Shown here in pieces: positions 1 to 64,000 of a stretch of DNA of 64,000 nt; position 1 is the first letter of the stretch; every line of letters starts with the position of its first letter. The notes under the pieces are model-generated. The model did not search any database. It had not been told where the DNA came from and was given only the letters and a program-made list of their open reading frames with translations. The translations under genes were made by a program, and so were the position numbers. The stretch is from Selenomonas sp. F0473 (GTDB taxonomy: Bacteria > Bacillota > Negativicutes > Selenomonadales > Selenomonadaceae), in the NCBI RefSeq assembly GCF_000315545.1, contig NZ_JH992902.1, positions 1,260,470 to 1,324,469 on the forward strand. Reading direction: 5' to 3'.

Positions 1-52
1 GGAAAACGTCACCGGACGTTTCGCTCAGATTTTATACGAGGAGACATCGGCA

Positions 53-1288
53 ATGAAAAAGAAAGTGTTGCTCAGCCATCTGAAATCGTTCGACGAGGAA
101 ATATTCACTCTGCTGGAGGAAGAGGAGCAGCGCCAGCGCTACACGCTCTCCTTCCTGCCGAATATCAACGCTATGTCACCGTTCGCGGCGTATCTCGAGG
201 GGAGCATCCTCACGAATAGCATCTTTGACCACCACGACGAGACGGCAAGCGGGGGTATTCACCTCGAATCCATTGTTCAGACGCGCGCCCGGACGCTGTT
301 CGGCAGCGACCACGCGATTGTGCGGCTCGGCAGTATCGCCTCCGCCTCGCGGGTCGTCTTCCAAGGCTTGCTCCAGCCGGGCGACTGCGTTCTCTCGTTC
401 AATCTGCGCAAGAAGGATCACAGCACGGGGCTCTCGTATGTGTTCGAGAACTACGGCATCGATCCTTCGACGCAGCAGATCGACTGGGGCGAAGTGCGGG
501 CACAGGCCGAACGCGTGCGTCCGCGTCTCATCATCTTTTCGCCGGTCAGTTATCCGCGCACGGTCGATTACCGCATTCTCTATGAGATCGCGCAGTCGGT
601 GGACGCCTATCTCTGGGTGGACATCAGCCAGTGCGTCGGCCTTGTTGCGGCGGGGCTTGTGCCCACGCCCGTACCGTTCGCCGATGTAGTGACGTTCTCG
701 ACCTCGGCCTCTCTGCGCGGTCCCGATGGCGCGGTCATCCTCTGCAAACGCGATATCGCGGGGTGCATGGATGCGGCGATCGTCAATACGGGGCATGTCG
801 CGCTCCATATGAACCATCTGGCGGCGCTCGGCGTCGTCCTGCGCGAAGCCGCGAGCGAACAGTTCCGCCGCTACGGGGAACAGGTCTTGAAGAACGCCGA
901 AGTCCTCGCGCGCGCTCTCGCCGATCACGGCGCCTCGGTGCTCTGCGGCGGCACGGATACCCATCTCGTGCTCGCCTCGTCGACGGGCAGCGTGAATATG
1001 GACGAAGCGATGGATGTGATCGCACGGATGGGGATACGCGCGCGCGTCGCGGATATTCCAACGATGAACCCCGGGATTTTCCTCCATGCGCTGCGCCTCT
1101 CGACGTTCAATCCGACGACGCGCTCGCTCAAAGAGGAGGATATGGCGTATATCGGCTTGCTCCTTGCAAAGCCGCTGACACAGATCCTTTCTCCCGAGGA
1201 GATCGAACAGGCGCATCAAGAGATTGTCGCGCTGGTAAAGGACAGTCCCATCTCCTCCGAGGAGTGGATGGGCGAAAACGACGGCTAA
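53..1288 (+). CDS. Serine hydroxymethyltransferase-like PLP-fold protein lacking the catalytic lysine
   Basis: This 411-residue protein has the length and overall layout of GlyA-family fold-type I PLP enzymes. It keeps the family's VD-x3-GLVAAG block (here VDISQCVGLVAAG, with the usual His replaced by Gln) and the LRGP segment that follows the PLP lysine. In active SHMT the segment reads THKTLRGP; here it reads TSASLRGP, so residue 219 is Ala (codon GCC at 707-709) where the Schiff-base Lys should be. The usual N-terminal cofactor-binding block is also altered (HAIVRLGSIASA). I infer it cannot act as a normal SHMT and may be a pseudoenzyme or have a new role. A GAGGAGA Shine-Dalgarno precedes the ATG. 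A small hairpin (AAACGTC/GACGTTT, 4-21) lies upstream. It is a single gene followed by its own terminator. Confidence 0.8.
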   Translation: MKKKVLLSHLKSFDEEIFTLLEEEEQRQRYTLSFLPNINAMSPFAAYLEGSILTNSIFDHHDETASGGIHLESIVQTRARTLFGSDHAIVRLGSIASASRVVFQGLLQPGDCVLSFNLRKKDHSTGLSYVFENYGIDPSTQQIDWGEVRAQAERVRPRLIIFSPVSYPRTVDYRILYEIAQSVDAYLWVDISQCVGLVAAGLVPTPVPFADVVTFSTSASLRGPDGAVILCKRDIAGCMDAAIVNTGHVALHMNHLAALGVVLREAASEQFRRYGEQVLKNAEVLARALADHGASVLCGGTDTHLVLASSTGSVNMDEAMDVIARMGIRARVADIPTMNPGIFLHALRLSTFNPTTRSLKEEDMAYIGLLLAKPLTQILSPEEIEQAHQEIVALVKDSPISSEEWMGENDG

Positions 1289-1300
1289 GATACGATAAAA

Positions 1301-1334
1301 GCCCGCCGCGGAGAACCGCGGCGGGCTTTTTTTA
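1301..1334 (+). terminator. Rho-independent terminator of the SHMT-like gene
   Basis: The GC-rich stem GCCCGCCGCG / CGCGGCGGGC is followed by a run of seven T. It lies 12 bases after the stop codon. Confidence 0.85.
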
Positions 1335-1345
1335 TGTATAAGTTA

Positions 1346-1374
1346 TTGCAACGTATGTTTCATCGTGTTATACT
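1346..1374 (+). promoter_or_regulatory. Promoter of the holin-like toxin mRNA
   Basis: TTGCAA (1346-1351) and TATACT (1369-1374) are separated by exactly 17 bases. This predicts a transcript start near 1381, with a leader of about 77 nt before the small ORF. Confidence 0.6.
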
Positions 1375-1457
1375 GCCTATAAGGCACTGCTAACTACGGT
1401 AGGCGGTCGATTTCTTATCTTGCCCCCAAGAGTATACACATATGGGGGGTGATTGGC

Positions 1458-1526
1458 ATGGGTACATATGAGTTTCTTACGACTCTCGTGTTGTTGCTTG
1501 CGCTGATTATCGCGATTAAATCCTAG
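1458..1526 (+). CDS. 22-aa holin-like type I toxin candidate
   Basis: The ORF encodes MGTYEFLTTLVLLLALIIAI followed by Lys-Ser. A short polar N-terminus is followed by one hydrophobic helix and a basic end. This resembles the putative holin-like toxin family (typical start M-x-x-YE-x-L, one membrane helix), although family members are often slightly longer. A strong GGGGGGTGAT ribosome site lies just upstream. It has its own promoter (1346-1374), a downstream terminator, and a convergent antisense promoter at 1630-1658, which is the usual design of type I toxin-antitoxin loci such as TxpA/RatA. The product is expected to insert in the inner membrane. In the mRNA, leader TGCCCCC (1421-1427) can pair with GGGGGCA near the 3' end (1588-1594), a possible silencing fold. 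Function is inferred from architecture. Confidence 0.6.
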   Translation: MGTYEFLTTLVLLLALIIAIKS

Positions 1527-1534
1527 ATTGAGAA

Positions 1535-1575
1535 AGCCCCGCCTAATGTTTCCAGCAACGGGCGGGGTTTCTCGT
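1535..1575 (+). terminator. Hairpin at the end of the toxin ORF, probably working in both directions
   Basis: CCCCGCC (1537-1543) pairs with GGCGGGG (1561-1567), followed by TTTCTC on the plus strand and CTTTCTC on the minus strand. It lies 10 bases after the toxin stop codon and could end both the toxin mRNA and the opposing antisense RNA. Confidence 0.5.
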
Positions 1576-1587
1576 TCAATTTGCTAA

Positions 1588-1621
1588 GGGGGCAGCCGCT
1601 TATCGGCAGCGCCTCTTTTTT
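1588..1621 (+). terminator. Second terminator of the toxin transcript
   Basis: An interrupted stem (GGC-GCCG ... CGGC-GCC) is followed by CTCTTTTTTT. It also lies upstream of the 3' end of the convergent Ppx gene. Confidence 0.45.
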
Positions 1622-1654
1622 ATGTGTCTATTGTACCATGTCCGGTTCCGATCG

Positions 1655-2575
1655 TCAAGGCTCCCCGATGCCGATAATCTCTTTCCAGATATACCCCTCG
1701 CGGACGCCCGAATCGCTGTAGAGGATATCCTCGGCCGCGAAGGTCTCGGCAAGCACGCGGGCAATGATCATACCGGGAACGATATTGTGCAAACGATCGG
1801 GCGCCGCACGCAGGAGGAGCACAGCGCGCTGCTCATCGAGCGGCTCTGGCGTGTTGAACATATCGATGAGCAGCGGCAGTGTCTCCACAGGCAAGAGGCG
1901 CGGCGCGCCCTCCGGATGCAGCAGCCCATACATGCGGCTCGCGCTGCTGAGCACGCCGCCAAGCCCGACCATATGCACGGCACGCAGCGCGCATACATCG
2001 GGATCGGCATCGAGCACCGCCCGTACCACCGCTTCCATACGGCGGCACTCCTCCCGTGTCGGAAGAAGTCCCGCAACATGATCCCGCCGCAGGGCGAGCG
2101 CCCCCAGCGATAAACTCCACCGCGCCCGCATGGTATGATCCGCATAGGAAATAATCTCGGTGCTGCCGCCGCCGATATCCATCATGACGCCGTCCGGATA
2201 CGGGATGCTGCGCGTCGCCCCGACGAAGTCGTAGGCCGCCTCCTCATCCCCCGAGATGATGCGGACGTTCACCCCCGTGCGCCGGGCGATCTCCGCCGCG
2301 GCGGCCCGGCTGTTCGTTGCGCTGCGGAGCGCCGCCGTCGCAAAGGCGTGCACGTGCCGGATATCGAAGGTCTCGATATAGCGCCGGAATCCGCGCAGAA
2401 TCTTGACGGTCTTTTCGATACCGGCGCGCACAAGCCGCCCGCGGGAGAGATACCCCGCGAGGCCGACGGTATATTTCCGCTTCATCAGGAGGTCGAACGC
2501 GCGCCCCTCGATCCGGTAAATCGCCATGCGGACGGTATTGGATCCGATGTCGATGATCGCGTGCAGCATGGGCAT
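1655..2575 (-). CDS. Ppx/GppA family exopolyphosphatase
   Basis: A 306-residue ASKHA-fold phosphatase hydrolysing polyphosphate or the pppGpp 5'-phosphate. The N-terminal phosphate-binding loop is IDIGSNTVRMAIY (about residues 7-19) and the second nucleotide-binding motif is MDIGGGSTEII (about residues 131-141). The length corresponds to the two-domain Ppx/GppA core without the C-terminal HD-like extension of the long exopolyphosphatases. The ATG at 2575 lies 6 bases after AGGAGG; an upstream in-frame ATG at 2590 would overlap that ribosome site, and a further ATG two codons downstream is possible. It lies at the end of a leftward cluster after the phosphoethanolamine-transferase-like gene with a 30-base gap. 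I cannot decide between polyphosphatase and guanosine pentaphosphatase activity. Confidence 0.85.
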   Translation of the reverse strand: MPMLHAIIDIGSNTVRMAIYRIEGRAFDLLMKRKYTVGLAGYLSRGRLVRAGIEKTVKILRGFRRYIETFDIRHVHAFATAALRSATNSRAAAAEIARRTGVNVRIISGDEEAAYDFVGATRSIPYPDGVMMDIGGGSTEIISYADHTMRARWSLSLGALALRRDHVAGLLPTREECRRMEAVVRAVLDADPDVCALRAVHMVGLGGVLSSASRMYGLLHPEGAPRLLPVETLPLLIDMFNTPEPLDEQRAVLLLRAAPDRLHNIVPGMIIARVLAETFAAEDILYSDSGVREGYIWKEIIGIGEP

Positions 2576-2605
2576 CTCCCCCCTCCTCACATTGGTGCCG
2601 GCCCC

Positions 2606-4459
2606 CTATTTTTCCTCTGCCGGAGCGCCCGGCACGGCATAGATGGGCGGCTCGGTGTCCTCCGTGAGGCTGTGCATGCCGAACATGGTCGTGAGCGTCT
2701 CGCGCGTAAAGCCGTAGGCGGGGCTCGAGAAGTCCTGCCGCGGGTCATAGCGGTTGCTCGGCGCGCCGAGGAGGCCGCAGACGGTATCGTACATCATATC
2801 GTTCGTAAAGTAGGCGTCCCGCCGCGACGCGAGGGTTTCGCTCCGGCGCGGGAACGCCGCGCGGTACTCCGGCGAGAGGTAGATAAAGAACGGGATCTTC
2901 ACCATGTCGAACCGGAACACGTCCGGGTTGTGCGAGATCTTGAGATTCTCCCCGTGATCGGAGAAATAGACCATCGCGCGCAGATTGAGGTTTTTCTGCG
3001 CGTAGTCGAAGATCTCTTTGAGGATATGGTCGGTGTAAAGGACGCTGTTCGCGTATGACGGCGCGCTTGTCATCGTAGAGTCGCCGTCCGCCGATTCGAA
3101 CTTTGCCCACGCCTCTGGATAACGGTTGTTGTAGTAGATGTGGCTGCCCATGAGGTGCAGGACGATGAAGTTGTTCGCGTGCGGGTCGATGCGCGTCAGA
3201 TACGGGAGGAGTTCCTCGTCGTATTTCGATGTGAACGTATAGGAGTCGTCCGTCCACTCGGCCTCGTCCGCCGTCTTTGCGACCATCGTGATCGCGCTGT
3301 CGAACTGCCCGTAGCGTCCCTGATTGCTGAACCAATACGTCTTGTAGCCGATTCTCTTTGCCACGTCGAGCAGCGACGCGGATTCGAAGAACTCCTTGTC
3401 GTTGTACTGGCTCTTTTCAGTCAGCGCCCGCTCGAGAACAGGGACGGTCTGCGTCCACGAGGAATAGGTGTTTTGATAGAGGATGAAGCCCGGATCCTCC
3501 GTCATGTGCTCCATCCACGGCGTATCGTCGTACGGGAAGCCCGGCGTGTAGATGTGCATATAGTCGCGCGAGGCGGACTCTCCGATGATGAAGATGACCG
3601 TGCCCGGCGCGCGCGCGGCGAGCGTATTCGCCTGATCGATGATGAGCGAGTTGAACCGCTCGTCCTGATGCAGACTGTAGGACTGGGTCTCCGTGACGTA
3701 GTCCGTCACATCCTTATAAACGCCCGCAATCGAACACGCGGGGAGGAGGGCGACGTTCACCCCCGCGGCGACGAGAATGACGGCAACCAACGCCCCCATG
3801 CGCGAGCCCTCCGCCGAAGGGTAGATGCCGCGCGCGAGGATAAGAAAGCTGCGATAGGAGAGATAGACGAGCGCGAGGAGGCCGATCGTGATGAACACAG
3901 CCGGCACCGTCCCCACGGTGGACTCGATGTAGTCCCCCGCCTCGTGCCAGTTCGTAAGATAAATCGCCATGAGCGAGGCGGGCGAGAGCGCGTGCCATAC
4001 GGTCATGTAGTACGCGATCTGCGTGAGCGGTATGAGCGCCATGAGAAAGGATACCGCGGCAAGGAGGGCGGCGGTTATTTTTTTATGCCCGAGATGAAAG
4101 AGCACGCCGCCAAACGCCGCGAGCAGGATCATGTTCGCGGTGCCGATGAGGAAGTCGTAGTAGATGAGCGAGCGGTACCAGTCCTGCGCGTACGTCCACG
4201 CGTAAAGCAGGGGGAAGGCGACGCACCAGAGCACGCCCGCGGCCATCGCGCCGCACATGCCGCGCGAGAAGAGCGCGACGCCCGTGCCGTACTGCAGGAG
4301 GACGAGCACCGTAAGAATAGGAATGAGCGCGGGTACAAAATACTCCGCGCCCATGTCCTGCCCCATATCGATATATGCCGCGGTGAGCATGAGGAAATAT
4401 GCGCCCGCCGCCGCGGCGTAGCGGATCAGTTCATTCTGCCGCTCTACAGTGAGATTCAT
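2606..4459 (-). CDS. Sulfatase-fold phosphoethanolamine transferase-like membrane protein
   Basis: The N-terminal third has about five hydrophobic segments and the rest is a periplasmic alkaline-phosphatase-superfamily domain. The nucleophile block is FIIGESASRDYMHIY (about residue 300), where a Ser/Thr after GES would carry the phosphoethanolamine intermediate. The distal metal motif YFSDHGENLKISHNP is typical of EptA/OpgE-type enzymes rather than LtaS. Such enzymes move phosphoethanolamine from phosphatidylethanolamine to lipid A, core sugars or glucans, fitting a diderm cell. The ATG at 4459 is preferred: the longer ORF (to 4510) overlaps the previous gene by 38 bases and lacks a convincing ribosome site. 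The precise acceptor is unknown. Confidence 0.75.
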   Translation of the reverse strand: MNLTVERQNELIRYAAAAGAYFLMLTAAYIDMGQDMGAEYFVPALIPILTVLVLLQYGTGVALFSRGMCGAMAAGVLWCVAFPLLYAWTYAQDWYRSLIYYDFLIGTANMILLAAFGGVLFHLGHKKITAALLAAVSFLMALIPLTQIAYYMTVWHALSPASLMAIYLTNWHEAGDYIESTVGTVPAVFITIGLLALVYLSYRSFLILARGIYPSAEGSRMGALVAVILVAAGVNVALLPACSIAGVYKDVTDYVTETQSYSLHQDERFNSLIIDQANTLAARAPGTVIFIIGESASRDYMHIYTPGFPYDDTPWMEHMTEDPGFILYQNTYSSWTQTVPVLERALTEKSQYNDKEFFESASLLDVAKRIGYKTYWFSNQGRYGQFDSAITMVAKTADEAEWTDDSYTFTSKYDEELLPYLTRIDPHANNFIVLHLMGSHIYYNNRYPEAWAKFESADGDSTMTSAPSYANSVLYTDHILKEIFDYAQKNLNLRAMVYFSDHGENLKISHNPDVFRFDMVKIPFFIYLSPEYRAAFPRRSETLASRRDAYFTNDMMYDTVCGLLGAPSNRYDPRQDFSSPAYGFTRETLTTMFGMHSLTEDTEPPIYAVPGAPAEEK

Positions 4460-4472
4460 AAAAATCGCCGTT

Positions 4473-5180
4473 TTACTCCATGATAAAAATTTCCAGTTCC
4501 TGCCGACCAAATATCAGCGCCTCTTCGTGCGAGTCGAACGCGACGTCGATGCGGTTGCCGCGGATGGCCCCGCCAACATCCTCCGCAATAGCCTCCCCAT
4601 AACCCGGGATAAAGACGCGCGTGCCAAGCGGAATCACCGACGGGTCGACGGCAATGACCCCGTATCGCACGGGCGTGCCGGTTGCCGTGCGGTTCGAATT
4701 GCCGGGGTCGTACGCGCTGTACGCGGTCGCCGAGACGAATAGCGACCGTCCGCTGCCGCGGCTGACCGAGGGCGCGCGTTCCTCCGCGATGCCGAGCGCG
4801 ACGGGGTCGTACGGTACGCCGCCCGAGAGCGCGAGATATGTCGCCTCGCCGCAGATGCCGTCCACGACGAGCATGTGATCGGTCTGACACTGCTCGATCG
4901 CCGCGCGCGTCTTTGGCCCCGCGACGCCGTCCGCGCCGCCCGCCTCGAGATAGCCCGCGCTCACGAGCAGTTCCTGCACGTGGCGGACCGCGCCGCCGCG
5001 CATCCCTTCTTTGACGAGAATATGCGCCGCCTCGGCGGGGCCGTGAATGGCAAGAGGCGCGGCAACCGCGAGCACGGCGCTGGCGGTGAGGCATCGCCGG
5101 AAATGCCGGCGCGCCCTCAGTTTACGCACGCCCCAAAGGAGTCCTCGTGCCGCTAAAAGAAGTGTCCACACTCGCATCAA
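4473..5180 (-). CDS. Peptidoglycan-binding and 3D-domain protein
   Basis: A 235-residue exported or membrane-anchored protein. A hydrophobic segment occurs at about residues 30-50, ending near an AEA site. A PG_binding_1-type repeat follows (GMRGGAVRHVQELLVSAGY ... DGVAGPKTRAAI). The C-terminal 3D domain has the three expected aspartates (SAYD, IAVD, RIDVAFDSHEEAL), as in YocH/YuiC-like proteins and the catalytic core of MltA-type lytic transglycosylases. It probably remodels peptidoglycan outside the inner membrane. It ends 13 bases before the transferase-like gene and could be co-transcribed with it. Confidence 0.8.
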   Translation of the reverse strand: MMRVWTLLLAARGLLWGVRKLRARRHFRRCLTASAVLAVAAPLAIHGPAEAAHILVKEGMRGGAVRHVQELLVSAGYLEAGGADGVAGPKTRAAIEQCQTDHMLVVDGICGEATYLALSGGVPYDPVALGIAEERAPSVSRGSGRSLFVSATAYSAYDPGNSNRTATGTPVRYGVIAVDPSVIPLGTRVFIPGYGEAIAEDVGGAIRGNRIDVAFDSHEEALIFGRQELEIFIME

Positions 5181-5249
5181 TCATCGCGCTCCCTTCTCTT
5201 CATCGTTCTCTTTATTTCGGATATATTTTACTATAAAGCCTCCGCCGCG

Positions 5250-6080
5250 TCAAACGCGCGCGAACGCAATCTGCGGCGCGGCGGGGATGAGTCCGTCCTC
5301 CGCCGCGTACCTGTAAAAGAGCCGCAGGCCCCGGAGAGACGCCTCGTCGAGCTGCCAGACCACGGCGCTGCCGAGGTAGGCCGTCAGCTCCGCGCGGGTA
5401 AAGCGCCCGCCTAGGAGCGCCGCGCCGATTGCCGCATCCCGCACCGCCGGCCACGTTCGGAACGCATCTTTGATGCGCGTATGGACTGCGGCGAGCTCTG
5501 CCGGATGTTCCGCCGCGAAGGAACGCACCGCCGCCCAGATGCCGAACACCATCCGCTGCCCCGTGAGGCGCTTCCACTCCCGCGCGAGGTCGTAGATACG
5601 GCAGTCCGCGGGCGGCCGGTGATAAAGTTCGAGCGCGTCGTCTCCGATGAACAGCGATGCCGCCGCTCCCGCTGGGACGGGATCGTCGGGCGTGAGCGCC
5701 CGCACTTCATAAGAGGGAGCGGCATTGTAGGCACGGCGCAGGATGATCTTCAGCAGGGCGTGAGACGACGCCGACTTATCAGAGAGGAGCACGCGCCGCG
5801 TTCCGATCTCCTCCGCAGGGACGCGGCTGACGAGCAGCACGCTGCGCACATCGCCGTCCGAGGCGATGCACACATCCGGCAGCATGAGAAGCTCGTCCGC
5901 ATGACGCGCATACGTGATCGAGGAGATACCCGAGACGTCGAGGCCCTTTGCCTCGAGCGTCCCGTTCAGCTGCGCGGGCGACGCCCGCAAAACCGACAGT
6001 CCCTCCGCCGCCCCGTGCGCGAGCGCATAGGTCAGCGGCAGGACGTTCAGAAACGCGATATGTCCGAGCCGCAGCGTCAT
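5250..6080 (-). CDS. mqnA: MqnA-type chorismate dehydratase (futalosine menaquinone pathway)
   Basis: The 276-residue product matches MqnA/MqnD-family periplasmic-binding-fold enzymes. The N-terminal RLGHIAFLNVLPLTYAL, the middle SSITYARHADELLMLPDVCI, the SDKSASSHALLKIIL block and FIGDDALELYH are typical of MqnA. The enzyme dehydrates chorismate to 3-enolpyruvyl-benzoate, the first step of the futalosine route to menaquinone, in the cytosol. No other mqn gene is in the window. Menaquinone would be a natural electron acceptor for the hydrogenase/cytochrome b encoded at 38-42 kb. The ATG follows a GGGAGGG ribosome site. Confidence 0.85.
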   Translation of the reverse strand: MTLRLGHIAFLNVLPLTYALAHGAAEGLSVLRASPAQLNGTLEAKGLDVSGISSITYARHADELLMLPDVCIASDGDVRSVLLVSRVPAEEIGTRRVLLSDKSASSHALLKIILRRAYNAAPSYEVRALTPDDPVPAGAAASLFIGDDALELYHRPPADCRIYDLAREWKRLTGQRMVFGIWAAVRSFAAEHPAELAAVHTRIKDAFRTWPAVRDAAIGAALLGGRFTRAELTAYLGSAVVWQLDEASLRGLRLFYRYAAEDGLIPAAPQIAFARV

Positions 6081-6338
6081 ATACGCCCTCCCTTCGCTCT
6101 CATCCCAACCGCTCCCGCCTGTCCTATTATACTACTTTACGCTTGGAAAATACAGTATTTAGAAGATTTTGTTCTTTGTTGCCGGCGCATGATATATAAT
6201 ACAATTAAAAATACGCTTCCGCGCGGCCGGCGTTGAAGCGCATAATTTTTTCACTCCAGGGTTATCCGAATCCCGCAGTTCATTCGATATAGATGGTAAG
6301 GACAGTTCTATGAACGCGGTTTCCAAGGAGGAATAACG
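6081..6338 (+). promoter_or_regulatory. Intergenic leader with promoter and hairpin before the two-gene unknown cluster
   Basis: This AT-rich stretch contains a -10 TATAAT (6195-6200) without a clear -35. Downstream is a hairpin CGCTTC ... GAAGCG (about 6218-6241) followed by CATAATTTTTT. The hairpin plus T-run sits between the promoter and the gene at 6339, so it could be an attenuator or a very short RNA. I see no ORF. Confidence 0.3.
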
Positions 6339-7022
6339 ATGCATATCATGAGCAAATACGATATGGTGCAGAGTCTGATGCAAAAGATGACGGCGCCCGG
6401 GCGGCCCGGTCCGTCAAACAATGCGGTGACGGTCAAGCCGCCGACGATGAATCTCACGGCGGCGGAGCTGCGCGGCGTTCGCTACGGCGATTTCTCTCTC
6501 CGCTTTACGCCGTCGAACCTGACGTTCAGCCCGCCGAACTGGGATAAAATCGCCACAAAGAGAGCACCGGACCATCCGGATGAATACTATTTCGACAGGG
6601 CCCGCGAACTTGCGCGAAAGGTATTTGCCACAGGCGAACACAACGAGGAGGAATCCCGGGCTCTTTACCGCGGATTTATATCGAGCGTGTCGCCTGACCG
6701 GAAGGCGATCTATGAGGAAACGATGGCGCGGACGGGCGGAAAGATGCCGGCGTCGAGCATGTTCTGGGATCATGAGGGCAATCGGACGCTCTCTTACGAA
6801 TACGATTACGGGACCTATACCGCAATAACCACCTCGAATGAATTCTCACGCGCACGCGCATTGTCTTCCGTCTATCTCGACGAGATGAATAAGCTGTATG
6901 ACAAATACGGCGCGGCGTCTGCCGGGCATATTTCTCTCGACAGGATTCACAGCGATCTGCGCAGCGAGAGCCGGGCATCCGCCCCGTCGGAGCAAGGCAT
7001 CGCCGTCGATATTTCCGTTTAG
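6339..7022 (+). CDS. Unknown protein, 227 aa
   Basis: I do not recognise a family. A strong AAGGAGGAATAACG ribosome site precedes the ATG and the gene is clearly real. The N-terminal 40 residues are low in hydrophobics (Pro/Ser/Asn-rich) and the central part is mixed charged/aromatic (DEYYFDRARELARKVF; YEYDYGTYTAI). There is no signal peptide, membrane segment or catalytic motif that I can name. It is followed 35 bases later by another unknown gene in the same direction; both products have a flexible N-terminus and a helical C-terminus, so they may work together. Confidence 0.7.
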   Translation: MHIMSKYDMVQSLMQKMTAPGRPGPSNNAVTVKPPTMNLTAAELRGVRYGDFSLRFTPSNLTFSPPNWDKIATKRAPDHPDEYYFDRARELARKVFATGEHNEEESRALYRGFISSVSPDRKAIYEETMARTGGKMPASSMFWDHEGNRTLSYEYDYGTYTAITTSNEFSRARALSSVYLDEMNKLYDKYGAASAGHISLDRIHSDLRSESRASAPSEQGIAVDISV

Positions 7023-7057
7023 TTTTCATCATATCGGTTTTGTGAGGAGGGCTTTTC

Positions 7058-7624
7058 ATGGATATTCTGCGCGCCGGCATAAAGGGAACCGCCGGCACCG
7101 ATTCCATCGGCCGAAAAGGACCTATACCGGAACCTGCCGACGGCTTCAAAGACATCCTGTCCGAAACGCAAAGGGCCGTGCCTGCGGATGCCGTCAAAGG
7201 AGATGTGCCTGCACAGGAAGACCGTATTGTCAGCAAAAGCACGCTGTACTTCGGGGGCGGCGTCGTCTTCCCGCCCGCGAACGCGTCGCAGGAATTCCTA
7301 AAGGAATGGAACGATGCGCTCGACGCTATGCCGCAGGATGAGCGCGGGCTTTTTACAAGCCGTGTGATGCTTTCCTTGATCTATGGCGATTACTACGGCG
7401 AAGACATCATGGACGACGGCGAACGGCAGCGTATGATACAAAATCGTATCGATACCCTTGGATGTTCCGGCGTGATGAAACTCTCGCTTGCATCTATCAA
7501 GCATATGCTGAACGATAATATTGCCGGCGGCAACGACCTCATATACGTGAATATGATGCGCCGCAGCGTCGCGGATAATGAGGCCCTGCTGCTGCGCCTG
7601 CTCGAAAAAAAGATTCATAACTAA
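7058..7624 (+). CDS. Unknown protein, 188 aa
   Basis: Not recognised. A GAGGAGGGC ribosome site lies upstream. The first 65 residues look disordered (Gly, Pro, Asp, Lys), and the remainder looks helical, with a conserved-looking core (FPPANASQEFLKEWNDAL, FTSRVMLSLIYGDYYGEDI) and a charged C-terminus. No export signal. It is probably co-transcribed with the gene at 6339 and is followed by a strong terminator. Confidence 0.7.
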   Translation: MDILRAGIKGTAGTDSIGRKGPIPEPADGFKDILSETQRAVPADAVKGDVPAQEDRIVSKSTLYFGGGVVFPPANASQEFLKEWNDALDAMPQDERGLFTSRVMLSLIYGDYYGEDIMDDGERQRMIQNRIDTLGCSGVMKLSLASIKHMLNDNIAGGNDLIYVNMMRRSVADNEALLLRLLEKKIHN

Positions 7625-7636
7625 GCGCAGCAGCGC

Positions 7637-7668
7637 GGAGCGCGTCCGTCTCGGATGCGCTCCGTTTT
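7637..7668 (+). terminator. Terminator of the unknown two-gene cluster
   Basis: GGAGCGCGTCCG pairs with CGGATGCGCTCC (one G-T pair) around a TCT loop, followed by GTTTTAC. Confidence 0.75.
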
Positions 7669-7809
7669 ACTGCGCCCGCAAGCAGGCGGACATCCATATG
7701 GTCATCGCCCCGCCTTTGTGCTATGATACAAGGAGACATCCGTGAAGCGGCGTTCGTCCGGCAAGGCTCGTCCCCCGCTTCACACGAAAGCAGAAAAGGA
7801 GCGCTCACG

Positions 7810-8982
7810 ATGAACGAACTCGCACTGAAATACGGCTGCAACCCGAACCAAACGCCCGCGCGCGTCTACGCCGACGGAGGACTTCCCTTCACCGTGCTGA
7901 ACGGGCGCCCCGGCTATATCAACCTGCTCGACGCGCTCAACAGCTGGCAGCTCGTGCGCGAGCTGCGGGACATGGCGGGGATACCCGCCGCCGCCTCGTT
8001 CAAGCACGTCAGCCCTGCGGGCGCCGCGCTCGGCCTCCCGCTCGAGGATGCGCTCGCGCGCGCCTGCCACGTGGGGGGGCGCTCCCTCTCGCCCGTCGCC
8101 GCCGCCTATGCGCGCGCGCGCGGCGCAGATCGTATGAGTTCTTACGGCGACTTTGCCGCCGTCTCCGATATTTGCGACGAGAGCCTCGCGGAATTCCTGC
8201 GCGGCGAGGTCTCCGACGGCATCATCGCGCCGGGGTACACCGCGGGCGCGCTCGGGATTTTAAAGAGCAAGCGCAAAGGCAGCTATCTCGTCCTCCAAAT
8301 GGATGAGAACTACACGCCGCCCGCCGTCGAGCATAAAGACGTCTATGGCGTCACCTTCGAGCAGCGGCGCAACGACGTGCGCATCGCCGAGGACTGCCTC
8401 ACGGACATCCCAACGGCCAATAAAGACATCCCGGCGCACGCGCGGCGCGACCTCCTGCTCGCCCTCATCACGCTGAAATACACGCAGTCGAACTCCGTCT
8501 GCTACGCCTCCGGCGGACAGGCGATCGGCGTCGGCGCGGGACAGCAGTCGCGCCTCCACTGTACGCGGCTTGCGGGGAGCAAGGCGGACACGTGGCATCT
8601 GCGCCAAAGTCCGCAGGCGCTCTCCCTCCCCTTCCGCAGCGACGTTCGCCGCCCCGACCGCGACAACGCGATCGACGTCTACATCACAGGGGACGCCGAG
8701 GACTACGCGCAGCTCGCCGCCGACTGGCGGCGGCTCTTTACCGCAAAACCCGCGCCCTTTACCGCCGAAGAAAAGCGCGCGTATCTAAAAACCGTCGGCG
8801 GCGTCTCCCTCGGCTCCGACGCATTCTTCCCCTTCGGCGACAACATTGAGCGCGCGCACCGCAGCGGCGTCTCCTACATCGCCCAGAGCGGCGGCTCCAT
8901 CCGCGACGACAACGTCATCGAGACCTGCGACAAATACGGCATCGCGATGGCCATGACGCATATCAGACTGTTCCATCACTAA
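7810..8982 (+). CDS. Stand-alone AICAR formyltransferase (PurH C-terminal domain only)
   Basis: The 390-residue protein corresponds to the AICAR transformylase half of PurH, with no IMP-cyclohydrolase (MGS-like) domain in front. Visible motifs are SFKHVSPAG (family KHxNPxG), QSNSVCYASGGQAIGVGAGQQSR, SDAFFPFGDNIE, and the C-terminal QSGGSIRDD ... MAMTHIRLFHH containing the folate/AICAR site. It would transfer a formyl group from 10-formyl-THF to AICAR to give FAICAR in purine synthesis. The ATG at 7810 follows AAAAGGAG; the ORF is open further upstream but that part lacks family similarity. No other pur gene is adjacent. The stop codon is followed at once by a dispersed repeat. Confidence 0.85.
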   Translation: MNELALKYGCNPNQTPARVYADGGLPFTVLNGRPGYINLLDALNSWQLVRELRDMAGIPAAASFKHVSPAGAALGLPLEDALARACHVGGRSLSPVAAAYARARGADRMSSYGDFAAVSDICDESLAEFLRGEVSDGIIAPGYTAGALGILKSKRKGSYLVLQMDENYTPPAVEHKDVYGVTFEQRRNDVRIAEDCLTDIPTANKDIPAHARRDLLLALITLKYTQSNSVCYASGGQAIGVGAGQQSRLHCTRLAGSKADTWHLRQSPQALSLPFRSDVRRPDRDNAIDVYITGDAEDYAQLAADWRRLFTAKPAPFTAEEKRAYLKTVGGVSLGSDAFFPFGDNIERAHRSGVSYIAQSGGSIRDDNVIETCDKYGIAMAMTHIRLFHH

Positions 8983-8986
8983 GAGA

Positions 8987-9074
8987 CGTGACGTGCGATC
9001 TTGGCGTCTAGCGTCGTTATTCGTCGAATACTGCGCTCTGCATCCAAACTTCCACGTCACTCAGATTGCTGCGG
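8987..9074 (+). repeat. Dispersed 3'-end palindromic repeat, copy A (shortened)
   Basis: It begins 5 bases after the stop of the AICAR transformylase gene with GTGACGTGCGATCTTGGCG and ends with CATCCAAACTTCCACGTCAC, the two terminal arms of the family. About 45-50 bases of the centre present in copies E and F are missing. A solitary left arm (GACGCGGGATTTTCGCGC) follows at 9078-9095. Orientation relative to the upstream gene is the same as in the other copies. Confidence 0.75.
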
Positions 9075-9178
9075 TACGACGCGGGATTTTCGCGCAGTAC
9101 GCGCCGCCGCCGTCCGCACCGCGCGGCGCCAAGCATATGCCCTTATATCTATTTAACCAAAAAGAAAATGATTCCCAC

Positions 9179-9207
9179 TTGTATTTGAACCGACGCCTCC
9201 GTATAAT
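9179..9207 (+). promoter_or_regulatory. Promoter of the methyltransferase gene
   Basis: TTGTAT (9179-9184) and TATAAT (9202-9207) have a 17-base spacer, about 45 bases before the start codon. Confidence 0.6.
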
Positions 9208-9251
9208 AGGCTGTAAATAGTCAGCGGCATAAAAAGAAACCGGAGGTTCCA

Positions 9252-10052
9252 ATGAAGATCAAGCTGGAGGGCGTCGCGGAGACGCTGCTCACGACGCTCT
9301 ATGTGCGCGCGAAGGATGCGGACAGCCCGCACTCGGTGCTGCACGATACAAAGTCGGCGGAGATCGTGGCGATGCTCGATTACGACTTCGCGCAGTTCAA
9401 GCATGCGTGGGCGTCCTACTACGGCGTGCTCGCGCGGGCCAAGACCATCGACGCGGAGATTCGAAAGTTCCTCGCCGCACATCCCGAGAGCGTCGTCGTC
9501 TCGGTCGGCAGCGGCCTCGACACGCGGTTCTCCCGCGTCGACGACGGGCGCGTCCTGTGGTACGACCTCGACTTCCCCGAGGTCATCGCGTGGCGCAGAC
9601 AGCTCTTTGAGGAGAATCCGCGCGTGCGCTGCATCGCGAAATCGGCGCTCGACCCCACATGGCCGCAGGATGTCGAGACAGGCGGCCGCCCGCTCCTCAT
9701 CGTCTCCGAGGGCGTCCTCATGTACCTCGAGGAGAGCGACGTGCAGCGCTTTCTCCGCATCCTCACCGACGGGTTCGCGGACTTCACGGCATATTTTGAC
9801 CTCATCTCCACCTATACGCAGAAACAGAGCAAACGCCACGACATGATCAAGAACATGAACGCCCCCTTCCGCTGGGGCGTCAAGGACGGCAGCGAGGTCG
9901 TCCGTCTTGAGCCGCGTATGCGCCAAATCGGCCTCATCAACTTTACCGACGAGATGCGCCGCCTCCTGCCCGGCTGGAAAAAACTCTTCATCCCCATCTT
10001 CTACCTCGTCAACAACCGTCTGGGGATGTATACCTATACGCGCGCGGAATAA
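9252..10052 (+). CDS. Class I SAM-dependent methyltransferase, LCMT/TcmP (PPM1) family
   Basis: A 266-residue protein of the leucine carboxyl methyltransferase-like family. SAM motif I is VVSVGSGLDTRFSRV (about residues 84-98), motif II ends in WYDLDFPEVI, and the post-motif LLIVSEGVLMYLEESDVQRFL (about 149-169) is diagnostic. Bacterial members methylate carboxyl or hydroxyl groups of small molecules; the substrate cannot be read from sequence. GGAGGTTCC precedes the ATG, and the gene has its own promoter and a bidirectional terminator shared with bioA, so it is monocistronic. Confidence 0.85.
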   Translation: MKIKLEGVAETLLTTLYVRAKDADSPHSVLHDTKSAEIVAMLDYDFAQFKHAWASYYGVLARAKTIDAEIRKFLAAHPESVVVSVGSGLDTRFSRVDDGRVLWYDLDFPEVIAWRRQLFEENPRVRCIAKSALDPTWPQDVETGGRPLLIVSEGVLMYLEESDVQRFLRILTDGFADFTAYFDLISTYTQKQSKRHDMIKNMNAPFRWGVKDGSEVVRLEPRMRQIGLINFTDEMRRLLPGWKKLFIPIFYLVNNRLGMYTYTRAE

Positions 10053-10064
10053 GCGCACAGCACA

Positions 10065-10103
10065 AAGGCACTGCCGCACAAAACGATGCGGCAGCGCCTT
10101 TTC
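10065..10103. terminator. Bidirectional terminator between the methyltransferase gene and bioA
   Basis: Arms AAGGCACTGCCGCA (10065-10078) and TGCGGCAGCGCCTT (10087-10100) form a long stem with one internal mismatch, followed by TTTTCG on the plus strand. It separates two convergent genes. Confidence 0.75.
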
Positions 10104-10133
10104 GTATGGGTGAAAATCAGAGAGACGAGACGG

Positions 10134-11522
10134 CTACGCGCAGAGGCCGCGCTTCACATCCCCGCGTTTCACGCCGCGCGGCAATATCTCCTCGAGCGCC
10201 GCCTTCGCGCGCTCGATCGCGATGCGCAGTTCCTCGCGCGTGATATTAAGCGCGGGGTTGAAGTAGAGCACGTCGCCGAGCGGACGCAGGAGGAGCCCGC
10301 GCCGCAGGGCGCGTTTGTAGATCTCATAGCCCGTGCGTCGCTGCGGGAGCGGCGACTTCGTCTCCCGGTCGGCGACCAGCTCGATCGCGTGGATGAGGCC
10401 AATGTGCCGGATCTCGCCGACGTTCGGATGCGCGCCGAAGGCGTCCTGCATCTCCTCCGTCAGCCACGCCGCCGTCTCGCCCGCCCGCGCGAGGATGTGC
10501 TGCTCGCGCATGACGCGCAGCACCGCGCGCGCCGCCGCACACCCGAGCGGGTTGCCCGCGTAGGTGTGACTGTGCATGAACGCGCGCCCCGCCGCATAGT
10601 CCGCATAGAACGCTTCATAAATATTTTCACGGACGCAGGTAATGGACATCGGCAGATATCCGCCCGTCAGCCCCTTCGAGAGACACATAATGTCGGGCGT
10701 GATGCCCGCATGGTCTGAGGCGAACATCTTGCCCGTGCGCCCGAAGCCCGTTGCGATCTCGTCGCAGATGAGCTTCACATCGTAGGCGTCGCAGAGGGCG
10801 CGCAGTTTTTTGAGATACAGCGGCGGATAGATGCGCATCCCCGCGCAGCCTTGGAGGAGCGGCTCCACGATGATCGCCGCCATCTCGTGCGCATGCGTTT
10901 CAAACGCCCGCTCCGCGTGCGCAAAACATGGGCAGTCGCAGTGCGCGCGTGTTTCGTCGTACGGACAGCGATAGCAGTCGGGCGCCTCGACGTGAATGTT
11001 ATCCATCATCATCGGTTGATACATCCGCGCGAAGAGATCCATGCTCCCGACCGAGAGCGCGCCGATCGTCTCGCCGTGGTACGCCTCCGTCAGGCACATG
11101 AACCGCTGTTTTTCGGGCTTTCCCGTCTGCAAATAGTATTGGAACGACATCTTGAGCGCGCATTCCACCGCCGCCGAACCGTTGTCGTTGAAGTGGAACT
11201 TCGTCAGCCCCGGCGGCACGATCTCCGCCAGCTCCTCGGCAAGGAGGATCGCCCCCTCGTGGGAAAAATTGGCAAAGATGACATGCTCGAGCCGATCGAG
11301 CTGCTCCTTGATCGCTTGATTAATGTCCGGATTGCAGTGTCCGAGGAGATTCGCCCACCACGAGCTCACGATATCGAGATATTGCCTCCCGTAGATGTCA
11401 TGCAGCCATACCCCTTCGCCGCGCTGCACGACAATGGGCGGCAGCTCCTCATAGTCCTTCATTTGCGAGCAGGGATGCCAGATGTGCGCGAGATCCCGCT
11501 CTTCCATAGCGCGTGCTTTCAT
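10134..11522 (-). CDS. bioA: Adenosylmethionine-8-amino-7-oxononanoate aminotransferase
   Basis: The 462-residue class III aminotransferase converts KAPA to DAPA using SAM as amino donor, the penultimate part of biotin synthesis. Diagnostic pieces are the N-terminal IWHPCSQMKDYEELPPIVV, SSWWANLLGHCNP, YHGETIGALSVGSMDLF, the PLP-binding LICDEIATGFGRTGKMFASDHAGITPDIMCLSKGLTGGY (PLP Lys in LSKGLTGG) and HSHTYAGNPLGCAAA. It is the last gene of bioY-bioD-bioA, 13 bases after bioD, and is controlled by the BirA-type operator upstream of bioY. Length is typical. Confidence 0.95.
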   Translation of the reverse strand: MKARAMEERDLAHIWHPCSQMKDYEELPPIVVQRGEGVWLHDIYGRQYLDIVSSWWANLLGHCNPDINQAIKEQLDRLEHVIFANFSHEGAILLAEELAEIVPPGLTKFHFNDNGSAAVECALKMSFQYYLQTGKPEKQRFMCLTEAYHGETIGALSVGSMDLFARMYQPMMMDNIHVEAPDCYRCPYDETRAHCDCPCFAHAERAFETHAHEMAAIIVEPLLQGCAGMRIYPPLYLKKLRALCDAYDVKLICDEIATGFGRTGKMFASDHAGITPDIMCLSKGLTGGYLPMSITCVRENIYEAFYADYAAGRAFMHSHTYAGNPLGCAAARAVLRVMREQHILARAGETAAWLTEEMQDAFGAHPNVGEIRHIGLIHAIELVADRETKSPLPQRRTGYEIYKRALRRGLLLRPLGDVLYFNPALNITREELRIAIERAKAALEEILPRGVKRGDVKRGLCA

Positions 11523-11535
11523 TGCTCTCCTCTTT

Positions 11536-12222
11536 TCAGTGATACAGCGCCGCGAGCTGCGCCGCGTCGATATCGAGTTCCTCTGCGTTCGACGCGACCG
11601 CCGCGATGACGGGGACGCCCGTCATCTCCTCGATCATGCGGCGGTTGTCCTCCTCCATCGCGTCACCCGCGTGATAGTTGTTGAGGATCACGCCGCGCAC
11701 GGGGATGTCGCGCCGCTCTAAATGCTCGACGGTCAGCGCCGCCGCGTTGATCGTACCGAGCCCCGCATCCGCGACCACGAGCGTGCCGAGCCCAAGCATT
11801 TTGATGAGATCGTCCAAAATCATTTTTTGCGCCGCGTCCCAACGCAGCGGGCAGATGATGCCGCCGCTGCCCTCCATCGTCAGCAGCTCATAGTAGTCCT
11901 TTGCCCGCGCAAAATCTCTGCGCACGCGGTCCGGATCGATCGGATCGTCATTCCACCGCGCCGCCAGATGCGGCGACACCGCCTCCCGGTAGACATAGGA
12001 CACTGCGGGCGGCCCCCCCGGCGGAATCCCCGCCGCGCGCTGCACATGCAGCACATCCCCCGGCAGGAGCGCCCCGTTCGTATCCGGCACCGCCCCCGAG
12101 AGCGCCGCCTTATAATAGCCCGCCCGATGCCCCGCCGCGCGGAGCTTCTGCACGATGAGGCCCGTCACATAGGTCTTGCCGACATCCGTGCCCGTCCCCG
12201 TCACAAAAAGCGCTTTTCCCAT
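11536..12222 (-). CDS. bioD: Dethiobiotin synthetase
   Basis: This 228-residue P-loop enzyme closes the ureido ring of DAPA with CO2 and ATP. The Walker A variant GTGTDVGKTYV at the N-terminus, followed by YYKAALSG, and the EGSGGIICPL block with the catalytic/metal acid are characteristic. It starts 3 bases after bioY ends, indicating translational coupling, and is followed by bioA. Confidence 0.93.
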   Translation of the reverse strand: MGKALFVTGTGTDVGKTYVTGLIVQKLRAAGHRAGYYKAALSGAVPDTNGALLPGDVLHVQRAAGIPPGGPPAVSYVYREAVSPHLAARWNDDPIDPDRVRRDFARAKDYYELLTMEGSGGIICPLRWDAAQKMILDDLIKMLGLGTLVVADAGLGTINAAALTVEHLERRDIPVRGVILNNYHAGDAMEEDNRRMIEEMTGVPVIAAVASNAEELDIDAAQLAALYH

Positions 12223-12225
12223 CGA

Positions 12226-12810
12226 TTACACATCCTTTACCGGGAGACGGACCGCCGGCTCCGTCTGCCACGCCCCTGCGCGGCGGAACCGCACGGCGAG
12301 CCACGCCGCCGCGCCGCAGATGAGGAGATCGGGCGGCGTCTGGAGAATGCCGCAATAGAGGATCGCCGTCCAGAGCGCGATCGGCGCCTCGAGCAGATAG
12401 TTCGACGCGAGATAAAACCAGCTGATGCCGATCCCGTAGACGATCGCCATGCCGCCGAGATTCACGAGCAACAGGCGCCGAAATCCCGGCTCCGCCGTCA
12501 TGCGCGCCCAGCGTCCGCAGAAATACGCCTGCACGATGAAGCCGAGCAGATAGCCGAACGTCGGCTGTAAGAGATACGAGGGCCCGCCGCCCATCGCAAA
12601 GACCGGCACGCCCACGAGCCCGAGCAGCACATAGGTGCCGACCGCGAGCGCCCCGCGCCGCGGACCGAGCACGAGGCCTGCGAGCAACGTAAACAGGAAC
12701 TGCAGCGTATAGACATCCGTCCCGACCGGAATGCGGATCCACGACCCCACCGTAATGAGCGCGATGAAAATCCCACAGCGCGCCAATTCTCGAATCTCCA
12801 AATATTTCAC
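12226..12810 (-). CDS. bioY: Biotin transporter BioY (ECF S component)
   Basis: A 194-residue membrane protein with about six hydrophobic segments and the BioY hallmarks TLQFLFTLLAGLVLGPRRG and GGGPSYLLQPTFGYLLGF. It is the substrate-binding unit of an energy-coupling-factor biotin importer; the ECF A and T components are not in this window. Translation probably starts at the GTG at 12810, which lies 9 bases after AAAGGAGG. As first gene of bioYDA it joins uptake and synthesis in one unit under biotin control. Confidence 0.92.
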   Translation of the reverse strand: MKYLEIRELARCGIFIALITVGSWIRIPVGTDVYTLQFLFTLLAGLVLGPRRGALAVGTYVLLGLVGVPVFAMGGGPSYLLQPTFGYLLGFIVQAYFCGRWARMTAEPGFRRLLLVNLGGMAIVYGIGISWFYLASNYLLEAPIALWTAILYCGILQTPPDLLICGAAAWLAVRFRRAGAWQTEPAVRLPVKDV

Positions 12811-12840
12811 AGAAACATGCCTCCTTTATTCGTTCTGTTT

Positions 12841-12895
12841 ATGATAACTCTAAATATGTTTTATTGTCAACAATATTTTAAATATTAGTTTACAA
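12841..12895 (-). promoter_or_regulatory. bioYDA promoter overlapped by a BirA-type operator
   Basis: The imperfect palindrome TTGTCAAC (12864-12871) - 16 bases - GTTTACAA (12888-12895) fits the known BirA box spacing (TTGTTAAC-N16-GTTAACAA type). On the minus strand the promoter reads TTGACA (plus TGTCAA, 12865-12870), 18 bases, TATCAT (plus ATGATA, 12841-12846), so the -35 lies inside one operator half. Biotinyl-AMP-bound BirA would block RNA polymerase. Confidence 0.65.
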
Positions 12896-12953
12896 AAATA
12901 TTTCCTGTTCTATACCATCCAAAGACGCGTATCTATCGACACTTTACCGCATC

Positions 12954-12996
12954 AAAAAAGACCGCCGTACCTCCGATATTGGTACGACGGTCTCTT
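12954..12996 (-). terminator. Terminator of the chemotaxis receptor gene
   Basis: GACCGCCGTACC (12960-12971) pairs with GGTACGACGGTC (12981-12992) with one mismatch. On the minus strand it is followed by TTTTTT (plus-strand A-run 12954-12959). Confidence 0.8.
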
Positions 12997-13018
12997 TTGA
13001 TGCGCGTCTATGTCCCGC

Positions 13019-14803
13019 TCAGATATCGAACGTCTCGATCTGGCCTTTGATTGCGCCGACTTCCTCGGCAAGCTGACGGGCGACGTCCGCCATTTCGTTG
13101 ATCGCGTTCGTCTGCTGCTGGACGCTCGCCGCCATCTCCTCGGTGCTCGCGGCGCTGTTCTGTGCGTTGTCGGCGAGCGATCCGACGAGCGGCGCGATCT
13201 CTTTGACGTTGGCAAAGATATCGGAAATCGAGTGCTCCAGGTTGACGACGGCATTCTCCATCCGATCGATCGAGCCGGCGATGTTGATATAGTTGCTGCG
13301 CGTCGACTCGATCGCGGCCGTCTGCGCCTCGGCGGACGACTCGACGTCCTTGATGCAGGTTACGGCGTTCTCAGAGTCCCGCTGCAGGGCGAGAATCACG
13401 GTCTTGATATCGTTGGTAAATAGGGCGGTCTGCTCGGCGAGTTTGCGCACCTCGCCCGCGACGACGGCGAATCCGCGCCCCGTCTCGCCTGCGCGGGCGG
13501 CCTCGATGGCTGCGTTCAGCGCGAGGAGCTGGGTCTGTTCCGCGATGGACTCGATCATCGTGCTCGCCTCGCCGATCTTGCCCGCGCTCGCGTGGCTCTC
13601 CGTGACGAGGGTCGCGATGCGCGCGACATTCGCGTTCACTTGCTTGGTCTCCCGCATGAGGGCTTCGACGGCCTGTGTTCCGTGTTCCTTTTCCTCGTTG
13701 ACGCTGGCGCTGACATCCTTCAGATCGCGCAGCATCGTCTCGTTCTCCTGCAGCGCGGACTCGATGGACTGGACGTTATCGTGGATGTTCTGCGTGTGCA
13801 TCGCCTGATCGGTCGCGCCGTTCGCGATGTTCTCGATCGTCCGGCTGATCTGTTCGCCGGATTCGAGGACGCTCGTATTAGAGTGGCTGAGCGTGCTCGA
13901 CATCTCGCCGAGCGCCGAAGCGCCTTTCGCGAGCGAGCCGATCATCGTCTTGATCTGCGCGCTGAAATCGTTCATCGTACGCGAGAGAACGCCGATTTCG
14001 TCTGCGCTGTCGTTCTCAATCGGGTGAATCTTAATCTTGCCCTGCGCGTTCTTGGAAAAGGCCCGCGACATATCCGTCACGGGACGCGTCACGCCGGTGC
14101 TGACACGCACGGCGACGATGACGCAGACGATGAGCGCCAGCGCGATGCAGAGCACGGAAAGGCCCAGCTGCTCATAGGCGCCGGTGCGGTTCTCCTCGCT
14201 GCGCTGCGAAAGATAGGTGTCGATATTGTCGACATAGTTGCCCGTCGATATGACCCAGCCCCACGGAGCGAACTTCAGCGAGTAGGCGCGCTTCGGCGAG
14301 AGGCGTCCCGTGCCGACATCCTCGGGCTTTTCCCACATGAAATTGCTGTAGCCGCTGCCGTCGTTCGCCGCCTTGATCAGACTGCGGATGACGTAGTTGC
14401 CCTCCGGGTCCTGCTCGTCCGCGCGGTTCGTTCCTTCTTTTTTTTCTCCAAAAACGGATGGGCGACGAGGATATAATTCGTGTCGTCGATCCAAAAATAG
14501 CCGCTGTTATCCGCTCCGTAGCGCAGCTGCTTGACGCGCGCGGCCGCTTCCGTCTTCGCCTCGTCCTCTGGTGAGGCGCCCGTCTTTGTAGGCGTCGTAG
14601 GCGCTCTGCACTTCGTAGAGCGCGAGCTGCGTCCCGACGCGGATCATGTTGTCGTAATCGTCGTAGAGGATCGTGCGGAACTGCGCCTGCGTCTCGTGGT
14701 CGCGGCTGTTCGTCATCACCAGCAGCAGTCCCACGATCAGCAGAGACAGGCCGATGACGGGCGCCAGCAGCGCCGCCATAAATTTACTGCGCAGAGATTT
14801 CAT
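13019..14803 (-). pseudogene. Methyl-accepting chemotaxis protein (sCache type) with two compensating frameshifts
   Basis: The N-terminal part (14803 to about 14507) starts MKSLRSKFMAALLAPVIG, with a transmembrane helix and the start of a periplasmic sensor. A +1 shift occurs near 14565-14571: LT should continue as EDEAKTEAAARVKQLRYG and then [17 protein letters not shown], present in another frame. A second shift occurs at an A8 run (plus-strand T8, 14438-14445), after which the frame [17 protein letters not shown] continues through sCache_2, a second TM, HAMP and the signalling domain (tip region around [18 protein letters not shown]-like, here [19 protein letters not shown]). With both corrected it is a normal full-length receptor of about 594 residues. 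It may be a true pseudogene, a phase-variable gene (A8 tract) or sequencing error. Confidence 0.85.
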
Positions 14804-14889
14804 GAGATAAGACTCCCTTTCCTATGGTACGGTATTCCCTACGTACGGATATTCGCGAAGAAGCGAAAGTTCCTGCCGTAAATTTATAT

Positions 14890-16248
14890 TTATCGCGCCG
14901 ATACGGGCATCCTGCGGTAGTCGGCGATGCCGTCGGCGAAGAGGGACGACGGCTCGTTGTAGAACGCGACGAAGCCGTCGATCATCTCGTGCCCGTATAC
15001 ATCGTCCGTCATGTACGGCTGATAGAAGTTGCGGCGTTCCTTTTCAAAGTTCGCCCACGTCATGAAATACGGCATATGGTGCCGCCGCACAACCGCGGAG
15101 ATCTCAGTATACCATGTCTTGTCCGCGCTGCCCGTGAGCGCGAGGCCGCCGCCGTCCATATGCACGCCGACCTCGGTCAGCGCCGCGATCTTCCCGTGCC
15201 GCGCCGCCGCCCGCGCTGCGGCCGCAGCCGACCGGTCGAGCGTGCCGATCCACGCGTCCGTATGGTCGTCGTCGTAGAGGTCGAATCCGAAGACGTCCGC
15301 ATAATCGTCGCCGGGATAACGGTCCAAGTATTCCTCCTCCGTATCGAACGGGCCGTTCGGCGAATAGACGTAGATCAGATTGTGTACGCCCCGTTCATCG
15401 CGCAGGTACTCTACCGTCGCGCGCCAGAGCGCGGCGAAGTCCTCCGCCGACGAACTGCGCGCGCCCCACCAGAACCAATCTCCGTTATGCTCGTGAAGCG
15501 GGCGAAAGAGCAGGGGGATCCCCTCCGCCGAAAGCCGCCGCGCGAAGTCCGCGACAAGATCGAGATACGCCGTGTAGACGGGGCGGAGATCGCCGCCCGG
15601 CAGACAGCGGCGGACCACATTACCCGACAGCTGCCGCGGCGAATAGCCGGAGAAATCATAGCGGCCGTTCACCATCGGCCGCCGCGCGACGCGCGCGAAA
15701 TTCGGCATGTGCATGGAAAACGTGAGGATCGCGCCCTCCCGCGACGCGCCGCGTGCGATACGGACGAGTTTATCCGTATGGGTGACGCCCGCCGCGCGCT
15801 CCGCTTCCGTCAGCTCCAGTTCCTCGCCCGTGAGGGAAAGCGCGTCCATGCCGACGATACCCGCGAGCGCGCCGACGGCGTCCTTCGTATCGGAGTTTGT
15901 CCCATCCTCCGTGCGGAACGCCTTATGATGCGCGTCGTTCTGGTGCCCGTAGATCACGTATCCCGCGCGCCCGACCGCCGTGAGATACGCGTATAGGGCC
16001 CGCGTTTCCGCGGTCGCCGCGGGATCGACGAGCGCCGCCCGTGCGGGCGCATATGCGCGCAGGCCCCCCACGGTCGGCATCTCGCGTCGCGCCCGCGCAT
16101 TGTCGGGCAGCACCGTGCGCCGCACATACGCGGGGTGATGCGCGTCCGTCATCGGATCGGACGCGTCCGCACAGGCGGAGGAGAGGAGAACGGCCGCGCC
16201 GCAGAGGGCGGCGCATGCAAGTTTCACGGGAAAAGTCAACATATCCAT
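14890..16248 (-). CDS. Secreted glycoside hydrolase family 26 (mannanase-like)
   Basis: The 452-residue protein begins with a signal sequence ending near SSACADAS, so it is probably a lipoprotein. The body matches GH26: YVIYGHQND at the N-terminus, IPLLFRPLHEHNGDWFWWG with the acid/base Glu (HEHNG, about residue 228), and AALTEVGVH with the nucleophile Glu. The C-terminal ITWANF-like strand reads FMTWANFEKERR. Family members cleave beta-1,4-mannan or related beta-glucans. It is a single leftward gene upstream of the broken chemotaxis receptor, with which it could share a transcript. Substrate is uncertain. Confidence 0.85.
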   Translation of the reverse strand: MDMLTFPVKLACAALCGAAVLLSSACADASDPMTDAHHPAYVRRTVLPDNARARREMPTVGGLRAYAPARAALVDPAATAETRALYAYLTAVGRAGYVIYGHQNDAHHKAFRTEDGTNSDTKDAVGALAGIVGMDALSLTGEELELTEAERAAGVTHTDKLVRIARGASREGAILTFSMHMPNFARVARRPMVNGRYDFSGYSPRQLSGNVVRRCLPGGDLRPVYTAYLDLVADFARRLSAEGIPLLFRPLHEHNGDWFWWGARSSSAEDFAALWRATVEYLRDERGVHNLIYVYSPNGPFDTEEEYLDRYPGDDYADVFGFDLYDDDHTDAWIGTLDRSAAAAARAAARHGKIAALTEVGVHMDGGGLALTGSADKTWYTEISAVVRRHHMPYFMTWANFEKERRNFYQPYMTDDVYGHEMIDGFVAFYNEPSSLFADGIADYRRMPVSAR

Positions 16249-16325
16249 CGTTCTATTCCTTTACAAAAGCCTCATGGAATTTCCTCATATTATAGCATGC
16301 GCACGATGACGGCGACGCATCTTTA

Positions 16326-16354
16326 TTGCATTCCCTTATGCGGGATGATAAAAT
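16326..16354 (+). promoter_or_regulatory. Promoter of the DUF6883-like gene pair
   Basis: TTGCAT (16326-16331) and TAAAAT (16349-16354) are 17 bases apart, about 28 bases before the ATG at 16382. Confidence 0.55.
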
Positions 16355-16381
16355 GTAATTGCAGATTCAACATCATGCAAG

Positions 16382-16726
16382 GTGACGCAGATGACGTTGC
16401 CCCATTATGAAAGCGCGCTTATCCCAAAGGAAAAGATCTTCGACTACGGGTTCAATATGCGCCATCCGCGCGGTGCCGACAAAGCAATTGCATTTGAACG
16501 GGCGTTGGGGTATCATCAAGACAGCGGCGCAGCCTTGATTAAGTCCATACGAAAAGCTCTGCCCGAAATGTCGGTCGTCGAGCGGACAGGCGCGTATGGG
16601 CGGCAGTTTTCCGGTGTGATTGAACTCTCCGGCATAGACGGGAGAACGGCAAAAGCGCGGACATGCTGGCAGTTGGATCAAGGCGCACATGCCCCCAAGC
16701 TGATATCAATTTATGTAGATAAGTGA
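16382..16726 (+). CDS. DUF6883-like small protein, possible toxin-like domain
   Basis: The 114-residue protein reads LIPKEKIFDYGFNMRHPRGADKAIAFERALGY-type: a lead-in LP-x-EK, a K-A-x-AFERALGY block, and a C-terminal R-T-C-W-Q-L-D ... APKLISIYV strand. This pattern resembles DUF6883, a domain often seen alone or at the C-terminus of polymorphic toxins. The next gene starts a few bases downstream and resembles DUF4926, a frequent small partner. I infer a stand-alone two-gene module, possibly effector/immunity. No signal sequence. A weak GGTGACGCAG ribosome site lies upstream. Confidence 0.55.
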   Translation: MTQMTLPHYESALIPKEKIFDYGFNMRHPRGADKAIAFERALGYHQDSGAALIKSIRKALPEMSVVERTGAYGRQFSGVIELSGIDGRTAKARTCWQLDQGAHAPKLISIYVDK

Positions 16727-16736
16727 GGTGAGCTCA

Positions 16737-16958
16737 TTGAAACTCCAGGAACTTGACGTTATACGGCTGGCGGACGGCCGCGAAGGAACGATTGTCAATA
16801 TTCAAGACGACCGTCGCGGACGCGCATTTCTCATCGAACTCGACGGAGTGGAGTTCTTTGACTGGCCTTATGTACGAGAGGCGGATATCGCGGCCGTCGT
16901 TTGGCACGCCGCGGATAAAACCGCGCCCCCGCGGACGAAAACAGTTCTGTCCGCCTAG
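16737..16958 (+). CDS. DUF4926-like small protein
   Basis: A 73-residue acidic beta-rich protein (ELDVIRLADGREGTIVNI ... FLIELDGVEFFDWPYVREADI) resembling DUF4926. I place the start at the TTG at 16737 because AGGTGAG (16727-16732) sits 4-5 bases in front; the in-frame GTG at 16728 overlaps that ribosome site. It follows the DUF6883-like gene with an 11-base gap, so the two are coupled. As a partner it could be an immunity-like binder; this rests on gene association only. Confidence 0.5.
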   Translation: MKLQELDVIRLADGREGTIVNIQDDRRGRAFLIELDGVEFFDWPYVREADIAAVVWHAADKTAPPRTKTVLSA

Positions 16959-17046
16959 TGCAGGCGATTCGTATGGTGAGACGCGCGTACGGTGCGTCTT
17001 TTTATATTTTGGGGAACTGTTTATCAAAATGAGAGGCAGGGATTTT

Positions 17047-18090
17047 ATGAAGACAAAGGCACTGCTGCTGGCACTGATGATTTCGGCGATGGGAGGGACG
17101 GCAATGGCGGCACAGGCGATGCCGGATATGCGCGATGCGGAGATGGGCGGTTCGCCTGCCCTAGCGGAGCGGCCGGTTGTGATTCCGGAGGGGAGCGAGC
17201 GGCTCGACGTCACGAAGACGCGCCCGTACGTCTCCTATATCTCGAACGTCGTGTATGCGCAGGTGCCGAGCCGCGGCTATGAAAGCATCCCCCTGCGCAT
17301 GGACATCCTCAAGCCGCAGGCAAAGGCGCCCATGCCCGCGCTCGTCTACGTCACGGGCGGCGGCTTCATCAACGCGAACAAGGACAGCTATCTCCAGCAG
17401 CGCATGGATCTCGCCGAGGCCGGCTACGTCGTCGCGAGCATCGAGTACCGCGTCGCGCCGACCGCAATCTTTCCGCAGCCGCTCGAGGATGTGAAGGCGG
17501 CCGTGCGCTATCTGCGCGCGCATGCGGAGAAGTTCAACATCGATCCCGCGCACATCGGCATCATCGGCGGCTCTGCGGGCGGCTATCTCACCGCGATGAT
17601 GGGCACGACCAACGGCGACAAAGAGTTCGACGTCGGCGAGCACCTCGATCAGTCGAGCGATGTGCAGGCGGCGCTCGACATGTACGGTCTCTCGGATCTG
17701 ACGAAGGTCGGCGCGGACTATTCGGACGCTGTGCAGGCCGCGCACAGATCGCCGGGCGCCACCGAGGCGCTCTGGGTGAACGGCTCGCCCGTATTCGGCG
17801 GCAAGGATGGCGGGATCCTCGCCAATCCTGAGGGTGCAAAGGCGGCGAATCCGATCACCTATATCTCGAAGCAGACCGCGCCGTTCCTCTTTATGCACGG
17901 CACAAACGACACTGCGGTCTCCCCAAGCCAGACGAACCTCCTGCACGAGGCGCTGCGCGCGCACGGCATCGCCTCGACGCGTTACGTCATTCCGCACGCG
18001 CTCCACGGCGGCGATTACTGGGTGCAGCCGGAGGTTATGAAGGTCATTATCGCGTTCTTTGACAAATACCTCAAGGGCAAAGCGCAGTGA
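17047..18090 (+). CDS. Secreted alpha/beta-hydrolase (esterase/lipase, BD-FAE-like)
   Basis: A 347-residue exported protein: signal peptide MKTKALLLALMISAMGGTAM ending at AMAAQA. The HGGG-type oxyanion motif appears as YVTGGGFINA, the nucleophile elbow as GIIGGSAGGYL, the catalytic Asp in FMHGTNDTAV and the His in ALHGGDYW. It is likely a periplasmic or secreted carboxylesterase acting on acylated sugars or polysaccharide decorations, and it lies near the GH26 gene. The ATG at 17047 follows GGCAGGGA; an ATG at 17030 is less well placed. It is followed by a shared bidirectional terminator. Confidence 0.85.
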   Translation: MKTKALLLALMISAMGGTAMAAQAMPDMRDAEMGGSPALAERPVVIPEGSERLDVTKTRPYVSYISNVVYAQVPSRGYESIPLRMDILKPQAKAPMPALVYVTGGGFINANKDSYLQQRMDLAEAGYVVASIEYRVAPTAIFPQPLEDVKAAVRYLRAHAEKFNIDPAHIGIIGGSAGGYLTAMMGTTNGDKEFDVGEHLDQSSDVQAALDMYGLSDLTKVGADYSDAVQAAHRSPGATEALWVNGSPVFGGKDGGILANPEGAKAANPITYISKQTAPFLFMHGTNDTAVSPSQTNLLHEALRAHGIASTRYVIPHALHGGDYWVQPEVMKVIIAFFDKYLKGKAQ

Positions 18091-18110
18091 CCTGCGCTCT
18101 GCACGATAAA

Positions 18111-18144
18111 AGAGCCGGTACGTTTGATGCTCCGGCTCTTTTCT
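18111..18144. terminator. Bidirectional terminator after the esterase gene
   Basis: AGAGCCGG (18111-18118) pairs with CCGGCTCT (18132-18139), with TTTTCTC on the right and an A/T-run on the left, between convergent genes. Confidence 0.7.
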
Positions 18145-18590
18145 CATGCCGTTGCATCCGCCTCTTCGGGCTCTTTGCGGCGAAAGAGGCCGAAGAGGAG
18201 AAAGCCCATCGCTGAGAGCGCCGCCGAGAGTAGGATGCCCAATCCCGCGAGAATGGCCGTTCCGGCAAAGAGTCCCGGCCCTTCGTTCGGGCTGAGGGGT
18301 TCTGCGGTCGTTAGATACGCCAACGTTCCCCACATGAACAGCATATCGAGGATGACGAGGCCGATGCAGACGGCGGGCGGTACGAGGAGATACGCCTGCG
18401 AGCGCCCCGCGTCACGCAGCCGCCGCGCGGCGGGATATGTTTGCAGCACAAGCGGCATACACAGCGTGTAAACATAATAGTCCAAAACATCAAATGTATA
18501 CCAATCCGGCGCCCCAACAGACGCTCCACCGCAGGGACAAATATCAGCGCTAACCCCCTGCATTATCAGCGCAGTAAGGACATCGATCAC
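18144..18590 (-). CDS. Unknown integral membrane protein, 148 aa
   Basis: Not recognised. Hydrophobic segments lie at about residues 35-52, 66-92 and 104-132, followed by a charged tail RRKEPEEADATA. The start is the GTG at 18590, after GTAGGGGG. It is preceded on the same strand by a 29-codon ORF and, further up, by the remnant start of a chemotaxis receptor. No functional motif is visible. Confidence 0.55.
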   Translation of the reverse strand: MIDVLTALIMQGVSADICPCGGASVGAPDWYTFDVLDYYVYTLCMPLVLQTYPAARRLRDAGRSQAYLLVPPAVCIGLVILDMLFMWGTLAYLTTAEPLSPNEGPGLFAGTAILAGLGILLSAALSAMGFLLFGLFRRKEPEEADATA

Positions 18591-18608
18591 AGCCCCCTAC
18601 CGAAGGAT

Positions 18609-18698
18609 TCAAATTCCCGCCGCAGCCAAAATGCCGGAACAAAGCACATAGGGAGGCAGCGGTATTCTCCGGTCAAAGAACGCGCGAAGTTTTTGCAT
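18609..18698 (-). CDS. Possible 29-aa membrane-associated peptide
   Basis: The ORF reads MQKLRAFFDRRIPLPPYVLC and continues SGILAAAGI before TGA. A very strong GAGGAGGAGG ribosome site sits 5-7 bases before the ATG. A basic amphipathic start is followed by one hydrophobic stretch. It lies just before the 148-aa membrane protein gene and could be co-translated. It may be a truncated relic; I know no family. Confidence 0.35.
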   Translation of the reverse strand: MQKLRAFFDRRIPLPPYVLCSGILAAAGI

Positions 18699-18713
18699 AA
18701 AAGCCTCCTCCTC

Positions 18714-18835
18714 ATAAATTTATTGCGCAGAGGCTTCATGAAACAATACTCCCCTTCCTATGGTTCGATATTCATCAAAGATTTGAAAGTTCATGTGGAA
18801 TCTTATATTTATCGACCTTAGAGGGGCGCTCCTGG
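18714..18835 (-). pseudogene. Remnant of a chemotaxis-receptor gene start and its promoter region
   Basis: Minus strand 18740-18714 encodes MKPLRNKFM, matching MKSLRSKFM of the receptor at 14803. The upstream DNA also matches that gene's leader: CCATAGGAA-GGGAGT before the start and CGATAAATATAA further up appear in both. After nine codons similarity ends and the frame continues into unrelated sequence. This indicates a deletion or recombination that removed a second receptor gene and left its promoter in front of the genes at 18144-18698. Confidence 0.6.
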
Positions 18836-18930
18836 ATACAGGATATCACATATAACGAGGTGCTATAAGATCGTTATGAAAGTATTTTCGCCTAAAATCA
18901 AGGTTGCTTTATAATTTTTAGGAAGTTTAC

Positions 18931-18979
18931 ATAAAATATAACCAAAAAATGTGGTTATATTTTATATCTGTGCTATAAT
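18931..18979 (+). promoter_or_regulatory. Promoter with 14-bp perfect inverted repeat before the ATPase pair
   Basis: The arms ATAAAATATAACCA (18931-18944) and TGGTTATATTTTAT (18952-18965) are perfect complements around a 7-base spacer. Nine bases downstream lies an extended -10, TGC-TATAAT (18971-18979). The right arm covers the -35 position, so a dimeric repressor bound here would block transcription. No repressor gene is adjacent. Confidence 0.6.
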
Positions 18980-19004
18980 ATGATTATAGAAAGGAAGGTA
19001 AATC

Positions 19005-20192
19005 ATGAATACGATCAAGATACTCCGGATTGCATATAAAAATATTCCGCTATATAAAAACGGCAAATTTGAAATGAATTTTGTCGCTACAGATCGGGTG
19101 AGTGATCCGATACAGGTGTATCCGTTGTATCGTACACTTTACACGCAGAAGCTAGTGGCGCTAATCGGTATGAACGCATCGGGGAAGACGTCCGCTCTTA
19201 AACTGCTCTATCTTGCCATGTCGTTAATTCTAAGTAACCGCGGCTTAAACGACAAAACGCTCCTTGGAAGAGAACTTTTGCGAGACGGTACGGAATTGGA
19301 AATTACATTTATCCGTGCGAATACACATTATCAGCTACGCGCGACAATCGGGCAAAAAGTTGATGTACGCAATAAAGAAGAGGCTCTTTTTTTCCGCGAG
19401 GAATTTTTGTATGAAAAGCCAACGTCAAGTATAAAAAACAAACAGGACGCCTTATATTTTCAAGCGGATTCTAAAACGTTTGCTTTACAACGTACAAAAA
19501 TGCCGCAAGAAGTGCTCGCCGTCTTGCAGGATGATGATAGCATCGTCATTGGCGTAACAAGGAATGACCGTACCGCTTTGCGGCAGTTTATATCGTTTAC
19601 TAATTTGAACATGCTGGTGGCGCCGGGAAAAGTTGCGCCTGAGGTGCTGCATGTATTTGATACGAATTTGGAAGAGCTTACGACAGATATCAGCGGTGTG
19701 GATCTTACCTATACCGTGCGGTTTAAGAATCAAAAAGCCCCGATTACGATCCAATCGCCCTCACACCTTAATAATCTCATCTCCTCGGGGACGATCAAAG
19801 GGAAGAACATGATGGTGCTGATGCAAGATGTTCTGGCGAGCGGGGGATATTTTATTGTCGACGAGTTCGAAAATCATATGAATAAAGAGCTGTTGCGCGT
19901 CATCATCAATATATTCAAAAACCCGAAAATTAATCCCAAAGGCGCATGCCTTATCTTTTCAACGCACTACGCGGAGCTGCTAGACTTTATCGACCGTAAA
20001 GATAGTATCTATGTGGCTCGAAAGGTACCCAATGCGAAGGGCTGTATTGAGATCCTCAATTACGCAGCGGAAATTAAGCGCAATGACGTAAAGAAAAGCG
20101 ACGTCATTCTGTCTAACCATATCAAGGGAACGGCACCACTGCATGAGAATATCAAAGCGTTGGAGGATTATTTATGCAACGTTCAGAACTGA
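19005..20192 (+). CDS. AAA/ABC-type ATPase, candidate defence-system subunit
   Basis: The 395-residue protein is an SMC/OLD-like ATPase of the AAA_15/AAA_21 type. Walker A is LIGMNASGKTSALKLLY (about residues 50-66), an ABC signature-like LISSGTIKG lies near residue 260, Walker B is YFIVDEFENHMNKELL (about 280-295), and the switch His is in IFSTHYAELLDF. The C-terminus after it is short and has no nuclease domain. Its last codons overlap the next gene by 19 bases, implying a complex. Such ATPase plus small TOPRIM-like partner pairs (RloA/RloB, the PARIS system AriA/AriB) act in phage defence. The DNA is strikingly AT-rich compared with its neighbours, a sign of recent transfer. The role is inferred. 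Confidence 0.75.
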   Translation: MNTIKILRIAYKNIPLYKNGKFEMNFVATDRVSDPIQVYPLYRTLYTQKLVALIGMNASGKTSALKLLYLAMSLILSNRGLNDKTLLGRELLRDGTELEITFIRANTHYQLRATIGQKVDVRNKEEALFFREEFLYEKPTSSIKNKQDALYFQADSKTFALQRTKMPQEVLAVLQDDDSIVIGVTRNDRTALRQFISFTNLNMLVAPGKVAPEVLHVFDTNLEELTTDISGVDLTYTVRFKNQKAPITIQSPSHLNNLISSGTIKGKNMMVLMQDVLASGGYFIVDEFENHMNKELLRVIINIFKNPKINPKGACLIFSTHYAELLDFIDRKDSIYVARKVPNAKGCIEILNYAAEIKRNDVKKSDVILSNHIKGTAPLHENIKALEDYLCNVQN

Positions 20193-20734
20193 CCGCAGAC
20201 AAGCTGCGCGATTCGTATATTATTTGTATTTGTGAGGGGGCTGCCGAGGAAGCGGTGATCGACTTGCTGCTGGATGCGAATCGACTGATCTTTCATAGGG
20301 AGCAGCTAATCGATGGGGGCGTGACGCATAAACGAAAAGCATGCGATATTGAAACGGAATATTTGCACAGAGATTATGAAAAGCCCGTGAACATCATCCG
20401 TGTTTTGGACTCTAGGAAAGAGAGTTTCAAACTTGGAAAAATATATGCCGACCGATATCGTATATATAATGTATATACACGACCCGAAATTGAAATGCTG
20501 CTCATCATATCCGAAAAACATTACGATAATTATACGCAAAAGATAGGAAAAGAGAAAGGGAAACCTAGTGAATATTGTAAATCGATACTATTTCCTTGCG
20601 ATGCGGTAAAAAGCAAAAAATTTTGGCTGGATTATTTTCGTGAACCGGAAAGACTAATCGGCGCAATACGGCGATACCATCAACTGCATGGGCGCGCAAA
20701 AGAAATGAACTTATCCCATTTGTTGCGATGGTAA
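20174..20734 (+). CDS. Partner of the ATPase; possible TOPRIM/RloB-like effector
   Basis: 186 residues, overlapping the ATPase gene by 19 bases. The N-terminal SYIICICEGAAEEAVIDLLL looks like the beta-strand/acidic turn (CEG-x2-E) that opens TOPRIM-like folds of RloB and DUF4435 proteins. A second acidic site may be IIRVLDSRKES, although a canonical DxD is absent. RPEIEMLLI recalls the PxFExWLL-type segment of RloB. The C-terminus is basic and helical. I cannot assign a family with certainty; effector nuclease is a hypothesis based on architecture. Confidence 0.5.
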   Translation: MQRSELTADKLRDSYIICICEGAAEEAVIDLLLDANRLIFHREQLIDGGVTHKRKACDIETEYLHRDYEKPVNIIRVLDSRKESFKLGKIYADRYRIYNVYTRPEIEMLLIISEKHYDNYTQKIGKEKGKPSEYCKSILFPCDAVKSKKFWLDYFREPERLIGAIRRYHQLHGRAKEMNLSHLLRW

Positions 20735-20775
20735 AGGGTCTGCACCGTTCGAGTGCGCTTCTTTACAAGAAGAAC

Positions 20776-21714
20776 TTATTTGTTTCCTTTTAAAAGCTCC
20801 GTTTTGGCGGGCAGGAAGAAAAATACGGCATAGAGCGCCAATAGCTTTTCCCACACGCGAATCCATTGAACAGTATTTCCTTGTACCATGCCGTCAATTG
20901 GAATTCCCGTTAATATATGGAGCTCTTCCAGCGTGATAATCAACAGGTCGGTATATGTCAGAGGATTTGACAAGGAGGCCGGCGCTTTATTGTATAAGCC
21001 GAAATTAAGCGCGATATAGGCGGCGCTCAATACGACGAAGAGAAACGTATAAGTTGATTCCAGCAATTGATTTGTCGTTAATTTTGCGAGGACACTGCAT
21101 GTCCTGTATATGAGCACCAGCCCTACTACGAGCGCTAGAAAAAGTATCGCGGGATCCGTCCCCGTAGCCGAGATCAATAGGAGAATATAGGGAAACATGA
21201 TTACCCAAGCTATAAACATAAATATAACATTCCATCGAATAGAATCTTTTGTATTGACGTAATATATACAAAAGGCACCCATAAAGATGGTGATACATGT
21301 TAAAACAATGGTTTTTCCATAAGGGACTTCCTGCATCGCCCATAGCCAAAATTGCGGCATCCAATTTAGACTCGTTAACAGGTATAAGAATGCGCAGAAA
21401 CTGATTTCGTATCTGATGTTGCACGGCGCGTTCAAACGTCTACGTAAACCTGTTTGTAGCCGAGGTTTTAAGCCGCTCTGTATATATGAACAGAATATAT
21501 GGATTCGATTTTTTGTCTGTGCCATGAATGACTTACAGCGCATGTGCAGTTCCTTAGCCACCCGGTAAGAATAAAATAACGCGAACGGGAGCGTTTCCCA
21601 TCCTTGAAGAACTTCCCAGATGGATAAATCTAGAACTGCCATCATACATACGCATACGGTGCTGAGAAGTATGACAAAGAATAAGATGTGCCATTTATTT
21701 ACAATCGTGTGCAT
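20776..21714 (-). CDS. Unknown polytopic membrane protein, 312 aa, in the AT-rich block
   Basis: Not recognised. About seven to eight hydrophobic segments are spread over the length, with a basic cytosolic loop at about residues 60-100 (RVAKELHMRCKSF ... RRRLNAPCNI). The start is set at the ATG at 21714, 9 bases after AAAGGGA; an upstream TTG is in frame but overlaps that site. It is convergent with the ATPase pair, separated by about 40 bases, and shares its low GC, so it probably arrived with it or marks the other edge of the island. Confidence 0.6.
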   Translation of the reverse strand: MHTIVNKWHILFFVILLSTVCVCMMAVLDLSIWEVLQGWETLPFALFYSYRVAKELHMRCKSFMAQTKNRIHIFCSYIQSGLKPRLQTGLRRRLNAPCNIRYEISFCAFLYLLTSLNWMPQFWLWAMQEVPYGKTIVLTCITIFMGAFCIYYVNTKDSIRWNVIFMFIAWVIMFPYILLLISATGTDPAILFLALVVGLVLIYRTCSVLAKLTTNQLLESTYTFLFVVLSAAYIALNFGLYNKAPASLSNPLTYTDLLIITLEELHILTGIPIDGMVQGNTVQWIRVWEKLLALYAVFFFLPAKTELLKGNK

Positions 21715-21782
21715 GTGAGATGTCCCTTTCAATAATGCGCCTCAATTCAGCCAAGGTGTGCTGTGCGGCATAACCGCATAAA

Positions 21783-21833
21783 AAGAAGCCGCTTCCTCTG
21801 CGGATCACCGCGAGGAAGCAACTTCTTTTGCCT
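21783..21833 (-). terminator. Terminator of the sugar-binding lipoprotein gene
   Basis: Nested stems GAAG/CTTC and GCTTCCTC/GAGGAAGC around a GC-rich loop, followed on the minus strand by TTTTTAT. Confidence 0.75.
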
Positions 21834-21844
21834 ATCTATGAATC

Positions 21845-22960
21845 TCACTTCACCCCGAGCGCCCGCGATGCGGTGCCGTCGATGTCGACGGTGCTGTAGT
21901 AGCCGGAATCGACGAGGACGCTCTTATAGTTCGACGCGTCGACGAACGTTCCCTTCAATACATGGGCGGGGACGACCTTTTTCCCGTTCATGAAATTCTG
22001 CGTATCGTTGATCTCGGGCGCGTGACTGCCGACGATCGCTTCGATCAACTTCGCCGTCTCGAGCGCGAGCCGGCGCGTGTCCTTAAAGACCGACATGGTC
22101 TGCTCTCCCGCGATGAGCGCGTGAACGTTCGGCAGGTCGGCATCCTGTCCCGTGAGGATCGGCAGGGGACGCCCCGCCGTGCCGTATCCGGCCTCCTTGA
22201 GCGCGTCCAGCACGCCGAGCGCGATGGAGTCGTTGGCCGCGAGCACGGCGTCGATCTTCGTGCCCTCTCCGTATTGCGCGAGAAGCCCCTTCATACGCTC
22301 CTCGGCCATCAGCGTCGCCCACCCGGGGACCGCGGCCTCTTCCTGCGTCCTCTCCCCGGAGCGCACGACAAGCTTTCCCTGTTCTATATAGGGCCTGAGC
22401 ACATCCATGGCGCCCGCAAAGAGCACCTTGGCGTTGCTGTCCTCGGTCGGCCCCGCCGCGAACTCGAGATAAAACGGTCCTTTCCCTTCCGCAAGCCCGA
22501 GCCGGTCCACGATCGTCTGCGCCTGCAGCATGCCGACGCTGTAGCTGTCGAACGTCGCGTAGTAATCGACCGCGTCTGTTCCCATGAGGAGGCGGTCATA
22601 GGCGATGACGGTGACGCCCTCCCGCTTCGCGCGCTCCAGCACGGGGGCGAGCGCCTTGCTGTCCACAGCGCTGACAACGAGCACCTTGCACCCCTCTGCG
22701 ATCATCTCCTCGATCTGTCCGGCCTGCTTTACCGCATCGCCGCCCGCAAACGCCACATCGACGGCGAACTCCTTTGCGCGCAGCTCCGATTCGAGATATG
22801 CGCCGTCCCTATTCCAGCGGAGCAGCTGCTGCGACGGCATCGCGACGCCCACCTTCGTCCCGCTGTTGTCGCGCGGGACCACATCCGTCCCGCCGCACCC
22901 CGTTAAGCACAGCGTCGCCGCACACAGCGCCGCATAGAAAAAGATTTTTCCGATTCGCAT
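21845..22960 (-). CDS. Sugar-binding lipoprotein (ChvE/XylF-like periplasmic binding protein)
   Basis: A 371-residue protein with a lipoprotein signal (TLCLTGCGG, lipobox Cys about residue 22) and a type I periplasmic-binding fold: VGVAMPSQQLLRWNRDGAYL, DAVKQAGQIEEMIAEGCKVLVVSAVD, VIAYDRLLMGTDAVDYYATFDSY and AVLAANDSIALGVLDALKEAGY. The pattern is that of multiple-sugar/xylose binders such as ChvE and XylF. No ABC ATPase or permease gene is adjacent, so it either serves a transporter elsewhere or a chemoreceptor. The ATG at 22960 lies 9 bases after GGGAGG; the ATG two codons earlier is only 3 bases away from it. Confidence 0.85.
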   Translation of the reverse strand: MRIGKIFFYAALCAATLCLTGCGGTDVVPRDNSGTKVGVAMPSQQLLRWNRDGAYLESELRAKEFAVDVAFAGGDAVKQAGQIEEMIAEGCKVLVVSAVDSKALAPVLERAKREGVTVIAYDRLLMGTDAVDYYATFDSYSVGMLQAQTIVDRLGLAEGKGPFYLEFAAGPTEDSNAKVLFAGAMDVLRPYIEQGKLVVRSGERTQEEAAVPGWATLMAEERMKGLLAQYGEGTKIDAVLAANDSIALGVLDALKEAGYGTAGRPLPILTGQDADLPNVHALIAGEQTMSVFKDTRRLALETAKLIEAIVGSHAPEINDTQNFMNGKKVVPAHVLKGTFVDASNYKSVLVDSGYYSTVDIDGTASRALGVK

Positions 22961-23288
22961 GACCATCAGCCTCCCGATCAGTGTGTGAAAACGCGACAGG
23001 ATCTATCGTTGATGTACCGTGAACGATCGTATACCTTTTTCATTGCTTTCAGCTTCAGTTCTATTTTATCTATAGCGCTATCGTATCAATCGGCATGATA
23101 TTTGTCAAGGCGGGCACCTCCCTATGGTCCCCGTCCTCTTTTGCAGTCGGATGTCCTTCACGCAGAGGCGCGCCGCGGCTCGCCCGGGTGTCCGCGCGCT
23201 GCAACAATAAAAGCCCCCGTTGTGCGGAGGGCTTCTATTGTTGTGCGGCCGTTCCCGAAAAACGCGGCGTTCTTATTCGTGCGGCGCA
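22961..23288. other. Intergenic region, 328 bp, between the sugar-binding gene and deoC
   Basis: The left part is the upstream region of the sugar-binding gene; I see no convincing -35/-10 pair. The right part holds the deoC terminator (23202-23243). No ORF with a plausible ribosome site is visible. Confidence 0.4.
23202..23243 (-). terminator. Terminator of deoC
   Basis: CAACAATA pairs with TATTGTTG and, inside, AAGCCCCC with GGAGGGCTT (one mismatch); reading leftward the stem is followed by TTTTATTGTTG. Confidence 0.7.
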
Positions 23289-23930
23289 TCACCCGACGAT
23301 ATCTACGCCGCGGCTCGTACCGATGCGCGTGGCTCCCGCGGCGATCATGGCCTCGGCATCCGCGCGCGAGCCGATACCGCCCGCCGCCTTAACGCCCATC
23401 GCGGGACCGACGGTTTCGCGCATGAGGCGTACGTCCTCCACCGTCGCGCCGTGCGCGGCGAATCCGGTCGACGTCTTGACGAAATCCGCCCCCGCAGCCT
23501 TTGCGAGGCGGCACGCCGTCCGTTTCTCCTCGTCGGTGAGGAGACAGCACTCGATGATGACTTTGACGATCGCCTTTCCTTTGACGGCGTTTACAACGGC
23601 GGCAATGTCTTTTTTCACATAGTCCTCGTCGCCGTCTTTGAGCATGCCGACGGCAATCACCATATCGATTTCCTCCGCGCCGTCCTCGACGGCCTTCCGC
23701 GCCTCGAACACCTTGACCTCGGTCGGCGTCGCGCCCTGCGGGAAACCGACGACGGTGCAGACCTTGACCCCCGTCCCGGCGAGCCGATGCGCCGCGTATG
23801 CCGCGCGGATCGGACTGACGCAGACGGAGGCGAATTTGTACGCCTTTGCCTCGGCGAGCAGCTTGTCGAGATCCGCTTGCCGCGCGTCCGTCTTGAGCAA
23901 GGTATGATCGATACACTTTGCAAGTTCCAT
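23289..23930 (-). CDS. deoC: Deoxyribose-phosphate aldolase
   Basis: The 213-residue class I aldolase splits 2-deoxyribose-5-phosphate into acetaldehyde and glyceraldehyde-3-phosphate. Key motifs are the N-terminal [46 protein letters not shown] and FVKTSTGF with the Schiff-base Lys, and [10 protein letters not shown]. The ATG at 23930 is 8 bases after GGGAGG; the longer ORF adds 13 residues without family similarity. It is monocistronic with its own terminator; no other deoxynucleoside catabolic gene is in the window. Confidence 0.95.
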
Positions 23931-24031
23931 AAAGGCCGCCTCCCAATGTTTGGATTCTTCAATAATCAAATTGTAGCATCGAACCCGCGAGAAGTAAACA
24001 CGTTAAATAGGCGGCTTCCTCGATAAATTAT

Positions 24032-24089
24032 AGATTGATTAGTTATTCGAATTGTGTTATCATTCTATTATTATTAGTATAATCAATCT
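24032..24089 (+). promoter_or_regulatory. Inverted repeat and -10 upstream of the TonB receptor gene
   Basis: Perfect arms AGATTGATTA (24032-24041) and TAATCAATCT (24080-24089) bracket an AT-rich stretch with a -10 TATAAT (24078-24083) inside the right arm. A metal-responsive operator is plausible but no known box is matched. Confidence 0.35.
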
Positions 24090-24126
24090 CATTTAGTTCT
24101 CTAAAGAATCCACAGGAGGTTTTCCA

Positions 24127-26238
24127 ATGACCCGAACAACGCACCGCCGCATGACGCTTGCCCTCGGCACTCTGCTGGGCGCCGCGCTCGCGGGAGCGCA
24201 CGTCGATGCGGCGGATAATACGATGCACACGAGAGCCGGAACGATGCGTGCGGGGAGCGCAGCGGACGGGCTTTACGAGTTCGAGCTCGAGGAGGTTGTG
24301 ATCACAGGCTACCGCTCGTACGATCCGCTGACGATCGTAACGGACCCGCAGAAGCCGCGGCAGCCGATCCCGGCGGCGGACGGCGGCGGTTATTTGAAGA
24401 ACATTCCGGGCTTCTCGGTCGTGCGCAAGGGCGGCATCGGCGGCGATCCGATGATGCGCGGCATGGGCGGCTCTCGTCTCATGATGCAGATGGACGGCGG
24501 CAGCATGGCGGGCGGCTGCCCGAACCGCATGGACCCGACGGCGACGTATGCGTTCCCCGAGACGTACAGCCGCATCATCGTCAACAAGGGACCGCAGAGC
24601 GTACGCTACGGCGCGAGCGTCGCGGGCAGCGTCGTCTTCGAGCGCGAGACGGCGCGGTTCGAAAAACCGGGCGTACGCGGCAATATCTCCGTCCTCGGCG
24701 CGTCGAACCGCCGCTTCGACGACCTCTTCGACGTGACGGCGGGCGGCAGGGAGGGCTATGCGCGCTTCATCCAGACGCGCAACTATGCGCAGGACTACAA
24801 GGACGGCGACGGCCGACGCGTACACTCGGGCTACGGGCGGCACAGTCTTTCGGGCATCATCGGCCTGACGCCGGATAAAGATACCCTCTTTGAAGCCGCA
24901 TATGATTCCAGCCGCGGCTGGGGCAAGTTCGCCCACGGCGGTATGGACGGCAGCAAGTTCGACCGCGACAGCTGGGCGGTGAAGTTCGAACGCGCGCATA
25001 TGTCCCCCGTCGTCGAAAAGCTTACGCTGAACTTCAACCATGCCGAGATCGACCACCTCATGGACAACTATACCTACCGCAGAGGTATGATGGGCACGGA
25101 TGTAAAGCGCCGTCAGTACAGTGTCCGTGCAGTCGCCGACCTGAAGTTCTCCCCGCGCGCGACGGGCGCCGTCGGCGTTGAGTTCGGCCGGCAGGCGCAT
25201 TCTTTTGCCGAGGCGCATAAGAACAGACCGATGAGCGCGTTCACCGACGACATGACGATCCGGAACCTCGGCGTTTTCCTCGAATACAACCGCGAGATGC
25301 GGGAGCGCGACCGCCTCAGGACGGGGCTGCGCTACGACCGTATGACGGACGACTACCATGCGAATATCTTCCATAACCCCATGGGCATGGTCACGCGGGA
25401 CCTCATCCCGGGCGCGACTTCCGACAATGCCGTGAGCGGATTCGTCCGCTGGGAACGCACGGCAAAGAGCCGGCCGCTTACCTTTTACGTCGGTCTCGGT
25501 CACGCCGAACGCCCCGCCGACTACTGGGAGTCGTTCCACACCTGGAACTTTTACAGCAACCGCAGGACGGGCGGCACCGTCGGCCCCGAAGCGCACCGAC
25601 CGAAAAAAGAGCGCAATACGCAGCTCGACCTCGGCTGGGTTTACGGCGCTGAGAAGACGAACGCAAGCCTCTCGCTCTACTACAGTCATGTAAAGGATTT
25701 TATCCTGCGCTATCCCCCGGTCGGCACGGGCATGATGAGCCGCACACGCTACGGCAACGTGAACGCGCGGCTCTACGGGTTCGAGGCCGAGCTGACGCGC
25801 ACCGTGTCCCCCGACTGGACGCTCGGCGCGTCGCTCGCCTATACGCGCGGCGACGACCGCACGAACGACGCGCCGCTGCCGCAGATCGCCCCGCTCGAGG
25901 CGAATCTCACGGCGAAGTACGCGCGCGGCAAGGGCGAGGCGAACGCCGTCTGGCGCCTTGTCGGCAGGCAAAACCGCTGCCGTACGGGCTACGGCAGCGT
26001 GACGGGTACGGACAGCGGCCCCACGGGCGGATTCGGCATTCTCTCGCTGAGCCTCGCCTACCGGCCGGATGAAAACCTCTCGTTCTCGCTCGGCGTCGAC
26101 AACCTCTTTGACAAAACCTACACCGAATTCGTCAACCACACGGAACTGGCGGATGTCGCCGGTTTCGCGCCGCCCACAAAAACGCATATCAACGAGCCGG
26201 GGCGCACGTTCTGGTTCAAGACCAACTATCGGTTCTGA
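24127..26238 (+). CDS. TonB-dependent outer-membrane receptor, copper type (OprC/NosA-like)
   Basis: The 703-residue protein has a signal peptide (cleavage near HVDAAD), a TonB-box-like LEEVVITG (about residues 57-64), a plug domain and a beta-barrel ending in WFKTNYRF. The plug sequence RGMGGSRLMMQMDGGSMAGG, then PNRMDPTATYAFPETYSRIIVNKGPQSVRYG, matches the TonB-dependent copper receptor subgroup. Methionines are enriched here (MMRGM, LMMQMDG, GMMGTD, MGMVT), which suits Cu(I)/Cu(II) binding. It is a single gene with a terminator and an AT-rich upstream palindrome. It shows that the organism has an outer membrane. Copper specificity is inferred from subgroup similarity. Confidence 0.88.
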   Translation: MTRTTHRRMTLALGTLLGAALAGAHVDAADNTMHTRAGTMRAGSAADGLYEFELEEVVITGYRSYDPLTIVTDPQKPRQPIPAADGGGYLKNIPGFSVVRKGGIGGDPMMRGMGGSRLMMQMDGGSMAGGCPNRMDPTATYAFPETYSRIIVNKGPQSVRYGASVAGSVVFERETARFEKPGVRGNISVLGASNRRFDDLFDVTAGGREGYARFIQTRNYAQDYKDGDGRRVHSGYGRHSLSGIIGLTPDKDTLFEAAYDSSRGWGKFAHGGMDGSKFDRDSWAVKFERAHMSPVVEKLTLNFNHAEIDHLMDNYTYRRGMMGTDVKRRQYSVRAVADLKFSPRATGAVGVEFGRQAHSFAEAHKNRPMSAFTDDMTIRNLGVFLEYNREMRERDRLRTGLRYDRMTDDYHANIFHNPMGMVTRDLIPGATSDNAVSGFVRWERTAKSRPLTFYVGLGHAERPADYWESFHTWNFYSNRRTGGTVGPEAHRPKKERNTQLDLGWVYGAEKTNASLSLYYSHVKDFILRYPPVGTGMMSRTRYGNVNARLYGFEAELTRTVSPDWTLGASLAYTRGDDRTNDAPLPQIAPLEANLTAKYARGKGEANAVWRLVGRQNRCRTGYGSVTGTDSGPTGGFGILSLSLAYRPDENLSFSLGVDNLFDKTYTEFVNHTELADVAGFAPPTKTHINEPGRTFWFKTNYRF

Positions 26239-26248
26239 GTATTTTTCC

Positions 26249-26284
26249 GGAGCCGCCGCGCGCGGCTGCGGCGGCTCCGTTTTG
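26249..26284 (+). terminator. Terminator of the TonB receptor gene
   Basis: GGAGCCGCCGC (26249-26259) pairs perfectly with GCGGCGGCTCC (26268-26278), followed by GTTTTG. Confidence 0.85.
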
Positions 26285-26357
26285 ATGTTCGGCATGCCGA
26301 TCGCCGCGCGCCCCCGTAAATATCCCGGTTTCCTTTCTTCCCCTTTTCGCTCCGCTA

Positions 26358-26366
26358 TGTTATAAT
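26358..26366 (+). promoter_or_regulatory. Extended -10 promoter of the YbjN-like gene
   Basis: TGT-TATAAT fits an extended -10 element; a clear -35 is not present. It lies about 38 bases before the start codon. Confidence 0.45.
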
Positions 26367-26404
26367 GATTTTATTAGTTCATCTGCGGCAGGAGGTGATT
26401 GGTC

Positions 26405-26839
26405 GTGACAGAGGCGGCCAAGGCATTCGAGGAATATATCAAGAAGGAAAACATCACGGGCTTTCAAGTCCGCGAGCCGGGCGACGAACGCCAAACGACC
26501 GTCTTTGAAAGCGAAGTCGAAATCGAGGGGCGCCGCCTCCCGATCATCGTCATCATCGACGCGACGGCATACGCGACGATACGGATTCGCCTCGCGCAGA
26601 ACGCCGTGGACGACACGAACGCCATGCTCTTAACGGGCTGGCTCATGCGGCAGAACCAGGACAGCCGCCTCGTAAAGTTCTACCTGACCTCCGACACGAC
26701 GATCATCGCCGACGCGGTGGTCCCGCATAACCCCGACCGTTTTGACCCCGACGTCATGGTGAGCGTCCTGCGCGTCTTCATCCGCGACATCACGGCGCTT
26801 ATGCCGGAACTCGCCCAGCTCCTGCCCGAAACGGAATGA
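26405..26839 (+). CDS. YbjN-like small protein, 144 aa
   Basis: An acidic cytosolic protein: an N-terminal helix EAAKAFEEYIKKENI, then beta-rich blocks (TTVFESEVEIEGRRLPIIVIID; SRLVKFYLTSDTTIIADAVV) and a C-terminal helix DVMVSVLRVFIRDITALMPEL. The layout resembles YbjN/type III-chaperone-like folds. The start is the GTG at 26405, 9 bases after AGGAGG; the TTG two codons upstream is too close to it. Function unknown. The tRNA-Gly gene follows 43 bases later with its own promoter. Confidence 0.55.
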   Translation: MTEAAKAFEEYIKKENITGFQVREPGDERQTTVFESEVEIEGRRLPIIVIIDATAYATIRIRLAQNAVDDTNAMLLTGWLMRQNQDSRLVKFYLTSDTTIIADAVVPHNPDRFDPDVMVSVLRVFIRDITALMPELAQLLPETE

Positions 26840-26843
26840 GCGA

Positions 26844-26872
26844 TTGACAAAACACCATGCGTCTGCTATGAT
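26844..26872 (+). promoter_or_regulatory. Strong promoter of tRNA-Gly
   Basis: TTGACA (26844-26849), 17 bases, TATGAT (26867-26872). The predicted start is only a few bases before the tRNA 5' end. Confidence 0.8.
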
Positions 26873-26882
26873 GGAGAACGTC

Positions 26883-26956
26883 GCGGGCATAGTTCATCGG
26901 TAGAATGAAAGCTTCCCAAGCTTTAGAGGTGGGTTCGATTCCCATTGCCCGCTCCA
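26883..26956 (+). tRNA. tRNA-Gly (anticodon CCC)
   Basis: The 74-nt cloverleaf has acceptor arms GCGGGCA / TGCCCGC, a D loop AGTTCATCGGTAGAAT, anticodon stem AAAGC/GCTTT with loop TTCCCAA (anticodon CCC), T arm GGTTCGATTCC, discriminator T and an encoded CCA. It is followed by a terminator and then an IS200-like element. Confidence 0.93.
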
Positions 26957-26970
26957 TAGGAAAATGCAGC

Positions 26971-27011
26971 AAGCCGTTGTATGAACAGGATTCATACGAC
27001 GGCTTGTTTTT
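26971..27011 (+). terminator. Terminator of tRNA-Gly
   Basis: AAGCCGTTGTATGAA (26971-26985) pairs with TTCATACGACGGCTT (26991-27005) with one G-T pair, followed by GTTTTTAT. Confidence 0.85.
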
Positions 27012-27170
27012 ATGCGCGCGCAATATTATTTTCTCTAAAAAGCCGATAAGATCCGGGCACGCAATAAATATCCACCCGCGTAGCGGGTGGTTTTTCATTT
27101 TCGGGCATAGCCCTAATATTACTAGCGGCGTACAAGTACGCTTTTTATTGGCCTGCCAGCCATGCGTTTG

Positions 27171-27644
27171 TTACTTGCTACCCATAAATGGGTCTCTCGG
27201 GTCAAATAAACTCAACTGATCAGATTCCCTGTCTCGTTTCAGTTGACCTTCGATGTATTCTGTTATCGCCTTCGTGTTTTTCCCTACCGTATCCACATAG
27301 TAACCTTTACACCAAAACTCCCGGTTCCTATATGCAAATTTCATATTCCCAAACTTCTGGAATATCATTAAGCTGCTCTTGCCTTTTAGATACCCCATAA
27401 ACCCCGATACACTCATTTTCGGTGGGATACTTATCAGTATGTGGATATGATCTGGACACACCTCTCCTTCGATTATTTCTACACCTTTCCACTGGCATAA
27501 CGTCCGCAATATCTCTCGTATTGCCATCCGCTTCTCTGCATAAAACACTTTCCTACGATATTTCGGTGCAAATACTATGTGGTACTTACAATTCCACTTC
27601 GTATGTGCTAAACTATTTGTGTCTGCATTTTGTCGTTTTGACAT
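27171..27644 (-). CDS. tnpA: IS200/IS605-family transposase TnpA
   Basis: A 157-residue Y1 HUH transposase. The start KWNCKYHIVFAPKYRRKVFY, the metal-binding HUH motif in CPDHIHILISIPPK (about residues 63-76) and the catalytic Tyr in CKGYYVDTVG (about residues 112-121) are intact, and length is normal, so it is probably active. It nicks and joins single-stranded ends. Translation appears to be limited by a 5' hairpin (27655-27713) that covers the GGGAGG ribosome site. The ORF is more AT-rich than the flanks. Confidence 0.93.
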   Translation of the reverse strand: MSKRQNADTNSLAHTKWNCKYHIVFAPKYRRKVFYAEKRMAIREILRTLCQWKGVEIIEGEVCPDHIHILISIPPKMSVSGFMGYLKGKSSLMIFQKFGNMKFAYRNREFWCKGYYVDTVGKNTKAITEYIEGQLKRDRESDQLSLFDPRDPFMGSK

Positions 27645-27654
27645 TATGTGACCT

Positions 27655-27713
27655 CCCTAGTACGGTTGCTCTTGCTAAGCTGGCAGGCTCGGCTCTAGCT
27701 TACCATACTAGGG
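27655..27713 (-). promoter_or_regulatory. Hairpin in the tnpA leader that can hide the ribosome site
   Basis: On the minus strand, CCCTAGTATGG pairs with CCGTACTAGGG, which runs into the GGGAGG ribosome site before the ATG at 27644. A similar leader hairpin is known to lower translation of IS200 transposase. Confidence 0.55.
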
Positions 27714-27804
27714 TCTATTTTTTTCACCGCTTAAGCTCTTTGGAACCACGCGACTATCGCGTGGTTTTCTTTATACAAAAAGAGGGGCAATGCCCCTCTC
27801 CGTA

Positions 27805-28440
27805 TCATATCCCTCCCGTCGTCTTCCATGCCTCCCGATAAAACGCCGCTTTTCCTCTGAGGACGTCGCCGCCGCGCGTGCCGTCTTCCGCCCGGGGACG
27901 AAAGACGGGGCTTTCCGCCGTACCGAGATACTCGAGATCCCAGCGTTCGCAGGTCGAGCGCGGGCCGTAGGGCGCGTGCGCATATACGCCGTCCTCGTTG
28001 TCGGCGGCCTCGCCGTGGGTCATGATGCGCTCCTTGTCGATCGTCAGCCAAAGTCCGTCCGCAAGAGCCGCAGCCGCTTGTGCCGCCGCCTCAATCTGCG
28101 CACCGGTCGGCGGCTCGTCGCCAAGATCCGCCGTCGTCGCGCCATAGGCGCAGAGGAGAGCAATGCTGACGCTCCCGCTGTTGCGCAGATAGGTCGCGGC
28201 GCAGGGCCTGTCGAGAGCCCCGTCTCCAATCACATAGAGCGCGCCGTCCGCGTCGATCTGGACATGATAGTCCTCGAAGAATTGTCCGTAATGCCCCGCC
28301 GTCCAGTGGAGGTACATCTTCGTCTCCCGCGCGCATCGCAGAGCGGCATAATGCAGCGCAAGACGGTATGCCGCGCCCAGCCGCGCGAGATCGCGCACGG
28401 CGACACGGGTCATACGGGCGGCGGTCAATACGGCGCTCAT
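27805..28440 (-). CDS. N-acetylmuramoyl-L-alanine amidase (phage endolysin-like, Amidase_2)
   Basis: The 211-residue amidase has the Zn ligands of the Amidase_2/PGRP family: His in MYLHWTAGHYG (about residue 47), His in IMTHGEAAD and an acidic end (CERWDLEYLG). It lacks a signal peptide, like phage endolysins that rely on a holin. The start overlaps the end of the upstream holin-like gene by 4 bases. It would cut the amide bond between muramic acid and the stem peptide. No other phage gene surrounds it, so this looks like a leftover or domesticated lysis cassette. Confidence 0.75.
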   Translation of the reverse strand: MSAVLTAARMTRVAVRDLARLGAAYRLALHYAALRCARETKMYLHWTAGHYGQFFEDYHVQIDADGALYVIGDGALDRPCAATYLRNSGSVSIALLCAYGATTADLGDEPPTGAQIEAAAQAAAALADGLWLTIDKERIMTHGEAADNEDGVYAHAPYGPRSTCERWDLEYLGTAESPVFRPRAEDGTRGGDVLRGKAAFYREAWKTTGGI

Positions 28441-28670
28441 CGCCGCACGTCCTTTCCTACGGCGCCTTCATCCCGCGCGCTGCGCGGCGCCGACGCGTCC
28501 GTTCCCCCGCCTCGTTCATCCCGCATAGCGGCGGTGCGCCCGAGGAAACCGATCAGCCCCGCCGCGATATTGCTCGTCAGTTCCGCGCTCCCATAGAATA
28601 CAGACAGGACGGCGAGGGCGACGAGCCCCGTCCCGACCATCCAATCCACGCGCGGCAGTTGTTCCCGCAT
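28437..28670 (-). CDS. Holin-like small membrane protein, 77 aa
   Basis: The 77-residue protein has a short basic start, a hydrophobic helix at about residues 11-30 (MVGTGLVALAVLSVFYGSAE), a weaker second segment (about 33-46) and a strongly charged hydrophilic tail, the size and layout of phage holins. It overlaps the amidase gene by four bases and has a GGAG ribosome site. Family not identified with certainty; the neighbour supports the lysis role. Confidence 0.55.
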   Translation of the reverse strand: MREQLPRVDWMVGTGLVALAVLSVFYGSAELTSNIAAGLIGFLGRTAAMRDERGGGTDASAPRSARDEGAVGKDVRR

Positions 28671-28759
28671 CGTTTTCTCCTTTCATATAATGCAGTCTCA
28701 GAAACATATTCTGTCTCCGTACCTGCCGCCGAAGCGCGAAAAAGGAGCGCCCGCGCGCG

Positions 28760-28803
28760 AAAAAACTGCTCCCGCAACGCCTTTCGGCGTGCGGGAGCAG
28801 TCT
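28760..28803 (-). terminator. Terminator of the LysR-type regulator gene
   Basis: ACTGCTCCCGC (28766-28776) pairs with GCGGGAGCAGT (28791-28801), with an inner AACGCC/GGCGT stem. On the minus strand the stem is followed by TTTTTTCG. Confidence 0.85.
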
Positions 28804-28815
28804 TTCCTCTGCCCG

Positions 28816-29727
28816 TTATAGTTTTTGCGCCCGTCCCGCGCCCTCGATGAGGAGTTCTTTGGTGAGGGTGCGCAGGTAGTTCATAACGAGACGTACGTCG
28901 TCGAGGACCTGCCGTCCCTTTTTCATGACGAGCCCGCTGTTGATGAAGATCGGATCGAGCAGCGGAATCTGTACGAAATCGTCGGACGGCAGTACGGACG
29001 GGCGCGCGAGAATCGTCGACGCGATGCCGGCACGCACGAGGTTCTTCACGGTGTGCAGATACGGCGAATAATGCACGATGTTCGGCTTCTCCCCGACCTG
29101 GCTGAACGCGTCCTGCACGAGGCGGTCGATAAAGAAGCTGCTGTCGAGCATGACGAGCGGCTCGTCGCGCAGTTCGCGGATACTGACCGCATGGCGCGGG
29201 GCCAGCGGATGCTCGAACCGCGTGACGAAGGTGCACTCGCAGTCAAAGAGCTTCGAATAGCTCAGCCGCGGGCTGAAATCGACGGTGTAATTCGTCAGCG
29301 CGAAGTCGAGTTTTTCCTCTTCGACCATTTGGAGCGCGCTCACGCCGCCCGTCTCGATGATCTCGAGTTCGATCTCGGGATGCTCGCTCTGAAATTTCCC
29401 AAGCAGATACGGCAAAAAGACGACGCCGAGCTGGAGCGGCATGGCGATACGCACCTTGGCGTGACGGTGCGCCATATCGCGGATCTCGTCGTCGAGCCGC
29501 GTGACCTCCCCGAGGATATAGGATATCTTGCCAAGCAGCTTCGCTCCGTCGTTCGTCACCGTGATCTTGCGCCCCTCGCGATGGAAGAGGTTCAGGCCAG
29601 TCTCCGTCTCGATCGCCTGCATCGCGACGGTGACGGTCGGCTGAGAAACGTGGAGCTGCTCCGCCGCCTTTGTGATATTTTGCCATTGGCAAACCTCATA
29701 AAAATACCGCATCTGTACCAACGTCAT
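28816..29727 (-). CDS. LysR-family transcriptional regulator
   Basis: A 303-residue LTTR: an N-terminal winged helix-turn-helix (MTLVQMRYFYEVCQWQNITK, AAEQLHVSQPTVTVAMQAIE) and a type 2 periplasmic-binding effector domain (HAKVRIAMPLQLGVVFLPYL; DEPLVMLDSSFF). The start at 29727 is preferred over the upstream in-frame ATGs because family homology begins at MTLVQMRYF and a GGAGGGAG ribosome site precedes it. It is divergent from the 54-aa gene at 29987, with a 259-bp AT-rich spacer that would carry its binding site. The effector is not known. Confidence 0.9.
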   Translation of the reverse strand: MTLVQMRYFYEVCQWQNITKAAEQLHVSQPTVTVAMQAIETETGLNLFHREGRKITVTNDGAKLLGKISYILGEVTRLDDEIRDMAHRHAKVRIAMPLQLGVVFLPYLLGKFQSEHPEIELEIIETGGVSALQMVEEEKLDFALTNYTVDFSPRLSYSKLFDCECTFVTRFEHPLAPRHAVSIRELRDEPLVMLDSSFFIDRLVQDAFSQVGEKPNIVHYSPYLHTVKNLVRAGIASTILARPSVLPSDDFVQIPLLDPIFINSGLVMKKGRQVLDDVRLVMNYLRTLTKELLIEGAGRAQKL

Positions 29728-29986
29728 CCGACCATCTCCCTCCATGCGCCGCACGGCGCGTCCGACTGATCTTCACAACACAGTTGGAATAAGTTTACTA
29801 TATATATAAATATTCAACTATGATATATGTTACAAAAAGTATAGTTTTTTACGATAGTTAAAGTCTATATGAAAATCAAAAAGTCATATTTCTCTTTTCT
29901 ATAGAAACGTGCTATGTTGGACACAGTTCAGATGCGCCTTTGTACGAGGCGCTTTACGATATGCTTGGAGAAAGGGGAAATCTACG

Positions 29987-30151
29987 ATGATGGTATATTT
30001 TGCAGACGCCGTCGAGCGCTTTGTCGAGGATATGCTCGAAGCGAACGAAGACAATCTGAAGGCATTCGAGACGAAGCCCGGCGTGTATTCGAACGTCGAC
30101 CCCGACACGCATCATGAGGTCGAGATTCCCGACGTGCATCTCTCGAAGTAA
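29987..30151 (+). CDS. Unknown acidic small protein, 54 aa
   Basis: Not recognised. MMVYFADAVERFVEDMLEAN is followed by an acidic, probably helical stretch and a beta-like end HHEVEIPDVHLSK. A GGAGAAAGGGG ribosome site and a good terminator flank it, supporting a real gene. A second in-frame ATG follows the first. Divergent from the LysR regulator, which might control it. Confidence 0.5.
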   Translation: MMVYFADAVERFVEDMLEANEDNLKAFETKPGVYSNVDPDTHHEVEIPDVHLSK

Positions 30152-30160
30152 ACGATACCA

Positions 30161-30193
30161 CGCGGAGCGGTCAGCAATGGCCGCTCTTTTTTT
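30161..30193 (+). terminator. Terminator of the 54-aa gene
   Basis: GAGCGGTCA / TGGCCGCTC stem (30165-30186) followed by TTTTTTTA. Confidence 0.8.
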
Positions 30194-30240
30194 ATGGGTT
30201 GGAATGGCGCCGCTATGCGCCAAAATCCCGCTCCAAGTTG

Positions 30241-30373
30241 AACCGTAAGTGGCGCGGAAGTTTGGATGCAGCGCAAGGAACGAGAAAAATCCAAGGGAGT
30301 CGTAGTGGGCCGCCTACGTCGACCATAGGATTTTTCAAAGTGACACAGCGATGCGCCAAGATCACGTTTCACG
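30241..30373 (-). repeat. Dispersed 3'-end palindromic repeat, copy B (after hypE)
   Basis: Read leftward it starts 1-2 bases after the hypE stop codon with GCGTGAAACGTGATCTTGGCG. It contains the inner arms GAAAAATCC (30283-30291) and GGATTTTTC (30328-30336) and ends with CCAAACTTCCGCGCCACTTA. A loose right-arm-like fragment (GCTATGCGCCAAAATCCCGC) lies next to it at about 30213-30232. Confidence 0.85.
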
Positions 30374-30374
30374 C

Positions 30375-31382
30375 CTAACAGATGCGGGGGACAAGCTCCC
30401 CCGCCGGCATATCCACAACGCGAATCCCCCCCAGCGGCGTCCGCATTCCGACCGCCCCCGGTGCGTCCTCGGTCGTCTCACCGATGACGACCGCCTCTTT
30501 GCCGTATACATTCTCGTGCATGACGTCGAGGACGCGTGCGGTATCCTCGGGCGGAACGAAGGCGAGGAGTTTGCCTTCGTTGGCAAGCGTCAGGGGATCG
30601 AAGCCGAGCAGTTCGCAGACGCCCTGCACCTCGGGACGCACGGGAATCCGTTCCTCGTCGAGGAGAATCCCGACGCCCGCCGCGCCCGCGATTTCGTTGA
30701 GCGCCGCCGCCGCGCCGCCGCGCGTGGGATCGCGCAGAACGGCGATGCCGGGCGCCGCCGTCAGCATTGCTTCCGCCATTCGGCAGAGCGGCGCGCAGTC
30801 GCTGGTGATGCCGGACGGGAGCGTCAGATTGTGCCGCGCCGCCATAACGGTGGCGGCATGGTCGCCGAGCGTCCCGGAGACGATAACATCCATCCCGGGG
30901 CACACGTTCGTCGGCGCAATATCTGCTCCCTCGACGAGCTGCCCCACGCCCGCCGTATTGATGTAGATGCCGTCGCCCGCCCCGCGCGGCACGACCTTCG
31001 TATCGCCCGTCACAATACGGACGTCCGCCTCCTCCGCCGCCGCGCGGATGTCCTCCACAACGCGGCCCAGCGTCTCAAGCGGAAGGCCTTCTTCAAGAAT
31101 CAGCGCGAGCGAGAGATACGCCGCCCGCGCGCCCGTCATGGCGAGGTCGTTTACCGTACCGCAGACGGCGAGCCGACCGATGCTCCCGCCCGGGAAGAAA
31201 TGCGGCTGCACGACGTAGGAATCCGTGGTAAACGCGATTTTTCCCTCTGCCGGCAGCACGACCCCGTCGTGCAGTCCGTTCAGCAGCGCATTGCCGAGCG
31301 CGGGGAGAATAATTTCCTCCGTCAGCGTGCGCGAGAGCCGTCCGCCCGCACCGTGCGCGAGCGTAATCACATCATGCGCCAT
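30375..31382 (-). CDS. hypE: Hydrogenase maturation protein HypE
   Basis: The 335-residue AIR-synthase-like protein dehydrates the carbamoyl group delivered by HypF to a thiocyanate on its C-terminal Cys, the source of the CN ligands. It begins ITLAHGAGG, contains GDTKVVPRGAGDGIYI and RDPTRGGAAAALNEIA, and ends PRIC with the required terminal Cys. The ATG at 31382 overlaps the end of hypD by 11 bases; the long upstream extension of the ORF is spurious. Last gene of hypC-hypD-hypE; a dispersed repeat starts straight after its stop. Confidence 0.95.
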   Translation of the reverse strand: MAHDVITLAHGAGGRLSRTLTEEIILPALGNALLNGLHDGVVLPAEGKIAFTTDSYVVQPHFFPGGSIGRLAVCGTVNDLAMTGARAAYLSLALILEEGLPLETLGRVVEDIRAAAEEADVRIVTGDTKVVPRGAGDGIYINTAGVGQLVEGADIAPTNVCPGMDVIVSGTLGDHAATVMAARHNLTLPSGITSDCAPLCRMAEAMLTAAPGIAVLRDPTRGGAAAALNEIAGAAGVGILLDEERIPVRPEVQGVCELLGFDPLTLANEGKLLAFVPPEDTARVLDVMHENVYGKEAVVIGETTEDAPGAVGMRTPLGGIRVVDMPAGELVPRIC

Positions 31383-32481
31383 AGCGGAACCTCCCCCCGC
31401 CGTATTTATACCATGCGGCGCACGTCCCCTCGACCGACACCATGCAGGGGCCGACCGCATGCTCCGGCACGCAGGCTCTGCCGAAGAGCCCGCAGTCCTT
31501 CGGCACGATCTTGCCGCGCAGCACCTCGCCGCAGCGGCAGCCGCGCCGCCCGTCGGGCACATCGGCGAGCGAGAGCGGCCGCGCGACGGCGAAATCATAC
31601 GCCGCATATTCCTTGCGCATCCGGAGCCCCGATGCCGGGATCATACCGAGACCGCGCCATGCGGTGTCCGCCGGCTCGTAGACGCGCTCCACCGCCTCTT
31701 GCGCCGCCGGGTTCCCCTCCGGGCGCACGACGCTCCCGTAGGCGTTCTCCACGCGCGCCTCGCCCGCCGCCAGTTGGCGCACGATCATGTGGAGCGCGCG
31801 CAGGATCTCGTCGGGGCGGAACCCGCCCACGACGCCCGGCACGCGATAATCCGCCGCGAGGAAGTCAAAGAGGCGCGTTCCCGTCACGACCGCCACATGC
31901 CCCGGCAGGAGGAAGGCGTCCACCTGTGCCGCGGGGTCATTGAGGAGCGCCCGCATCACGGGTGGCACGAGTTTCTGCGCCGAGAGCAGGAAGAAGTTCG
32001 AGAGGCCCTTTTGCTCCGCCGCGAGCACCGCCGCCGCCTCCGTGGGAGCGGTCGTCTCGAAGCCGACCGCGAGGAATACGACCTTTTTGTCCGGATGCGC
32101 TTCGGCCACGGCGAGCGCGTCAAGCGGCGAGTAGACCACGCGGACATCCGCGCCCGCCGCCTGCGCCGCCGCAAGGCTCGACGTACTCCCCGGCACCTTT
32201 AGCATGTCGCCGAACGTCGTGACGACGACGTCCTCCTGCCCCGCGTACGCGATCGCCGCGTCGATATAGGCGTCGTGCGTCACGCAGACGGGACAGCCGG
32301 GACCCGAGACGAGTTCGATTTCCTCCGGGAGGATTTGCCGCAGACCCGCGCGAAAAATCGCGACGGTGTGCGTTCCGCAGACCTCCATGATGCGGATGCG
32401 GCGCCCGAGTGGGGCAAGCAGGCGGCGCATGTCCGCCGTGACCTCCGCAGTCAGCGCGCGCATGTCGTTTGCCGTCTGCAT
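31372..32481 (-). CDS. hypD: Hydrogenase maturation protein HypD
   Basis: The 369-residue scaffold for Fe(CN)2CO assembly. The Cys motifs are present: IMEVCGTHT (about residues 33-41), GPGCPVCVT (about 60-68), the C-terminal [4Fe-4S] ligands in GCRCGEVLRGKIVPKDCGLFGRAC. Length is normal. The ATG at 32481 overlaps the hypC stop (TGATG), the usual hypCD coupling that keeps the HypC-HypD complex in balance. Confidence 0.95.
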   Translation of the reverse strand: MQTANDMRALTAEVTADMRRLLAPLGRRIRIMEVCGTHTVAIFRAGLRQILPEEIELVSGPGCPVCVTHDAYIDAAIAYAGQEDVVVTTFGDMLKVPGSTSSLAAAQAAGADVRVVYSPLDALAVAEAHPDKKVVFLAVGFETTAPTEAAAVLAAEQKGLSNFFLLSAQKLVPPVMRALLNDPAAQVDAFLLPGHVAVVTGTRLFDFLAADYRVPGVVGGFRPDEILRALHMIVRQLAAGEARVENAYGSVVRPEGNPAAQEAVERVYEPADTAWRGLGMIPASGLRMRKEYAAYDFAVARPLSLADVPDGRRGCRCGEVLRGKIVPKDCGLFGRACVPEHAVGPCMVSVEGTCAAWYKYGGGRFRYGA

Positions 32482-32726
32482 CAATGCGGCCTCAGCTCCT
32501 CAACCGTGCGCGGCGCGCCGCGCATCTCCGCGCGTAGCGCTTCCATGGCGCGCACCTCTTCCTCATCCACGATCTGCATCGCAAAGCCCGCGTGGACGAG
32601 CACGTAGTCCCCCACAGCCGCCTCCGGCAGGAGCATCAGGCTCGCCGCGCGGCGCACCCCCTGCACCTCCACCGAGGCAAGCTGATCTTCGATTGCAACG
32701 ACCCGAGCGGGTACTGCTAAACACAT
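32481..32726 (-). CDS. hypC: Hydrogenase maturation chaperone HypC
   Basis: An 81-residue protein starting MCLAVPARVV, with the essential Cys2 exposed after Met removal, and the family block VGDYVLVHAGFAMQIVDEEEV. HypC shuttles the Fe(CN)2CO unit from HypD to the large subunit precursor. First gene of the hypCDE unit, with GGAAGGGGAAA as ribosome site. Confidence 0.95.
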   Translation of the reverse strand: MCLAVPARVVAIEDQLASVEVQGVRRAASLMLLPEAAVGDYVLVHAGFAMQIVDEEEVRAMEALRAEMRGAPRTVEELRPH

Positions 32727-32756
32727 GGTATATATTTTCCCCTTCCCTTGCTGTTG

Positions 32757-32778
32757 TGACGCGGCATTTTCGCACTAC
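32757..32778 (+). repeat. Solitary end fragment of the dispersed repeat
   Basis: TGTGACGCGGCATTTTCGC matches the left arm of the family (GTGACGCGGGATTTTCGCGC) at all but one or two positions, with no right half. It lies between hypC and the divergent coiled-coil gene and is inverted relative to copy C on the other side of that gene. Confidence 0.5.
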
Positions 32779-32808
32779 GCATCCGAAGCGCCGCGTCGCC
32801 GATATGAT

Positions 32809-32836
32809 TTGTTTCCGGTTTCAATTATGATATAAT
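32809..32836 (+). promoter_or_regulatory. Promoter of the coiled-coil gene
   Basis: TTGTTT (32809-32814), 16 bases, TATAAT (32831-32836), about 62 bases before the ATG. Confidence 0.5.
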
Positions 32837-32897
32837 TAACATTACGATATTTCATCCGATAATTTGAGTGACGGGTCAATCGATACACGGAGGTACG

Positions 32898-33644
32898 ATG
32901 ATGAAAATTCAAGACGCGCGACCTTTCCTCGGCACGGATAATCATTCCGTCACGCACGGCGCAGCGCAGCGCCGCAAGGCGCCCGAGACCGTTCTTTCCC
33001 GCGCCGCCGAGGTATTTATCAGCAAACGGGGAGCAAAACTCCAACGGGACGCTGCCATTCCCGACGATCTCTTGACGCCCGCGGAACTTGCACTCGCCGC
33101 CGACGAAAAGGAACGGGAGGACAAGCAGGCAAAAAAAGCGCAGGCGAAGGAAATCGAAGAGCGCATCGCAAGCGATAAAACCCTTTCCGACGAGGATAAG
33201 AGCATCCTGCAAAAGCAGGCGGACAAGCTGAAGAAAGAGGGCATGACCGACGAGGACAAGCTCGCGCAGCTCTATAAAGAGCGCGGTGTTTGGGAGCGGC
33301 GTGCGGAAAACGATACCCTCGCCGCGGACGAACGGCAGGCGGCGTTCAACATGGTGCAGATTTACAGCGGCGACATCAGCCGACTGCAGTTTGCCATGAA
33401 GGGCGAAGAGATACACAAGATGTGCCTGCGCACCCAAGCGGTGCAGGAGCGCGCCGACCTCGAAGCCGCCGCCCAAAAGGAGCAGGAAAAGGTTGACGAC
33501 GCAATCAACCGGCCGTCCGGCGACGAGGCGAGCGCTCTTGAGACCTTGCTGAGATATGAAGCACAGCGCAAAGCCGCGAAGGATAAAGCTGCGGCGAGCG
33601 AGGCCCCCGCATCCGAGGGGCAGAGCAGAAAAACAAGTACATAG
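32898..33644 (+). CDS. Unknown coiled-coil protein inserted in the hyp cluster
   Basis: The 248-residue protein is rich in Lys, Glu, Ala and Gln with long heptad-like stretches (ADEKEREDKQAKKAQAKEIE; DKSILQKQADKLKKEGMTDE; AQKEQEKVDDAINR). There is no signal peptide or membrane segment. GGAGGTACG precedes tandem ATGs (32898 and 32901). It runs opposite to the hyp genes and splits hypF from hypC; an end fragment of the dispersed repeat lies on one side and a full copy on the other. The flexible N-terminus recalls the unknown proteins at 6339 and 7058. Not recognised. Confidence 0.65.
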   Translation: MMKIQDARPFLGTDNHSVTHGAAQRRKAPETVLSRAAEVFISKRGAKLQRDAAIPDDLLTPAELALAADEKEREDKQAKKAQAKEIEERIASDKTLSDEDKSILQKQADKLKKEGMTDEDKLAQLYKERGVWERRAENDTLAADERQAAFNMVQIYSGDISRLQFAMKGEEIHKMCLRTQAVQERADLEAAAQKEQEKVDDAINRPSGDEASALETLLRYEAQRKAAKDKAAASEAPASEGQSRKTST

Positions 33645-33700
33645 TGTGTTGTGTGCCGTTAGGAAACATCTTCTTGAGGAGGGCGTTTCCTTTTTTGTTG

Positions 33701-33829
33701 GCGTGATGCGGAAGTTTGGAGGCAGAGCAGGGAACAAGAAAAATACAAGCGAAGGCGTAGTTAAGAGCTGCGTTGAGCGCAGTATTTTTCGCAGTGACAC
33801 AGCTATGCGCCAAAATCCCGCATCACGCC
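33701..33829 (-). repeat. Dispersed 3'-end palindromic repeat, copy C (includes the end of hypF)
   Basis: The ends GCGTGATGCGG (33701-33711) and CCGCATCACGC (33818-33828) are perfect complements; inner arms GAAAAATAC (33738-33746) and GTATTTTTC (33782-33790) form a second perfect stem. The hypF stop codon (33803-33805) lies inside the repeat. Confidence 0.9.
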
Positions 33830-36190
33830 TATGGCGGCTTGTCCGTACGCAATCCCCCCGTCGTTCGGCGGTACGGTATGCGGCAGTAGGACGCGATACG
33901 CGCCCCTAATCTGCTCTAACAGCAGCTCGAGCAGCAGCGCATTTTGAAATACGCCGCCCGAGAGGGCAACGGTGCGGAGACCTGTCACGCGTGCGAGGCG
34001 GTCGAATATATCGCGTGTCGCGGCGGCGAGCGTCACATGGAAGTCGAGCGCCCGTCCCGCGCGTTCCTCTGCCGAAAGGCCCTCCGCCCCGTCCATCACC
34101 GCATGGAGCACGGGCAGAAAGTCAATTGTTATCGGCGCGCCGGTTTCCCCGGCACGCATATCGCCGCCGGGCAGCGCATCCCGCGCCCCGCCCCCATCCC
34201 CCCCGCGCACGGTATACGGGAGCACCCGCCCCCGCCGCCGCGCCCGGCGCGCCGCATGTTCGAGCTCGATTGCCGCCTGCCCCTCATACGCGTTCACATA
34301 GGAGACGCCGAGGAGCGCCGCCGCCGTATCAAAGAGCCGCCCGACGCTCGAGGTGAGCGGCGCACCCACGCCCGCCGCTGTCGCCTGCATGAGGAGGCGC
34401 CATCCGGGCGGGATCTGTGCGGCGAACGCGGGACACCGCGCCGCAAGCGCATCTCCATGCACGCCGTAAAGCACCCAAAGAGCCATGCGCCACGGCTCCT
34501 CCGCCGCCTTATCCCCGCCCGGCAGGGGCAGGTATGCAAAATGCGCACGTCGCTCATAGCCCGAGAGGTCGGCGACAAGGAACTCCCCGCCCCACGCGCA
34601 GCCGTCGTCACCGTACCCCGTGCCGTCAAACGCCGCGCCGAGCACGCGCTCCATGCAGCCGTGTTCGGCGAGCACCGCCGCGATATGCGCGTGATGATGC
34701 TGCACCTTGACGAGCGGAAGCCCCTCCGCCGCCGCGCGCGCCGCGAGGTACTGCCCCGACAGATACGCGGGATGCAGGTCGGCGGCGAGGAGCCGCGGCC
34801 GGACGTCGAACAGCCGCTCATAATGCGCGATCGTCCCCTCGTAGGACGCGCGCACCTTCGCATTCGTGAGGTCGCCGATGTGCTCGCTGAGAAACGCTTC
34901 GCGCCCGCGCGCGAGACAAAAGGTATTCTTTAACTCCGCCCCACCCGCGAGCACTGTGATATCGCTCTCAAAAGGAAGCGTTACGGGCGTCGGCGCGAAT
35001 CCGCGGCTCCGGCGCAGGATCATGCGCCCGCCCGGCGCCATCCGCACGACCGAGTCGTCCACGCGGTGCGCGATGACGCGGTTGTGTGCGAGTATCGCGT
35101 CGGCAATCACCCGGAGCTCCCGCTCCGCCGCCGCATCCTCATGGAGAATCGGTTCGCCGCTCATGTTCGCGCTCGTCATGACCCAGAGGTCGCCCGGCGC
35201 GAGCAGGAGGAGATGGACGGGCGCGTAGGGCAGCAGGACGCCGAGGTATGCGTTGCCGGGCGCGACGGCGGGTGCCGCGGCATCCGCCGCATCCTCTCGG
35301 CGGCGCAGGAGGACAATCGGCGCGACGGGCGAGGTGAGCCACCGTTCCTCATCCGCCGACACGACGCAAAGCCCGCGTACGGTCTCGATGCTCCCCGCCA
35401 TCACGGCGAGCGCCTTTCTCTCCCGATGTTTGCGCGCGCGCAGGCGCGTGACCGCCGCGTCGTTCCGGGCATCGCAGGCGAGATGATAGCCGCCGATGCC
35501 CTTGACGGCGACGATGCCGCCCGCCGCGATGATCCGCCGCGCCTCGGCGATGGGATCGCCCGCAAACGCCCCCGCCCCCGTCAGCAGACGGTACGCCGGG
35601 CCGCAGTCCACGCATGCATTCGGCTGCGCGTGGAACCTGCGGTCGGCGGGATCGTCATACTCCCTTTGGCACGCGCCACACATGCGGAACGCCGCCATCG
35701 TCGTCAGCGGACGGTCATACGGCACGCCGCGGATGATGGTGTAGCGGGGGCCGCAGTTCGTGCAGTTCGTGAACGCGTACCCGTACCGTCTGTCCCGCGC
35801 GTCCATGACCTCGCGCCGGCAGTCCGCGCAGACGGCGAGATCGGGGGAGACGAGCGTGCGCGGCGCATCCCCCGCGGGGCTGGGCAGGATACGAAACGCA
35901 TCCTCCCCCACGGGCGGCATCTCCCGGGCCGTCACTTCCGTCACGGAGGCAGCAAGCGGCGCTTCTGCGCGGAGCGCAGCGGCAAATGCATCGAGCGCCG
36001 CCGCGTTCCCCTCCGCCTCGATGCCGACGCCTGCGCTGTCGTTCAGCACAAAACCGCCGAGCCCATAGCGGGCGGCAAGCCGATAGACAAAAGGGCGAAA
36101 CCCCACCCCCTGCACGATCCCGGAGACACGAAAGGCGCGCCGCACTGCGGCGCACCCATTGATATCCGCCGCCGCCCTGCGCGCCGTCAC
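33803..36190 (-). CDS. hypF: Carbamoyltransferase HypF
   Basis: The 795-residue multidomain enzyme transfers carbamoyl from carbamoyl phosphate to the HypE Cys. Domains in order: acylphosphatase (RVSGIVQGVGFRPFVYRLA, about residues 20-38), two zinc-finger blocks (CADCRREVMD ... CTNCGPRYTI; CGACQREYDD ... CVDCGPAY), a YrdC-like ATP domain (GGIVAVKGIGGYHLACDA), and a Kae1/carbamoyltransferase domain (VQHHHAHIAAVLAEH; AFDGTGYGDDG; LSGGVFQN). It starts with a GTG overlapping the protease stop (GTGA). The last eight residues (GVMRDFGA) and stop are encoded by repeat copy C, so its original C-terminus may have been replaced. Confidence 0.96.
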   Translation of the reverse strand: MTARRAAADINGCAAVRRAFRVSGIVQGVGFRPFVYRLAARYGLGGFVLNDSAGVGIEAEGNAAALDAFAAALRAEAPLAASVTEVTAREMPPVGEDAFRILPSPAGDAPRTLVSPDLAVCADCRREVMDARDRRYGYAFTNCTNCGPRYTIIRGVPYDRPLTTMAAFRMCGACQREYDDPADRRFHAQPNACVDCGPAYRLLTGAGAFAGDPIAEARRIIAAGGIVAVKGIGGYHLACDARNDAAVTRLRARKHRERKALAVMAGSIETVRGLCVVSADEERWLTSPVAPIVLLRRREDAADAAAPAVAPGNAYLGVLLPYAPVHLLLLAPGDLWVMTSANMSGEPILHEDAAAERELRVIADAILAHNRVIAHRVDDSVVRMAPGGRMILRRSRGFAPTPVTLPFESDITVLAGGAELKNTFCLARGREAFLSEHIGDLTNAKVRASYEGTIAHYERLFDVRPRLLAADLHPAYLSGQYLAARAAAEGLPLVKVQHHHAHIAAVLAEHGCMERVLGAAFDGTGYGDDGCAWGGEFLVADLSGYERRAHFAYLPLPGGDKAAEEPWRMALWVLYGVHGDALAARCPAFAAQIPPGWRLLMQATAAGVGAPLTSSVGRLFDTAAALLGVSYVNAYEGQAAIELEHAARRARRRGRVLPYTVRGGDGGGARDALPGGDMRAGETGAPITIDFLPVLHAVMDGAEGLSAEERAGRALDFHVTLAAATRDIFDRLARVTGLRTVALSGGVFQNALLLELLLEQIRGAYRVLLPHTVPPNDGGIAYGQAAIGVMRDFGA

Positions 36191-36714
36191 AGCGCGTCCC
36201 CGGCGGCGCGGGGTACGGGGATAATCCCCCAGCGTACGAGCTCCTCCACCGCGCGCGCGGCAAAAGACGGCAGCGCAGCGGCCATCTCTGCACTGAGCGA
36301 GAGCCCCGCCGAAAGATCATACGGCTGCATACCGAGCACGACGACGTGCGGGATCGCGTGCCCCGTCACCGTCAGCCACGCGAGCACGTCCTGGATCCCG
36401 ATCTCGTGCGAGGAAAGTTTTTCCTGAAAATGCGCCGTAACCGCGTCGTCTTCGAATCGGCAGACCGTCCCCGGCAGCCCGTCGCCCGAAACGGCGTCGA
36501 GAATGAGCAAACGCTTCGTCCCGGTGACGAAATGCAAAAGTTCCGGTCCGAGGGTTCCGCCGTCCAGCAGGCGCACCTCCTCGGGGAAGTCGTACCGCGC
36601 CTCAAGATACTCCACGGCGCGGACGCCGAAGCCCTCGTCACTCAGAATGATATTGCCGATGCCGAGCACCGTGACGGGCGCGACATCGATCAGCGTATCG
36701 GCGGCGGCACTCAT
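36187..36714 (-). CDS. Hydrogenase maturation protease (HyaD/HybD family)
   Basis: A 175-residue endopeptidase that removes the C-terminal tail of the large subunit after nickel insertion. The N-terminus VTVLGIGNIILSDEGFGVRAVEYLE contains the Ni-binding Glu/Asp (SDEGFG), LLDGGTLGPELL and LLILDAVSGD supply the second acid, and IPHVVVLGMQP follows. The ATG at 36714 overlaps the hypB stop as ATGA, and its own stop overlaps the hypF start. Its substrate is the large subunit encoded at 38759-40672. Confidence 0.92.
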   Translation of the reverse strand: MSAAADTLIDVAPVTVLGIGNIILSDEGFGVRAVEYLEARYDFPEEVRLLDGGTLGPELLHFVTGTKRLLILDAVSGDGLPGTVCRFEDDAVTAHFQEKLSSHEIGIQDVLAWLTVTGHAIPHVVVLGMQPYDLSAGLSLSAEMAAALPSFAARAVEELVRWGIIPVPRAAGDAL

Positions 36715-37373
36715 CGTACATCTCTCTTTTTCGCCGCAGCCGCACGCAGCCACGCATACCACGCCGCAAGCCCCTCCTCCGTGCGGGAGGAGACGGGCAG
36801 GACGGCAATGCCCGGATGCAGCGCCTCGATGTCCCTCCGCGCCGCCGCCATATCAAAATCCGTATGGGGCAGGAGGTCGCATTTGTTCAGCACGGCGACT
36901 GCCGATTCCTTGAAAATGAGCGGATACTTGAGCGGTTTGTCGTCGCCCTCCGCAATGGAGAGGACGACTGCCTTCGCATCTTCGCCGAGCGCGAACTCTG
37001 CGGGACAGACGAGGTTGCCCACATTCTCTATGACGATGAGATCGAGCGCCGTGAGATCGAGCTGCGCAAGCGCCGCCGCGACCATCGACGCGTCGAGGTG
37101 ACAGCCGCCGCTCGTGTTGATCTGCACGACGGGCGCCCCGCAGCGCTCGATGCGCGCCGCGTCCTTGACCGTAAAGAGGTCGCCCTCGACGACCGCCATG
37201 CGCAGTTCACCCGAGAGCGCCGTGAGCGTGCGTTCAAGCAGCGTCGTCTTGCCCGCGCCCGGCGATCCGAGCAGGTTCAGTGCGTAAATCCCGCGGCGCG
37301 CAAAGAGCGCGGCGTTCTCTGCCGCCGCATTCTCGTTGCGTCCGAGGATGTCCGTCTTAACCAGTACCTTCAT
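36711..37373 (-). CDS. hypB: Hydrogenase nickel incorporation GTPase HypB
   Basis: The 220-residue SIMIBI GTPase delivers nickel with HypA. Walker A LLGSPGAGKTTLLERTL (about residues 33-49), metal/dimer motif INTSGGCHLDASM, and VIENVGNLVCPAEF are present. It lacks the N-terminal CxxCGC nickel motif found in many HypB proteins; that motif appears instead on the separate protein encoded at 37725. Located 6 bases after hypA. Confidence 0.95.
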   Translation of the reverse strand: MKVLVKTDILGRNENAAAENAALFARRGIYALNLLGSPGAGKTTLLERTLTALSGELRMAVVEGDLFTVKDAARIERCGAPVVQINTSGGCHLDASMVAAALAQLDLTALDLIVIENVGNLVCPAEFALGEDAKAVVLSIAEGDDKPLKYPLIFKESAVAVLNKCDLLPHTDFDMAAARRDIEALHPGIAVLPVSSRTEEGLAAWYAWLRAAAAKKRDVR

Positions 37374-37379
37374 CGTCCT

Positions 37380-37718
37380 CTATTCCATCTCTATGTAGTC
37401 CACGCGCATCTCGCGCCCGCGGATGAGTTCCATGCCGCCGCCGCAGTCCGGGCAGAAAAGATCCTGCGGACGGATCGTCCGCTCCCTGCCGCAGTCGTGA
37501 CAGCGCCCCGCGAGCGGCACGCGCTCCCATGTAAGCGCGGCATGCGCCGCAATCGTCCCCCGCACGAGGGCGTCAAACGCGAGAGACAGCGACGCTGTCT
37601 CAACGCCCGCGAGCTCCCCGAGGACGAGATGCACCTCGGCGATGCGGTGCGCGTCATGCCGCCGCGCATAGTCCATCGCGATGTCCACGATGCCCTCGGC
37701 GAGCGCCATCTCGTGCAT
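37380..37718 (-). CDS. hypA: Hydrogenase nickel chaperone HypA
   Basis: A 112-residue protein starting MHEMALAEGIVDIA, with the nickel-binding His2, and the zinc site of two CxxC pairs (GRCHDCGRE and LFCPDCGGG). It passes nickel to the large subunit together with HypB. It starts 6 bases after the preceding HMA-like gene and is followed by hypB. Confidence 0.95.
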   Translation of the reverse strand: MHEMALAEGIVDIAMDYARRHDAHRIAEVHLVLGELAGVETASLSLAFDALVRGTIAAHAALTWERVPLAGRCHDCGRERTIRPQDLFCPDCGGGMELIRGREMRVDYIEME

Positions 37719-37724
37719 TTCCGC

Positions 37725-37970
37725 CTAGAACTCCGCGACGAGACCGTGCGTCTCAAACATGCGCGCGATCTCCGTCAGCTTCGTCTTGGCAGGGTTGTAG
37801 TCGACCGTCGTCTCCCCGTCGTGCGTGTGGATGTGCACGTAGAGGACGCCGGGCAGCCCGAGCAGCGCCTGCTCGACCACAGCGGCGTTCTCCGAGGTGT
37901 AGCCGCGCACAAAGAATTGCATATGCGTCGTGCTCTCGGTGAGCTCGCCGCAGCCGCAGTCTTTACACAT
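37725..37970 (-). CDS. HMA-like protein carrying a HypB-type CxxCGC motif
   Basis: The 81-residue protein begins MCKDCGCGELTESTTHMQFF, nearly the N-terminal high-affinity nickel motif of many HypB proteins, and continues as a ferredoxin-like heavy-metal-associated fold (VVEQALLGLPGVLYVHIHTHD, then GETTVDYNPAKTKLTEIARM). The CxxC of a classic HMA loop is absent; metal ligands would be the N-terminal cysteines and HIHTHD histidines. The start at 37970 has AAGGAG 8 bases upstream. An alternative ATG at 38066 overlaps the cytochrome b stop and would add 32 residues. It sits between cytochrome b and hypA, so a nickel-handling role is likely. Confidence 0.7.
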   Translation of the reverse strand: MCKDCGCGELTESTTHMQFFVRGYTSENAAVVEQALLGLPGVLYVHIHTHDGETTVDYNPAKTKLTEIARMFETHGLVAEF

Positions 37971-38062
37971 AGTACCGTTCTCCTTCGGCGATGTGAGCGT
38001 GACCTGCCGCTTGAAGAAATTCCACGTGCGGCTCAGTATACGCTCACAATCATGCAGATTGA

Positions 38063-38746
38063 TCATTCTACGTCTCTCGCGTCCGCCGGCGTATGTCGGA
38101 GCAGCTTGCTGCCCGCGAACATACTCGAGACTTCCGCTTCTCCTTCCATAAATTCCGCGCGTACGACCATGTAAAAATGCCCGATGGCAAAGAGAACGAT
38201 CGCCCACGCCGTATAGTGATGCACGACGTGCGTCATATATTCGCCGCCGAGGATGCGGTTCACCCAGCCGAACAGGATCCCCCCGATTGCGCTCGGCTCC
38301 GTCATATTGTAGATCGCAAAGCCCGTCAGCACCTCGATCGCCACCAGCGCATAGAGTCCGGCGTACGAGCTGCGCGCCAAGGGGTTCCGCAGGAACGGCT
38401 CGTGCGAGGGTTTGACGAGCATGTAGTGGAGTGCAACGTCCATCATTTGGCGGTAGAAAATCGGCTTCCAAAAATGCGGAAACAGCCGGTCGCCGCGGTT
38501 GATGATAAACCCGTAAACGCGCCCGATGAAGCCCGCGCAGAACGCGAACGCCGCGACAAAGTGGATGTTGCGGATGAGGTTCATGAGGAGCGGCGAATAC
38601 GTGGGCTCCGTAAAGAGCATCGTCGGCGGCTTCGTGATGAGAAGCCCCGTGACGGTAAGCACGACGATCGCGCCTACCATCAGCCAGTGAAAGATACGCA
38701 GGAAGGGACTAAAGAGGTAGTATTCCTTCCGTTCTTCTTGTTTCAT
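38063..38746 (-). CDS. Ni/Fe-hydrogenase cytochrome b subunit
   Basis: The 227-residue di-heme membrane subunit has four main hydrophobic segments and the heme His residues expected of the HyaC/HydC family: FHWLMVGAIVVL, NIHFVAAFAFCAGFIGRVYG and THVVHHYTAWAIVLFAIGHFY. It passes electrons from the periplasmic small subunit to (mena)quinone. It is 12 bases downstream of the large subunit gene and overlaps the possible early start of the HMA-like gene. Confidence 0.93.
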   Translation of the reverse strand: MKQEERKEYYLFSPFLRIFHWLMVGAIVVLTVTGLLITKPPTMLFTEPTYSPLLMNLIRNIHFVAAFAFCAGFIGRVYGFIINRGDRLFPHFWKPIFYRQMMDVALHYMLVKPSHEPFLRNPLARSSYAGLYALVAIEVLTGFAIYNMTEPSAIGGILFGWVNRILGGEYMTHVVHHYTAWAIVLFAIGHFYMVVRAEFMEGEAEVSSMFAGSKLLRHTPADARDVE

Positions 38747-38758
38747 AATGCGCGCCCC

Positions 38759-40672
38759 CTATTCGTCTATACGGACGCCCGCGTAGGGATCCGTCGTCAC
38801 GACGCGGATCTTCTCTCCCTTCGCGTTGAAGAGGTGCGTCGAACACGCCATGCACGGATCGAACGAGCGCACCGCCTTGACGATCTCGAGCGGCTTATCG
38901 GGGATCTTGACGGGCGTATCCATCATGGATGCCTCGAATGCGCCGTGTCCCTCCGCATCGTCGCGCGGGCAGGCGTTCCACGTCGTCGGGACGACCGCCT
39001 GATAGTTTGCGACCTTGCCGTCCTTGATAACGACCCAATGGCTGAGCGCGCCGCGCGGGGCTTCGTAGAAGCCGACGCCCTTCGCTTCCTTCGGCCACGA
39101 GGAGGGCTCCCACTTCTCGTTGTTGACAACGGCGGTATCGCCCGCCTTGATGTTGGCGACGAGCTTATCGAAGAAAAATTTGCTGATTTCCGCCTGGAGC
39201 TGCGCGTCGAGGGCGCGCGCCGCCGTGCGGCCGACCGTCGAGGGCAGCCATGCCTCGGGCGGGACGCCGAGCACCTTCGTCACGGCGTCGACCTGATCGA
39301 CGATCATCTGCTCCGCCCATGTGAGATCGCCGAGCAGCCCCTGTTTCGCCTTCGTATAGAGGACGATGTAGCGTGCGAGGGGGCCGACCTCGCAGAGCTT
39401 GCCGCGCCATTTCGGCGTCTTGAGCCACGAGTATTTCCCCTCTTCGTTGAGCGCCTTCCACTCGGTCTTCGTGCCTTCCTTCGGCTCCGTGTAGTTCGGG
39501 TCGGTGACGCCCTCCCACGGATGGAGCGCGTTCTTGTCGCCGCCGGGGTATTTGTACCATGCGTGATCGACGCTCTCGGCGATGACCTCGGGATCGGAGA
39601 CGTCCGCCATGCTGAATTCATGCACCTTTGCCTGCATAACGCCGCCCGCAAAGTCCTCGACGACGCCGTTGCAGCGCACGAGCAGATCGCTGAAGAAGTC
39701 GCCGTTCGTGGCGCCCGAGAACGGTTCCTGCGGGAACATACCGAAGGCGAGGCAGCGTTTTTTCGCAAGCCCGCCGCCCGAGACGTAGCCCTGTTTAACG
39801 TAGAGCGCGCCGATGGCGAGCACGTCCGGCAGGTAGTAGTCGTTCATCATATCGCGCGCCGCGTTGATGGAGCGGTCGACGATGGCGAGCCGCGCCGCGT
39901 TCACGGGGGCGTTGCCGTCCTCCATGGAGATGGAGCAGGGCATACCGCCGAGCACATAGTGCGGATGCGGGTTCTTGCCGCCGAAGACAACGTGTGGAAC
40001 GACGAGATCCTTTTGTTTATCCAGCATCTCGAGGTAATGCGAAATCGCCATGAGATGCACCTCGGGCGGCAGCATCTGAAAGTCCGGATGATCCCACCAC
40101 TGCGCCGAGAAAATGCCGAGCTGACCGCTCTCCACGATCTTTTGAATCTTCGCCTTGAGCGCGGCATAGTAGGCGGGCGTCGCCACGGGCATATCGTGCG
40201 GATACGCCTCGGTGTCGAGCCCCGCGGGGCCGCGGAAGGGGAGACGATAGGTGTCGAGCACCGTATTTTGCAGCGCCGCCGTCGCCGCGGGGTCAGCCTT
40301 CAGCGCCTCGAGAGGACTCACCCAGTCGAGTGCGTGCAGGTGGTAAAAATGGATGATGTGATCCTGATGCCCGAGGCACGCGGCGATGATGTTGCGGATG
40401 TAATGCGCGTTCTTTGGAATCGTGATGCCGAACGCATCCTCGACGGCGCGCAGACAGCCGAGCGCATGGGACGACGTGCAGACGCCGCAGATGCGCTGAA
40501 TATACGCCCACGCGTCGCGCGGGTCGCGGTCGTGCATGACGAGTTCGAGCCCGCGCCACGCCGTGCCGGAGGAAACTGCGTCCTCCACCTTGCCCGTTGC
40601 CTCGTCGACCTGAATCTCGACGCGCAGATGTCCCTCAATACGGGTGATCGGGTCTACAACAACGTGTTTCAT
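38759..40672 (-). CDS. [NiFe] hydrogenase large subunit (group 1)
   Basis: The 637-residue catalytic subunit. The first Ni-binding pair is in RICGVCTSSHALG (about residues 61-73), the preceding PITRIEGHLRVE is the family start, and the second pair is in FDPCMACSTH near the C-terminus. The protease cleaves after that His, removing a tail of about 24 residues (LFNAKGEKIRVV ... VRIDE). It oxidises H2 in the periplasm after co-export with the Tat-carrying small subunit. Its ATG overlaps the small subunit stop (ATGA). Confidence 0.97.
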   Translation of the reverse strand: MKHVVVDPITRIEGHLRVEIQVDEATGKVEDAVSSGTAWRGLELVMHDRDPRDAWAYIQRICGVCTSSHALGCLRAVEDAFGITIPKNAHYIRNIIAACLGHQDHIIHFYHLHALDWVSPLEALKADPAATAALQNTVLDTYRLPFRGPAGLDTEAYPHDMPVATPAYYAALKAKIQKIVESGQLGIFSAQWWDHPDFQMLPPEVHLMAISHYLEMLDKQKDLVVPHVVFGGKNPHPHYVLGGMPCSISMEDGNAPVNAARLAIVDRSINAARDMMNDYYLPDVLAIGALYVKQGYVSGGGLAKKRCLAFGMFPQEPFSGATNGDFFSDLLVRCNGVVEDFAGGVMQAKVHEFSMADVSDPEVIAESVDHAWYKYPGGDKNALHPWEGVTDPNYTEPKEGTKTEWKALNEEGKYSWLKTPKWRGKLCEVGPLARYIVLYTKAKQGLLGDLTWAEQMIVDQVDAVTKVLGVPPEAWLPSTVGRTAARALDAQLQAEISKFFFDKLVANIKAGDTAVVNNEKWEPSSWPKEAKGVGFYEAPRGALSHWVVIKDGKVANYQAVVPTTWNACPRDDAEGHGAFEASMMDTPVKIPDKPLEIVKAVRSFDPCMACSTHLFNAKGEKIRVVTTDPYAGVRIDE

Positions 40673-41760
40673 TCATGCACCTCTTTCCCCTCATGCGCCG
40701 CGCGCTGTTTCTCGTGATAATGCTTCTGCACGAGACTCGCGCCCGCGTGTGCCGCGACGCCGACCGCTGTGGCGACGGCAAGCCCCGCGCCGACGGTGTC
40801 GATGTCGATGCCGCTATACTCCGGCAGGCGGCGCGAGAATGGCGCCTGATCCCAGAAGTTCGCATTGCTGCACCCGATGCACGCCGCGCCCGACTGGATC
40901 GGATACGACATGCCCTGGTACCAGCGGAGGTTGCCGCAGGAGTTATAGGTCTCGGGACCTCTGCAGCCGAGGTGATAGAGGCACCAGCCCGCCTTTGCCC
41001 CCGCGTCGTCGTAACGCTCGGCAAACATGCCCGCGTCGAAGAACGGACGGCGGTAGCAGGTGTCGTGAATCCGGTTGCCGTAGAACTGTTTCGGCCGTTT
41101 CTCCGCATCGAGCGGCGGCAGCGTGCCAAAGAGGGCGACATGCATCAATACGCCCGTCATGACCTCGGGGATCGGCGGGCATCCGGGGACGGCAATGTAG
41201 GGCTTTGCCCCGATGAGCGAGCGGATGCCGCGCGAGTCGGTGGGGTTCGGCGCCGCCGCTTGGATGCCGCCCGAAGTGGCGCAGGTGCCGTACGCGACGA
41301 CGGCCTTTGCGTCTGCGGCAACACGCTTCAGCGTGTGCTCAAACGCATGCCCGCCCGACATGCAGGTGTAGGCGCGTTCGCCGACAGCGACGCCGCCTTC
41401 GACGGCGAGGATGTACTCGCCCCGATACTTTTCCATCGTCTTTTCGAGATGCTCCTCGAACGGCGCGCCGCAGCCCGCGCTGAGCACATGACTGTACTCG
41501 AGCGCAACCATGTTGAGTACGAGATCCGATGCGAGCGGCGCACCCGAACGGATGAACGACTCGTCGCAGCCCGTACACTCGTGCCCGTGCAGCCAGATGA
41601 CGACCGGCAGCGGCTTTGTCTCCGCGGCCTCGACGACCTTCGTGAGACTCTCCGTGCTCAGTCCCATGAGAGACGTCAGCGTGACGCACCCTTTCAGAAA
41701 ACTGCGCCGGCTCATCCCCTTCGCAAGGTAGGCCTCCCATAGACTTTCCCTCTTGTCCAC
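40669..41760 (-). CDS. [NiFe] hydrogenase small subunit (Tat-exported)
   Basis: The 363-residue electron-transfer subunit. A twin-arginine signal SRRSFLKG is followed by a hydrophobic stretch. Fe-S ligands are visible in WLHGHECTGCDESFIR, YGTCATSGGI, VPGCPPIPE, HDTCYRRPFFDAG and the distal-cluster region GCRGPETYNSCG plus GAACIGCSNANFWD. A C-terminal hydrophobic helix (VGAGLAVATAVGVAAHAGAS) anchors the enzyme. I set the start at the GTG at 41760, 7 bases after AGGAGG; the ATG codons at 41781/41778 would place that ribosome site inside the gene. First gene of the hydrogenase operon. Confidence 0.95.
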   Translation of the reverse strand: MDKRESLWEAYLAKGMSRRSFLKGCVTLTSLMGLSTESLTKVVEAAETKPLPVVIWLHGHECTGCDESFIRSGAPLASDLVLNMVALEYSHVLSAGCGAPFEEHLEKTMEKYRGEYILAVEGGVAVGERAYTCMSGGHAFEHTLKRVAADAKAVVAYGTCATSGGIQAAAPNPTDSRGIRSLIGAKPYIAVPGCPPIPEVMTGVLMHVALFGTLPPLDAEKRPKQFYGNRIHDTCYRRPFFDAGMFAERYDDAGAKAGWCLYHLGCRGPETYNSCGNLRWYQGMSYPIQSGAACIGCSNANFWDQAPFSRRLPEYSGIDIDTVGAGLAVATAVGVAAHAGASLVQKHYHEKQRAAHEGKEVHE

Positions 41761-41799
41761 TCTCCTGCCTCCTAACATCATACACAGTGTTCACCATAT

Positions 41800-41831
41800 A
41801 TTTTAATGAGAAACGATGAACTCATTAAAAT
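41800..41831 (-). promoter_or_regulatory. 11-bp inverted repeat upstream of the hydrogenase operon
   Basis: ATTTTAATGAG (41800-41810) and CTCATTAAAAT (41821-41831) are perfect complements around 10 bases, about 40 bases before the start. This is a plausible operator for hydrogenase expression; it is not a canonical FNR box. Confidence 0.5.
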
Positions 41832-42272
41832 TTTTTTCATCACATACCCTGTCCGATAAAAGCGATACCGCACAAAGTGTCCGCCAATGATTCTCCCTCC
41901 GCTATGGACGCGGAAAAGGGGAACCGTCTCCCGTACCCATGTACGACAAACAGTCCACCCTGCGCGGCCGCACGGTTGCTCAGTCCATGCCGCCGTTCGA
42001 AAATACAGGTCTCGCCTGCGGCAGCGGTGTATTCGTCGTTTCCTTTTCGATCATGGGAAGGCATGGCATTTCTACGCATACCCGCGCGGATGCGGATCAG
42101 TCCGCAGCGCAAACGCGGTATCGCAGGCGCGGAGCGCTTGGATATGTTTGCTCGGAAACGCGGAACAATAGCGATTCTCTATAGTTCCATATTTTATTTA
42201 ATAGTATCTTCATACTATCAGGATTCCATACCGCTGTCAATAAGTCTCGGCAATGCTAATGAAAAATTTTAT
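41832..42272. other. Intergenic region, 441 bp, upstream of the hydrogenase operon
   Basis: It separates the 345-aa secreted protein gene (stop at 42273) from the hydrogenase regulatory palindrome. I find no ORF with a ribosome site and no clear terminator. The right third is AT-rich. Confidence 0.4.
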
Positions 42273-43310
42273 TTATCGTTTGGCTTTCAGACTGCGCGCC
42301 GCCTTCTTCACGGCATCGCGCTCCTGCTCCGCCATCGTGCCCGCGCGGATCTCGGCAGGTTCTCCCGTACGCGCGCTCTCTGCGAGGATCTCCCCGCCGA
42401 CACCGTAGGCGATGATCTCATAGGTGCGTACGGTATTCTTCTTCACGTTCAGGACGCGGCGCTGAAGGGTGTAACGAAGGTCCCTATATGCCTCGTCGCG
42501 CATGGCCTCCGCAAACTGCGCGCTGCCCAGATCGTTATAGAGGATAAGCTGCCAGTAAGAGATCGTGTTGTCGTCGTTGCGCGCCATCTTGCTGCGGTCG
42601 ACGAACCACCCGCGCCGCTCGTCGCCCTCGACGAATGCCCAGTCGCCGTCCGCGAGCGTGACGCGGTCGATCGCGGTCACATCGCCGTACGCCGTATCGG
42701 AACGCGACGCGGTGCCGCTGCGCGGGTCGGCGGAGCCCCGCCCCTCTCTGCCCGCGTCCGTTCGATCGGCGGAGGCGGCGGCACCGTGGCCCGCCTCATG
42801 GCCGGCGCCGTAAGCGGGTTCGCCTTCCTCATCCGTATCGGCAGCGGCTTGTCCCGTGCCGACTCGATGCCGCGGATCATCCGCGTCGGGCGAGAATACG
42901 GCATGTGCAGCGGTATTTTTATCATCCGCATCTTTGTCGGTATTTCGCTCGGGCGGGGCCTTTGCGGCGGTGCCGTCCGTATCCGCGGCATCCGCAGAAT
43001 CCGGGGCATTGCCGTGGCCGCCCGCGGGATTCGCCCCCTCTTCTTTATCGGAGGCTTTCTCCTTGCCGCCCCTTCGGGCGTCGGCCCCGTCCTCCGCCGC
43101 ACCGCTGATCTCGTCCATCTCCTCCGCAAGGGCTTCGTCCTGATCGGCGGCTTTTTTCTCCTGTACGGAAGATTCCGCCGCGCCGCTCTTGGCGGCGGAC
43201 CCATGCTCCTCGGCCGCCATTACGGCGTGGATTTCCTTCTTGGTCGCGGTTTCCCCCGCGGCAGGGAGAAGCGCGATGCCTGCGGCAAGCAGGAATACGA
43301 GTGATCTCAT
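42273..43310 (-). CDS. Secreted protein with long acidic linker and C-terminal globular domain
   Basis: 345 residues: signal peptide MRSLVFLLAAGIALLPAAGE, then about 170 low-complexity residues rich in Ala, Asp, Glu and Gly with no predicted fold, then a C-terminal domain (residues about 210-345) beginning DVTAIDRVTLADGDWAFVEG and containing GWFVDRSKMARNDDNTISYW, resembling surface-adhesin-E-like small domains. The linker probably spans the periplasm or peptidoglycan. It is 19 bases downstream of the M23 peptidase gene. Function unknown. Confidence 0.65.
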   Translation of the reverse strand: MRSLVFLLAAGIALLPAAGETATKKEIHAVMAAEEHGSAAKSGAAESSVQEKKAADQDEALAEEMDEISGAAEDGADARRGGKEKASDKEEGANPAGGHGNAPDSADAADTDGTAAKAPPERNTDKDADDKNTAAHAVFSPDADDPRHRVGTGQAAADTDEEGEPAYGAGHEAGHGAAASADRTDAGREGRGSADPRSGTASRSDTAYGDVTAIDRVTLADGDWAFVEGDERRGWFVDRSKMARNDDNTISYWQLILYNDLGSAQFAEAMRDEAYRDLRYTLQRRVLNVKKNTVRTYEIIAYGVGGEILAESARTGEPAEIRAGTMAEQERDAVKKAARSLKAKR

Positions 43311-43329
43311 GCGAACATTCCTTTCTCTC

Positions 43330-44292
43330 TCAAAGGTACGGCGCGGGGTTCACGGGCTGCCCGTTCAACCGCACTTCGTAGTGCAGATGCGGACCCGTCG
43401 AGTGTCCCGTCGAGCCGACGTAGGCGATGATCTGACCGCGCCGCACATGCTCGCCCGCCGTAACGGCAACCGCCGAGGCGTGTCCGTAACGCGTCATAAC
43501 GCCGTCGCCGTGGTCAATGTCGACCATGTTGCCGTAGCCGCTCCCGCTCCACCCGGCGGCAGTGACGACGCCGTCGGCGGTCGCGACGATGGGCGTCCCC
43601 GTATCGGCCGCGATATCGATGCCCTGATGGAACTCCGTACCGCCGAAACGCAGCCCGTAGGGCGAGCTGATGAATCCGTTTGTCGGCCAGCCTGCAGGCG
43701 TTCCCGCGGGCGCGTCGGTACCGAGGATTCCGGCCGCCGGATAGGTATTCTGTATGAGCGTGCCAAGCGTATCAAGCGAAGCGTGTCGTACGCCCATATG
43801 CGCTTCGAGGACATCGAGCGCTTCGCCGATATCGTCGACCGTAGGTTCGTGCGGCGCGCCTCCGGTCGGCGCGCTGTCGCCCACCTGCGGGTTCTCGTCC
43901 GCCGGCGCGGCGGGCGGTGCGCCGACAATCGCACGCAGGCTGTCCTCCGTGTGCTGGAGCGTGGATAGTTCTTCCTGCATAGCTGCGGCTCTTTTCGAGA
44001 CCTGCAGGATCTGCTCCTGTTGGATGCGGTTTGCCTCACGCAGCTGCGCCGTCTCCGCCGCATGCCGATATGAGTGCATGAGCGTGTATACCGAGAGGAC
44101 GGACGCCGCGATGATGAAAAGTATGCCCGCGCCCGCACCGATCATGATCATGCGTGCGGCACGCAGGGAGAGGTGGACGGAATGCGTCACATCGCTCTCC
44201 GTATCGAAGAGCCGGATCGTATAGCGCTTTGTCCCGGATGCGGCGGCGCCGTTTTCGGCCGCGTTTTGCGTTTCATTTGTCGTATCGTTCAA
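43330..44292 (-). CDS. M23-family murein endopeptidase with coiled coil
   Basis: 320 residues: a basic N-terminus, one membrane helix (about residues 45-68, MIMIGAGAGILFIIAASVLS), a coiled coil (LREANRIQQEQILQVSKRAA onwards) and a C-terminal LytM domain. Zn ligands are His/Asp in FHQGIDIAADTG and the HxH in GPHLHYEVRLNG; VTRYGHAS-like MTRYGHASAV is also present. It is expected to cleave peptide cross-links or, as for EnvC/NlpD, to activate amidases. No missing Zn ligand is seen, so it is probably active. Confidence 0.9.
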   Translation of the reverse strand: MNDTTNETQNAAENGAAASGTKRYTIRLFDTESDVTHSVHLSLRAARMIMIGAGAGILFIIAASVLSVYTLMHSYRHAAETAQLREANRIQQEQILQVSKRAAAMQEELSTLQHTEDSLRAIVGAPPAAPADENPQVGDSAPTGGAPHEPTVDDIGEALDVLEAHMGVRHASLDTLGTLIQNTYPAAGILGTDAPAGTPAGWPTNGFISSPYGLRFGGTEFHQGIDIAADTGTPIVATADGVVTAAGWSGSGYGNMVDIDHGDGVMTRYGHASAVAVTAGEHVRRGQIIAYVGSTGHSTGPHLHYEVRLNGQPVNPAPYL

Positions 44293-44349
44293 TGATTGCT
44301 CCTATATCGATAGAATAAGATGTCTGCCGTCCCCCTATCCTACCTTGAC

Positions 44350-44385
44350 AAAATGAAAACCTGCTGAGTTTCCAGCAGGTTTATT
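44350..44385 (-). terminator. Terminator downstream of the DUF4446 gene
   Basis: AAACCTGCTG / CAGCAGGTTT-type stem (44357-44382), followed on the minus strand by TTTTCATTTTG. Confidence 0.75.
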
Positions 44386-44456
44386 TGCAGACGGCGCAAT
44401 ATGTAAGCGGCGGCCGATATTGTGCCGATACGGGGCGCGAACTTCCCGTGCCGCGC

Positions 44457-44978
44457 CTACCACTGAATGGGAAGCGACTGCCCCATCGCCTCCTTCAACA
44501 CGCTTTTTTCTTCATCCGACAGCGCATACTCCGATGTGCCGCCCTTGACGGGCTTGACGTAACTGCGCGAATCCTCGCGGGCAAAGATACTGGAGAAGAT
44601 GATGCCGTCGTTGTTCGCGTCGAGCAGGGCGACGGCATAGCTGAGATCGCCGCCCATATCGTCAAACGCACGGAAGCGGACGGCAGCGGTGCGGACGAGG
44701 GTGCGGCGGAGGAACTGACGAATGAGTTCATTTTCCTCAAGAATACGCGTATTCGTCGCCGCGACGTCCTCCACATCCTTCACGTGCTTGATCAGCATGC
44801 CCTCGAGATCCTGCGCCTCCGTGCCGCGCATCATGGCGCGGTAGCGGGACCGCATGCCGCTGATACGCACCATCTGATAGACGACGAGAATGAGCAGGAC
44901 GAGGATGAGGATCATGGATGCGAGCAGAAGCGCCGCTTCGTTGGCGGCGATATACTTCACGAGATTTTGCAGAAACAC
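44457..44978 (-). CDS. DUF4446 family protein
   Basis: The 173-residue protein has one N-terminal membrane helix (AALLLASMILILVLLILVVY), a helical stretch, and the conserved core VRFRAFDDMGGDLSYAVALLDANNDGIIFSSIFAREDSRSYVKPV plus the ending YALSDEEKSVLKEAM. These match DUF4446, often encoded just after parB in Firmicutes. Role unknown. It lies 24 bases after parB and before a terminator, so it ends the pfkA-parAB transcript. Confidence 0.85.
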   Translation of the reverse strand: MFLQNLVKYIAANEAALLLASMILILVLLILVVYQMVRISGMRSRYRAMMRGTEAQDLEGMLIKHVKDVEDVAATNTRILEENELIRQFLRRTLVRTAAVRFRAFDDMGGDLSYAVALLDANNDGIIFSSIFAREDSRSYVKPVKGGTSEYALSDEEKSVLKEAMGQSLPIQW

Positions 44979-45002
44979 TTCTTTTCCCTTCTCTTTCTTC
45001 CC

Positions 45003-46142
45003 TTAGACGGTGAACTTCTGCGTGGAGACTGCACGCAGAGCCGCGCGCTTATCCTCCTTCGCCGCACCGTCTGCCGCTGTGAGGAGGCCAATGAGCCGCT
45101 CGAGGTCGTCCGCGGAGAAATAGCTGATCTCCAGCTTCCCCTTGCCCTGCGCCCGCCCTTCTTTGATGGCGACCTTAGTCCCAAGGCTGCGTGTGAGGCG
45201 CTCCTCCGCCTCGCGGATGAAGATATCCGGTGCGGGGCGTTTCGCCTGCGTTTCAGTCGTTTTTTTGAGGATATTCGGGTCTTTTAAAAGGCGTTTGACA
45301 AGGGCCTCCACGCCGCGCGCCGAGAGTTCGCGCTCTTGGATGTACTCGGCTGCCTCGCTCTGGAGGGCCTTGCTCTCGAGGGCAAGGAGCGGGCGTACCT
45401 GGCCCATGGTCAGGACGCCGTTCGCGAGAAAGGCCTGTACGGACGCGGCAAGGCGCAGGAGGCGGACGCTGTTGGCAATCGCCGAGCGGCTGCGCGCAAC
45501 GCGGCGAGCGAGCTGTTCCTGCGAGAGTTTGAACTCGCTGAGGAGACGCTCGTAGGCGTGTGCCTCTTCGATGGGATTCAGATCCTCGCGCTGGAGGTTC
45601 TCGATGAGCGCCATCTCTGCAAGTTCCGTATCGGTCGCCGTACGGAAGACTGCGGGCACCTCTTTGAGGCCCGCGAGTTTCGCCGCGCGCAGGCGGCGTT
45701 CACCCGCGACGAGTTCGTATGCGCCGCCCCCGATGTCGCGGACGATGAGCGGTTGGAGGATCCCGTGCCGCGCGATGGACTCACGCAGCTCCTCGAGGGC
45801 ACCCTCATCGAACTCGCGGCGCGGCTGGAACCTGTTCGGCCGTACGGCAGCAACGGCGAGCATCGCGGGGGTGCCTGCGGCTGCGGCCTGCTTTGCGGGC
45901 GGCGTACCAGCGGCAGTCTTTGCCCGGGGCCCGGCTTTTCGTGTGCCGTCTCCGCTCTTTTTCTGTGCGGAAGCCTTTGCGGCCCCCTGCGCCGCCGCGG
46001 CTGGTTTTGGTGCGACGCCGCTCTTCTCCTCCGCGGGAACCGCGCTCCCGGCCGCAGTCTCCGCGGCCGGATGCAGCAGGCTGTTTTTCCCGAGGCCGAA
46101 GGCTCCGAGTCCGCGGCCGAGCCCGTGTTTATTTTTCTTCAC
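45003..46142 (-). CDS. parB: Chromosome partitioning protein ParB/Spo0J
   Basis: The 379-residue CTPase/DNA clamp: start KHGLGRGLGAFG, an Ala/Lys-rich linker (about residues 20-90), the N-terminal domain PNRFQPRREFDEGALEELRE, the GERRLRAA CTP motif, the VIENLQREDLNPIEEA-type segment (here ALIENLQREDLNPIEEAHAY), the HTH that reads parS (FKLSQEQLARRVARSRSAIA) and a C-terminal dimer domain. It overlaps parA by 14 bases. Four parS sites lie within 5 kb. Confidence 0.96.
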   Translation of the reverse strand: MKKNKHGLGRGLGAFGLGKNSLLHPAAETAAGSAVPAEEKSGVAPKPAAAAQGAAKASAQKKSGDGTRKAGPRAKTAAGTPPAKQAAAAGTPAMLAVAAVRPNRFQPRREFDEGALEELRESIARHGILQPLIVRDIGGGAYELVAGERRLRAAKLAGLKEVPAVFRTATDTELAEMALIENLQREDLNPIEEAHAYERLLSEFKLSQEQLARRVARSRSAIANSVRLLRLAASVQAFLANGVLTMGQVRPLLALESKALQSEAAEYIQERELSARGVEALVKRLLKDPNILKKTTETQAKRPAPDIFIREAEERLTRSLGTKVAIKEGRAQGKGKLEISYFSADDLERLIGLLTAADGAAKEDKRAALRAVSTQKFTV

Positions 46143-46893
46143 GCTGCATCACCTCCCTTGCCAGTGCGATATAGGTCTCCGCGCCGCGCGACGTGATGTC
46201 GTACGAGGTAATCGGCTGACCGAACGACGGCGCCTCCGAGAGGCGGACGTTGCGCGGGATCAGGGTCTCATAGAGCGCTGTCCCAAAGACGGCGCGCACC
46301 TCGTCAACGACCTGCGTCGCGATGCGCGTGCGGCCGTCGTACATAGTCATGACGACCCCCTGGACGACGAGCGCGGGGTTGGCGCTCTCCTGCACGAGGC
46401 CGATGGTGTTCATGAGCTGCGCGACCCCCTCGAGCGCATAAAATTCGCACTGAATCGGAATGAGGACGGAGCGGCACGCGGTGAGGGCGTTGAGCGTTAA
46501 AAACCCGAGCGACGGCGGGCAGTCGATGAAGATGTAGTCATAATCGCGTGCAATCTCTCTAAGCGCGTCGCGCAGGCGCGTCTCACGCCGTTCCAGCCCC
46601 GCCAACTCTACCTCGGCTCCCGCGAGCTCCATATTTGAGGGCAGGATATCCACACGATAGTCGGACGCGATGCGCGTGTCCCGCAGACTGCGGCCGCCGA
46701 TGAGCACTTCATAGGTAGTCGCTTGAAGGGTATTTTTATCTATGCCAAAGCCGCTGGTCGCATTCCCCTGCGGATCGATATCGACAAGCAGGACGCGGCG
46801 CTTCGCGCGCGCGATAGCAGCGGCAAGATTGACCGCCGTCGTCGTCTTGCCGACGCCGCCCTTTTGACTTGCAATTGCGATGATATGTGCCAC
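46129..46893 (-). CDS. parA: Chromosome partitioning ATPase ParA/Soj
   Basis: A 254-residue deviant-Walker ATPase: ASQKGGVGKTTTAVNLAAAI at the N-terminus, DIDPQGNATSGFG, and FIDCPPSLGFLTLNA. It lacks an N-terminal HTH, as in chromosomal Soj. With ParB it segregates the origin region. It starts 37 bases after pfkA and overlaps parB. Confidence 0.96.
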   Translation of the reverse strand: MAHIIAIASQKGGVGKTTTAVNLAAAIARAKRRVLLVDIDPQGNATSGFGIDKNTLQATTYEVLIGGRSLRDTRIASDYRVDILPSNMELAGAEVELAGLERRETRLRDALREIARDYDYIFIDCPPSLGFLTLNALTACRSVLIPIQCEFYALEGVAQLMNTIGLVQESANPALVVQGVVMTMYDGRTRIATQVVDEVRAVFGTALYETLIPRNVRLSEAPSFGQPITSYDITSRGAETYIALAREVMQREEK

Positions 46894-46930
46894 AGGATCA
46901 TCCTTTCCGGCTTCTTCTTTGTATGCTGGG

Positions 46931-47893
46931 TCAGCACAGCACCTTCGCGAGGCGGAGGTACTCCGGATCGAGCTTCTTCTTGTTGTTCACGGCATCGTAA
47001 AGATTGACCGAGACGACATGACCGTTGCTGTAACCGAACACCACCCCCGAAAGCCCCGAGATGAGCGAGAGCGCCGCCTGCTCGCCGAGCTGGCTTGCCC
47101 GTACGCGGTCGATGACCGACGGGGCGCCGCCGCGCTGGATATGGCCGAGGACGGAGACGCGCGTCTCGATATCGGTATGCTGCGCAATGTAGTCGCAGAC
47201 ATCCTGTCCCCGCGCCGCACCTTCGGCGACAACAATGAGGATGTAGCGTTTTCCGCGTTCATAGGCTTCGGATAGGCTGTCGGTAATCTGCCGGAGGTCG
47301 AATTCCTCCTCCGGCACGATAATATACTCTGCGCCGCCCGAGATACCCGAAACGAGGGCAAGCCATCCGCAGTTGCGCCCCATGACCTCGAGGACGATCA
47401 CGCGGCGGTGCGCGGAGGCGGTGTCGCGCAGCTTGTTGATGGCGTCGATGATCGTATTCGCCGCAGTATCGCAGCCGATCGTGTAGTCCATGCCCCAAAC
47501 GTCGTTGTCTATCGTGCCCGGCAGGCCGACGATGGGGAACCCGTATTCTTCCGAAAGGCGCTGCGCGCCGCGCAGGGAACCGTCGCCGCCGATGACGCAA
47601 AGGCCTTCGATGCCGCGCTGAATGAGGTTCTCATACCCAAGCCGGCGCCCCTCCGGCGTCTGCCACTGTTCGCAGCGTGCCGTGCCGAGGAATGTGCCGC
47701 CGCGCTGAATGATATCGCCGACGTCCTTGGACTCGAGTTCGCGCAGGCGCTCCTCAATGAGACCCTGATATCCGTCGCTGATGCCCCAAACCCGCACGCC
47801 CTCGTAGAGCGCCGTCCGGGCGACGGCGCGCGCCGCGGCATTCATGCCCGGACTGTCTCCTCCGCTCGTCATGACCGCAATGCTCTTTAACAT
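46931..47893 (-). CDS. pfkA: ATP-dependent 6-phosphofructokinase
   Basis: The 320-residue glycolytic enzyme phosphorylates fructose-6-phosphate. Motifs: TSGGDSPGMNAAARAVAR (nucleotide binding), GGTFLGTARCEQW, VIGGDGSLRGAQ, catalytic GLPGTIDNDVWGMDYTIGCDTA and EVMGRNCGWLA. The Gly-Gly-Asp-Gly pattern indicates an ATP-dependent rather than PPi-dependent enzyme. The ATG at 47893 gives the usual length; the upstream extension is not supported. It is upstream of parA in the same direction, an unusual pairing that may tie it to origin-proximal dosage. Confidence 0.95.
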   Translation of the reverse strand: MLKSIAVMTSGGDSPGMNAAARAVARTALYEGVRVWGISDGYQGLIEERLRELESKDVGDIIQRGGTFLGTARCEQWQTPEGRRLGYENLIQRGIEGLCVIGGDGSLRGAQRLSEEYGFPIVGLPGTIDNDVWGMDYTIGCDTAANTIIDAINKLRDTASAHRRVIVLEVMGRNCGWLALVSGISGGAEYIIVPEEEFDLRQITDSLSEAYERGKRYILIVVAEGAARGQDVCDYIAQHTDIETRVSVLGHIQRGGAPSVIDRVRASQLGEQAALSLISGLSGVVFGYSNGHVVSVNLYDAVNNKKKLDPEYLRLAKVLC

Positions 47894-47975
47894 CGCAATT
47901 CCCCCTGCCCATTTGCAAAATACACACGCTCCGCCTGCATCCATTTTCCTAAACTTCCTTCATCATATCACAAAT

Positions 47976-48009
47976 GACAAAAAAAATCCCCTATTTTTTC
48001 AGGGGATTG
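47976..48009 (-). terminator. Terminator at the end of the dnaB transcript
   Basis: AATCCCCT (47985-47992) pairs with AGGGGATT (48001-48008). Reading leftward it is followed by a T-run (plus-strand A-run before 47985). Repeat copy D and a parS site lie between the dnaB stop and this terminator. Confidence 0.75.
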
Positions 48010-48011
48010 GA

Positions 48012-48027
48012 CGTTTCACGTGAAACA
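48012..48027. promoter_or_regulatory. parS site 1
   Basis: CGTTTCACGTGAAACA differs from the consensus parS TGTTTCACGTGAAACA at one outer base. Intergenic, 1.9 kb upstream of parB. Confidence 0.9.
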
Positions 48028-48097
48028 ATTTGGAGGCGAGGCTTTATGCGGGACAATTTTATTCGGCGCCAACTGCAAATATTCTACTTCAAGATGC

Positions 48098-48230
48098 AGT
48101 CTAAGCGACACGGAAGTTTCGATGCGTGGCGAGGAATGACGAGAACGCGAGGGAAGGTGTAGTTAAAAGCCTACGTCGACCGAAGCGTTTGACGACATGA
48201 CGATGCCGGGCGCGAAAATCCCGCGTCACG
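48098..48230 (-). repeat. Dispersed 3'-end palindromic repeat, copy D (after dnaB)
   Basis: Read leftward it begins 2 bases after the dnaB stop with ACGTGACGCGGGATTTTCGCG and ends with CGAAACTTCCGTGTCGCTTA. The centre is more diverged than in copies B, E and F (GAGAACGCG instead of GAAAAATCC), but GTAGTTAAAAGCCTACGTCG is kept. Confidence 0.85.
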
Positions 48231-48231
48231 T

Positions 48232-49554
48232 TTATGGTTCGCGGGCAAGGTCGCGGAACCTGGTATACTCCTTTTGGAAATACAGCTTGACCGTATCGGT
48301 CGCGCCGTTGCGGTGTTTGGCGATACTGAGCTCCGTAATGTTCGCGTTCTCCGTGTCCTGATTGTAGTAATCCTCACGATAGAGGAACATGACGATATCG
48401 GCGTCCTGCTCGATGGACCCGGACTCGCGCAGATCGGAGAGCATCGGCCGCTTGTCCGAACGGCCTTCGGTCGCACGCGAAAGCTGCGAAAGGACGACGA
48501 TCGGCACGCTGAGCTCACGGGCAAGTATCTTCAGCGAGCGCGTCATCTCCGCCACGGCAAGTGTGCGGTTCTCCACACGCCCCGGCGCCTGGATCAGCTG
48601 GAGGTAGTCTATCGCGATAAGATCGAGTCCGTGCTCCGCCTTGAGGCGCCGCGCACGCGAGCGAATATCCGTGACCGTCGTGCTGCTCGTATCGTCGAAG
48701 TAGAGTTTGGTCTTCATGATGCGGTCGGCCACCTTCACGAGGCGCTCCCACTCCGCATCATCGAGCTCGCCGCGCGCAAGATGCGTCGCGTCAATCTGTC
48801 CCTCCGCGCAGAAAATACGATGCATGAGCTGCTCCCGCGGCATCTCGAGGGAGAAGAAGGCCACCGTTTTCCCCTCCAGCGCCGCATGTGCGGCAACATT
48901 TAGGACAAACGCCGTCTTGCCCATGGCCGGACGCGCCGCCACGATGATGAGGTCCGATTTCTGGAGGCCCCGGGTCACGCTGTCGAGGCGCGCAAGGCCC
49001 GTAGAAAGGCCCGTAATCCCGCCCTTTGACTTGGACAGTTCATTCAGACGGTCTACGGCGTCAAAGACGACACGCTTCGCAGGAATGAACGACGCCGTCG
49101 TCTGCCCGCCCGCAATCGCGAGGATCTTACGTTCCGCCTCACTCAGTTGTACGGCAATCTCATCGCCGGCCTCATAAGCCGCGCCCGCAATCTCCGTACT
49201 CACATCGATAAGACTGCGGAGGATCGCTTTTTCCTTGACGATCTTCGCATAATGTTCTAGATTCGCCGTGCTTGGCACGGCGTTCGTGAGGTTCGCAAGG
49301 AAGGAAATTCCGCCGACCTGTTCGAGGAGGCCGGATTTCCTCAGAGCCTCTGTTACCGTAACGATATCTACGGGTTCTCCCGCGCGAACAAGCCCCTCCA
49401 TCGCGTCAAAGGCGGCGCGATGCGCCTGACGATAGAAGTCCTCGGCACGCAGGAGTTCGAGGGCCTGCGTTGCGGCGCTGGGCTTCAGCATCATCGCGCC
49501 GAGCACAGACAGTTCCGCCTCAATATTCTGCGGCGGTATACGGCCTTCCGGCAT
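48232..49554 (-). CDS. dnaB: Replicative DNA helicase DnaB
   Basis: The 440-residue hexameric helicase: N-terminal domain (PPQNIEAELSVLGAMML), RecA-like core with Walker A AARPAMGKTAFVLNVA (about residues 209-224), Walker B LIAIDYLQLI, VVLSQLSRATEGRSDKRP and RESGSIEQDADIVMFLYRED. Length and motifs are complete. It lies 36 bases downstream of the lon-type gene in the leftward rplI-lon-dnaB cluster. A dispersed repeat begins right after its stop. Confidence 0.97.
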   Translation of the reverse strand: MPEGRIPPQNIEAELSVLGAMMLKPSAATQALELLRAEDFYRQAHRAAFDAMEGLVRAGEPVDIVTVTEALRKSGLLEQVGGISFLANLTNAVPSTANLEHYAKIVKEKAILRSLIDVSTEIAGAAYEAGDEIAVQLSEAERKILAIAGGQTTASFIPAKRVVFDAVDRLNELSKSKGGITGLSTGLARLDSVTRGLQKSDLIIVAARPAMGKTAFVLNVAAHAALEGKTVAFFSLEMPREQLMHRIFCAEGQIDATHLARGELDDAEWERLVKVADRIMKTKLYFDDTSSTTVTDIRSRARRLKAEHGLDLIAIDYLQLIQAPGRVENRTLAVAEMTRSLKILARELSVPIVVLSQLSRATEGRSDKRPMLSDLRESGSIEQDADIVMFLYREDYYNQDTENANITELSIAKHRNGATDTVKLYFQKEYTRFRDLAREP

Positions 49555-49590
49555 AGTTTTTCTCCTTTCGTCGATATCTGCTGCGGAGGC

Positions 49591-51924
49591 TCATGCAGGC
49601 TCCGCCGTTTTATGTTCCGACGGCAAAGTTTCCTTGGGCGGCTTTTCTTTCCACGAGTCGTCCGTAAAGAGGACGGCAAAGGCATCCTCCGCGCGTTTCA
49701 GGCGATGAATTTCAAGATCAAGATGCGCCTCGGGAATATCCTTCTCATTCTCCCACGGGATGATGAGCGTGGTAATCCCCGCCTGGCGCGCGCCGTACGC
49801 CTTCTCAAAAACGCCGCCGACCGGCTTGATCTCTCCTTGGAGCGAAATCTCGCCCGTAACCGCGACGTCCTGGCGAATCGGCACGCCGGTCACGGCGCTG
49901 ACAATTGCGGCAAGAATTGCCGTTCCCGCGCTGGGCCCGTCGATGTTGCCGCCGCCGATCGCGTTGACGTGGATGTCGTAGTCATGGAGATCGCGTCCCG
50001 TGAGGCGGCGCATCACCGCCGCCGCGTTAAACACAGAGTCCTTTGCCATGCTGCCCGCCGTTTCGTTAAACCGCACGGTCCCTTTTCCTTTTTCAGCGGC
50101 AGGGAAGGCGACCGCCTCGATCTCAATGATGGAACCGAGGAACCCCACGACACCGAGGCCGAAGACACGGCCGACCGCAGGCGTGTCGGACGCCTTTTTC
50201 CGTCCAAACGGATAGAGACGGCTCACCTGTGCCACCTCGTAAATATCGCCTCTTGTGACAACAACATTGAGATTTTCGGTGCCTGCAAGAGCGCTTGTTT
50301 CACGTGAAACAGGCTCATCCGGGTTCGATATGTGCGCAGCATTCGACGCCGTCTGCACGGTGGAAGAGGGAGCCTCTCCGTTATCGGGAGTGCCGCACGC
50401 CGCAGCTCTATGCGCACCGCCCGAATCGGCGGCCCCTGAAGACATTGTTTCACGTGAAACGTCCGCGGGCGCGCCGTTTCTTACAGTTTCTTCCGTGCCG
50501 CGAGCGGCGTCCGGCGCGGTGTTTTTCAGTTCATGTTTTTTTTGCAGGCCAAATGGCCGACGGGCCGTCTCCGCATCGGCATTCTCCGGTGTTTCACGTG
50601 AAACAATTCGGGCGATCTCATCGTCGCCGAGGCGGTTGAGGGCGAGGCTATAGGCGTCGGCAAGGATATTAATCGCTTTGCGCCCCTCGACGGTGTACTC
50701 GCTGATGAGCTCTGCCGCGCCGGGTGCGAGCGTCACATGCAGGCGCTTTGCCGCATTCTCCACGATCCGCAAGATATGCGCGGGCGTCAGCGGCTCAAAG
50801 TAGATCTCCGCACAGCGCGACCTGAGCGCGGGGTTAATATGGTCCGCATCCCGCGTTGTCGCCCCGATCAACACGAAATCCGCCGGTGCGCCCTCCTCGA
50901 ACAGTTTCTTGATATAGGGCGGCACCCGCTTATCGTCGGGGTCGTAGTACGCCGACTCAAAGTATGCGCGCTTATCTTCAAGCACCTTGAGAAGCTTATT
51001 CTGCAGCATCTCGTCCATCTCTCCGATCTCATCGATGAAGAGGATGCCGCCGTGCGCCTCAGTCACGAGTCCAGGTTTCGGTTCCGGCACGCCGCTGTCC
51101 GCGAGGTTTTTCTGTGCTCCTTGGTAAATCGGATCATGTACCGAGCCGAGCAGGGGATTCGTCATGTCGCGCGGGTCCCAGCGCAGCGTCGTCCCGTCCG
51201 TCTCCACGAACGGAGCGCTCTCGGCAAAGGGGGACACCGCGCGCTTTTTCGCGGCCTCGAGCACAAGGCGCGCTGCCGTCGTCTTTCCGACGCCCGGCGG
51301 ACCATAGAGCAGGAGATGTTGGGGGTAGGGGGAACTGAGTTTTGCCATGAGCGAGCGCACGGCCCGCTCCTGCCCGACGATCTCCTCAAAGTTCTGCGGG
51401 CGCAGGAGCTCCATCACCGACTGTGTAAGCCGCACGTTTTCGAGGGCCTCGAGATTCTCCCGTTTCTTCTTGTCGTGCGGCGACTCCGCTCCGGGGCTCT
51501 CCTCGGAGATTACCTGCCGCCGGATATCCTCCACGTACTCCTCATGGTCCTGCTCGAGCTTTTCGCTGACTTTGCGCTCGATGCGGTCCTCGAGGTCGCG
51601 GCGCGCGCGGATATCCGCGAGCTGCTCCGTCATATGCATGAGGATCTCCGGAATCTCCGCCTCTGCCGGCGGCGGCGAGATCAGGGGGTCCTCCTCGAGG
51701 ATGCGCATGAGGGCGAGCACGCGCTCACGGCGGTCCTCCGACCGCATCAGCTTCATCGCGTTCATCTTGCCCGCTTCTATGACGAGGTTCTCCGTCCCCA
51801 TCGTATCTGCAAGCATACGAAAGATAGCGGCAATCTCAATGTCAAGCGCCGCCTCCTGAGAAGGAGACGGCGGCACATCGGATGTACCGCCGTTTGATCC
51901 AAACAAATCCTTAAAAAAAGACAT
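49591..51924 (-). CDS. Lon-family ATP-dependent protease (LonC/spore-Lon type) with parS-bearing linker
   Basis: The 777-residue protein has an N-terminal helical region (about residues 30-160), an AAA domain with Walker A YGPPGVGKTTAARLV (about 209-223) and Walker B ILFIDEIGEMDEM, and a C-terminal Lon protease domain with the catalytic Ser in NIDGPSAGTAIL and Lys in GGVFEKAYGARQAG. It lacks the LonA substrate domain, as in the family annotated as spore-type Lon. Between the two domains is a disordered insert (about residues 440-545) that makes it longer than usual. Three parS sites fall in this insert, each translated as VSRET at residues 441, 489 and 539. Located between rplI and dnaB. Confidence 0.9.
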   Translation of the reverse strand: MSFFKDLFGSNGGTSDVPPSPSQEAALDIEIAAIFRMLADTMGTENLVIEAGKMNAMKLMRSEDRRERVLALMRILEEDPLISPPPAEAEIPEILMHMTEQLADIRARRDLEDRIERKVSEKLEQDHEEYVEDIRRQVISEESPGAESPHDKKKRENLEALENVRLTQSVMELLRPQNFEEIVGQERAVRSLMAKLSSPYPQHLLLYGPPGVGKTTAARLVLEAAKKRAVSPFAESAPFVETDGTTLRWDPRDMTNPLLGSVHDPIYQGAQKNLADSGVPEPKPGLVTEAHGGILFIDEIGEMDEMLQNKLLKVLEDKRAYFESAYYDPDDKRVPPYIKKLFEEGAPADFVLIGATTRDADHINPALRSRCAEIYFEPLTPAHILRIVENAAKRLHVTLAPGAAELISEYTVEGRKAINILADAYSLALNRLGDDEIARIVSRETPENADAETARRPFGLQKKHELKNTAPDAARGTEETVRNGAPADVSRETMSSGAADSGGAHRAAACGTPDNGEAPSSTVQTASNAAHISNPDEPVSRETSALAGTENLNVVVTRGDIYEVAQVSRLYPFGRKKASDTPAVGRVFGLGVVGFLGSIIEIEAVAFPAAEKGKGTVRFNETAGSMAKDSVFNAAAVMRRLTGRDLHDYDIHVNAIGGGNIDGPSAGTAILAAIVSAVTGVPIRQDVAVTGEISLQGEIKPVGGVFEKAYGARQAGITTLIIPWENEKDIPEAHLDLEIHRLKRAEDAFAVLFTDDSWKEKPPKETLPSEHKTAEPA
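50296..50311. promoter_or_regulatory. parS site 2 (inside the lon-type gene)
   Basis: Perfect TGTTTCACGTGAAACA, in frame as VSRET at residues 539-543 of the protease. Confidence 0.93.
50446..50461. promoter_or_regulatory. parS site 3 (inside the lon-type gene)
   Basis: TGTTTCACGTGAAACG, one outer mismatch, in frame as VSRET at residues 489-493. Confidence 0.9.
50590..50605. promoter_or_regulatory. parS site 4 (inside the lon-type gene)
   Basis: Perfect TGTTTCACGTGAAACA, in frame as VSRET at residues 441-445. Confidence 0.93.
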
Positions 51925-51927
51925 AGA

Positions 51928-52371
51928 TTATTCCTTACGAACGTGAATCTTAATCGTTGTCGCAATGCTCGGATGAACCTTGACGACCGCCTCGTAAAGG
52001 CCTTCTCCCGTCACCTCTCCGCGGATGGCGATTTTGCGCCGATCCACGTCGATGTTGCGCTTTTTGAGGGCCTCCGCAATATCCTTGCCCGTCACGGCGC
52101 CGAAGAGGCGGCCGTTCTCGCCGATACGCACGGGGATGTCCACCTCGACTTTTTCGAGCTGCGCAGCCATCAGCCGTGCCTCGTCCGCCGCCATTGCGTC
52201 CTTGCGGGCCTTTGCCCCCGCCTGTGCCTTTGCCACGTTCACATTCTCTGTGCTTGCGGGCAGCGCGAGTTTTTTCGGCAGAAGAAAATTGCGCCCGTAG
52301 CCGTCCGCGACCTCGACAATCTCGCCCTTTTTCCCAATATTTTTAACGTCAGCCTGCAGTATCACTTTCAC
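51928..52371 (-). CDS. rplI: 50S ribosomal protein L9
   Basis: 147 residues. Family start MKVILQADVKNIGKKGEIVE with the L9 signature G-x2-GRNFLLPKKLA and the C-terminal rRNA-binding domain. I set the start at the GTG at 52371 because L9 proteins begin M-K-V-I-L; a GTG three codons earlier is too close to the GAGGAG ribosome site. The gene begins within the end of gdpP (23-base overlap) and ends 3 bases before the lon-type gene, so translation of the three is linked. Confidence 0.95.
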   Translation of the reverse strand: MKVILQADVKNIGKKGEIVEVADGYGRNFLLPKKLALPASTENVNVAKAQAGAKARKDAMAADEARLMAAQLEKVEVDIPVRIGENGRLFGAVTGKDIAEALKKRNIDVDRRKIAIRGEVTGEGLYEAVVKVHPSIATTIKIHVRKE

Positions 52372-54355
52372 TGTGGTCACTCTCCTCTATATACGCTCTT
52401 GCCTGTTCGATAACGCCGGCACGCACCGCGCTGAGCGGGACGCCTTTCACTTGTGCGCCGGCCACGTTTGCGTGTCCGCCGCCGCCGAAATGCTCCATAA
52501 TCACCTGCACGTTCATCTCGCCCGATGCGCGCGCGCTGATCCCCACCGTATCGCTGTCAAGCTGGAACACATAGATGCTCATACGCACCCCGTCCACACG
52601 CAGCATACCGTCCGCCGCCTGCGCCGCGATGATCTGCCCGTTCTGGAGCTGCTCCGGGATACTGCCGACGATGAGCCCGCCGGGGAAGAACTCCGCATTC
52701 GCTTTTGCGCGTGCGAGCGCCACCGTCGTCTCATAGTCGCTCTGGAAGAGGCTCCTGACGAGCACGGGGTCCGCTCCCGCGCGGCGCAGGTATGCCGCCG
52801 CGTCGAATGTGCGGATCCCCGTATTCACGTTGAAATTTTTCGTATCCACGACGATTCCGGAATAGAGCGCCGTCGCCTCAAACTTCGTCGGCCTGATATT
52901 ATCGCCGAAATACATCAGCAGTTCGGTCACGAGTTCGCTTGCCGAACTCGATGCCGTCTCGATATAAACCAGCAGGGGATTCTTCACAAAATGTTCACTG
53001 CGGCGGTGATGGTCGATCACGACCACCTTCGGAATGCGCTCGAGGAGCGTCGGATCCGCAAGGATGTGGGGGATATGTGCATCCACCACGACGAGCAGAG
53101 CCGATGCCGACGAAACGCTCACGATATCGCCGGCACGGACGAAGAGATCCGCGTAGATCTCCTCCTTCATGAGCACATCCTCAAATCGATCGATGCCCTC
53201 GTTCATATCGCTGAGCACGATGCGCGCTTTTTTCCCAAGCGCCCGCGCCATGCACGCGACGCCCAGCGCCGCGCCGAAGCAGTCGTAATCCTCGTTGTGA
53301 TGCCCCATGACGTAGACCTCGTCCGCGCTCTCCATGATATCGCGCAGGGCGTGCGCCACAACGCGCGCCTTCACGCGCGTGTGTTTCTCCACGGCCTTGG
53401 CCTTCCCGCCGAAGAACTGCGTCTTGCCCGCGATGTCAAGCGCCACCTGATCGCCGCCGCGGCCGAGCGCAAGGTCCAGTTTCGCCTCCGCCTCCTCGCC
53501 GAGTTCCTTCAGCGACTGGTCGGCGGCGAGCGAGAGACCGATGGAGAGCGTCACGGGGAGGCCCTTCGTATTCGTCAGTTTGCGTACCTGATCGAGAATA
53601 TCGAACTTCTCCGCGATCGCATGATCGAGCGCCGCACGGTCGAGGAGAGCCACGAACTCACCGTCCGAAACGCTGCGCATGAAGCCGCCGAGACTGTTCA
53701 TCCAGGCGTCGAGGCGCTCGCGCACGGCAAGTAGGAGCATCGAGCGCTCCGCCTCCGTCTGCCCCTGCATGATCTCGTCAAAATTATCGAGTTGGATGTA
53801 GAGAAGGGCAGTGCGGCTCGCATGAAAACGCTCTCGGAGCGTCGTGAACTCCGTCTGGTCCTCCACATAGAACGCCATGAGCGGATCCAGCTGCGGCGGC
53901 GTCGGGAGCGGCCGGTGGTAAACATGGTAAGTGCGCCCCGCATGCGAGAATCGGTACTCGCCCTCGGTGCCCCATACCGGGTCGACCACAAGCTCCTGCC
54001 AAAAATCCGCAACCGCGGTGCCCTGTTCCGGTTCCACGCCGCCGAGATACTGTCCCAGCTGATGATTGCACCATTCCAGATGCCCGTCCTTGCTCACCAC
54101 AAGGATCGCCTGCGGCAGACGGTCCACGGCGTAGTTCATGACATTATTAACATTGCGAATAATGCTCATACAATAGCGTTCAAATCGCCGTTCTCTGTCA
54201 TGACATCGTTCCCACGCAAATGCGGCAAGCGCCGCCCACAGGACGAGCGCCGCCATGCCGACGTAGGAATTGTAACAGAATGTCACAAGCGCCAGCGCGA
54301 GCATAACGATCAGATGGATCGTCAGATCGATCCACGCGGATAAGTTCCGCGGCAT
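52349..54355 (-). CDS. gdpP: c-di-AMP phosphodiesterase GdpP (DHH family)
   Basis: A 668-residue membrane enzyme: two N-terminal helices (about residues 10-50), a PAS-like region (QAILVVSKDGHLEWCNHQLGQYL), a degenerate GGDEF domain (FVALLDRAALDHAIAEKFDIL; no GGDEF active motif), and the DHH-DHHA1 phosphodiesterase (VMGHHNEDYDCFGAALGVAC, VVIDHHRRSEHF, HFGGGGHANVAGAQ). It degrades c-di-AMP and so affects wall and potassium homeostasis. Gene order DUF2232-gdpP-rplI is the usual Firmicutes one. Confidence 0.93.
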   Translation of the reverse strand: MPRNLSAWIDLTIHLIVMLALALVTFCYNSYVGMAALVLWAALAAFAWERCHDRERRFERYCMSIIRNVNNVMNYAVDRLPQAILVVSKDGHLEWCNHQLGQYLGGVEPEQGTAVADFWQELVVDPVWGTEGEYRFSHAGRTYHVYHRPLPTPPQLDPLMAFYVEDQTEFTTLRERFHASRTALLYIQLDNFDEIMQGQTEAERSMLLLAVRERLDAWMNSLGGFMRSVSDGEFVALLDRAALDHAIAEKFDILDQVRKLTNTKGLPVTLSIGLSLAADQSLKELGEEAEAKLDLALGRGGDQVALDIAGKTQFFGGKAKAVEKHTRVKARVVAHALRDIMESADEVYVMGHHNEDYDCFGAALGVACMARALGKKARIVLSDMNEGIDRFEDVLMKEEIYADLFVRAGDIVSVSSASALLVVVDAHIPHILADPTLLERIPKVVVIDHHRRSEHFVKNPLLVYIETASSSASELVTELLMYFGDNIRPTKFEATALYSGIVVDTKNFNVNTGIRTFDAAAYLRRAGADPVLVRSLFQSDYETTVALARAKANAEFFPGGLIVGSIPEQLQNGQIIAAQAADGMLRVDGVRMSIYVFQLDSDTVGISARASGEMNVQVIMEHFGGGGHANVAGAQVKGVPLSAVRAGVIEQARAYIEESDHSESDTAG

Positions 54356-54481
54356 AGTATCACCTTCTTCAGGAGGGCGTATAGGGTGCGGCCTCCTTAT
54401 TTTTACCGCTATAAAGCGTGCATCAGAATTTTATTGTATGGTTATCGTCTATTCAGCTAATATTTTATAATAAAACTGCTC

Positions 54482-55438
54482 TCATGTTTCACCGTGCATC
54501 TTCCCGCGGTAGTCGTAGACCATATCGACGAGCCCCGTCCACGAAACGACCTGTGTGATGACCGCATTCACCGCAACGAATACGTAGAGCAGCGTGCGCA
54601 CAAGCGGCGACAGTCCGAAGCGTTTCATCATGAAGTGCATGAGCGAGAGTCCCTGGATCAGCCCCGCGAAGAACGCGATGAGATAGACGTTCAGCGCCGC
54701 CCGGTAGAGCAGCGCGATATCGCGCGTCGCGCCCCAGTAGAGGCCGACGAGCGCAAAGCCGAAGAGATAGGGGAAGAGTACCGGCAGGCGCCACTCCTCG
54801 AACGGCGAGAACGATACGGTGCGGATTCCCAGACGAGCAAGCGCCTTGTACAGAACCGTCATAGAGAAGCCCGCCTCGATGACGGCGCTCGTCACGAGGA
54901 GGGAGGGCAGCATCTGGAGAACCGTCGTCATGACCCGTTCCATCGCCGCCCGCGTCTCCGTCAGCTGCGCCTCGTTCATGCCCAGCGCGCGATAGATATC
55001 GATCGTCTGCTCCACCGCCCGGCTCATCTCCGACGGTTCGAACACGAGCGGATTCATACCGAAGATCGCAAGCACCAGTCCCGCACTGATAAGTTTTCCG
55101 CCGAGCGCAGCCCCGGCGCCCGCCATGAGCACCTTGACCGCATCCATATGACGCCGCAGGAGCGCGCCGATCGCGAGCCCCGTCGGTGCGAACGCCAACA
55201 CGAAGAAGGCCCCCATCGCCGGCGTTGCAAAGAGCGTCAAGATAAGGAGCGAAGTCGCCGTCATGAGCAGGCCCCAAGGCAGGCCGGCACGCACGACAAC
55301 CAACGCGACAAAGACCGGCCAGAGCGCTCCCATGACCATGGTCAGCATCGGCAAGTAGATTGCCGCGAGCGCATAGACTGACGCTGCGGCCGTCATTACG
55401 CCCGCAGTCGCAACAGGGCGCGCATATTGCTCGTTCAT
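54482..55438 (-). CDS. DUF2232 (YybS-like) membrane protein
   Basis: 318 residues with about eight hydrophobic segments; the arrangement of an N-terminal ECF-like four-to-five-helix part (AAASVYALAAIYLPMLTMVM; GAFFVLAFAPTGLAIGALLR) and a C-terminal three-helix part matches YybS/DUF2232. Role unknown; it is conserved upstream of gdpP and rplI. A 126-base gap separates it from gdpP and a promoter lies at 55494-55522. Confidence 0.85.
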   Translation of the reverse strand: MNEQYARPVATAGVMTAAASVYALAAIYLPMLTMVMGALWPVFVALVVVRAGLPWGLLMTATSLLILTLFATPAMGAFFVLAFAPTGLAIGALLRRHMDAVKVLMAGAGAALGGKLISAGLVLAIFGMNPLVFEPSEMSRAVEQTIDIYRALGMNEAQLTETRAAMERVMTTVLQMLPSLLVTSAVIEAGFSMTVLYKALARLGIRTVSFSPFEEWRLPVLFPYLFGFALVGLYWGATRDIALLYRAALNVYLIAFFAGLIQGLSLMHFMMKRFGLSPLVRTLLYVFVAVNAVITQVVSWTGLVDMVYDYRGKMHGET

Positions 55439-55493
55439 CCCGTATCCTTTCGGCGGCCCCGCCGCCCGCTGTCCCCGTTAAACACGCTTCCTT

Positions 55494-55522
55494 ATTATAG
55501 CAGGTTTTAAGTGTGCTGTCAC
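55494..55522 (-). promoter_or_regulatory. Promoter of the DUF2232-gdpP-rplI cluster
   Basis: Minus strand GTGACA (plus TGTCAC, 55517-55522), 17 bases, TATAAT (plus ATTATA, 55494-55499). Confidence 0.6.
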
Positions 55523-55628
55523 GGACGGCGGGCGAAGCGAAATTTTCAATATCGCACGCGCCGCCGCCGGCGATCTGTCAGCCGAATCGACGGATTTCCT
55601 CACGGAACGCCGGCGGACCTCCGTTTTA

Positions 55629-57446
55629 TTACGGCTCGCTATGCGTCGGCGCGGCGCGCAAGCGCCCCTCGTCGATGATCCCCGCCATGCGCAGCAAATA
55701 CTGTGCGTTCGTCGTCCTACACCGCCCCTCGCGTATCTTGAAATCAAAGAGAATCTTATCTCCCTCGTAATGCTCCTCAAAGTGCGCGTTTGCGATGGGA
55801 ATTCCCTCGCGGCCAAGATCGCACAGCTCGAAGTCGTGCGTCGTCACAATCGTGATCGCATGCGGCAGCGTCAGATACCGGATCGCCTCGCGCGCACCGA
55901 CGATACGGTCGGCGGAGTTCGTCCCGCGGAAGATTTCGTCAATCAGGATGAGCATCGGCCGCCCCTTGCGGCTGTACGCCATCATTTTCTTGATACGCAG
56001 GAGCTCCGCATAGAACGTCGAAATCCCGCCCGCGAGATCGTCGTGAATCTGTATCGACGTGTAGACCGCCATCGGCGTCAGCGCAAACGACCGCGCGCAC
56101 ACAGGCGCGCCGGCGTATGCAAGCACCGTATTGGAGCCCAGCACGCGCATATACGTTGTCTTTCCGGACATATTCGATCCCGTGATCACGAGCGTGCCCG
56201 CCGTGAGGTTCGCGTCATTCGGCGTCCCCGCCTCCTCCGTCAGCACCAGCGGCATCGCGCCCTCGGCCGTGAGACGCGGCGCGGGCTCGTCGAGGAACCG
56301 CGGGAACGTATAAACCTCGCGCGTATGCCCGATCATCGCGAGCGAAAGCAGCAGCTCCATCTCCGCCCAAACGTCGAGCCAGGCGCCCGCCGCCGCGCCC
56401 GCCCGCCGGCGCCAGAGCGCAAAATACGCGCGGCAGTGGAAATCCCAAAGGAAGAGCGCATTTGCGAGGATAAAGAACACGAAGTTCCGCCGCATCGCCA
56501 CACAGTCCGCGAGGCGTGTCAAGCGGCCCTGCGCCCGCGTCGCACGCAGGGGGACAAAGAGCGGCGCAAGGATCCCGCGCAGAGCGTCGCCGCGCAGGGG
56601 GGCGCGCTCGAGCGCACGAAAGATATTCCCGTAGAGCCGCAGTTCCTGCGCCATGCGGCCGAGCGGCGCGAGCACGCGCTGCGTCCGCGGATAAACCGCG
56701 AGCGCAAGCGCCGTATTGACGGACCATATCGCGAGCGCCGGCGCCCATGAGCCGCCGCCAAAGGCCGCCCATAGGAACGATCCCAGCCCCGCAAGCGAAA
56801 AGAGCGTCCCCGCCGTGAAGTAGAGACGCGGCGAGATCGCCGGCGGCTCCGCCAGCTCCCGCACGAGATCTCTCGTATCGTGTCCGTCCGGCAGACGCGC
56901 CCCGCGCGCCGCCAGCTCGAGGCAGAGCAGGGGATGGGAGAGCAGCTCCCGCACCGCCGCTTGGCGCCGCTTCGTCTTGAGGAGATCCCGCGGCGCCGCC
57001 GAAAGCGCCCGTGCGAGGCGATCGCGCCCCGCCTTTGTCCGCGCGCAGCAAAGATACTGATAGAGCGACGCCGTGCCGAAGATATGCAGATCGCGATCGG
57101 GCGGGCGCTTTTCCTTGCGGTACTGCGCGCCCGTCACAGGCTCATTTTTCCAATCGCCCGTGAACCGCGCGAGATAGGCCGCCACGACGCCGAGATACGC
57201 CCGCATGAACCGCCTGTGCCGTTCGAGCCGCGCATGCCGGACCACAAGAATCGCAAAGAGGATCAGCAAAAACAGTCCGAGCAGCATCTCGCCGGGCAGC
57301 CGGCGGTCATAGCCGTGGATCAGCAGCGCCGCCATCAGCGGGAACACAAGCGAGCGTGCGAGCACCAGCCGGCGGTTCTGTCTGCGCAGCGCATTGATGA
57401 GCGCGAGCGTGTTCTCCCATGTATTTTCGTAGAATGTTTTCTTCAA
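55629..57446 (-). CDS. Membrane-anchored MutS-like ATPase
   Basis: The 605-residue protein has hydrophobic segments near the N-terminus (LVFPLMAALLIHGY; MLLGLFLLILFAILVV) and in the middle (YFTAGTLFSLAGLGSFLWAA; NFVFFILANALFLW), a MutS domain III-like helical region and a C-terminal MutS ATPase: Walker A VITGSNMSGKTTYMRVLGSN, Walker B MLILIDEIFRGTNSADR and TIVTTHDFELCDL. The mismatch-recognition domain I is missing, so it is a MutS-related protein of unknown role, not repair MutS. The TTG at 57446 is preferred (AAGGAG upstream); an in-frame ATG at 57464 has no ribosome site and lies close to the predicted transcript start. Confidence 0.85.
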   Translation of the reverse strand: MKKTFYENTWENTLALINALRRQNRRLVLARSLVFPLMAALLIHGYDRRLPGEMLLGLFLLILFAILVVRHARLERHRRFMRAYLGVVAAYLARFTGDWKNEPVTGAQYRKEKRPPDRDLHIFGTASLYQYLCCARTKAGRDRLARALSAAPRDLLKTKRRQAAVRELLSHPLLCLELAARGARLPDGHDTRDLVRELAEPPAISPRLYFTAGTLFSLAGLGSFLWAAFGGGSWAPALAIWSVNTALALAVYPRTQRVLAPLGRMAQELRLYGNIFRALERAPLRGDALRGILAPLFVPLRATRAQGRLTRLADCVAMRRNFVFFILANALFLWDFHCRAYFALWRRRAGAAAGAWLDVWAEMELLLSLAMIGHTREVYTFPRFLDEPAPRLTAEGAMPLVLTEEAGTPNDANLTAGTLVITGSNMSGKTTYMRVLGSNTVLAYAGAPVCARSFALTPMAVYTSIQIHDDLAGGISTFYAELLRIKKMMAYSRKGRPMLILIDEIFRGTNSADRIVGAREAIRYLTLPHAITIVTTHDFELCDLGREGIPIANAHFEEHYEGDKILFDFKIREGRCRTTNAQYLLRMAGIIDEGRLRAAPTHSEP

Positions 57447-57479
57447 AAGACACTCCTTCTCCATCTGTCGTTTGATTTT

Positions 57480-57530
57480 ATTATAGCACAGCGCCTCTGT
57501 GTGGACAATTTCTCTCCGAACTGGTAGAAT
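57480..57530. promoter_or_regulatory. Overlapping divergent promoters
   Basis: Plus strand: TGGACA (57502-57507), 17 bases, TAGAAT (57525-57530). Minus strand: TTGTCC (plus GGACAA, 57503-57508), 17 bases, TATAAT (plus ATTATA, 57480-57485). The two -35 elements are the same DNA, so only one side can be used at a time. Confidence 0.6.
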
Positions 57531-57578
57531 ATGGACACTTCGGTCAACGAATGTCAAGGAAAGGCGGATCGGATCGCT

Positions 57579-57776
57579 ATGAGAGATACGGCAGAGGCCG
57601 CCGCGCGCCTTAAAGCCGCCGTGCGGAGCCTTGACCTGCGCATGCGCGCCGCGGCGGGCGACCTCGACTACGAATCCTATCTGCACAAAAAGCGCGCCCT
57701 CGAAGCCGCGCTCTTCGCCCTCAGCCGGGGGCGCGCGGCGGATGAAAAGGTTGACCCCGGCACAATTTCATCCTGA
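57579..57776 (+). CDS. Unknown helical small protein, 65 aa
   Basis: Not recognised. MRDTAEAAARLKAAVRSLDL continues as an Ala/Arg-rich helix with LDYESYLHKKRALEAALFAL. The in-frame ATG at 57531 is inside or before the predicted transcript start (about 57537), so the ATG at 57579 is used. It precedes a 91-aa gene. Confidence 0.4.
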   Translation: MRDTAEAAARLKAAVRSLDLRMRAAAGDLDYESYLHKKRALEAALFALSRGRAADEKVDPGTISS

Positions 57777-57828
57777 TTTCAGGCCTGTATGATAGATTGA
57801 ATTTCATTAAGATGAAAGGAAAATTACT

Positions 57829-58104
57829 ATGTCACAGCGTATGACAATGGAAGAAGTTCTGAAGGAATACGGCGTCCCGCAGATCCGTCTCGACGTACAC
57901 GCGACGCGCAGCGATCTGCTGAAACTCCGCGAGAAACTCATGGCGATCCGCGACCTCTCCGACGGGCGCGAGCAGGGCTATCTCGACATCGACTGCAAGC
58001 TCTACATCGACGTCGACGACATCGACCGTTACCTCTCGGGAGAACTCGATACCGTGGGGGAGATCTATGCGTTTCCCGAGGATATCAAATCTTTTAGAGA
58101 GTGA
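57829..58104 (+). CDS. Unknown acidic protein, 91 aa
   Basis: Not recognised. AAAGGAAAA precedes the ATG. The sequence starts MSQRMTMEEVLKEYGVPQIR, looks alpha/beta, and is rich in Asp in the centre (DIDCKLYIDVDDIDRYLSG), ending EDIKSFRE. No export signal. The TGA stop lies inside the first bases of repeat copy E. Confidence 0.6.
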   Translation: MSQRMTMEEVLKEYGVPQIRLDVHATRSDLLKLREKLMAIRDLSDGREQGYLDIDCKLYIDVDDIDRYLSGELDTVGEIYAFPEDIKSFRE

Positions 58105-58231
58105 TGCGGGATTTTCGCGCCTAGCGTCGTCACTGTGAAAAATACCGCGGTCAACGTGGCGCTGCCACGCCTCCCTTGTATTTCCTCGTTCCTTGCTATG
58201 CATCAAAACTTCCGCGTCACTTATGTTACGG
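58101..58231 (+). repeat. Dispersed 3'-end palindromic repeat, copy E
   Basis: It begins GTGATGCGGGATTTTCGCGC at the stop codon of the 91-aa gene (TGA at 58102-58104 is part of the repeat). It has inner arms GTGAAAAATAC and GTATTTCCTC and ends CATCAAAACTTCCGCGTCAC plus TTATGTTACGG. A further 240 bases up to 58472 hold no recognisable gene. Confidence 0.9.
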
Positions 58232-58472
58232 CAGCAAGGCGAAGGGCATGTTGATACGTCCGTGAATCGCCTCCCCGCGGGGGCGGCGTGCGCCGACACG
58301 TTCTGCAAAAAGGACGTGCCGCCCAGCCGCGGAACCGCCCGGCGCATGATTTTCCGCCGGGTGGTGCGGCGCCCTGTCCATAGAGCACATATGCATCGCG
58401 CACGCCGTTTGCGATAAGTGGCGTAAAACATGCCCTGAGCCCCCCACAACATAAAATCAAAGGAGAACATAA

Positions 58473-59156
58473 ATGAACTTCAAGAAACTCTTCGCCGCCG
58501 CAATCATCGCCTCCTTCGCCTTCGGTGCGGCGCCGACCATCGCCCCCGACCTCACCGCGGGCATATTCATTTCAGAGGCGGAGGCTGCACGCGGCGGCGC
58601 GCGCATGTCGCCGCGGCGCGCCGCGCCTGCGGCGCCGAAATCCGCCCCCGCGCAGAGCGGCGGCGGCAAGTCCGTCTCCGGCAACGGGGCCGGCTATGCG
58701 CCCTCAAAGAGCGCCGACCGGCTCGATAAGAACGCGCCGAACGCCGCCTCCGCCAAACCGGGCGCAGCGGCAGGCGCGGCCAATCCCGGGCGCGGCGCCA
58801 CCGGCTGGGGCAACGCCCTCCGCAGCATCGGGTTCCTCGCGGGCGGCATGCTCCTCGGTTCCATGCTCGCCTCCATGTTCGGCCTCGGCAGCGGTTTCCT
58901 CGCAGACCTCCTCGGCGTATTTGCGAACATCGCGCTGCTCTTTGTCGCCCTCACGGTCGTCCGCTGGATATGGAACCGTTTCCGCGGACGCAAGGAAGAG
59001 GAGAACGTTTACCGCAGCGCCGCGCGTCCGCAGCAGGCCGCGCCCCGCGCGCCGATCGCCGATATCCGTCCACCCGGAGCCTCGGCCCCGATGCCGACAC
59101 GTGCCGATGCGGACGACAGCCCCCGGGCCGTCGCCGACCGCTATCGGAACCGGTGA
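58473..59156 (+). CDS. Tim44-like/low-complexity exported membrane protein
   Basis: 227 residues: signal peptide (KKLFAAAIIASFAFGAAPTI, cleavage near AEAARG), an Ala/Pro/Gly/Ser-rich region to about residue 110, a Gly-rich hydrophobic pair (LAGGMLLGSMLASMFGLGSG; FLADLLGVFANIALLFVALTVV) ending VRWIWNRFRGRKE, and a disordered tail. The Gly-rich helix pair followed by VRWIW resembles Tim44-domain proteins of bacteria. Function unknown. It precedes the PNPOx-like gene by 70 bases. Confidence 0.6.
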   Translation: MNFKKLFAAAIIASFAFGAAPTIAPDLTAGIFISEAEAARGGARMSPRRAAPAAPKSAPAQSGGGKSVSGNGAGYAPSKSADRLDKNAPNAASAKPGAAAGAANPGRGATGWGNALRSIGFLAGGMLLGSMLASMFGLGSGFLADLLGVFANIALLFVALTVVRWIWNRFRGRKEEENVYRSAARPQQAAPRAPIADIRPPGASAPMPTRADADDSPRAVADRYRNR

Positions 59157-59226
59157 CCCCCTGCCTCGGCAGCGCCGCTCCGCGGGCGCGGCTTGATCCG
59201 GATCGCCGTATCAAAGGAGTTCTTTT

Positions 59227-59601
59227 ATGCTTCCCGACAAATTCTTCGACTGCCTGAAATACGAGGGCGTCGTCGCCATCGGCACAGCCTCCGCGCAAGG
59301 GGAGGCGCATATCGCGAACACGTGGAACAGCTATCTCATCGTCACGGAGGAGGAGCGGATCCTCATCCCCGCGGCAGGCATGCATAAGACGGAACGGAAC
59401 AGCAACGAGAACCCGCACGTTGAAATCACGCTCGGCACACGCGAGGTCGAGGGACACCGCGGCCCCGGCACGGGATTCCTGCTTACGGGAACCGCAGCGT
59501 TCCTCAAAGAAGGCGCCTTATTCGACCGGATGAAGGAAAAATGCCCCTTCGCCGCCCGCGTACTCGTTTTCACTCCGGAGCGCTGCCGCCAAACATTATA
59601 A
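59227..59601 (+). CDS. Pyridoxamine 5'-phosphate oxidase-like flavoprotein
   Basis: A 124-residue split-barrel protein binding FMN or a related flavin: LKYEGVVAIGTASAQGEAHI forms the first strands, NTWNSYLIVTEEERILIPA the next, GMHKTERNSNENPHVEITLG the phosphate-binding turn. It is too short for PdxH, so it belongs to the broad PNPOx-like group; the substrate is not known. AAAGGAGTT is the ribosome site. A terminator follows. Confidence 0.75.
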   Translation: MLPDKFFDCLKYEGVVAIGTASAQGEAHIANTWNSYLIVTEEERILIPAAGMHKTERNSNENPHVEITLGTREVEGHRGPGTGFLLTGTAAFLKEGALFDRMKEKCPFAARVLVFTPERCRQTL

Positions 59602-59626
59602 CCGCATAGAATCATCGGTAAAACAT

Positions 59627-59668
59627 GACCGCCGTACGAAGATCGTTCGTCCGGCGGTCTTATATTTT
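59627..59668 (+). terminator. Terminator of the PNPOx-like gene
   Basis: GACCGCCGTACGAA (59627-59640) pairs with TTCGTCCGGCGGTC (59646-59659), followed by TTATATTTTTC. Confidence 0.8.
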
Positions 59669-59951
59669 TCTCGTCCGCCTGAAAATATCCCTCCCGTAAA
59701 TAAATAAAAAATAATTCTATAAAATACCTATAAATAAATATAAATTACAATAAATACTTCTGAAATTCCATACGTCCTCCTTCCGGTTTATGCCGCAGCG
59801 TACGCCGAGACACCGGTTTCAACGCGGCGCAGGATATGATGAAAGGGAGAGGGGCGGCGGCGTTCGGCAACATAAGCGAAACGTTCGCCTCGCGTCACCG
59901 ATTCTTCCCTTGAAAAAGGAATCATAATCGTTCATAATGGAAGGAAACAAC
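59669..59951. other. Intergenic region, 283 bp, AT-rich in its first half
   Basis: It has runs such as AAATAAATAAAAAATAATTC and no ORF with a ribosome site. The second half is GC-rich and may carry the promoter of the SIS-domain gene, which I cannot place with confidence. Confidence 0.35.
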
Positions 59952-59972
59952 ATGTCACAAAGGAGCGATACC

Positions 59973-60641
59973 ATGGCCAAAGAATCTGCCTATGCCGCCG
60001 TCGATACGCTGACTGCGCGCTATCCCGCGCTCGAAGTATGTGCCGCGGATGTCCGCGCCGCGATTACGGCGCTCTGCGATTGTTATCACGGCGGAGGCAA
60101 ACTCATCGTCTGCGGCAACGGCGGTTCCGCATCGGATGCGGAGCACATCGTCGGCGAACTGATGAAGGGCTTCCTCCTGCCGCGCCATCTCGACGAGGCG
60201 ATGCTCGACAAGCTGCACGCGGCATGCGACGCGAAGGATCCGCGTGCGGTCGATTACTTCATGCAGAACTTACAGGGAGCGCTGCCCGCGGTCTCGCTGC
60301 CCTCGCAGCTCGCGATCAGCACGGCGTTCTCGAACGATCAAGCGCCCGATCTGACGTTTGCCCAGCAGGTGCTCGGCCTCGGGAAACCGGAGGACGTCCT
60401 GCTCGGCATCACGACCTCGGGCAACTCGAAGAACGTCATCTACGCGTTCGAGATCGCACGGGCACTCGGCCTCACGACGATCGCCCTCACGGGCACCCCC
60501 GGCGGACGCGTCGCGGCGGACGGTCTCGCGGATATCGTGATCAAGGCGCCCGCGAGCGAGACGTATGTCATTCAGGAGTATCATCTGCCGATCTATCATG
60601 CGCTCTGCATCGCAGCCGAAACGGAGTTCTTTGGTGTGTGA
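59973..60641 (+). CDS. SIS-domain phosphosugar isomerase (GmhA/DiaA-like)
   Basis: A 222-residue SIS protein: KLIVCGNGGSASDAEHIVGELMKGFLLPR (phosphosugar-binding Ser), NDQAPDLTFAQQV, LLGITTSGNSKNVIYAFEIAR, TIALTGTPGGRVA and the C-terminal VIQEYHLPIYHALC typical of sedoheptulose-7-phosphate isomerases. The GmhA product feeds heptose of LPS, fitting a diderm, but a sugar isomerase of other specificity is possible. AAGGAG lies 8 bases before the ATG at 59973; the ATG at 59952 with GGAAGG is the alternative. The TGA stop lies in repeat copy F. Confidence 0.85.
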   Translation: MAKESAYAAVDTLTARYPALEVCAADVRAAITALCDCYHGGGKLIVCGNGGSASDAEHIVGELMKGFLLPRHLDEAMLDKLHAACDAKDPRAVDYFMQNLQGALPAVSLPSQLAISTAFSNDQAPDLTFAQQVLGLGKPEDVLLGITTSGNSKNVIYAFEIARALGLTTIALTGTPGGRVAADGLADIVIKAPASETYVIQEYHLPIYHALCIAAETEFFGV

Positions 60642-60756
60642 TGCGCGATATTTGCGCCTCGCTGTGTCACTGCGAAAAATCCTGCGGTCGACGTAGGGCT
60701 GTCTACGACTCCTTTGGATTTTTCTCGTTCCTTGGCGCATCACTTAGGTTACGGTA
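60636..60756 (+). repeat. Dispersed 3'-end palindromic repeat, copy F
   Basis: It starts GTGTGATGCGCGATATTTGCG at the end of the SIS gene (TGA 60639-60641 included). Inner arms GAAAAATCC (60674-60682) and GGATTTTTC (60716-60724) and a central CGTAG/CTACG stem give a long hairpin. It ends GCGCATCAC plus TTAGGTTACGG. Confidence 0.9.
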
Positions 60757-60896
60757 CTGAGCGCGCCATGTCGCTTCGGTCACGGTACCGCACGTGCCGC
60801 AGCGTTTAAGCCGCGCTTTTTTCGCAGGGCAAATGCCAAGCGGCATGAAACGCCATCATGAAAGAACCTCATTTCATTAACGAAGGAGACGACGCT

Positions 60897-62405
60897 ATGC
60901 CTCTCACCCACGCCGACTTCATGAAACTCGCCAACGGCAGCGATATCCGCGGGGTTGCCGTGCCCGGCGTCCCGAACGAGCCCGTGACGCTGACGCCCGA
61001 GGCAGCCAACCGCATCGCCGCGGGCTTCATCCGTTTCCTCTCGGAGAAGACGGGCAAGCGTCCCGAGGAACTGCGCATCGCCGTCGGGCACGACTCGCGC
61101 ATCTCCGCGCTCGCCATCAAGGACTGCGTCCTCACGGGCATCACCCACACGGGCGCGCACGGCATCGACTGCGTGCTCGCCTCGACCCCCGCCATGTTCA
61201 TGGCGGCCATCTTCGAGGACACCGCGGCCGACGGCTCCGTCATGATCACTGCGAGCCATCTCCCGTATAACCGCAACGGGCTGAAATTCTTCACCGCCGC
61301 GGGCGGCACAGACAAAGACGACATCGTCAAGATCCTCACTTACGCATCGGAGGCGGAGGAGGCGCACGGAACGCTCGACCACGTGCTGAAATTTGACCTC
61401 ATCGGACGTTACAGCGAATACCTCGTCGACAAAATCCGCGCGGCGCTCGGCGGTGCAGAGCAGCCGCTTGCGGGCATGCGCATCGTCGTCGACGCGGGCA
61501 ACGGCGCGGGCGGCTTCTTCGCGGGACGGATCCTCACGCCGCTCGGTGCGGATACCGCGGGCAGCCGCTGTCTCGACCCCGACGGCCGTTTCCCGAACCA
61601 CGTGCCGAACCCCGAGGATCCCGCGGCCATGCTGTCCATCAAGGAAGCCGTCATTGAAAATGACGCCGATCTCGGCCTCATCTTCGACACGGACGTCGAC
61701 CGCATGAGCGCCGTGCTCGCGGACGGCACCGACATCAGCCGCAACGCCCTCATCGCCATGATGGCGGCCATCCTCGCGCCCGACTATCCCGGCAGTACGA
61801 TCGTCACCGACTCCGTCACCTCCGACGGGCTCCACGACTTCCTCGAGAAAGACCTCGGGCTAAAGCATCTCCGCTATATGCGCGGCTATAAGAACGTCAT
61901 CAACGAGTGCATCCGCCGCAACGAGGCGGGGGAGATCTCGCCGCTCGCGATCGAGACCTCCGGCCACGGCGCGCTCTCGGAGAACTACTATCTCGACGAC
62001 GGCGCCTATCTCGCGGTCAAACTCCTGATCGCCGCCGCCAAGGCGCGCGCGGAGGGGCGCACCCTCGACGATCTCATCGCCGCGCTGCGCCGCCCGGCGG
62101 AGGCGCGCGAGATCCGCATCGGGATCATCGGGGAGGACGACCCGAAAGCATACGCCGCAACTGTTCTCGCGGCATTCGAGGCGCGCGCCGAGGCCGCGGG
62201 TCTGCGGATCGCGTCGCCCTCCTACGAGGGCGTGCGCATCGTCTTCCCGAACGGCTGGGCGCTCCTGCGCATGTCCCTGCACGACCCGAATATGCCGCTC
62301 AACATCGAGTCGGACGAGACGGGCGGCGCGGACGGGATCGAACGCCGCGTGAAAGAGCTGCTTACAGGTTTCGGCTCTCTTGATCTGTCTTGTTTTCACG
62401 TATAA
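60897..62405 (+). CDS. Phosphomannomutase/phosphoglucomutase family protein
   Basis: The 502-residue alpha-D-phosphohexomutase. The phosphoserine loop is SVMITASHLPYNRNGLKFF (Ser of TASH), the metal loop LIFDTDVDRMSAVLADG, the sugar loop AIETSGHGALSENYYLDDGA, and the phosphate loop in the C-terminal domain SPSYEGVRIVFPNGWALLRMS. The HLPYN and DTDVDR variants occur in a subgroup of PMM/PGM proteins. It converts mannose- or glucose-6-phosphate to the 1-phosphate for polysaccharide or LPS precursors. The ATG at 60897 follows GAAGGAGACG; the earlier in-frame ATG lacks homology. It is followed by a terminator. Confidence 0.88.
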   Translation: MPLTHADFMKLANGSDIRGVAVPGVPNEPVTLTPEAANRIAAGFIRFLSEKTGKRPEELRIAVGHDSRISALAIKDCVLTGITHTGAHGIDCVLASTPAMFMAAIFEDTAADGSVMITASHLPYNRNGLKFFTAAGGTDKDDIVKILTYASEAEEAHGTLDHVLKFDLIGRYSEYLVDKIRAALGGAEQPLAGMRIVVDAGNGAGGFFAGRILTPLGADTAGSRCLDPDGRFPNHVPNPEDPAAMLSIKEAVIENDADLGLIFDTDVDRMSAVLADGTDISRNALIAMMAAILAPDYPGSTIVTDSVTSDGLHDFLEKDLGLKHLRYMRGYKNVINECIRRNEAGEISPLAIETSGHGALSENYYLDDGAYLAVKLLIAAAKARAEGRTLDDLIAALRRPAEAREIRIGIIGEDDPKAYAATVLAAFEARAEAAGLRIASPSYEGVRIVFPNGWALLRMSLHDPNMPLNIESDETGGADGIERRVKELLTGFGSLDLSCFHV

Positions 62406-62424
62406 TGAAAAGCGCCCGCAGGCC

Positions 62425-62460
62425 GCGCCGCCTTCCTCGATAAGGAGGCGGCGCTTTTTC
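62425..62460 (+). terminator. Terminator of the phosphohexomutase gene
   Basis: GCGCCGCCTTCCT pairs with AGGAGGCGGCGC (one bulge) around CGATA, followed by TTTTTC. Confidence 0.85.
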
Positions 62461-62572
62461 ATGGAGCGCCTATACTTTTTCATTTTAAGTATGCTATAAT
62501 AAATTGCCGCTTAACGTATCCGTATGCTATGGAAAATATGTTCCGGCAGTCAAAAGGGAAGGGGAAGCCTGC

Positions 62573-64000
62573 GTGAACAAGATGATCAAATTCCTGCGAA
62601 GCAACCGGATTACGCTGCTCTGCATCGGTCTGCTCACCTTGATGGTCGTCGCCGCATGGCAGTCGATGAAGACGCCGCTCGATCCGTCGATCGAAGCGGA
62701 ATACTTTGTGCTCGAGGGGGAGCCTGCGTACGGGGATATCGTCGGCTTCCATGCGGACGATATCGACTGGAAGCCCTACGATTTCCCAATACCGCCGCCG
62801 ATGCCCGCAGGCGCGACGACCGTCTATCTCTCGTTCGAGATACCGGCTTCGGCGCGCTTCGTCGGGGATCACTTGCTCTTTACGACGACGAATCAGGACG
62901 CTTACGTCTATGTCGACAACGACCTCGTTTATACGCACGGCGATTGGGCGTCGCTGATGGACACGCGCGGGCGCGCGTTTCACTATGTATATCTTGACAA
63001 CACATCGGCGGGCAAACGTCTGACGATCATGCTGCATTCGGGCTATCGGAACTGGCTCGGCAGCATCGACTACCTGAAGTTCGGGAACGAGCGCCTGCTC
63101 ATCAACAAACTCAGCGCGACCGACGCGATCTACATCGCGAGTCTCGCAGTCGCGTTCTCGCTCGTCGCGCTCCTCATCGTCGGCCTCATATGGCGCGACA
63201 CACATCTGCGGCGGCGAACCAATCTCTACCTGATCCTGTTCCTCGTAAGCTTCATCCTTTGGACCTCGGGAACCTCGTCGTTCTTCCCGCGCGTTTTCGG
63301 CATGGCGCATCTGTGGTGGGAAGTGCACCTTATCATGCTCTACGTCCTCCCGCTCTCGCTCATCCCGATCATCCGCGAAATCGTCTCGCCGCGCTTCATC
63401 AGACACGTGCAGACGATGTGGAACCTCTTCCGCCTCGTCTTTGCCCTCGCGACCCTCGCCGAACTCGTCGGGATGGGCGGTTATATGAACTTCCTCTTCA
63501 TCTACTATCCGCTGCTCCTCGTCGGCTTCCTCATACTCATCTTTACCGTCGTCCGCTCGAACTGGGACCGTCATCCCGTATGCCGCTATGCGACGCTCTC
63601 GCTCACCTCGTTCATCATCTTCGGCGGACTCGACGCGTACCATTGGGAGTACCACCGCACGGCCGTCATGCTCGCAACCACCGTATTCTCCGTCTACACG
63701 ACCCTGCCGTTCATCTTCTTCCTCATGCGCGAGCAGATGCTGAACGACGCCAAAATCGCCCGGGAGAATACCGCGCTCTCACAGGAGCTCGAACAGACGC
63801 AGGCGGAGGCCGTACACGACTATCTCACGGGATGTTACAATCGGCAGTACCTCCAAACGGCCTTCGAAGACTTTTCTCGGCTGGCCGACGAACGCGGCTT
63901 CCGGTTCTCCTTTGCCATCTTCGACGTCGATCGCTTCAAATCGGTCAACGATACGAAGGGACATCTCGAGGGCGACAACGTCCTCAAAAAGATTGCCGAA
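62573..64000 (+). CDS. Membrane diguanylate cyclase with 7TMR-DISM-type sensor, cut by the window end
   Basis: The open frame of 476 codons runs off the window. A GTG start (62573) follows AAGGGGAAG. One N-terminal helix is followed by an extracytoplasmic beta-rich domain (about residues 40-170; VYVDNDLVYTHGDW, FHYVYLDNTSAGKRLTIML), then seven hydrophobic segments (about 185-390), a short coiled coil (NDAKIARENTALSQELEQTQ) and a GGDEF domain starting HDYLTGCYNRQYLQ with FAIFDVDRFKSVNDTKGHLEGDNVLK. The GGDEF signature itself lies beyond the window, so catalytic activity cannot be judged. It would make c-di-GMP in response to a periplasmic signal. Confidence 0.85.
   Translation, partial: MNKMIKFLRSNRITLLCIGLLTLMVVAAWQSMKTPLDPSIEAEYFVLEGEPAYGDIVGFHADDIDWKPYDFPIPPPMPAGATTVYLSFEIPASARFVGDHLLFTTTNQDAYVYVDNDLVYTHGDWASLMDTRGRAFHYVYLDNTSAGKRLTIMLHSGYRNWLGSIDYLKFGNERLLINKLSATDAIYIASLAVAFSLVALLIVGLIWRDTHLRRRTNLYLILFLVSFILWTSGTSSFFPRVFGMAHLWWEVHLIMLYVLPLSLIPIIREIVSPRFIRHVQTMWNLFRLVFALATLAELVGMGGYMNFLFIYYPLLLVGFLILIFTVVRSNWDRHPVCRYATLSLTSFIIFGGLDAYHWEYHRTAVMLATTVFSVYTTLPFIFFLMREQMLNDAKIARENTALSQELEQTQAEAVHDYLTGCYNRQYLQTAFEDFSRLADERGFRFSFAIFDVDRFKSVNDTKGHLEGDNVLKKIAE

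Follow-up and report, generated by a model that had tools for sequence, protein, structure and literature searches.

A family of hairpin repeats centred on stop codons in Selenomonas sp. F0473 and its relatives among the Negativicutes

Six repeat copies at gene ends in the 64-kb window

The stretch of Selenomonas sp. F0473 DNA analysed here (64,000 nucleotides, hereafter the window) contains six copies of a palindromic repeat, all on the same strand as the gene upstream. Four are essentially complete: one on the minus strand behind hypE (30249–30372, 2 nt after the TAG of the gene at 30375–31382), one on the minus strand at hypF (33703–33826, offset −24 from the stop of the gene at 33803–36190), one on the minus strand that interrupts the dnaB stop codon (48105–48229, offset +2, gene at 48232–49554) and one on the plus strand at an 85-aa ORF (58101–58220, offset −4), where the GTGA of the element gives the TGA stop of the ORF at 57847–58104. 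The two others, both on the plus strand, are a copy without inner arms that starts 5 nt after the stop of a PurH-type formyltransferase gene (8988–9060, gene at 7810–8982) and a copy that has lost its outer 3' end (60638–60743, end approximate, offset −4) and whose GTGA supplies the stop of a phosphoheptose-isomerase-like gene (59973–60641). Partial second copies lie downstream of several of the six, such as the partial second 5' arms after the 8988 copy (9076–9095) and near the hypE copy (about 30205–30231), and a short remnant consisting of the 5' arm plus a short palindrome is found at 32756–32800 on the plus strand. Matches to the 5' end (6 in the window vs 0.05 expected) and to the 3' end (7 vs 0.17) were far above chance expectation, which confirms the six-copy family reported in the preliminary description; its start positions were wrong by up to about 8 nt, and the shared ends and inner arms it listed are complete in the four copies named above only. 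The window also holds a molybdenum/tungsten cofactor riboswitch on the minus strand (42024–42169; RF01055, 38.1 bits). The element matched no family at gathering score in an Rfam search of the window.

The element is an imperfect palindrome of ~121 nt, with a tandem unit of ~137 nt that includes the spacer TTAGGTTACGG. It starts with (A)GRC-GTGAYGCGGGATTTT, i.e. (A)GRC-GTGAYGCGG, is usually preceded by AGGC or AGAC and followed by the spacer; the oriented window copies begin GTGAYGCGGGATTTTSGCGC and end CATCSAAACTTCCGCGTCAC.

Most copies across the genome start at stop codons in one orientation

A DNA search gave 44 matches in the 2,065,801-bp genome. A covariance model built from 26 oriented copies (R1) detected about 73 copies in 58 clusters in this 2.07-Mb genome, whose source is closely related to Selenomonas artemidis; in S. 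artemidis DSM 19719 it detected at least 78 copies (55 clusters for position analysis). Among 14 genomes of the genus, R1 found many copies in two, one or two copies in three and none in nine. In the three low-copy congeners, which have no other copies of the family, the copies lie antisense in the 16S–23S spacer, between tRNA-Ala and tRNA-Ile, and family copies likewise lie antisense beside these tRNA genes in the spacer of this genome (loci for this genome and the congeners taken together, L107:14897–15280 and L122–L124 near 6000–6340). Cluster density was higher near dnaA (37/58 within 350 kb vs 19.7 expected, P 3e-6), where conserved core genes may possibly keep old copies.

To describe the position of the copies, genes were called by a home-made codon-usage model on the stretches around them, and the offset was taken from the end of the stop to nucleotide 1 of the element. 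The first base of the element fell within −28 to +6 nt of a same-strand stop in 41 of 58 clusters here and in 37 of 55 in S. artemidis, against a random-placement null in the same stretches of 7.4% (P 2e-33) and 8.7% (P 2e-26), respectively. Upstream neighbours were sense rather than antisense in a ratio of 48:7 here and 48:6 in S. artemidis. The commonest offsets among the 58 clusters were −4 (16), +3 (7), −24 (6) and +2 (5), and those in S. artemidis −4 (14), +3 (7), +2 (6), +4 (4), −24 (4) and +10 (4). Sense copies were found 17 and 18 times at 0 to +6 nt in the two genomes and 4 and 5 times at +7 to +60, most of the latter with remnants of older elements between stop and copy. The exceptions mostly have the same 5' end, in antisense orientation, abutting a tRNA 5' end or the zone immediately before a start codon; a few sit past a terminator or at a greater distance. 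The preliminary description had claimed a single orientation with a fixed end beside the gene, at its stop codon, and had proposed a covariance search with counts of stop distance and orientation; the pattern proved to be genome-wide and far beyond the placement null in two genomes, and neither random orientation nor random position was encountered. Copies agreed with the leading-strand direction of replication in a ratio of 42:15, and 8 of the 15 opposed copies were still stop-adjacent; replication-strand targeting as the sole cause was rejected because these 8 copies still follow the gene.

Comparison with element-free orthologs

Congeners without an element at the site were used as reference for 32 genes, in preference to S. 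artemidis because its 'empty' sites mostly held remnants. The protein ended at the same residue as its element-free orthologs in 22 of the 32 genes (hypE, for example, has the same terminal residue in a relative) and no more than 2 aa apart in 30, with an implied insertion point between −28 and +5 nt of the ancestral stop. Since the orthologs end at or near the same residue, the elements sit at or close to where the ancestral stop lay rather than being scattered through the 3' UTR; orthologs of the same length also rule out that stop adjacency is an artefact of truncation inside genes. In the clearest case, dnaB, the ancestral sequence, beginning with the stop codon, restarts past the array, and the ancestral 3' UTR resumes 73 nt beyond the element; at this site, a deletion reaching the gene is thereby ruled out as the origin of the arrangement. 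Ancestral post-stop sequence downstream of the element was also seen at the phosphoheptose-isomerase-like gene and at L067.

In the +2 class, genes read T|AG-GC where relatives read TGA: insertion split the stop codon, and the element restored it. Genes of the −4 class end at the TGA (element nt 2–4) inside GTGACG, and those of the −24 class at the TAG at element nt 22–24, so that unrelated proteins share an RDFGA-like tail. The reading frame of hypF, for instance, runs 24 nt into the element, stops at the element TAG and gains an RDFGA tail; hypF (window 33803–33826) and nine other −24 genes carry an element-encoded C-terminal tail of the type V[T/M]RDFGA. Over the two genomes together, counts for the −4, −24 and third frames were 30:10:0; no copy used the third frame, in which the protein would gain about 20 residues. 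Selection therefore acts on insertions inside coding sequences.

This frame filter shows selection against long C-terminal tails and, together with the general location of REP families near gene 3' ends (PMC3733652), speaks for a neutral MITE or REP element shaped by purifying selection only, for which gene ends would be the least harmful place. Frame selection leaves the scarcity of copies at +7 to +60 unexplained, however: such an element should be at least as frequent there as at −28 to +6 (observed, 4–5 vs 37–41), which strongly disfavours the neutral explanation, and it should occur in both orientations (observed, 48:6–7). We consider it improbable. All the same, the statement in the preliminary description that a random MITE would not show the bias was too simple, as REP families also lie at gene 3' ends and supply stops (PMC3733652).

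Hairpin structure, transcription and turnover

Every window copy folded into a hairpin (z −1.7 to −5.6), as had been proposed for the sense transcript, except that the 3'-truncated 60638 copy gave two hairpins instead of a single long one. The consensus of 26 copies is one long hairpin, in which 93.9% of cells were paired and double changes occurred at 17 of 27 pairs, the structure having been derived from the same 26-copy alignment, which favours it. None of 500 shuffles reached any of these measures, and the covariation score was 0.306, compared to 0.109 for shuffles and at most 0.106 for slid controls. A strong example of double change is an inner pair that occurs as AU, CG and GC. Part of the covariation comes from subfamilies having traded entire inner hairpins. 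The hairpin thus covaries strongly and has been kept; covariation does not give the reason for its being kept, as mobile DNA hairpins covary too.

No T-tract was found after the 3' arm, which runs into TTAGGTTACGG, and terminator-like sites between the element and the next gene occurred at the control rate (22/41 and 21/37 clusters vs 85/152 control genes). An intrinsic terminator was rejected on these grounds, and with it the termination role that the preliminary description had listed among possible causes; insertion targeted to gene ends, also listed there, fits best. Because the element sits between the stop and the terminator of the gene, where one is present, its transcription is very likely: it is part of the 3' UTR, not a terminator.

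At least 31 sites are common to this genome and S. artemidis, and many are present in one of the two species only, which share ~83% DNA identity. Orthologous copies differ by newer copies inside old ones or by swaps of the whole inner hairpin, in which both inner arms are replaced while outer arms and flanks agree. Nested and tandem copies are present.

Several of these observations bear on the possibility that insertion was broadly random and that copies were kept where the sense hairpin starts within the footprint of the terminating ribosome, as a 3' UTR RNA element that might block 3'–5' exonucleases, be processed by RNase III or act as an intercistronic insulator. The strong compensatory change in the hairpin, the retention of sites in two species at ~83% DNA identity and the fact that copies precede terminators, and are therefore very likely transcribed, are in favour of such a function, although the covariation stems partly from swapping of whole inner hairpins between subfamilies and many sites are not common to both species. 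Nine of the 14 genus genomes have no copy detectable with R1, so no copy is indispensable. ERIC and NEMIS provide precedents for effects on mRNA (PMC2229807), and relatives of the element occur in rRNA and tRNA operons (see below), where hairpins get processed; antisense copies at tRNA, 16S and RBS borders argue against a role of this kind. Functional retention of randomly inserted copies is a serious but tentative alternative.

Relatives in other Negativicutes

R1 yielded weak tandem matches in other genera. A second model (R2) takes in distant sequences found with R1 and, at E ≤ 1e-4, detected relatives in 118 of 381 Negativicutes genomes and 33 of 102 genera, a reach that depends on those sequences being true relatives. 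The shared core TCGACGTA...TACGNCT and the tandem copies support the view that the distant sequences found with R1 are true relatives. In several species of one genus (g3), copies lie directly at the stops of putative carB (before pyrF) and pgk (before tpiA), names that are based on translated ends and gene order and not on a family search. In other genera, copies were found antisense against 16S 5' ends or tRNA 5' ends, or in rRNA spacers. In genus g20 (L191–L195), the element lies antisense directly against the 16S rRNA 5' end in several operons, where it may conceivably have a part in pre-rRNA processing. Given such antisense sites at tRNA and rRNA 5' ends, and a few at gene starts, the stop codon cannot be the sole target.

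In genera g10, g14 and g18, relatives lie inside MITEs with terminal repeats of ~20 nt (~165 nt in total in g18, where many dispersed ends are of one type), and some of these MITE-borne copies are identical at six places. Only part of them abut stops; most do not. Genome G135 (L171–L176) contains ~196 ends TWAGGAAYCACTGAAYAAGTC, many at contig ends, which belong to an IS/MITE system with the hairpin core inside its MITEs. The element likewise has the terminal inverted repeats, lack of coding capacity and dispersed copies of a MITE. The identical dispersed copies in MITEs of relatives, together with the nested and tandem copies and the element-free orthologous sites flanked on either side by ancestral sequence, run counter to a non-mobile, RNA-only element (a terminator or riboregulator) formed in situ and then carried along with its genes, as might be supposed from its conserved structure and its fixed position relative to the gene. 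The insertions refute the strict form of this idea and terminator features are lacking; we regard it as very improbable.

Mobilising agent and comparison with known repeats

No consistent target-site duplication was seen, the right ends running into older remnants. No transposase or IS with the ends of the element, and no end pair at IS distance, was found in this genome, so that a parent IS sharing these ends was rejected for this genome. Seven near-identical IS200-like Y1 transposase genes (~161 aa) are present, one of them in the window (27171–27644, minus strand). An origin from a RAYT appears unlikely because Y1 here is a multi-copy IS200-like element and the ends inspected, those of the window copy only, bear no resemblance to the repeat; a Y1 search of G008, a relative with element copies, gave no match. 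Mobility by a reverse transcriptase (as a retroelement or group II intron derivative) was rejected as well, since an RVT_1 search found no match in this genome or in S. artemidis.

In many cases REP repeats lie <20 bp from ORF 3' ends, and some provide a TAG stop (PMC3733652). Like REP/BIME, the element forms palindromes dispersed chiefly between genes that are co-directional or convergent (PMC3733652), as well as tandem or mosaic arrays; unlike these (20–40 nt, GTAG/CGTC head), it is ~121 nt long, has no GTAG/CGTC head and no linked RAYT that we found, and shows a fixed offset, a single orientation and its own conserved inner sequence. Its length and head, and the fact that no RAYT link was seen, place the family outside the REP definition; that of MITEs it matches only in part. 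Effects on mRNA have been proposed for the transcribed hairpins ERIC, NEMIS and YPAL (PMC2229807). By description, the element resembles enterobacterial YPAL/RU-2 and ERIC, hairpins of 100–170 nt transcribed with upstream genes for which orientation-dependent effects were proposed (PMC2229807), but YPAL duplicates 3–26 bp on insertion whereas no duplication was seen here, and precise stop-codon centring of YPAL/RU-2 or ERIC is not reported in the text consulted (PMC2229807). With NEMIS/Correia and other IS-derived MITEs it shares terminal inverted repeats and a hairpin RNA, and its relatives in other Negativicutes are MITE cores; it differs in having no matching IS in this genome and a far stronger position bias. 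Like Rickettsia palindromic elements, it is a mobile palindrome that adds amino acids, here the RDFGA tail (see also PMC2229807), but those elements lie inside ORFs whereas this one terminates them. No description of the family was found in Rfam or in the open-licence papers searched.

Probable stop-codon-centred insertion or retention

The copies are true insertions, centred on stops, in one orientation and shared between species, and their relatives are dispersed as near-identical MITEs. They are best read as stop-codon-centred insertion or retention of an old REP/MITE-like mobile hairpin. We give a probability of about one half to the reading that the repeats are old, small, non-autonomous mobile hairpins (REP/MITE-like, with no gene inside) whose insertion is centred on the stop codon or gene boundary. 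That insertion itself was aimed at gene ends is about as likely as not, somewhat more so than retention for an RNA role; strict positional retention by selection would yield an identical pattern.

Under stop-centred insertion, copies would enter with the 5' end leading, centred on a gene's stop codon or its boundary, and insertions slightly inside the coding sequence would survive only where the built-in TGA (nt 2–4) or TAG (nt 22–24) stops translation at once. Transcribed as part of the 3' UTR, the sense hairpin might then influence mRNA decay or the processing of mRNA 3' ends. Turnover would proceed by new insertion into or beside the 5' end of old copies, giving tandems and 5' remnants, and by exchange of whole inner hairpins. 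It is conceivable, if rather doubtful, that the element has an insertion machinery able to recognise where genes end or begin, chiefly the stop codon or the terminating ribosome, and so colonises the exact ends of housekeeping genes class-wide without damage.

Bacterial REP and MITE repeats are often found close to gene ends, but it is rarely testable whether they were aimed or kept there; base-resolved positions relative to element-free orthologs, combined with the frame filter, orientation, nesting and class-wide relatives, make targeting and selection separable in principle. The analysis adds a covarying ~120-nt hairpin family that alters 3' UTRs and protein C-termini in many housekeeping genes, and shows that mobile hairpins can accumulate precisely at gene ends, here those of dozens of ordinary genes.

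Follow-up and report, generated by a model that had tools for sequence, protein, structure and literature searches.

Putative chromosomal parS sites kept in frame within the lonC gene of oral Selenomonas and Centipeda

The window, by which we mean the whole stretch of 64,000 nucleotides from Selenomonas sp. F0473 that was analysed here, contains a Lon-family protease gene that carries three parS-like palindromes, a replicative helicase gene, a fourth palindrome downstream of the helicase gene, and the genes of a partition system. The relevant features are the following:

45003..46142, minus strand: parB (Spo0J-type; ParB_N, HTH_ParB and ParB_C domains), the presumed reader of parS
46129..46893, minus strand: parA (Soj-type; PF13614 AAA_31, 216 bits)
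46931..47944, minus strand: open reading frame that we take, from recognition of its sequence and from synteny, to be a pfkA-like 6-phosphofructokinase gene; downstream of parS site 4
48012..48027: parS site 4, one mismatch (first base C), intergenic, in the dnaB-pfkA gap
48232..49554, minus strand: dnaB, replicative helicase (TIGR00665, 556 bits), between the lonC sites and site 4
49591..51924, minus strand: lonC, Lon-family ATP-dependent protease, intact, 777 aa (TIGR02903 spore_lon_C, AAA and Lon_C domains)
50293..50574, minus strand: DNA for the predicted disordered linker of LonC, residues 451-544 (AlphaFold2 pLDDT < 50 and linker alignment)
50296..50311: parS site 3, exact 16-mer, LonC residues 539-543 (VSRET)
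50446..50461: parS site 2, one mismatch (last base G on the plus strand), LonC residues 489-493 (VSRET)
50590..50605: parS site 1, exact 16-mer, LonC residues 441-445 (VSRET), at a position homologous in all 14 species of the genus
51928..52380, minus strand: open reading frame directly upstream of lonC on the same strand, presumably rplI (recognition of the sequence and synteny)

The ParB encoded in the window is predicted to be an ordinary Spo0J-type protein, with Spo0J 6sdk as its best solved relative (E 4.5e-52) and the GERR motif kept. The protease belongs to the LonC family: it matches TIGR02903 with 920 bits against a curated cut-off of 679 and has the GPPGVGKTT and DGPSAG motifs. The initial annotation had placed a disordered insert between the AAA and protease domains, and an AlphaFold2 model built from a 50-sequence alignment is in agreement with this, giving a pLDDT of about 30 for residues 451-544, which connect the AAA lid to the protease domain. 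The model as a whole is of modest confidence (mean 73.5, pTM 0.53), and the disorder call alone is used here. In the same model, site 1 coincides with the end of a predicted helix (residues 434-444), at the edge of the AAA lid.

A search of the window with the 16-mer TGTTTCACGTGAAACA, allowing up to three mismatches, recovers all four palindromes reported in the initial annotation (at 48012, 50296, 50446 and 50590), two of them exact and two with one mismatch. At this threshold, 0.10 sites are expected per window by chance, and four sites were reached in none of 100 shuffles. The three lonC sites are all in frame and are read on the minus strand as VSRET, starting, as had been claimed, at residues 441, 489 and 539. 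In the whole genome (2,065,801 bases), parS with up to three mismatches occurs at these four places only, whereas a control pattern, reversed but not complemented, occurs at three places under the same conditions; the exact 12-mer core is found at four places, and that of the control at none. The sites (1308481-1311074 in genome coordinates) are 44-47 kb from dnaA (1354942), taken as the origin marker, in a 2.07-Mb genome, and cognate parA and parB genes are present in the same genome, as is expected of a chromosomal ParABS centromere. By this sequence evidence, every predicted high-affinity parS site of the chromosome lies in the lonC linker or in the dnaB-pfkA gap, approximately 44 kb from dnaA.

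The same arrangement is found throughout the genus set, which comprises 14 species of oral Selenomonas and Centipeda, namely, the window species and 13 others (among them Selenomonas artemidis, S. flueggei, S. felix, S. infelix, S. noxia, S. massiliensis, Selenomonas sp. FOBRC6, Selenomonas oral taxon 892 and Centipeda periodontii). In all 14 species, the lonC linker contains parS, with one to four sites each and 33 sites in total at two mismatches or fewer, 30 of which are exact 16-mers. All 33 share one frame, that of VSRET, and none is in the frame in which the palindrome would give FHVK. The exact 14-mer is present in two to four copies per whole genome (46 over the 14 genomes, 31 of these in lonC), and every copy is located either in lonC or in the dnaB-pfkA gap. 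The dnaB reading frame ends 7-47 bases before the gap site in 11 species of the set, and the distance is larger in the other three (S. artemidis, S. infelix and the window species). Within the lonC of the window, the sites start 150 and 144 bases apart, so that the spacing of about 150 bases given in the initial annotation holds there; as a rule, a fixed spacing of this size is ruled out by the range of 42-150 bases (from residue positions) across the genus.

Several observations bear on the possibility that the main role of these sites is gene control, such that ParB bound in lonC would lower or time the transcription of lonC and dnaB and thus tie the supply of the helicase to partition. The rplI, lonC and dnaB genes are co-directional, with parS sites within lonC and others that mostly follow closely on the dnaB stop codon, and transcription has reportedly been profiled in parA and parB mutants of Pseudomonas aeruginosa (PMC3909081). 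Nevertheless, the species differ in how many sites they have and in how these are spaced, and, the sites being the only parS of the chromosome, a partition role would be needed in any case. We therefore regard gene control as an improbable main role, although effects on lonC and dnaB transcription are possible.

Given that the sites are translated, either the peptide or the DNA word could be what is conserved. All 31 VSRET peptides are encoded by GTT TCA CGT GAA ACA; under the codon use of twelve genes in the window, the probability that a single VSRET is written GTT TCA CGT GAA ACR is 1.8e-4. The linker sites are partly descended from one another, so that the counts are not independent and 31 of 31 overstates the number of events. 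Site 1, however, is enough by itself to carry the argument for the DNA: it is homologous across the 14 species and forms an 18-nt run, ATTGTTTCACGTGAAACA, that is invariant in all of them; the next longest invariant run in the gene is 8 nt, and in the codon alignment of the 14 lonC genes the third base is invariant at only 50 of 480 invariant residues. Furthermore, the base immediately before VSRET is T in 32 of the 33 sites, as against 18% T at the third positions of the gene, and the residue that holds this T varies over nine amino acids (I, N, D, T, H, P, A, V and S), while the bases farther outside the palindrome are variable among sites. Two drifted sites read ISRET and ASRET and retain the rest of the palindrome. 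Taken together, the fixed codons, the invariant 18-nt run and the fixed preceding T indicate that the DNA word, rather than the peptide, is what is kept in the linker. The comparison of linkers suggested in the initial annotation thus comes out in its favour, with a perfect parS written in fixed rare codons kept in 14 of 14 species while the surrounding linker drifts; the opposite pattern, VSRET kept and the palindrome lost by synonymous change, was looked for and was not seen in the 14 species.

A functional LonC motif, for docking, processing or as a hinge, with the palindrome as a by-product of codon choice, would account for the frame and peptide common to all 14 species and would fit the position of site 1 at the end of a predicted helix. 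However, it explains neither the rare codons fixed at synonymous positions, nor the T fixed outside the peptide over nine different residues, nor the ISRET and ASRET variants in which the remaining palindrome is preserved. In addition, VSRET was not found at the linker position in LonC proteins outside the genus in the linker alignment. We consider a peptide motif very unlikely.

Outside the genus, none of 118 LonC genes (some species being counted twice) contains parS, which rules out a general feature of negativicute LonC and confines the arrangement to one genus. The parB gene lies beside lonC in all 14 genomes of the genus set and at all nine named loci; in the relatives, i.e., other genera of the family, no parB was detected in the vicinity of lonC. 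The placement of parAB-pfkA beside dnaB-lonC-rplI (45003-52380 in the window) appears to be a genus-specific rearrangement of the partition locus. In the relatives, parS sites are mostly found around parAB and pfkA, and most of the 80 that were inspected lie outside conserved coding sequence; approximately 11 of the 80 overlap supported open frames, several of them solely upstream of the likely start. Among 399 sampled genomes of the phylum, 20 have close parS pairs, 26-56 bases apart, and within the open frames of those 20 genomes no pair with such a gap is clearly inside a gene body. In the longest frame associated with a pair (L231), both sites are at the far N-terminal end and are read in two different frames.

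Palindromic elements that insert in frame into genes are known in Rickettsia, where they are longer mobile repeats scattered over the genome, and parS could have entered lonC as part of such an element by happenstance. The likeness consists in palindromic DNA held in frame in coding sequence, and a member of the same family (G019) does have a dispersed repeat with a parS core in 52 copies. In the genus set, by contrast, there are no scattered copies elsewhere in the genomes, the flanks of the 16-mer differ between sites, and the three lonC sites of the window share no repeat beyond the 16-mer itself; neither the related copies nor the conserved flanks expected of a mobile element are observed. 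A mobile origin of the array is accordingly hard to credit.

The repeat of G019 (Selenomonadaceae; L243-L262 and L176) deserves separate mention. Its 52 exact parS 14-mers are scattered over many contigs; they form the perfect core of a conserved repeat unit some 40 bases long and often occur as pairs 120-142 bases apart. Two further genomes, G041 and G034, contain 40 and 10 copies of the 14-mer, respectively.

Within the genus, the position of site 1, directly behind the AAA lid, is shared by all 14 species, whereas the additional sites differ in number and position. The species closest to that of the window is S. artemidis (support 100/100), which has three tandem copies of 99 bp; their overall identity is 71-75%, yet each palindrome is exact or has one mismatch. 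On the tree of the 14 species, several branches of which are weakly supported, the number of sites changed at least seven times, and linker length rises with the number of sites (Spearman 0.78 over the 14 species, with kinship ignored). With respect to the total number of sites, in G006 (L040) one lonC site is accompanied by two sites in a dnaB-pfkA gap of 970 bases; in the two genomes most closely related to it, lonC has two sites and the gap has one, which again makes a total of three.

The initial annotation proposed that carrying DNA sites seems to be the reason why the insert exists. This proposal is supported in part only: the correlation of length with site number agrees with it, but the linker of C. 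periodontii has not expanded, and long linkers lacking parS occur elsewhere. Specifically, the C. periodontii linker is 31 aa long and has one parS, that of S. ruminantium is 32 aa long and has none, and LonC linkers of 79-226 aa without parS are found in other genera; the latter weaken linker expansion as a proof of a parS-related purpose. These lengths, in particular the short linkers with and without a site and the long ones without parS, suggest that parS came into a linker that was permissive for it and increased in number there.

The linker might even be merely permissive, so that parS landed there by chance in an ancestor and was kept owing to the need of ParB for a nearby site, the length of the linker and the number of sites having no meaning of their own. 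Apart from the parS-free linkers of other genera, this reading draws on C. periodontii, with its one site in an unexpanded linker, and on G006, which is short of one lonC site and has a second site downstream, such that the location seems interchangeable. It is harder to reconcile with the retention of site 1 in 14 of 14 species, with the recurrence of extra sites and the associated increase in length, and with the location of the relatives' parS mostly outside conserved coding sequence. We see it as a serious contender, although one that falls somewhat short of probable; it shares the centromere role and disputes the shaping of the linker alone, and hence overlaps with the explanation that we favor, so that the probabilities of the two do not sum to one. 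The stronger proposition, that LonC serves as a centromere vehicle, the length and sequence of its linker being shaped in evolution chiefly by how many parS sites are required and at what spacing, we advance tentatively and with some doubt. If it is true, the growth of a disordered protein region is driven by an essential DNA element.

The explanation that we favor, and consider highly probable, is that the parS sites in the lonC linker are the working parS of the chromosome, kept as DNA inside lonC; a single stretch of DNA thus appears to be both gene and centromere. We propose that the ancestor shared by all members of the genus acquired parAB-pfkA as a neighbor of rplI-lonC-dnaB, and that a single parS was fixed in it where the inter-domain linker of LonC begins, a place that would tolerate any in-frame sequence. 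Some lineages would then have gained or lost further in-frame sites, at least in part by tandem duplication in multiples of three bases that lengthened the linker, with selection acting on the DNA word and the protein only having to tolerate VSRET. Each site would serve as a loading point for ParB-CTP clamps, and the partition complex would be built as these slide along lonC-dnaB. We infer the loading of ParB and the role in segregation, which are most likely by analogy with established ParABS biology, as well as the reason for the copy number. Against the array as a requirement, C. periodontii manages with one lonC site and one intergenic site, and in P. aeruginosa a single origin-proximal parS reportedly suffices (PMC4368675).

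In most respects, the sites resemble those of other chromosomal ParABS systems of the Spo0J/Soj type, being 16-bp palindromes that are proximal to the origin and adjacent to parAB and are accompanied by a normal ParB. The genus differs in that two thirds of the sites are in one gene and in one frame, within a linker of variable length in which they have multiplied. DNA uptake sequences of Neisseria and Pasteurellaceae, which are dispersed in hundreds to thousands of copies, also in coding regions, are similar in that a short word is kept for a job at the DNA level and is tolerated as a fixed peptide in permissive regions; the genus, in contrast, has two to four sites within about 5 kb as a predicted centromere. 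Intragenic parS as such is already known: in P. aeruginosa, nine of the ten predicted sites are within coding sequences and, in the passages compared, are likewise parS inside genes under both codes, whereas an in-frame array in one protein linker is not described in those passages (PMC4368675). What appears to be new is a genus-wide parS array in a single protein linker, kept as DNA and multiplied in frame. A search of the open-access literature for lonC with parS or Selenomonas with parS returned nothing relevant.

The locus is a clean example of how a short DNA-binding word can dictate both the residues and the length of a protein region, and the 14 sequenced species provide natural parS copy numbers from one to four. 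It therefore makes testable how many parS sites a chromosome needs and how close together they may sit, and also whether disordered linkers can act as parking places for DNA elements that do not fit in short intergenic gaps. The longest of the parS-free linkers, the 226-aa linker in the metagenome-assembled genome RGIG9261 (L128), is very acidic and internally repeated (DYYESF..., YDDYDNEELER...).
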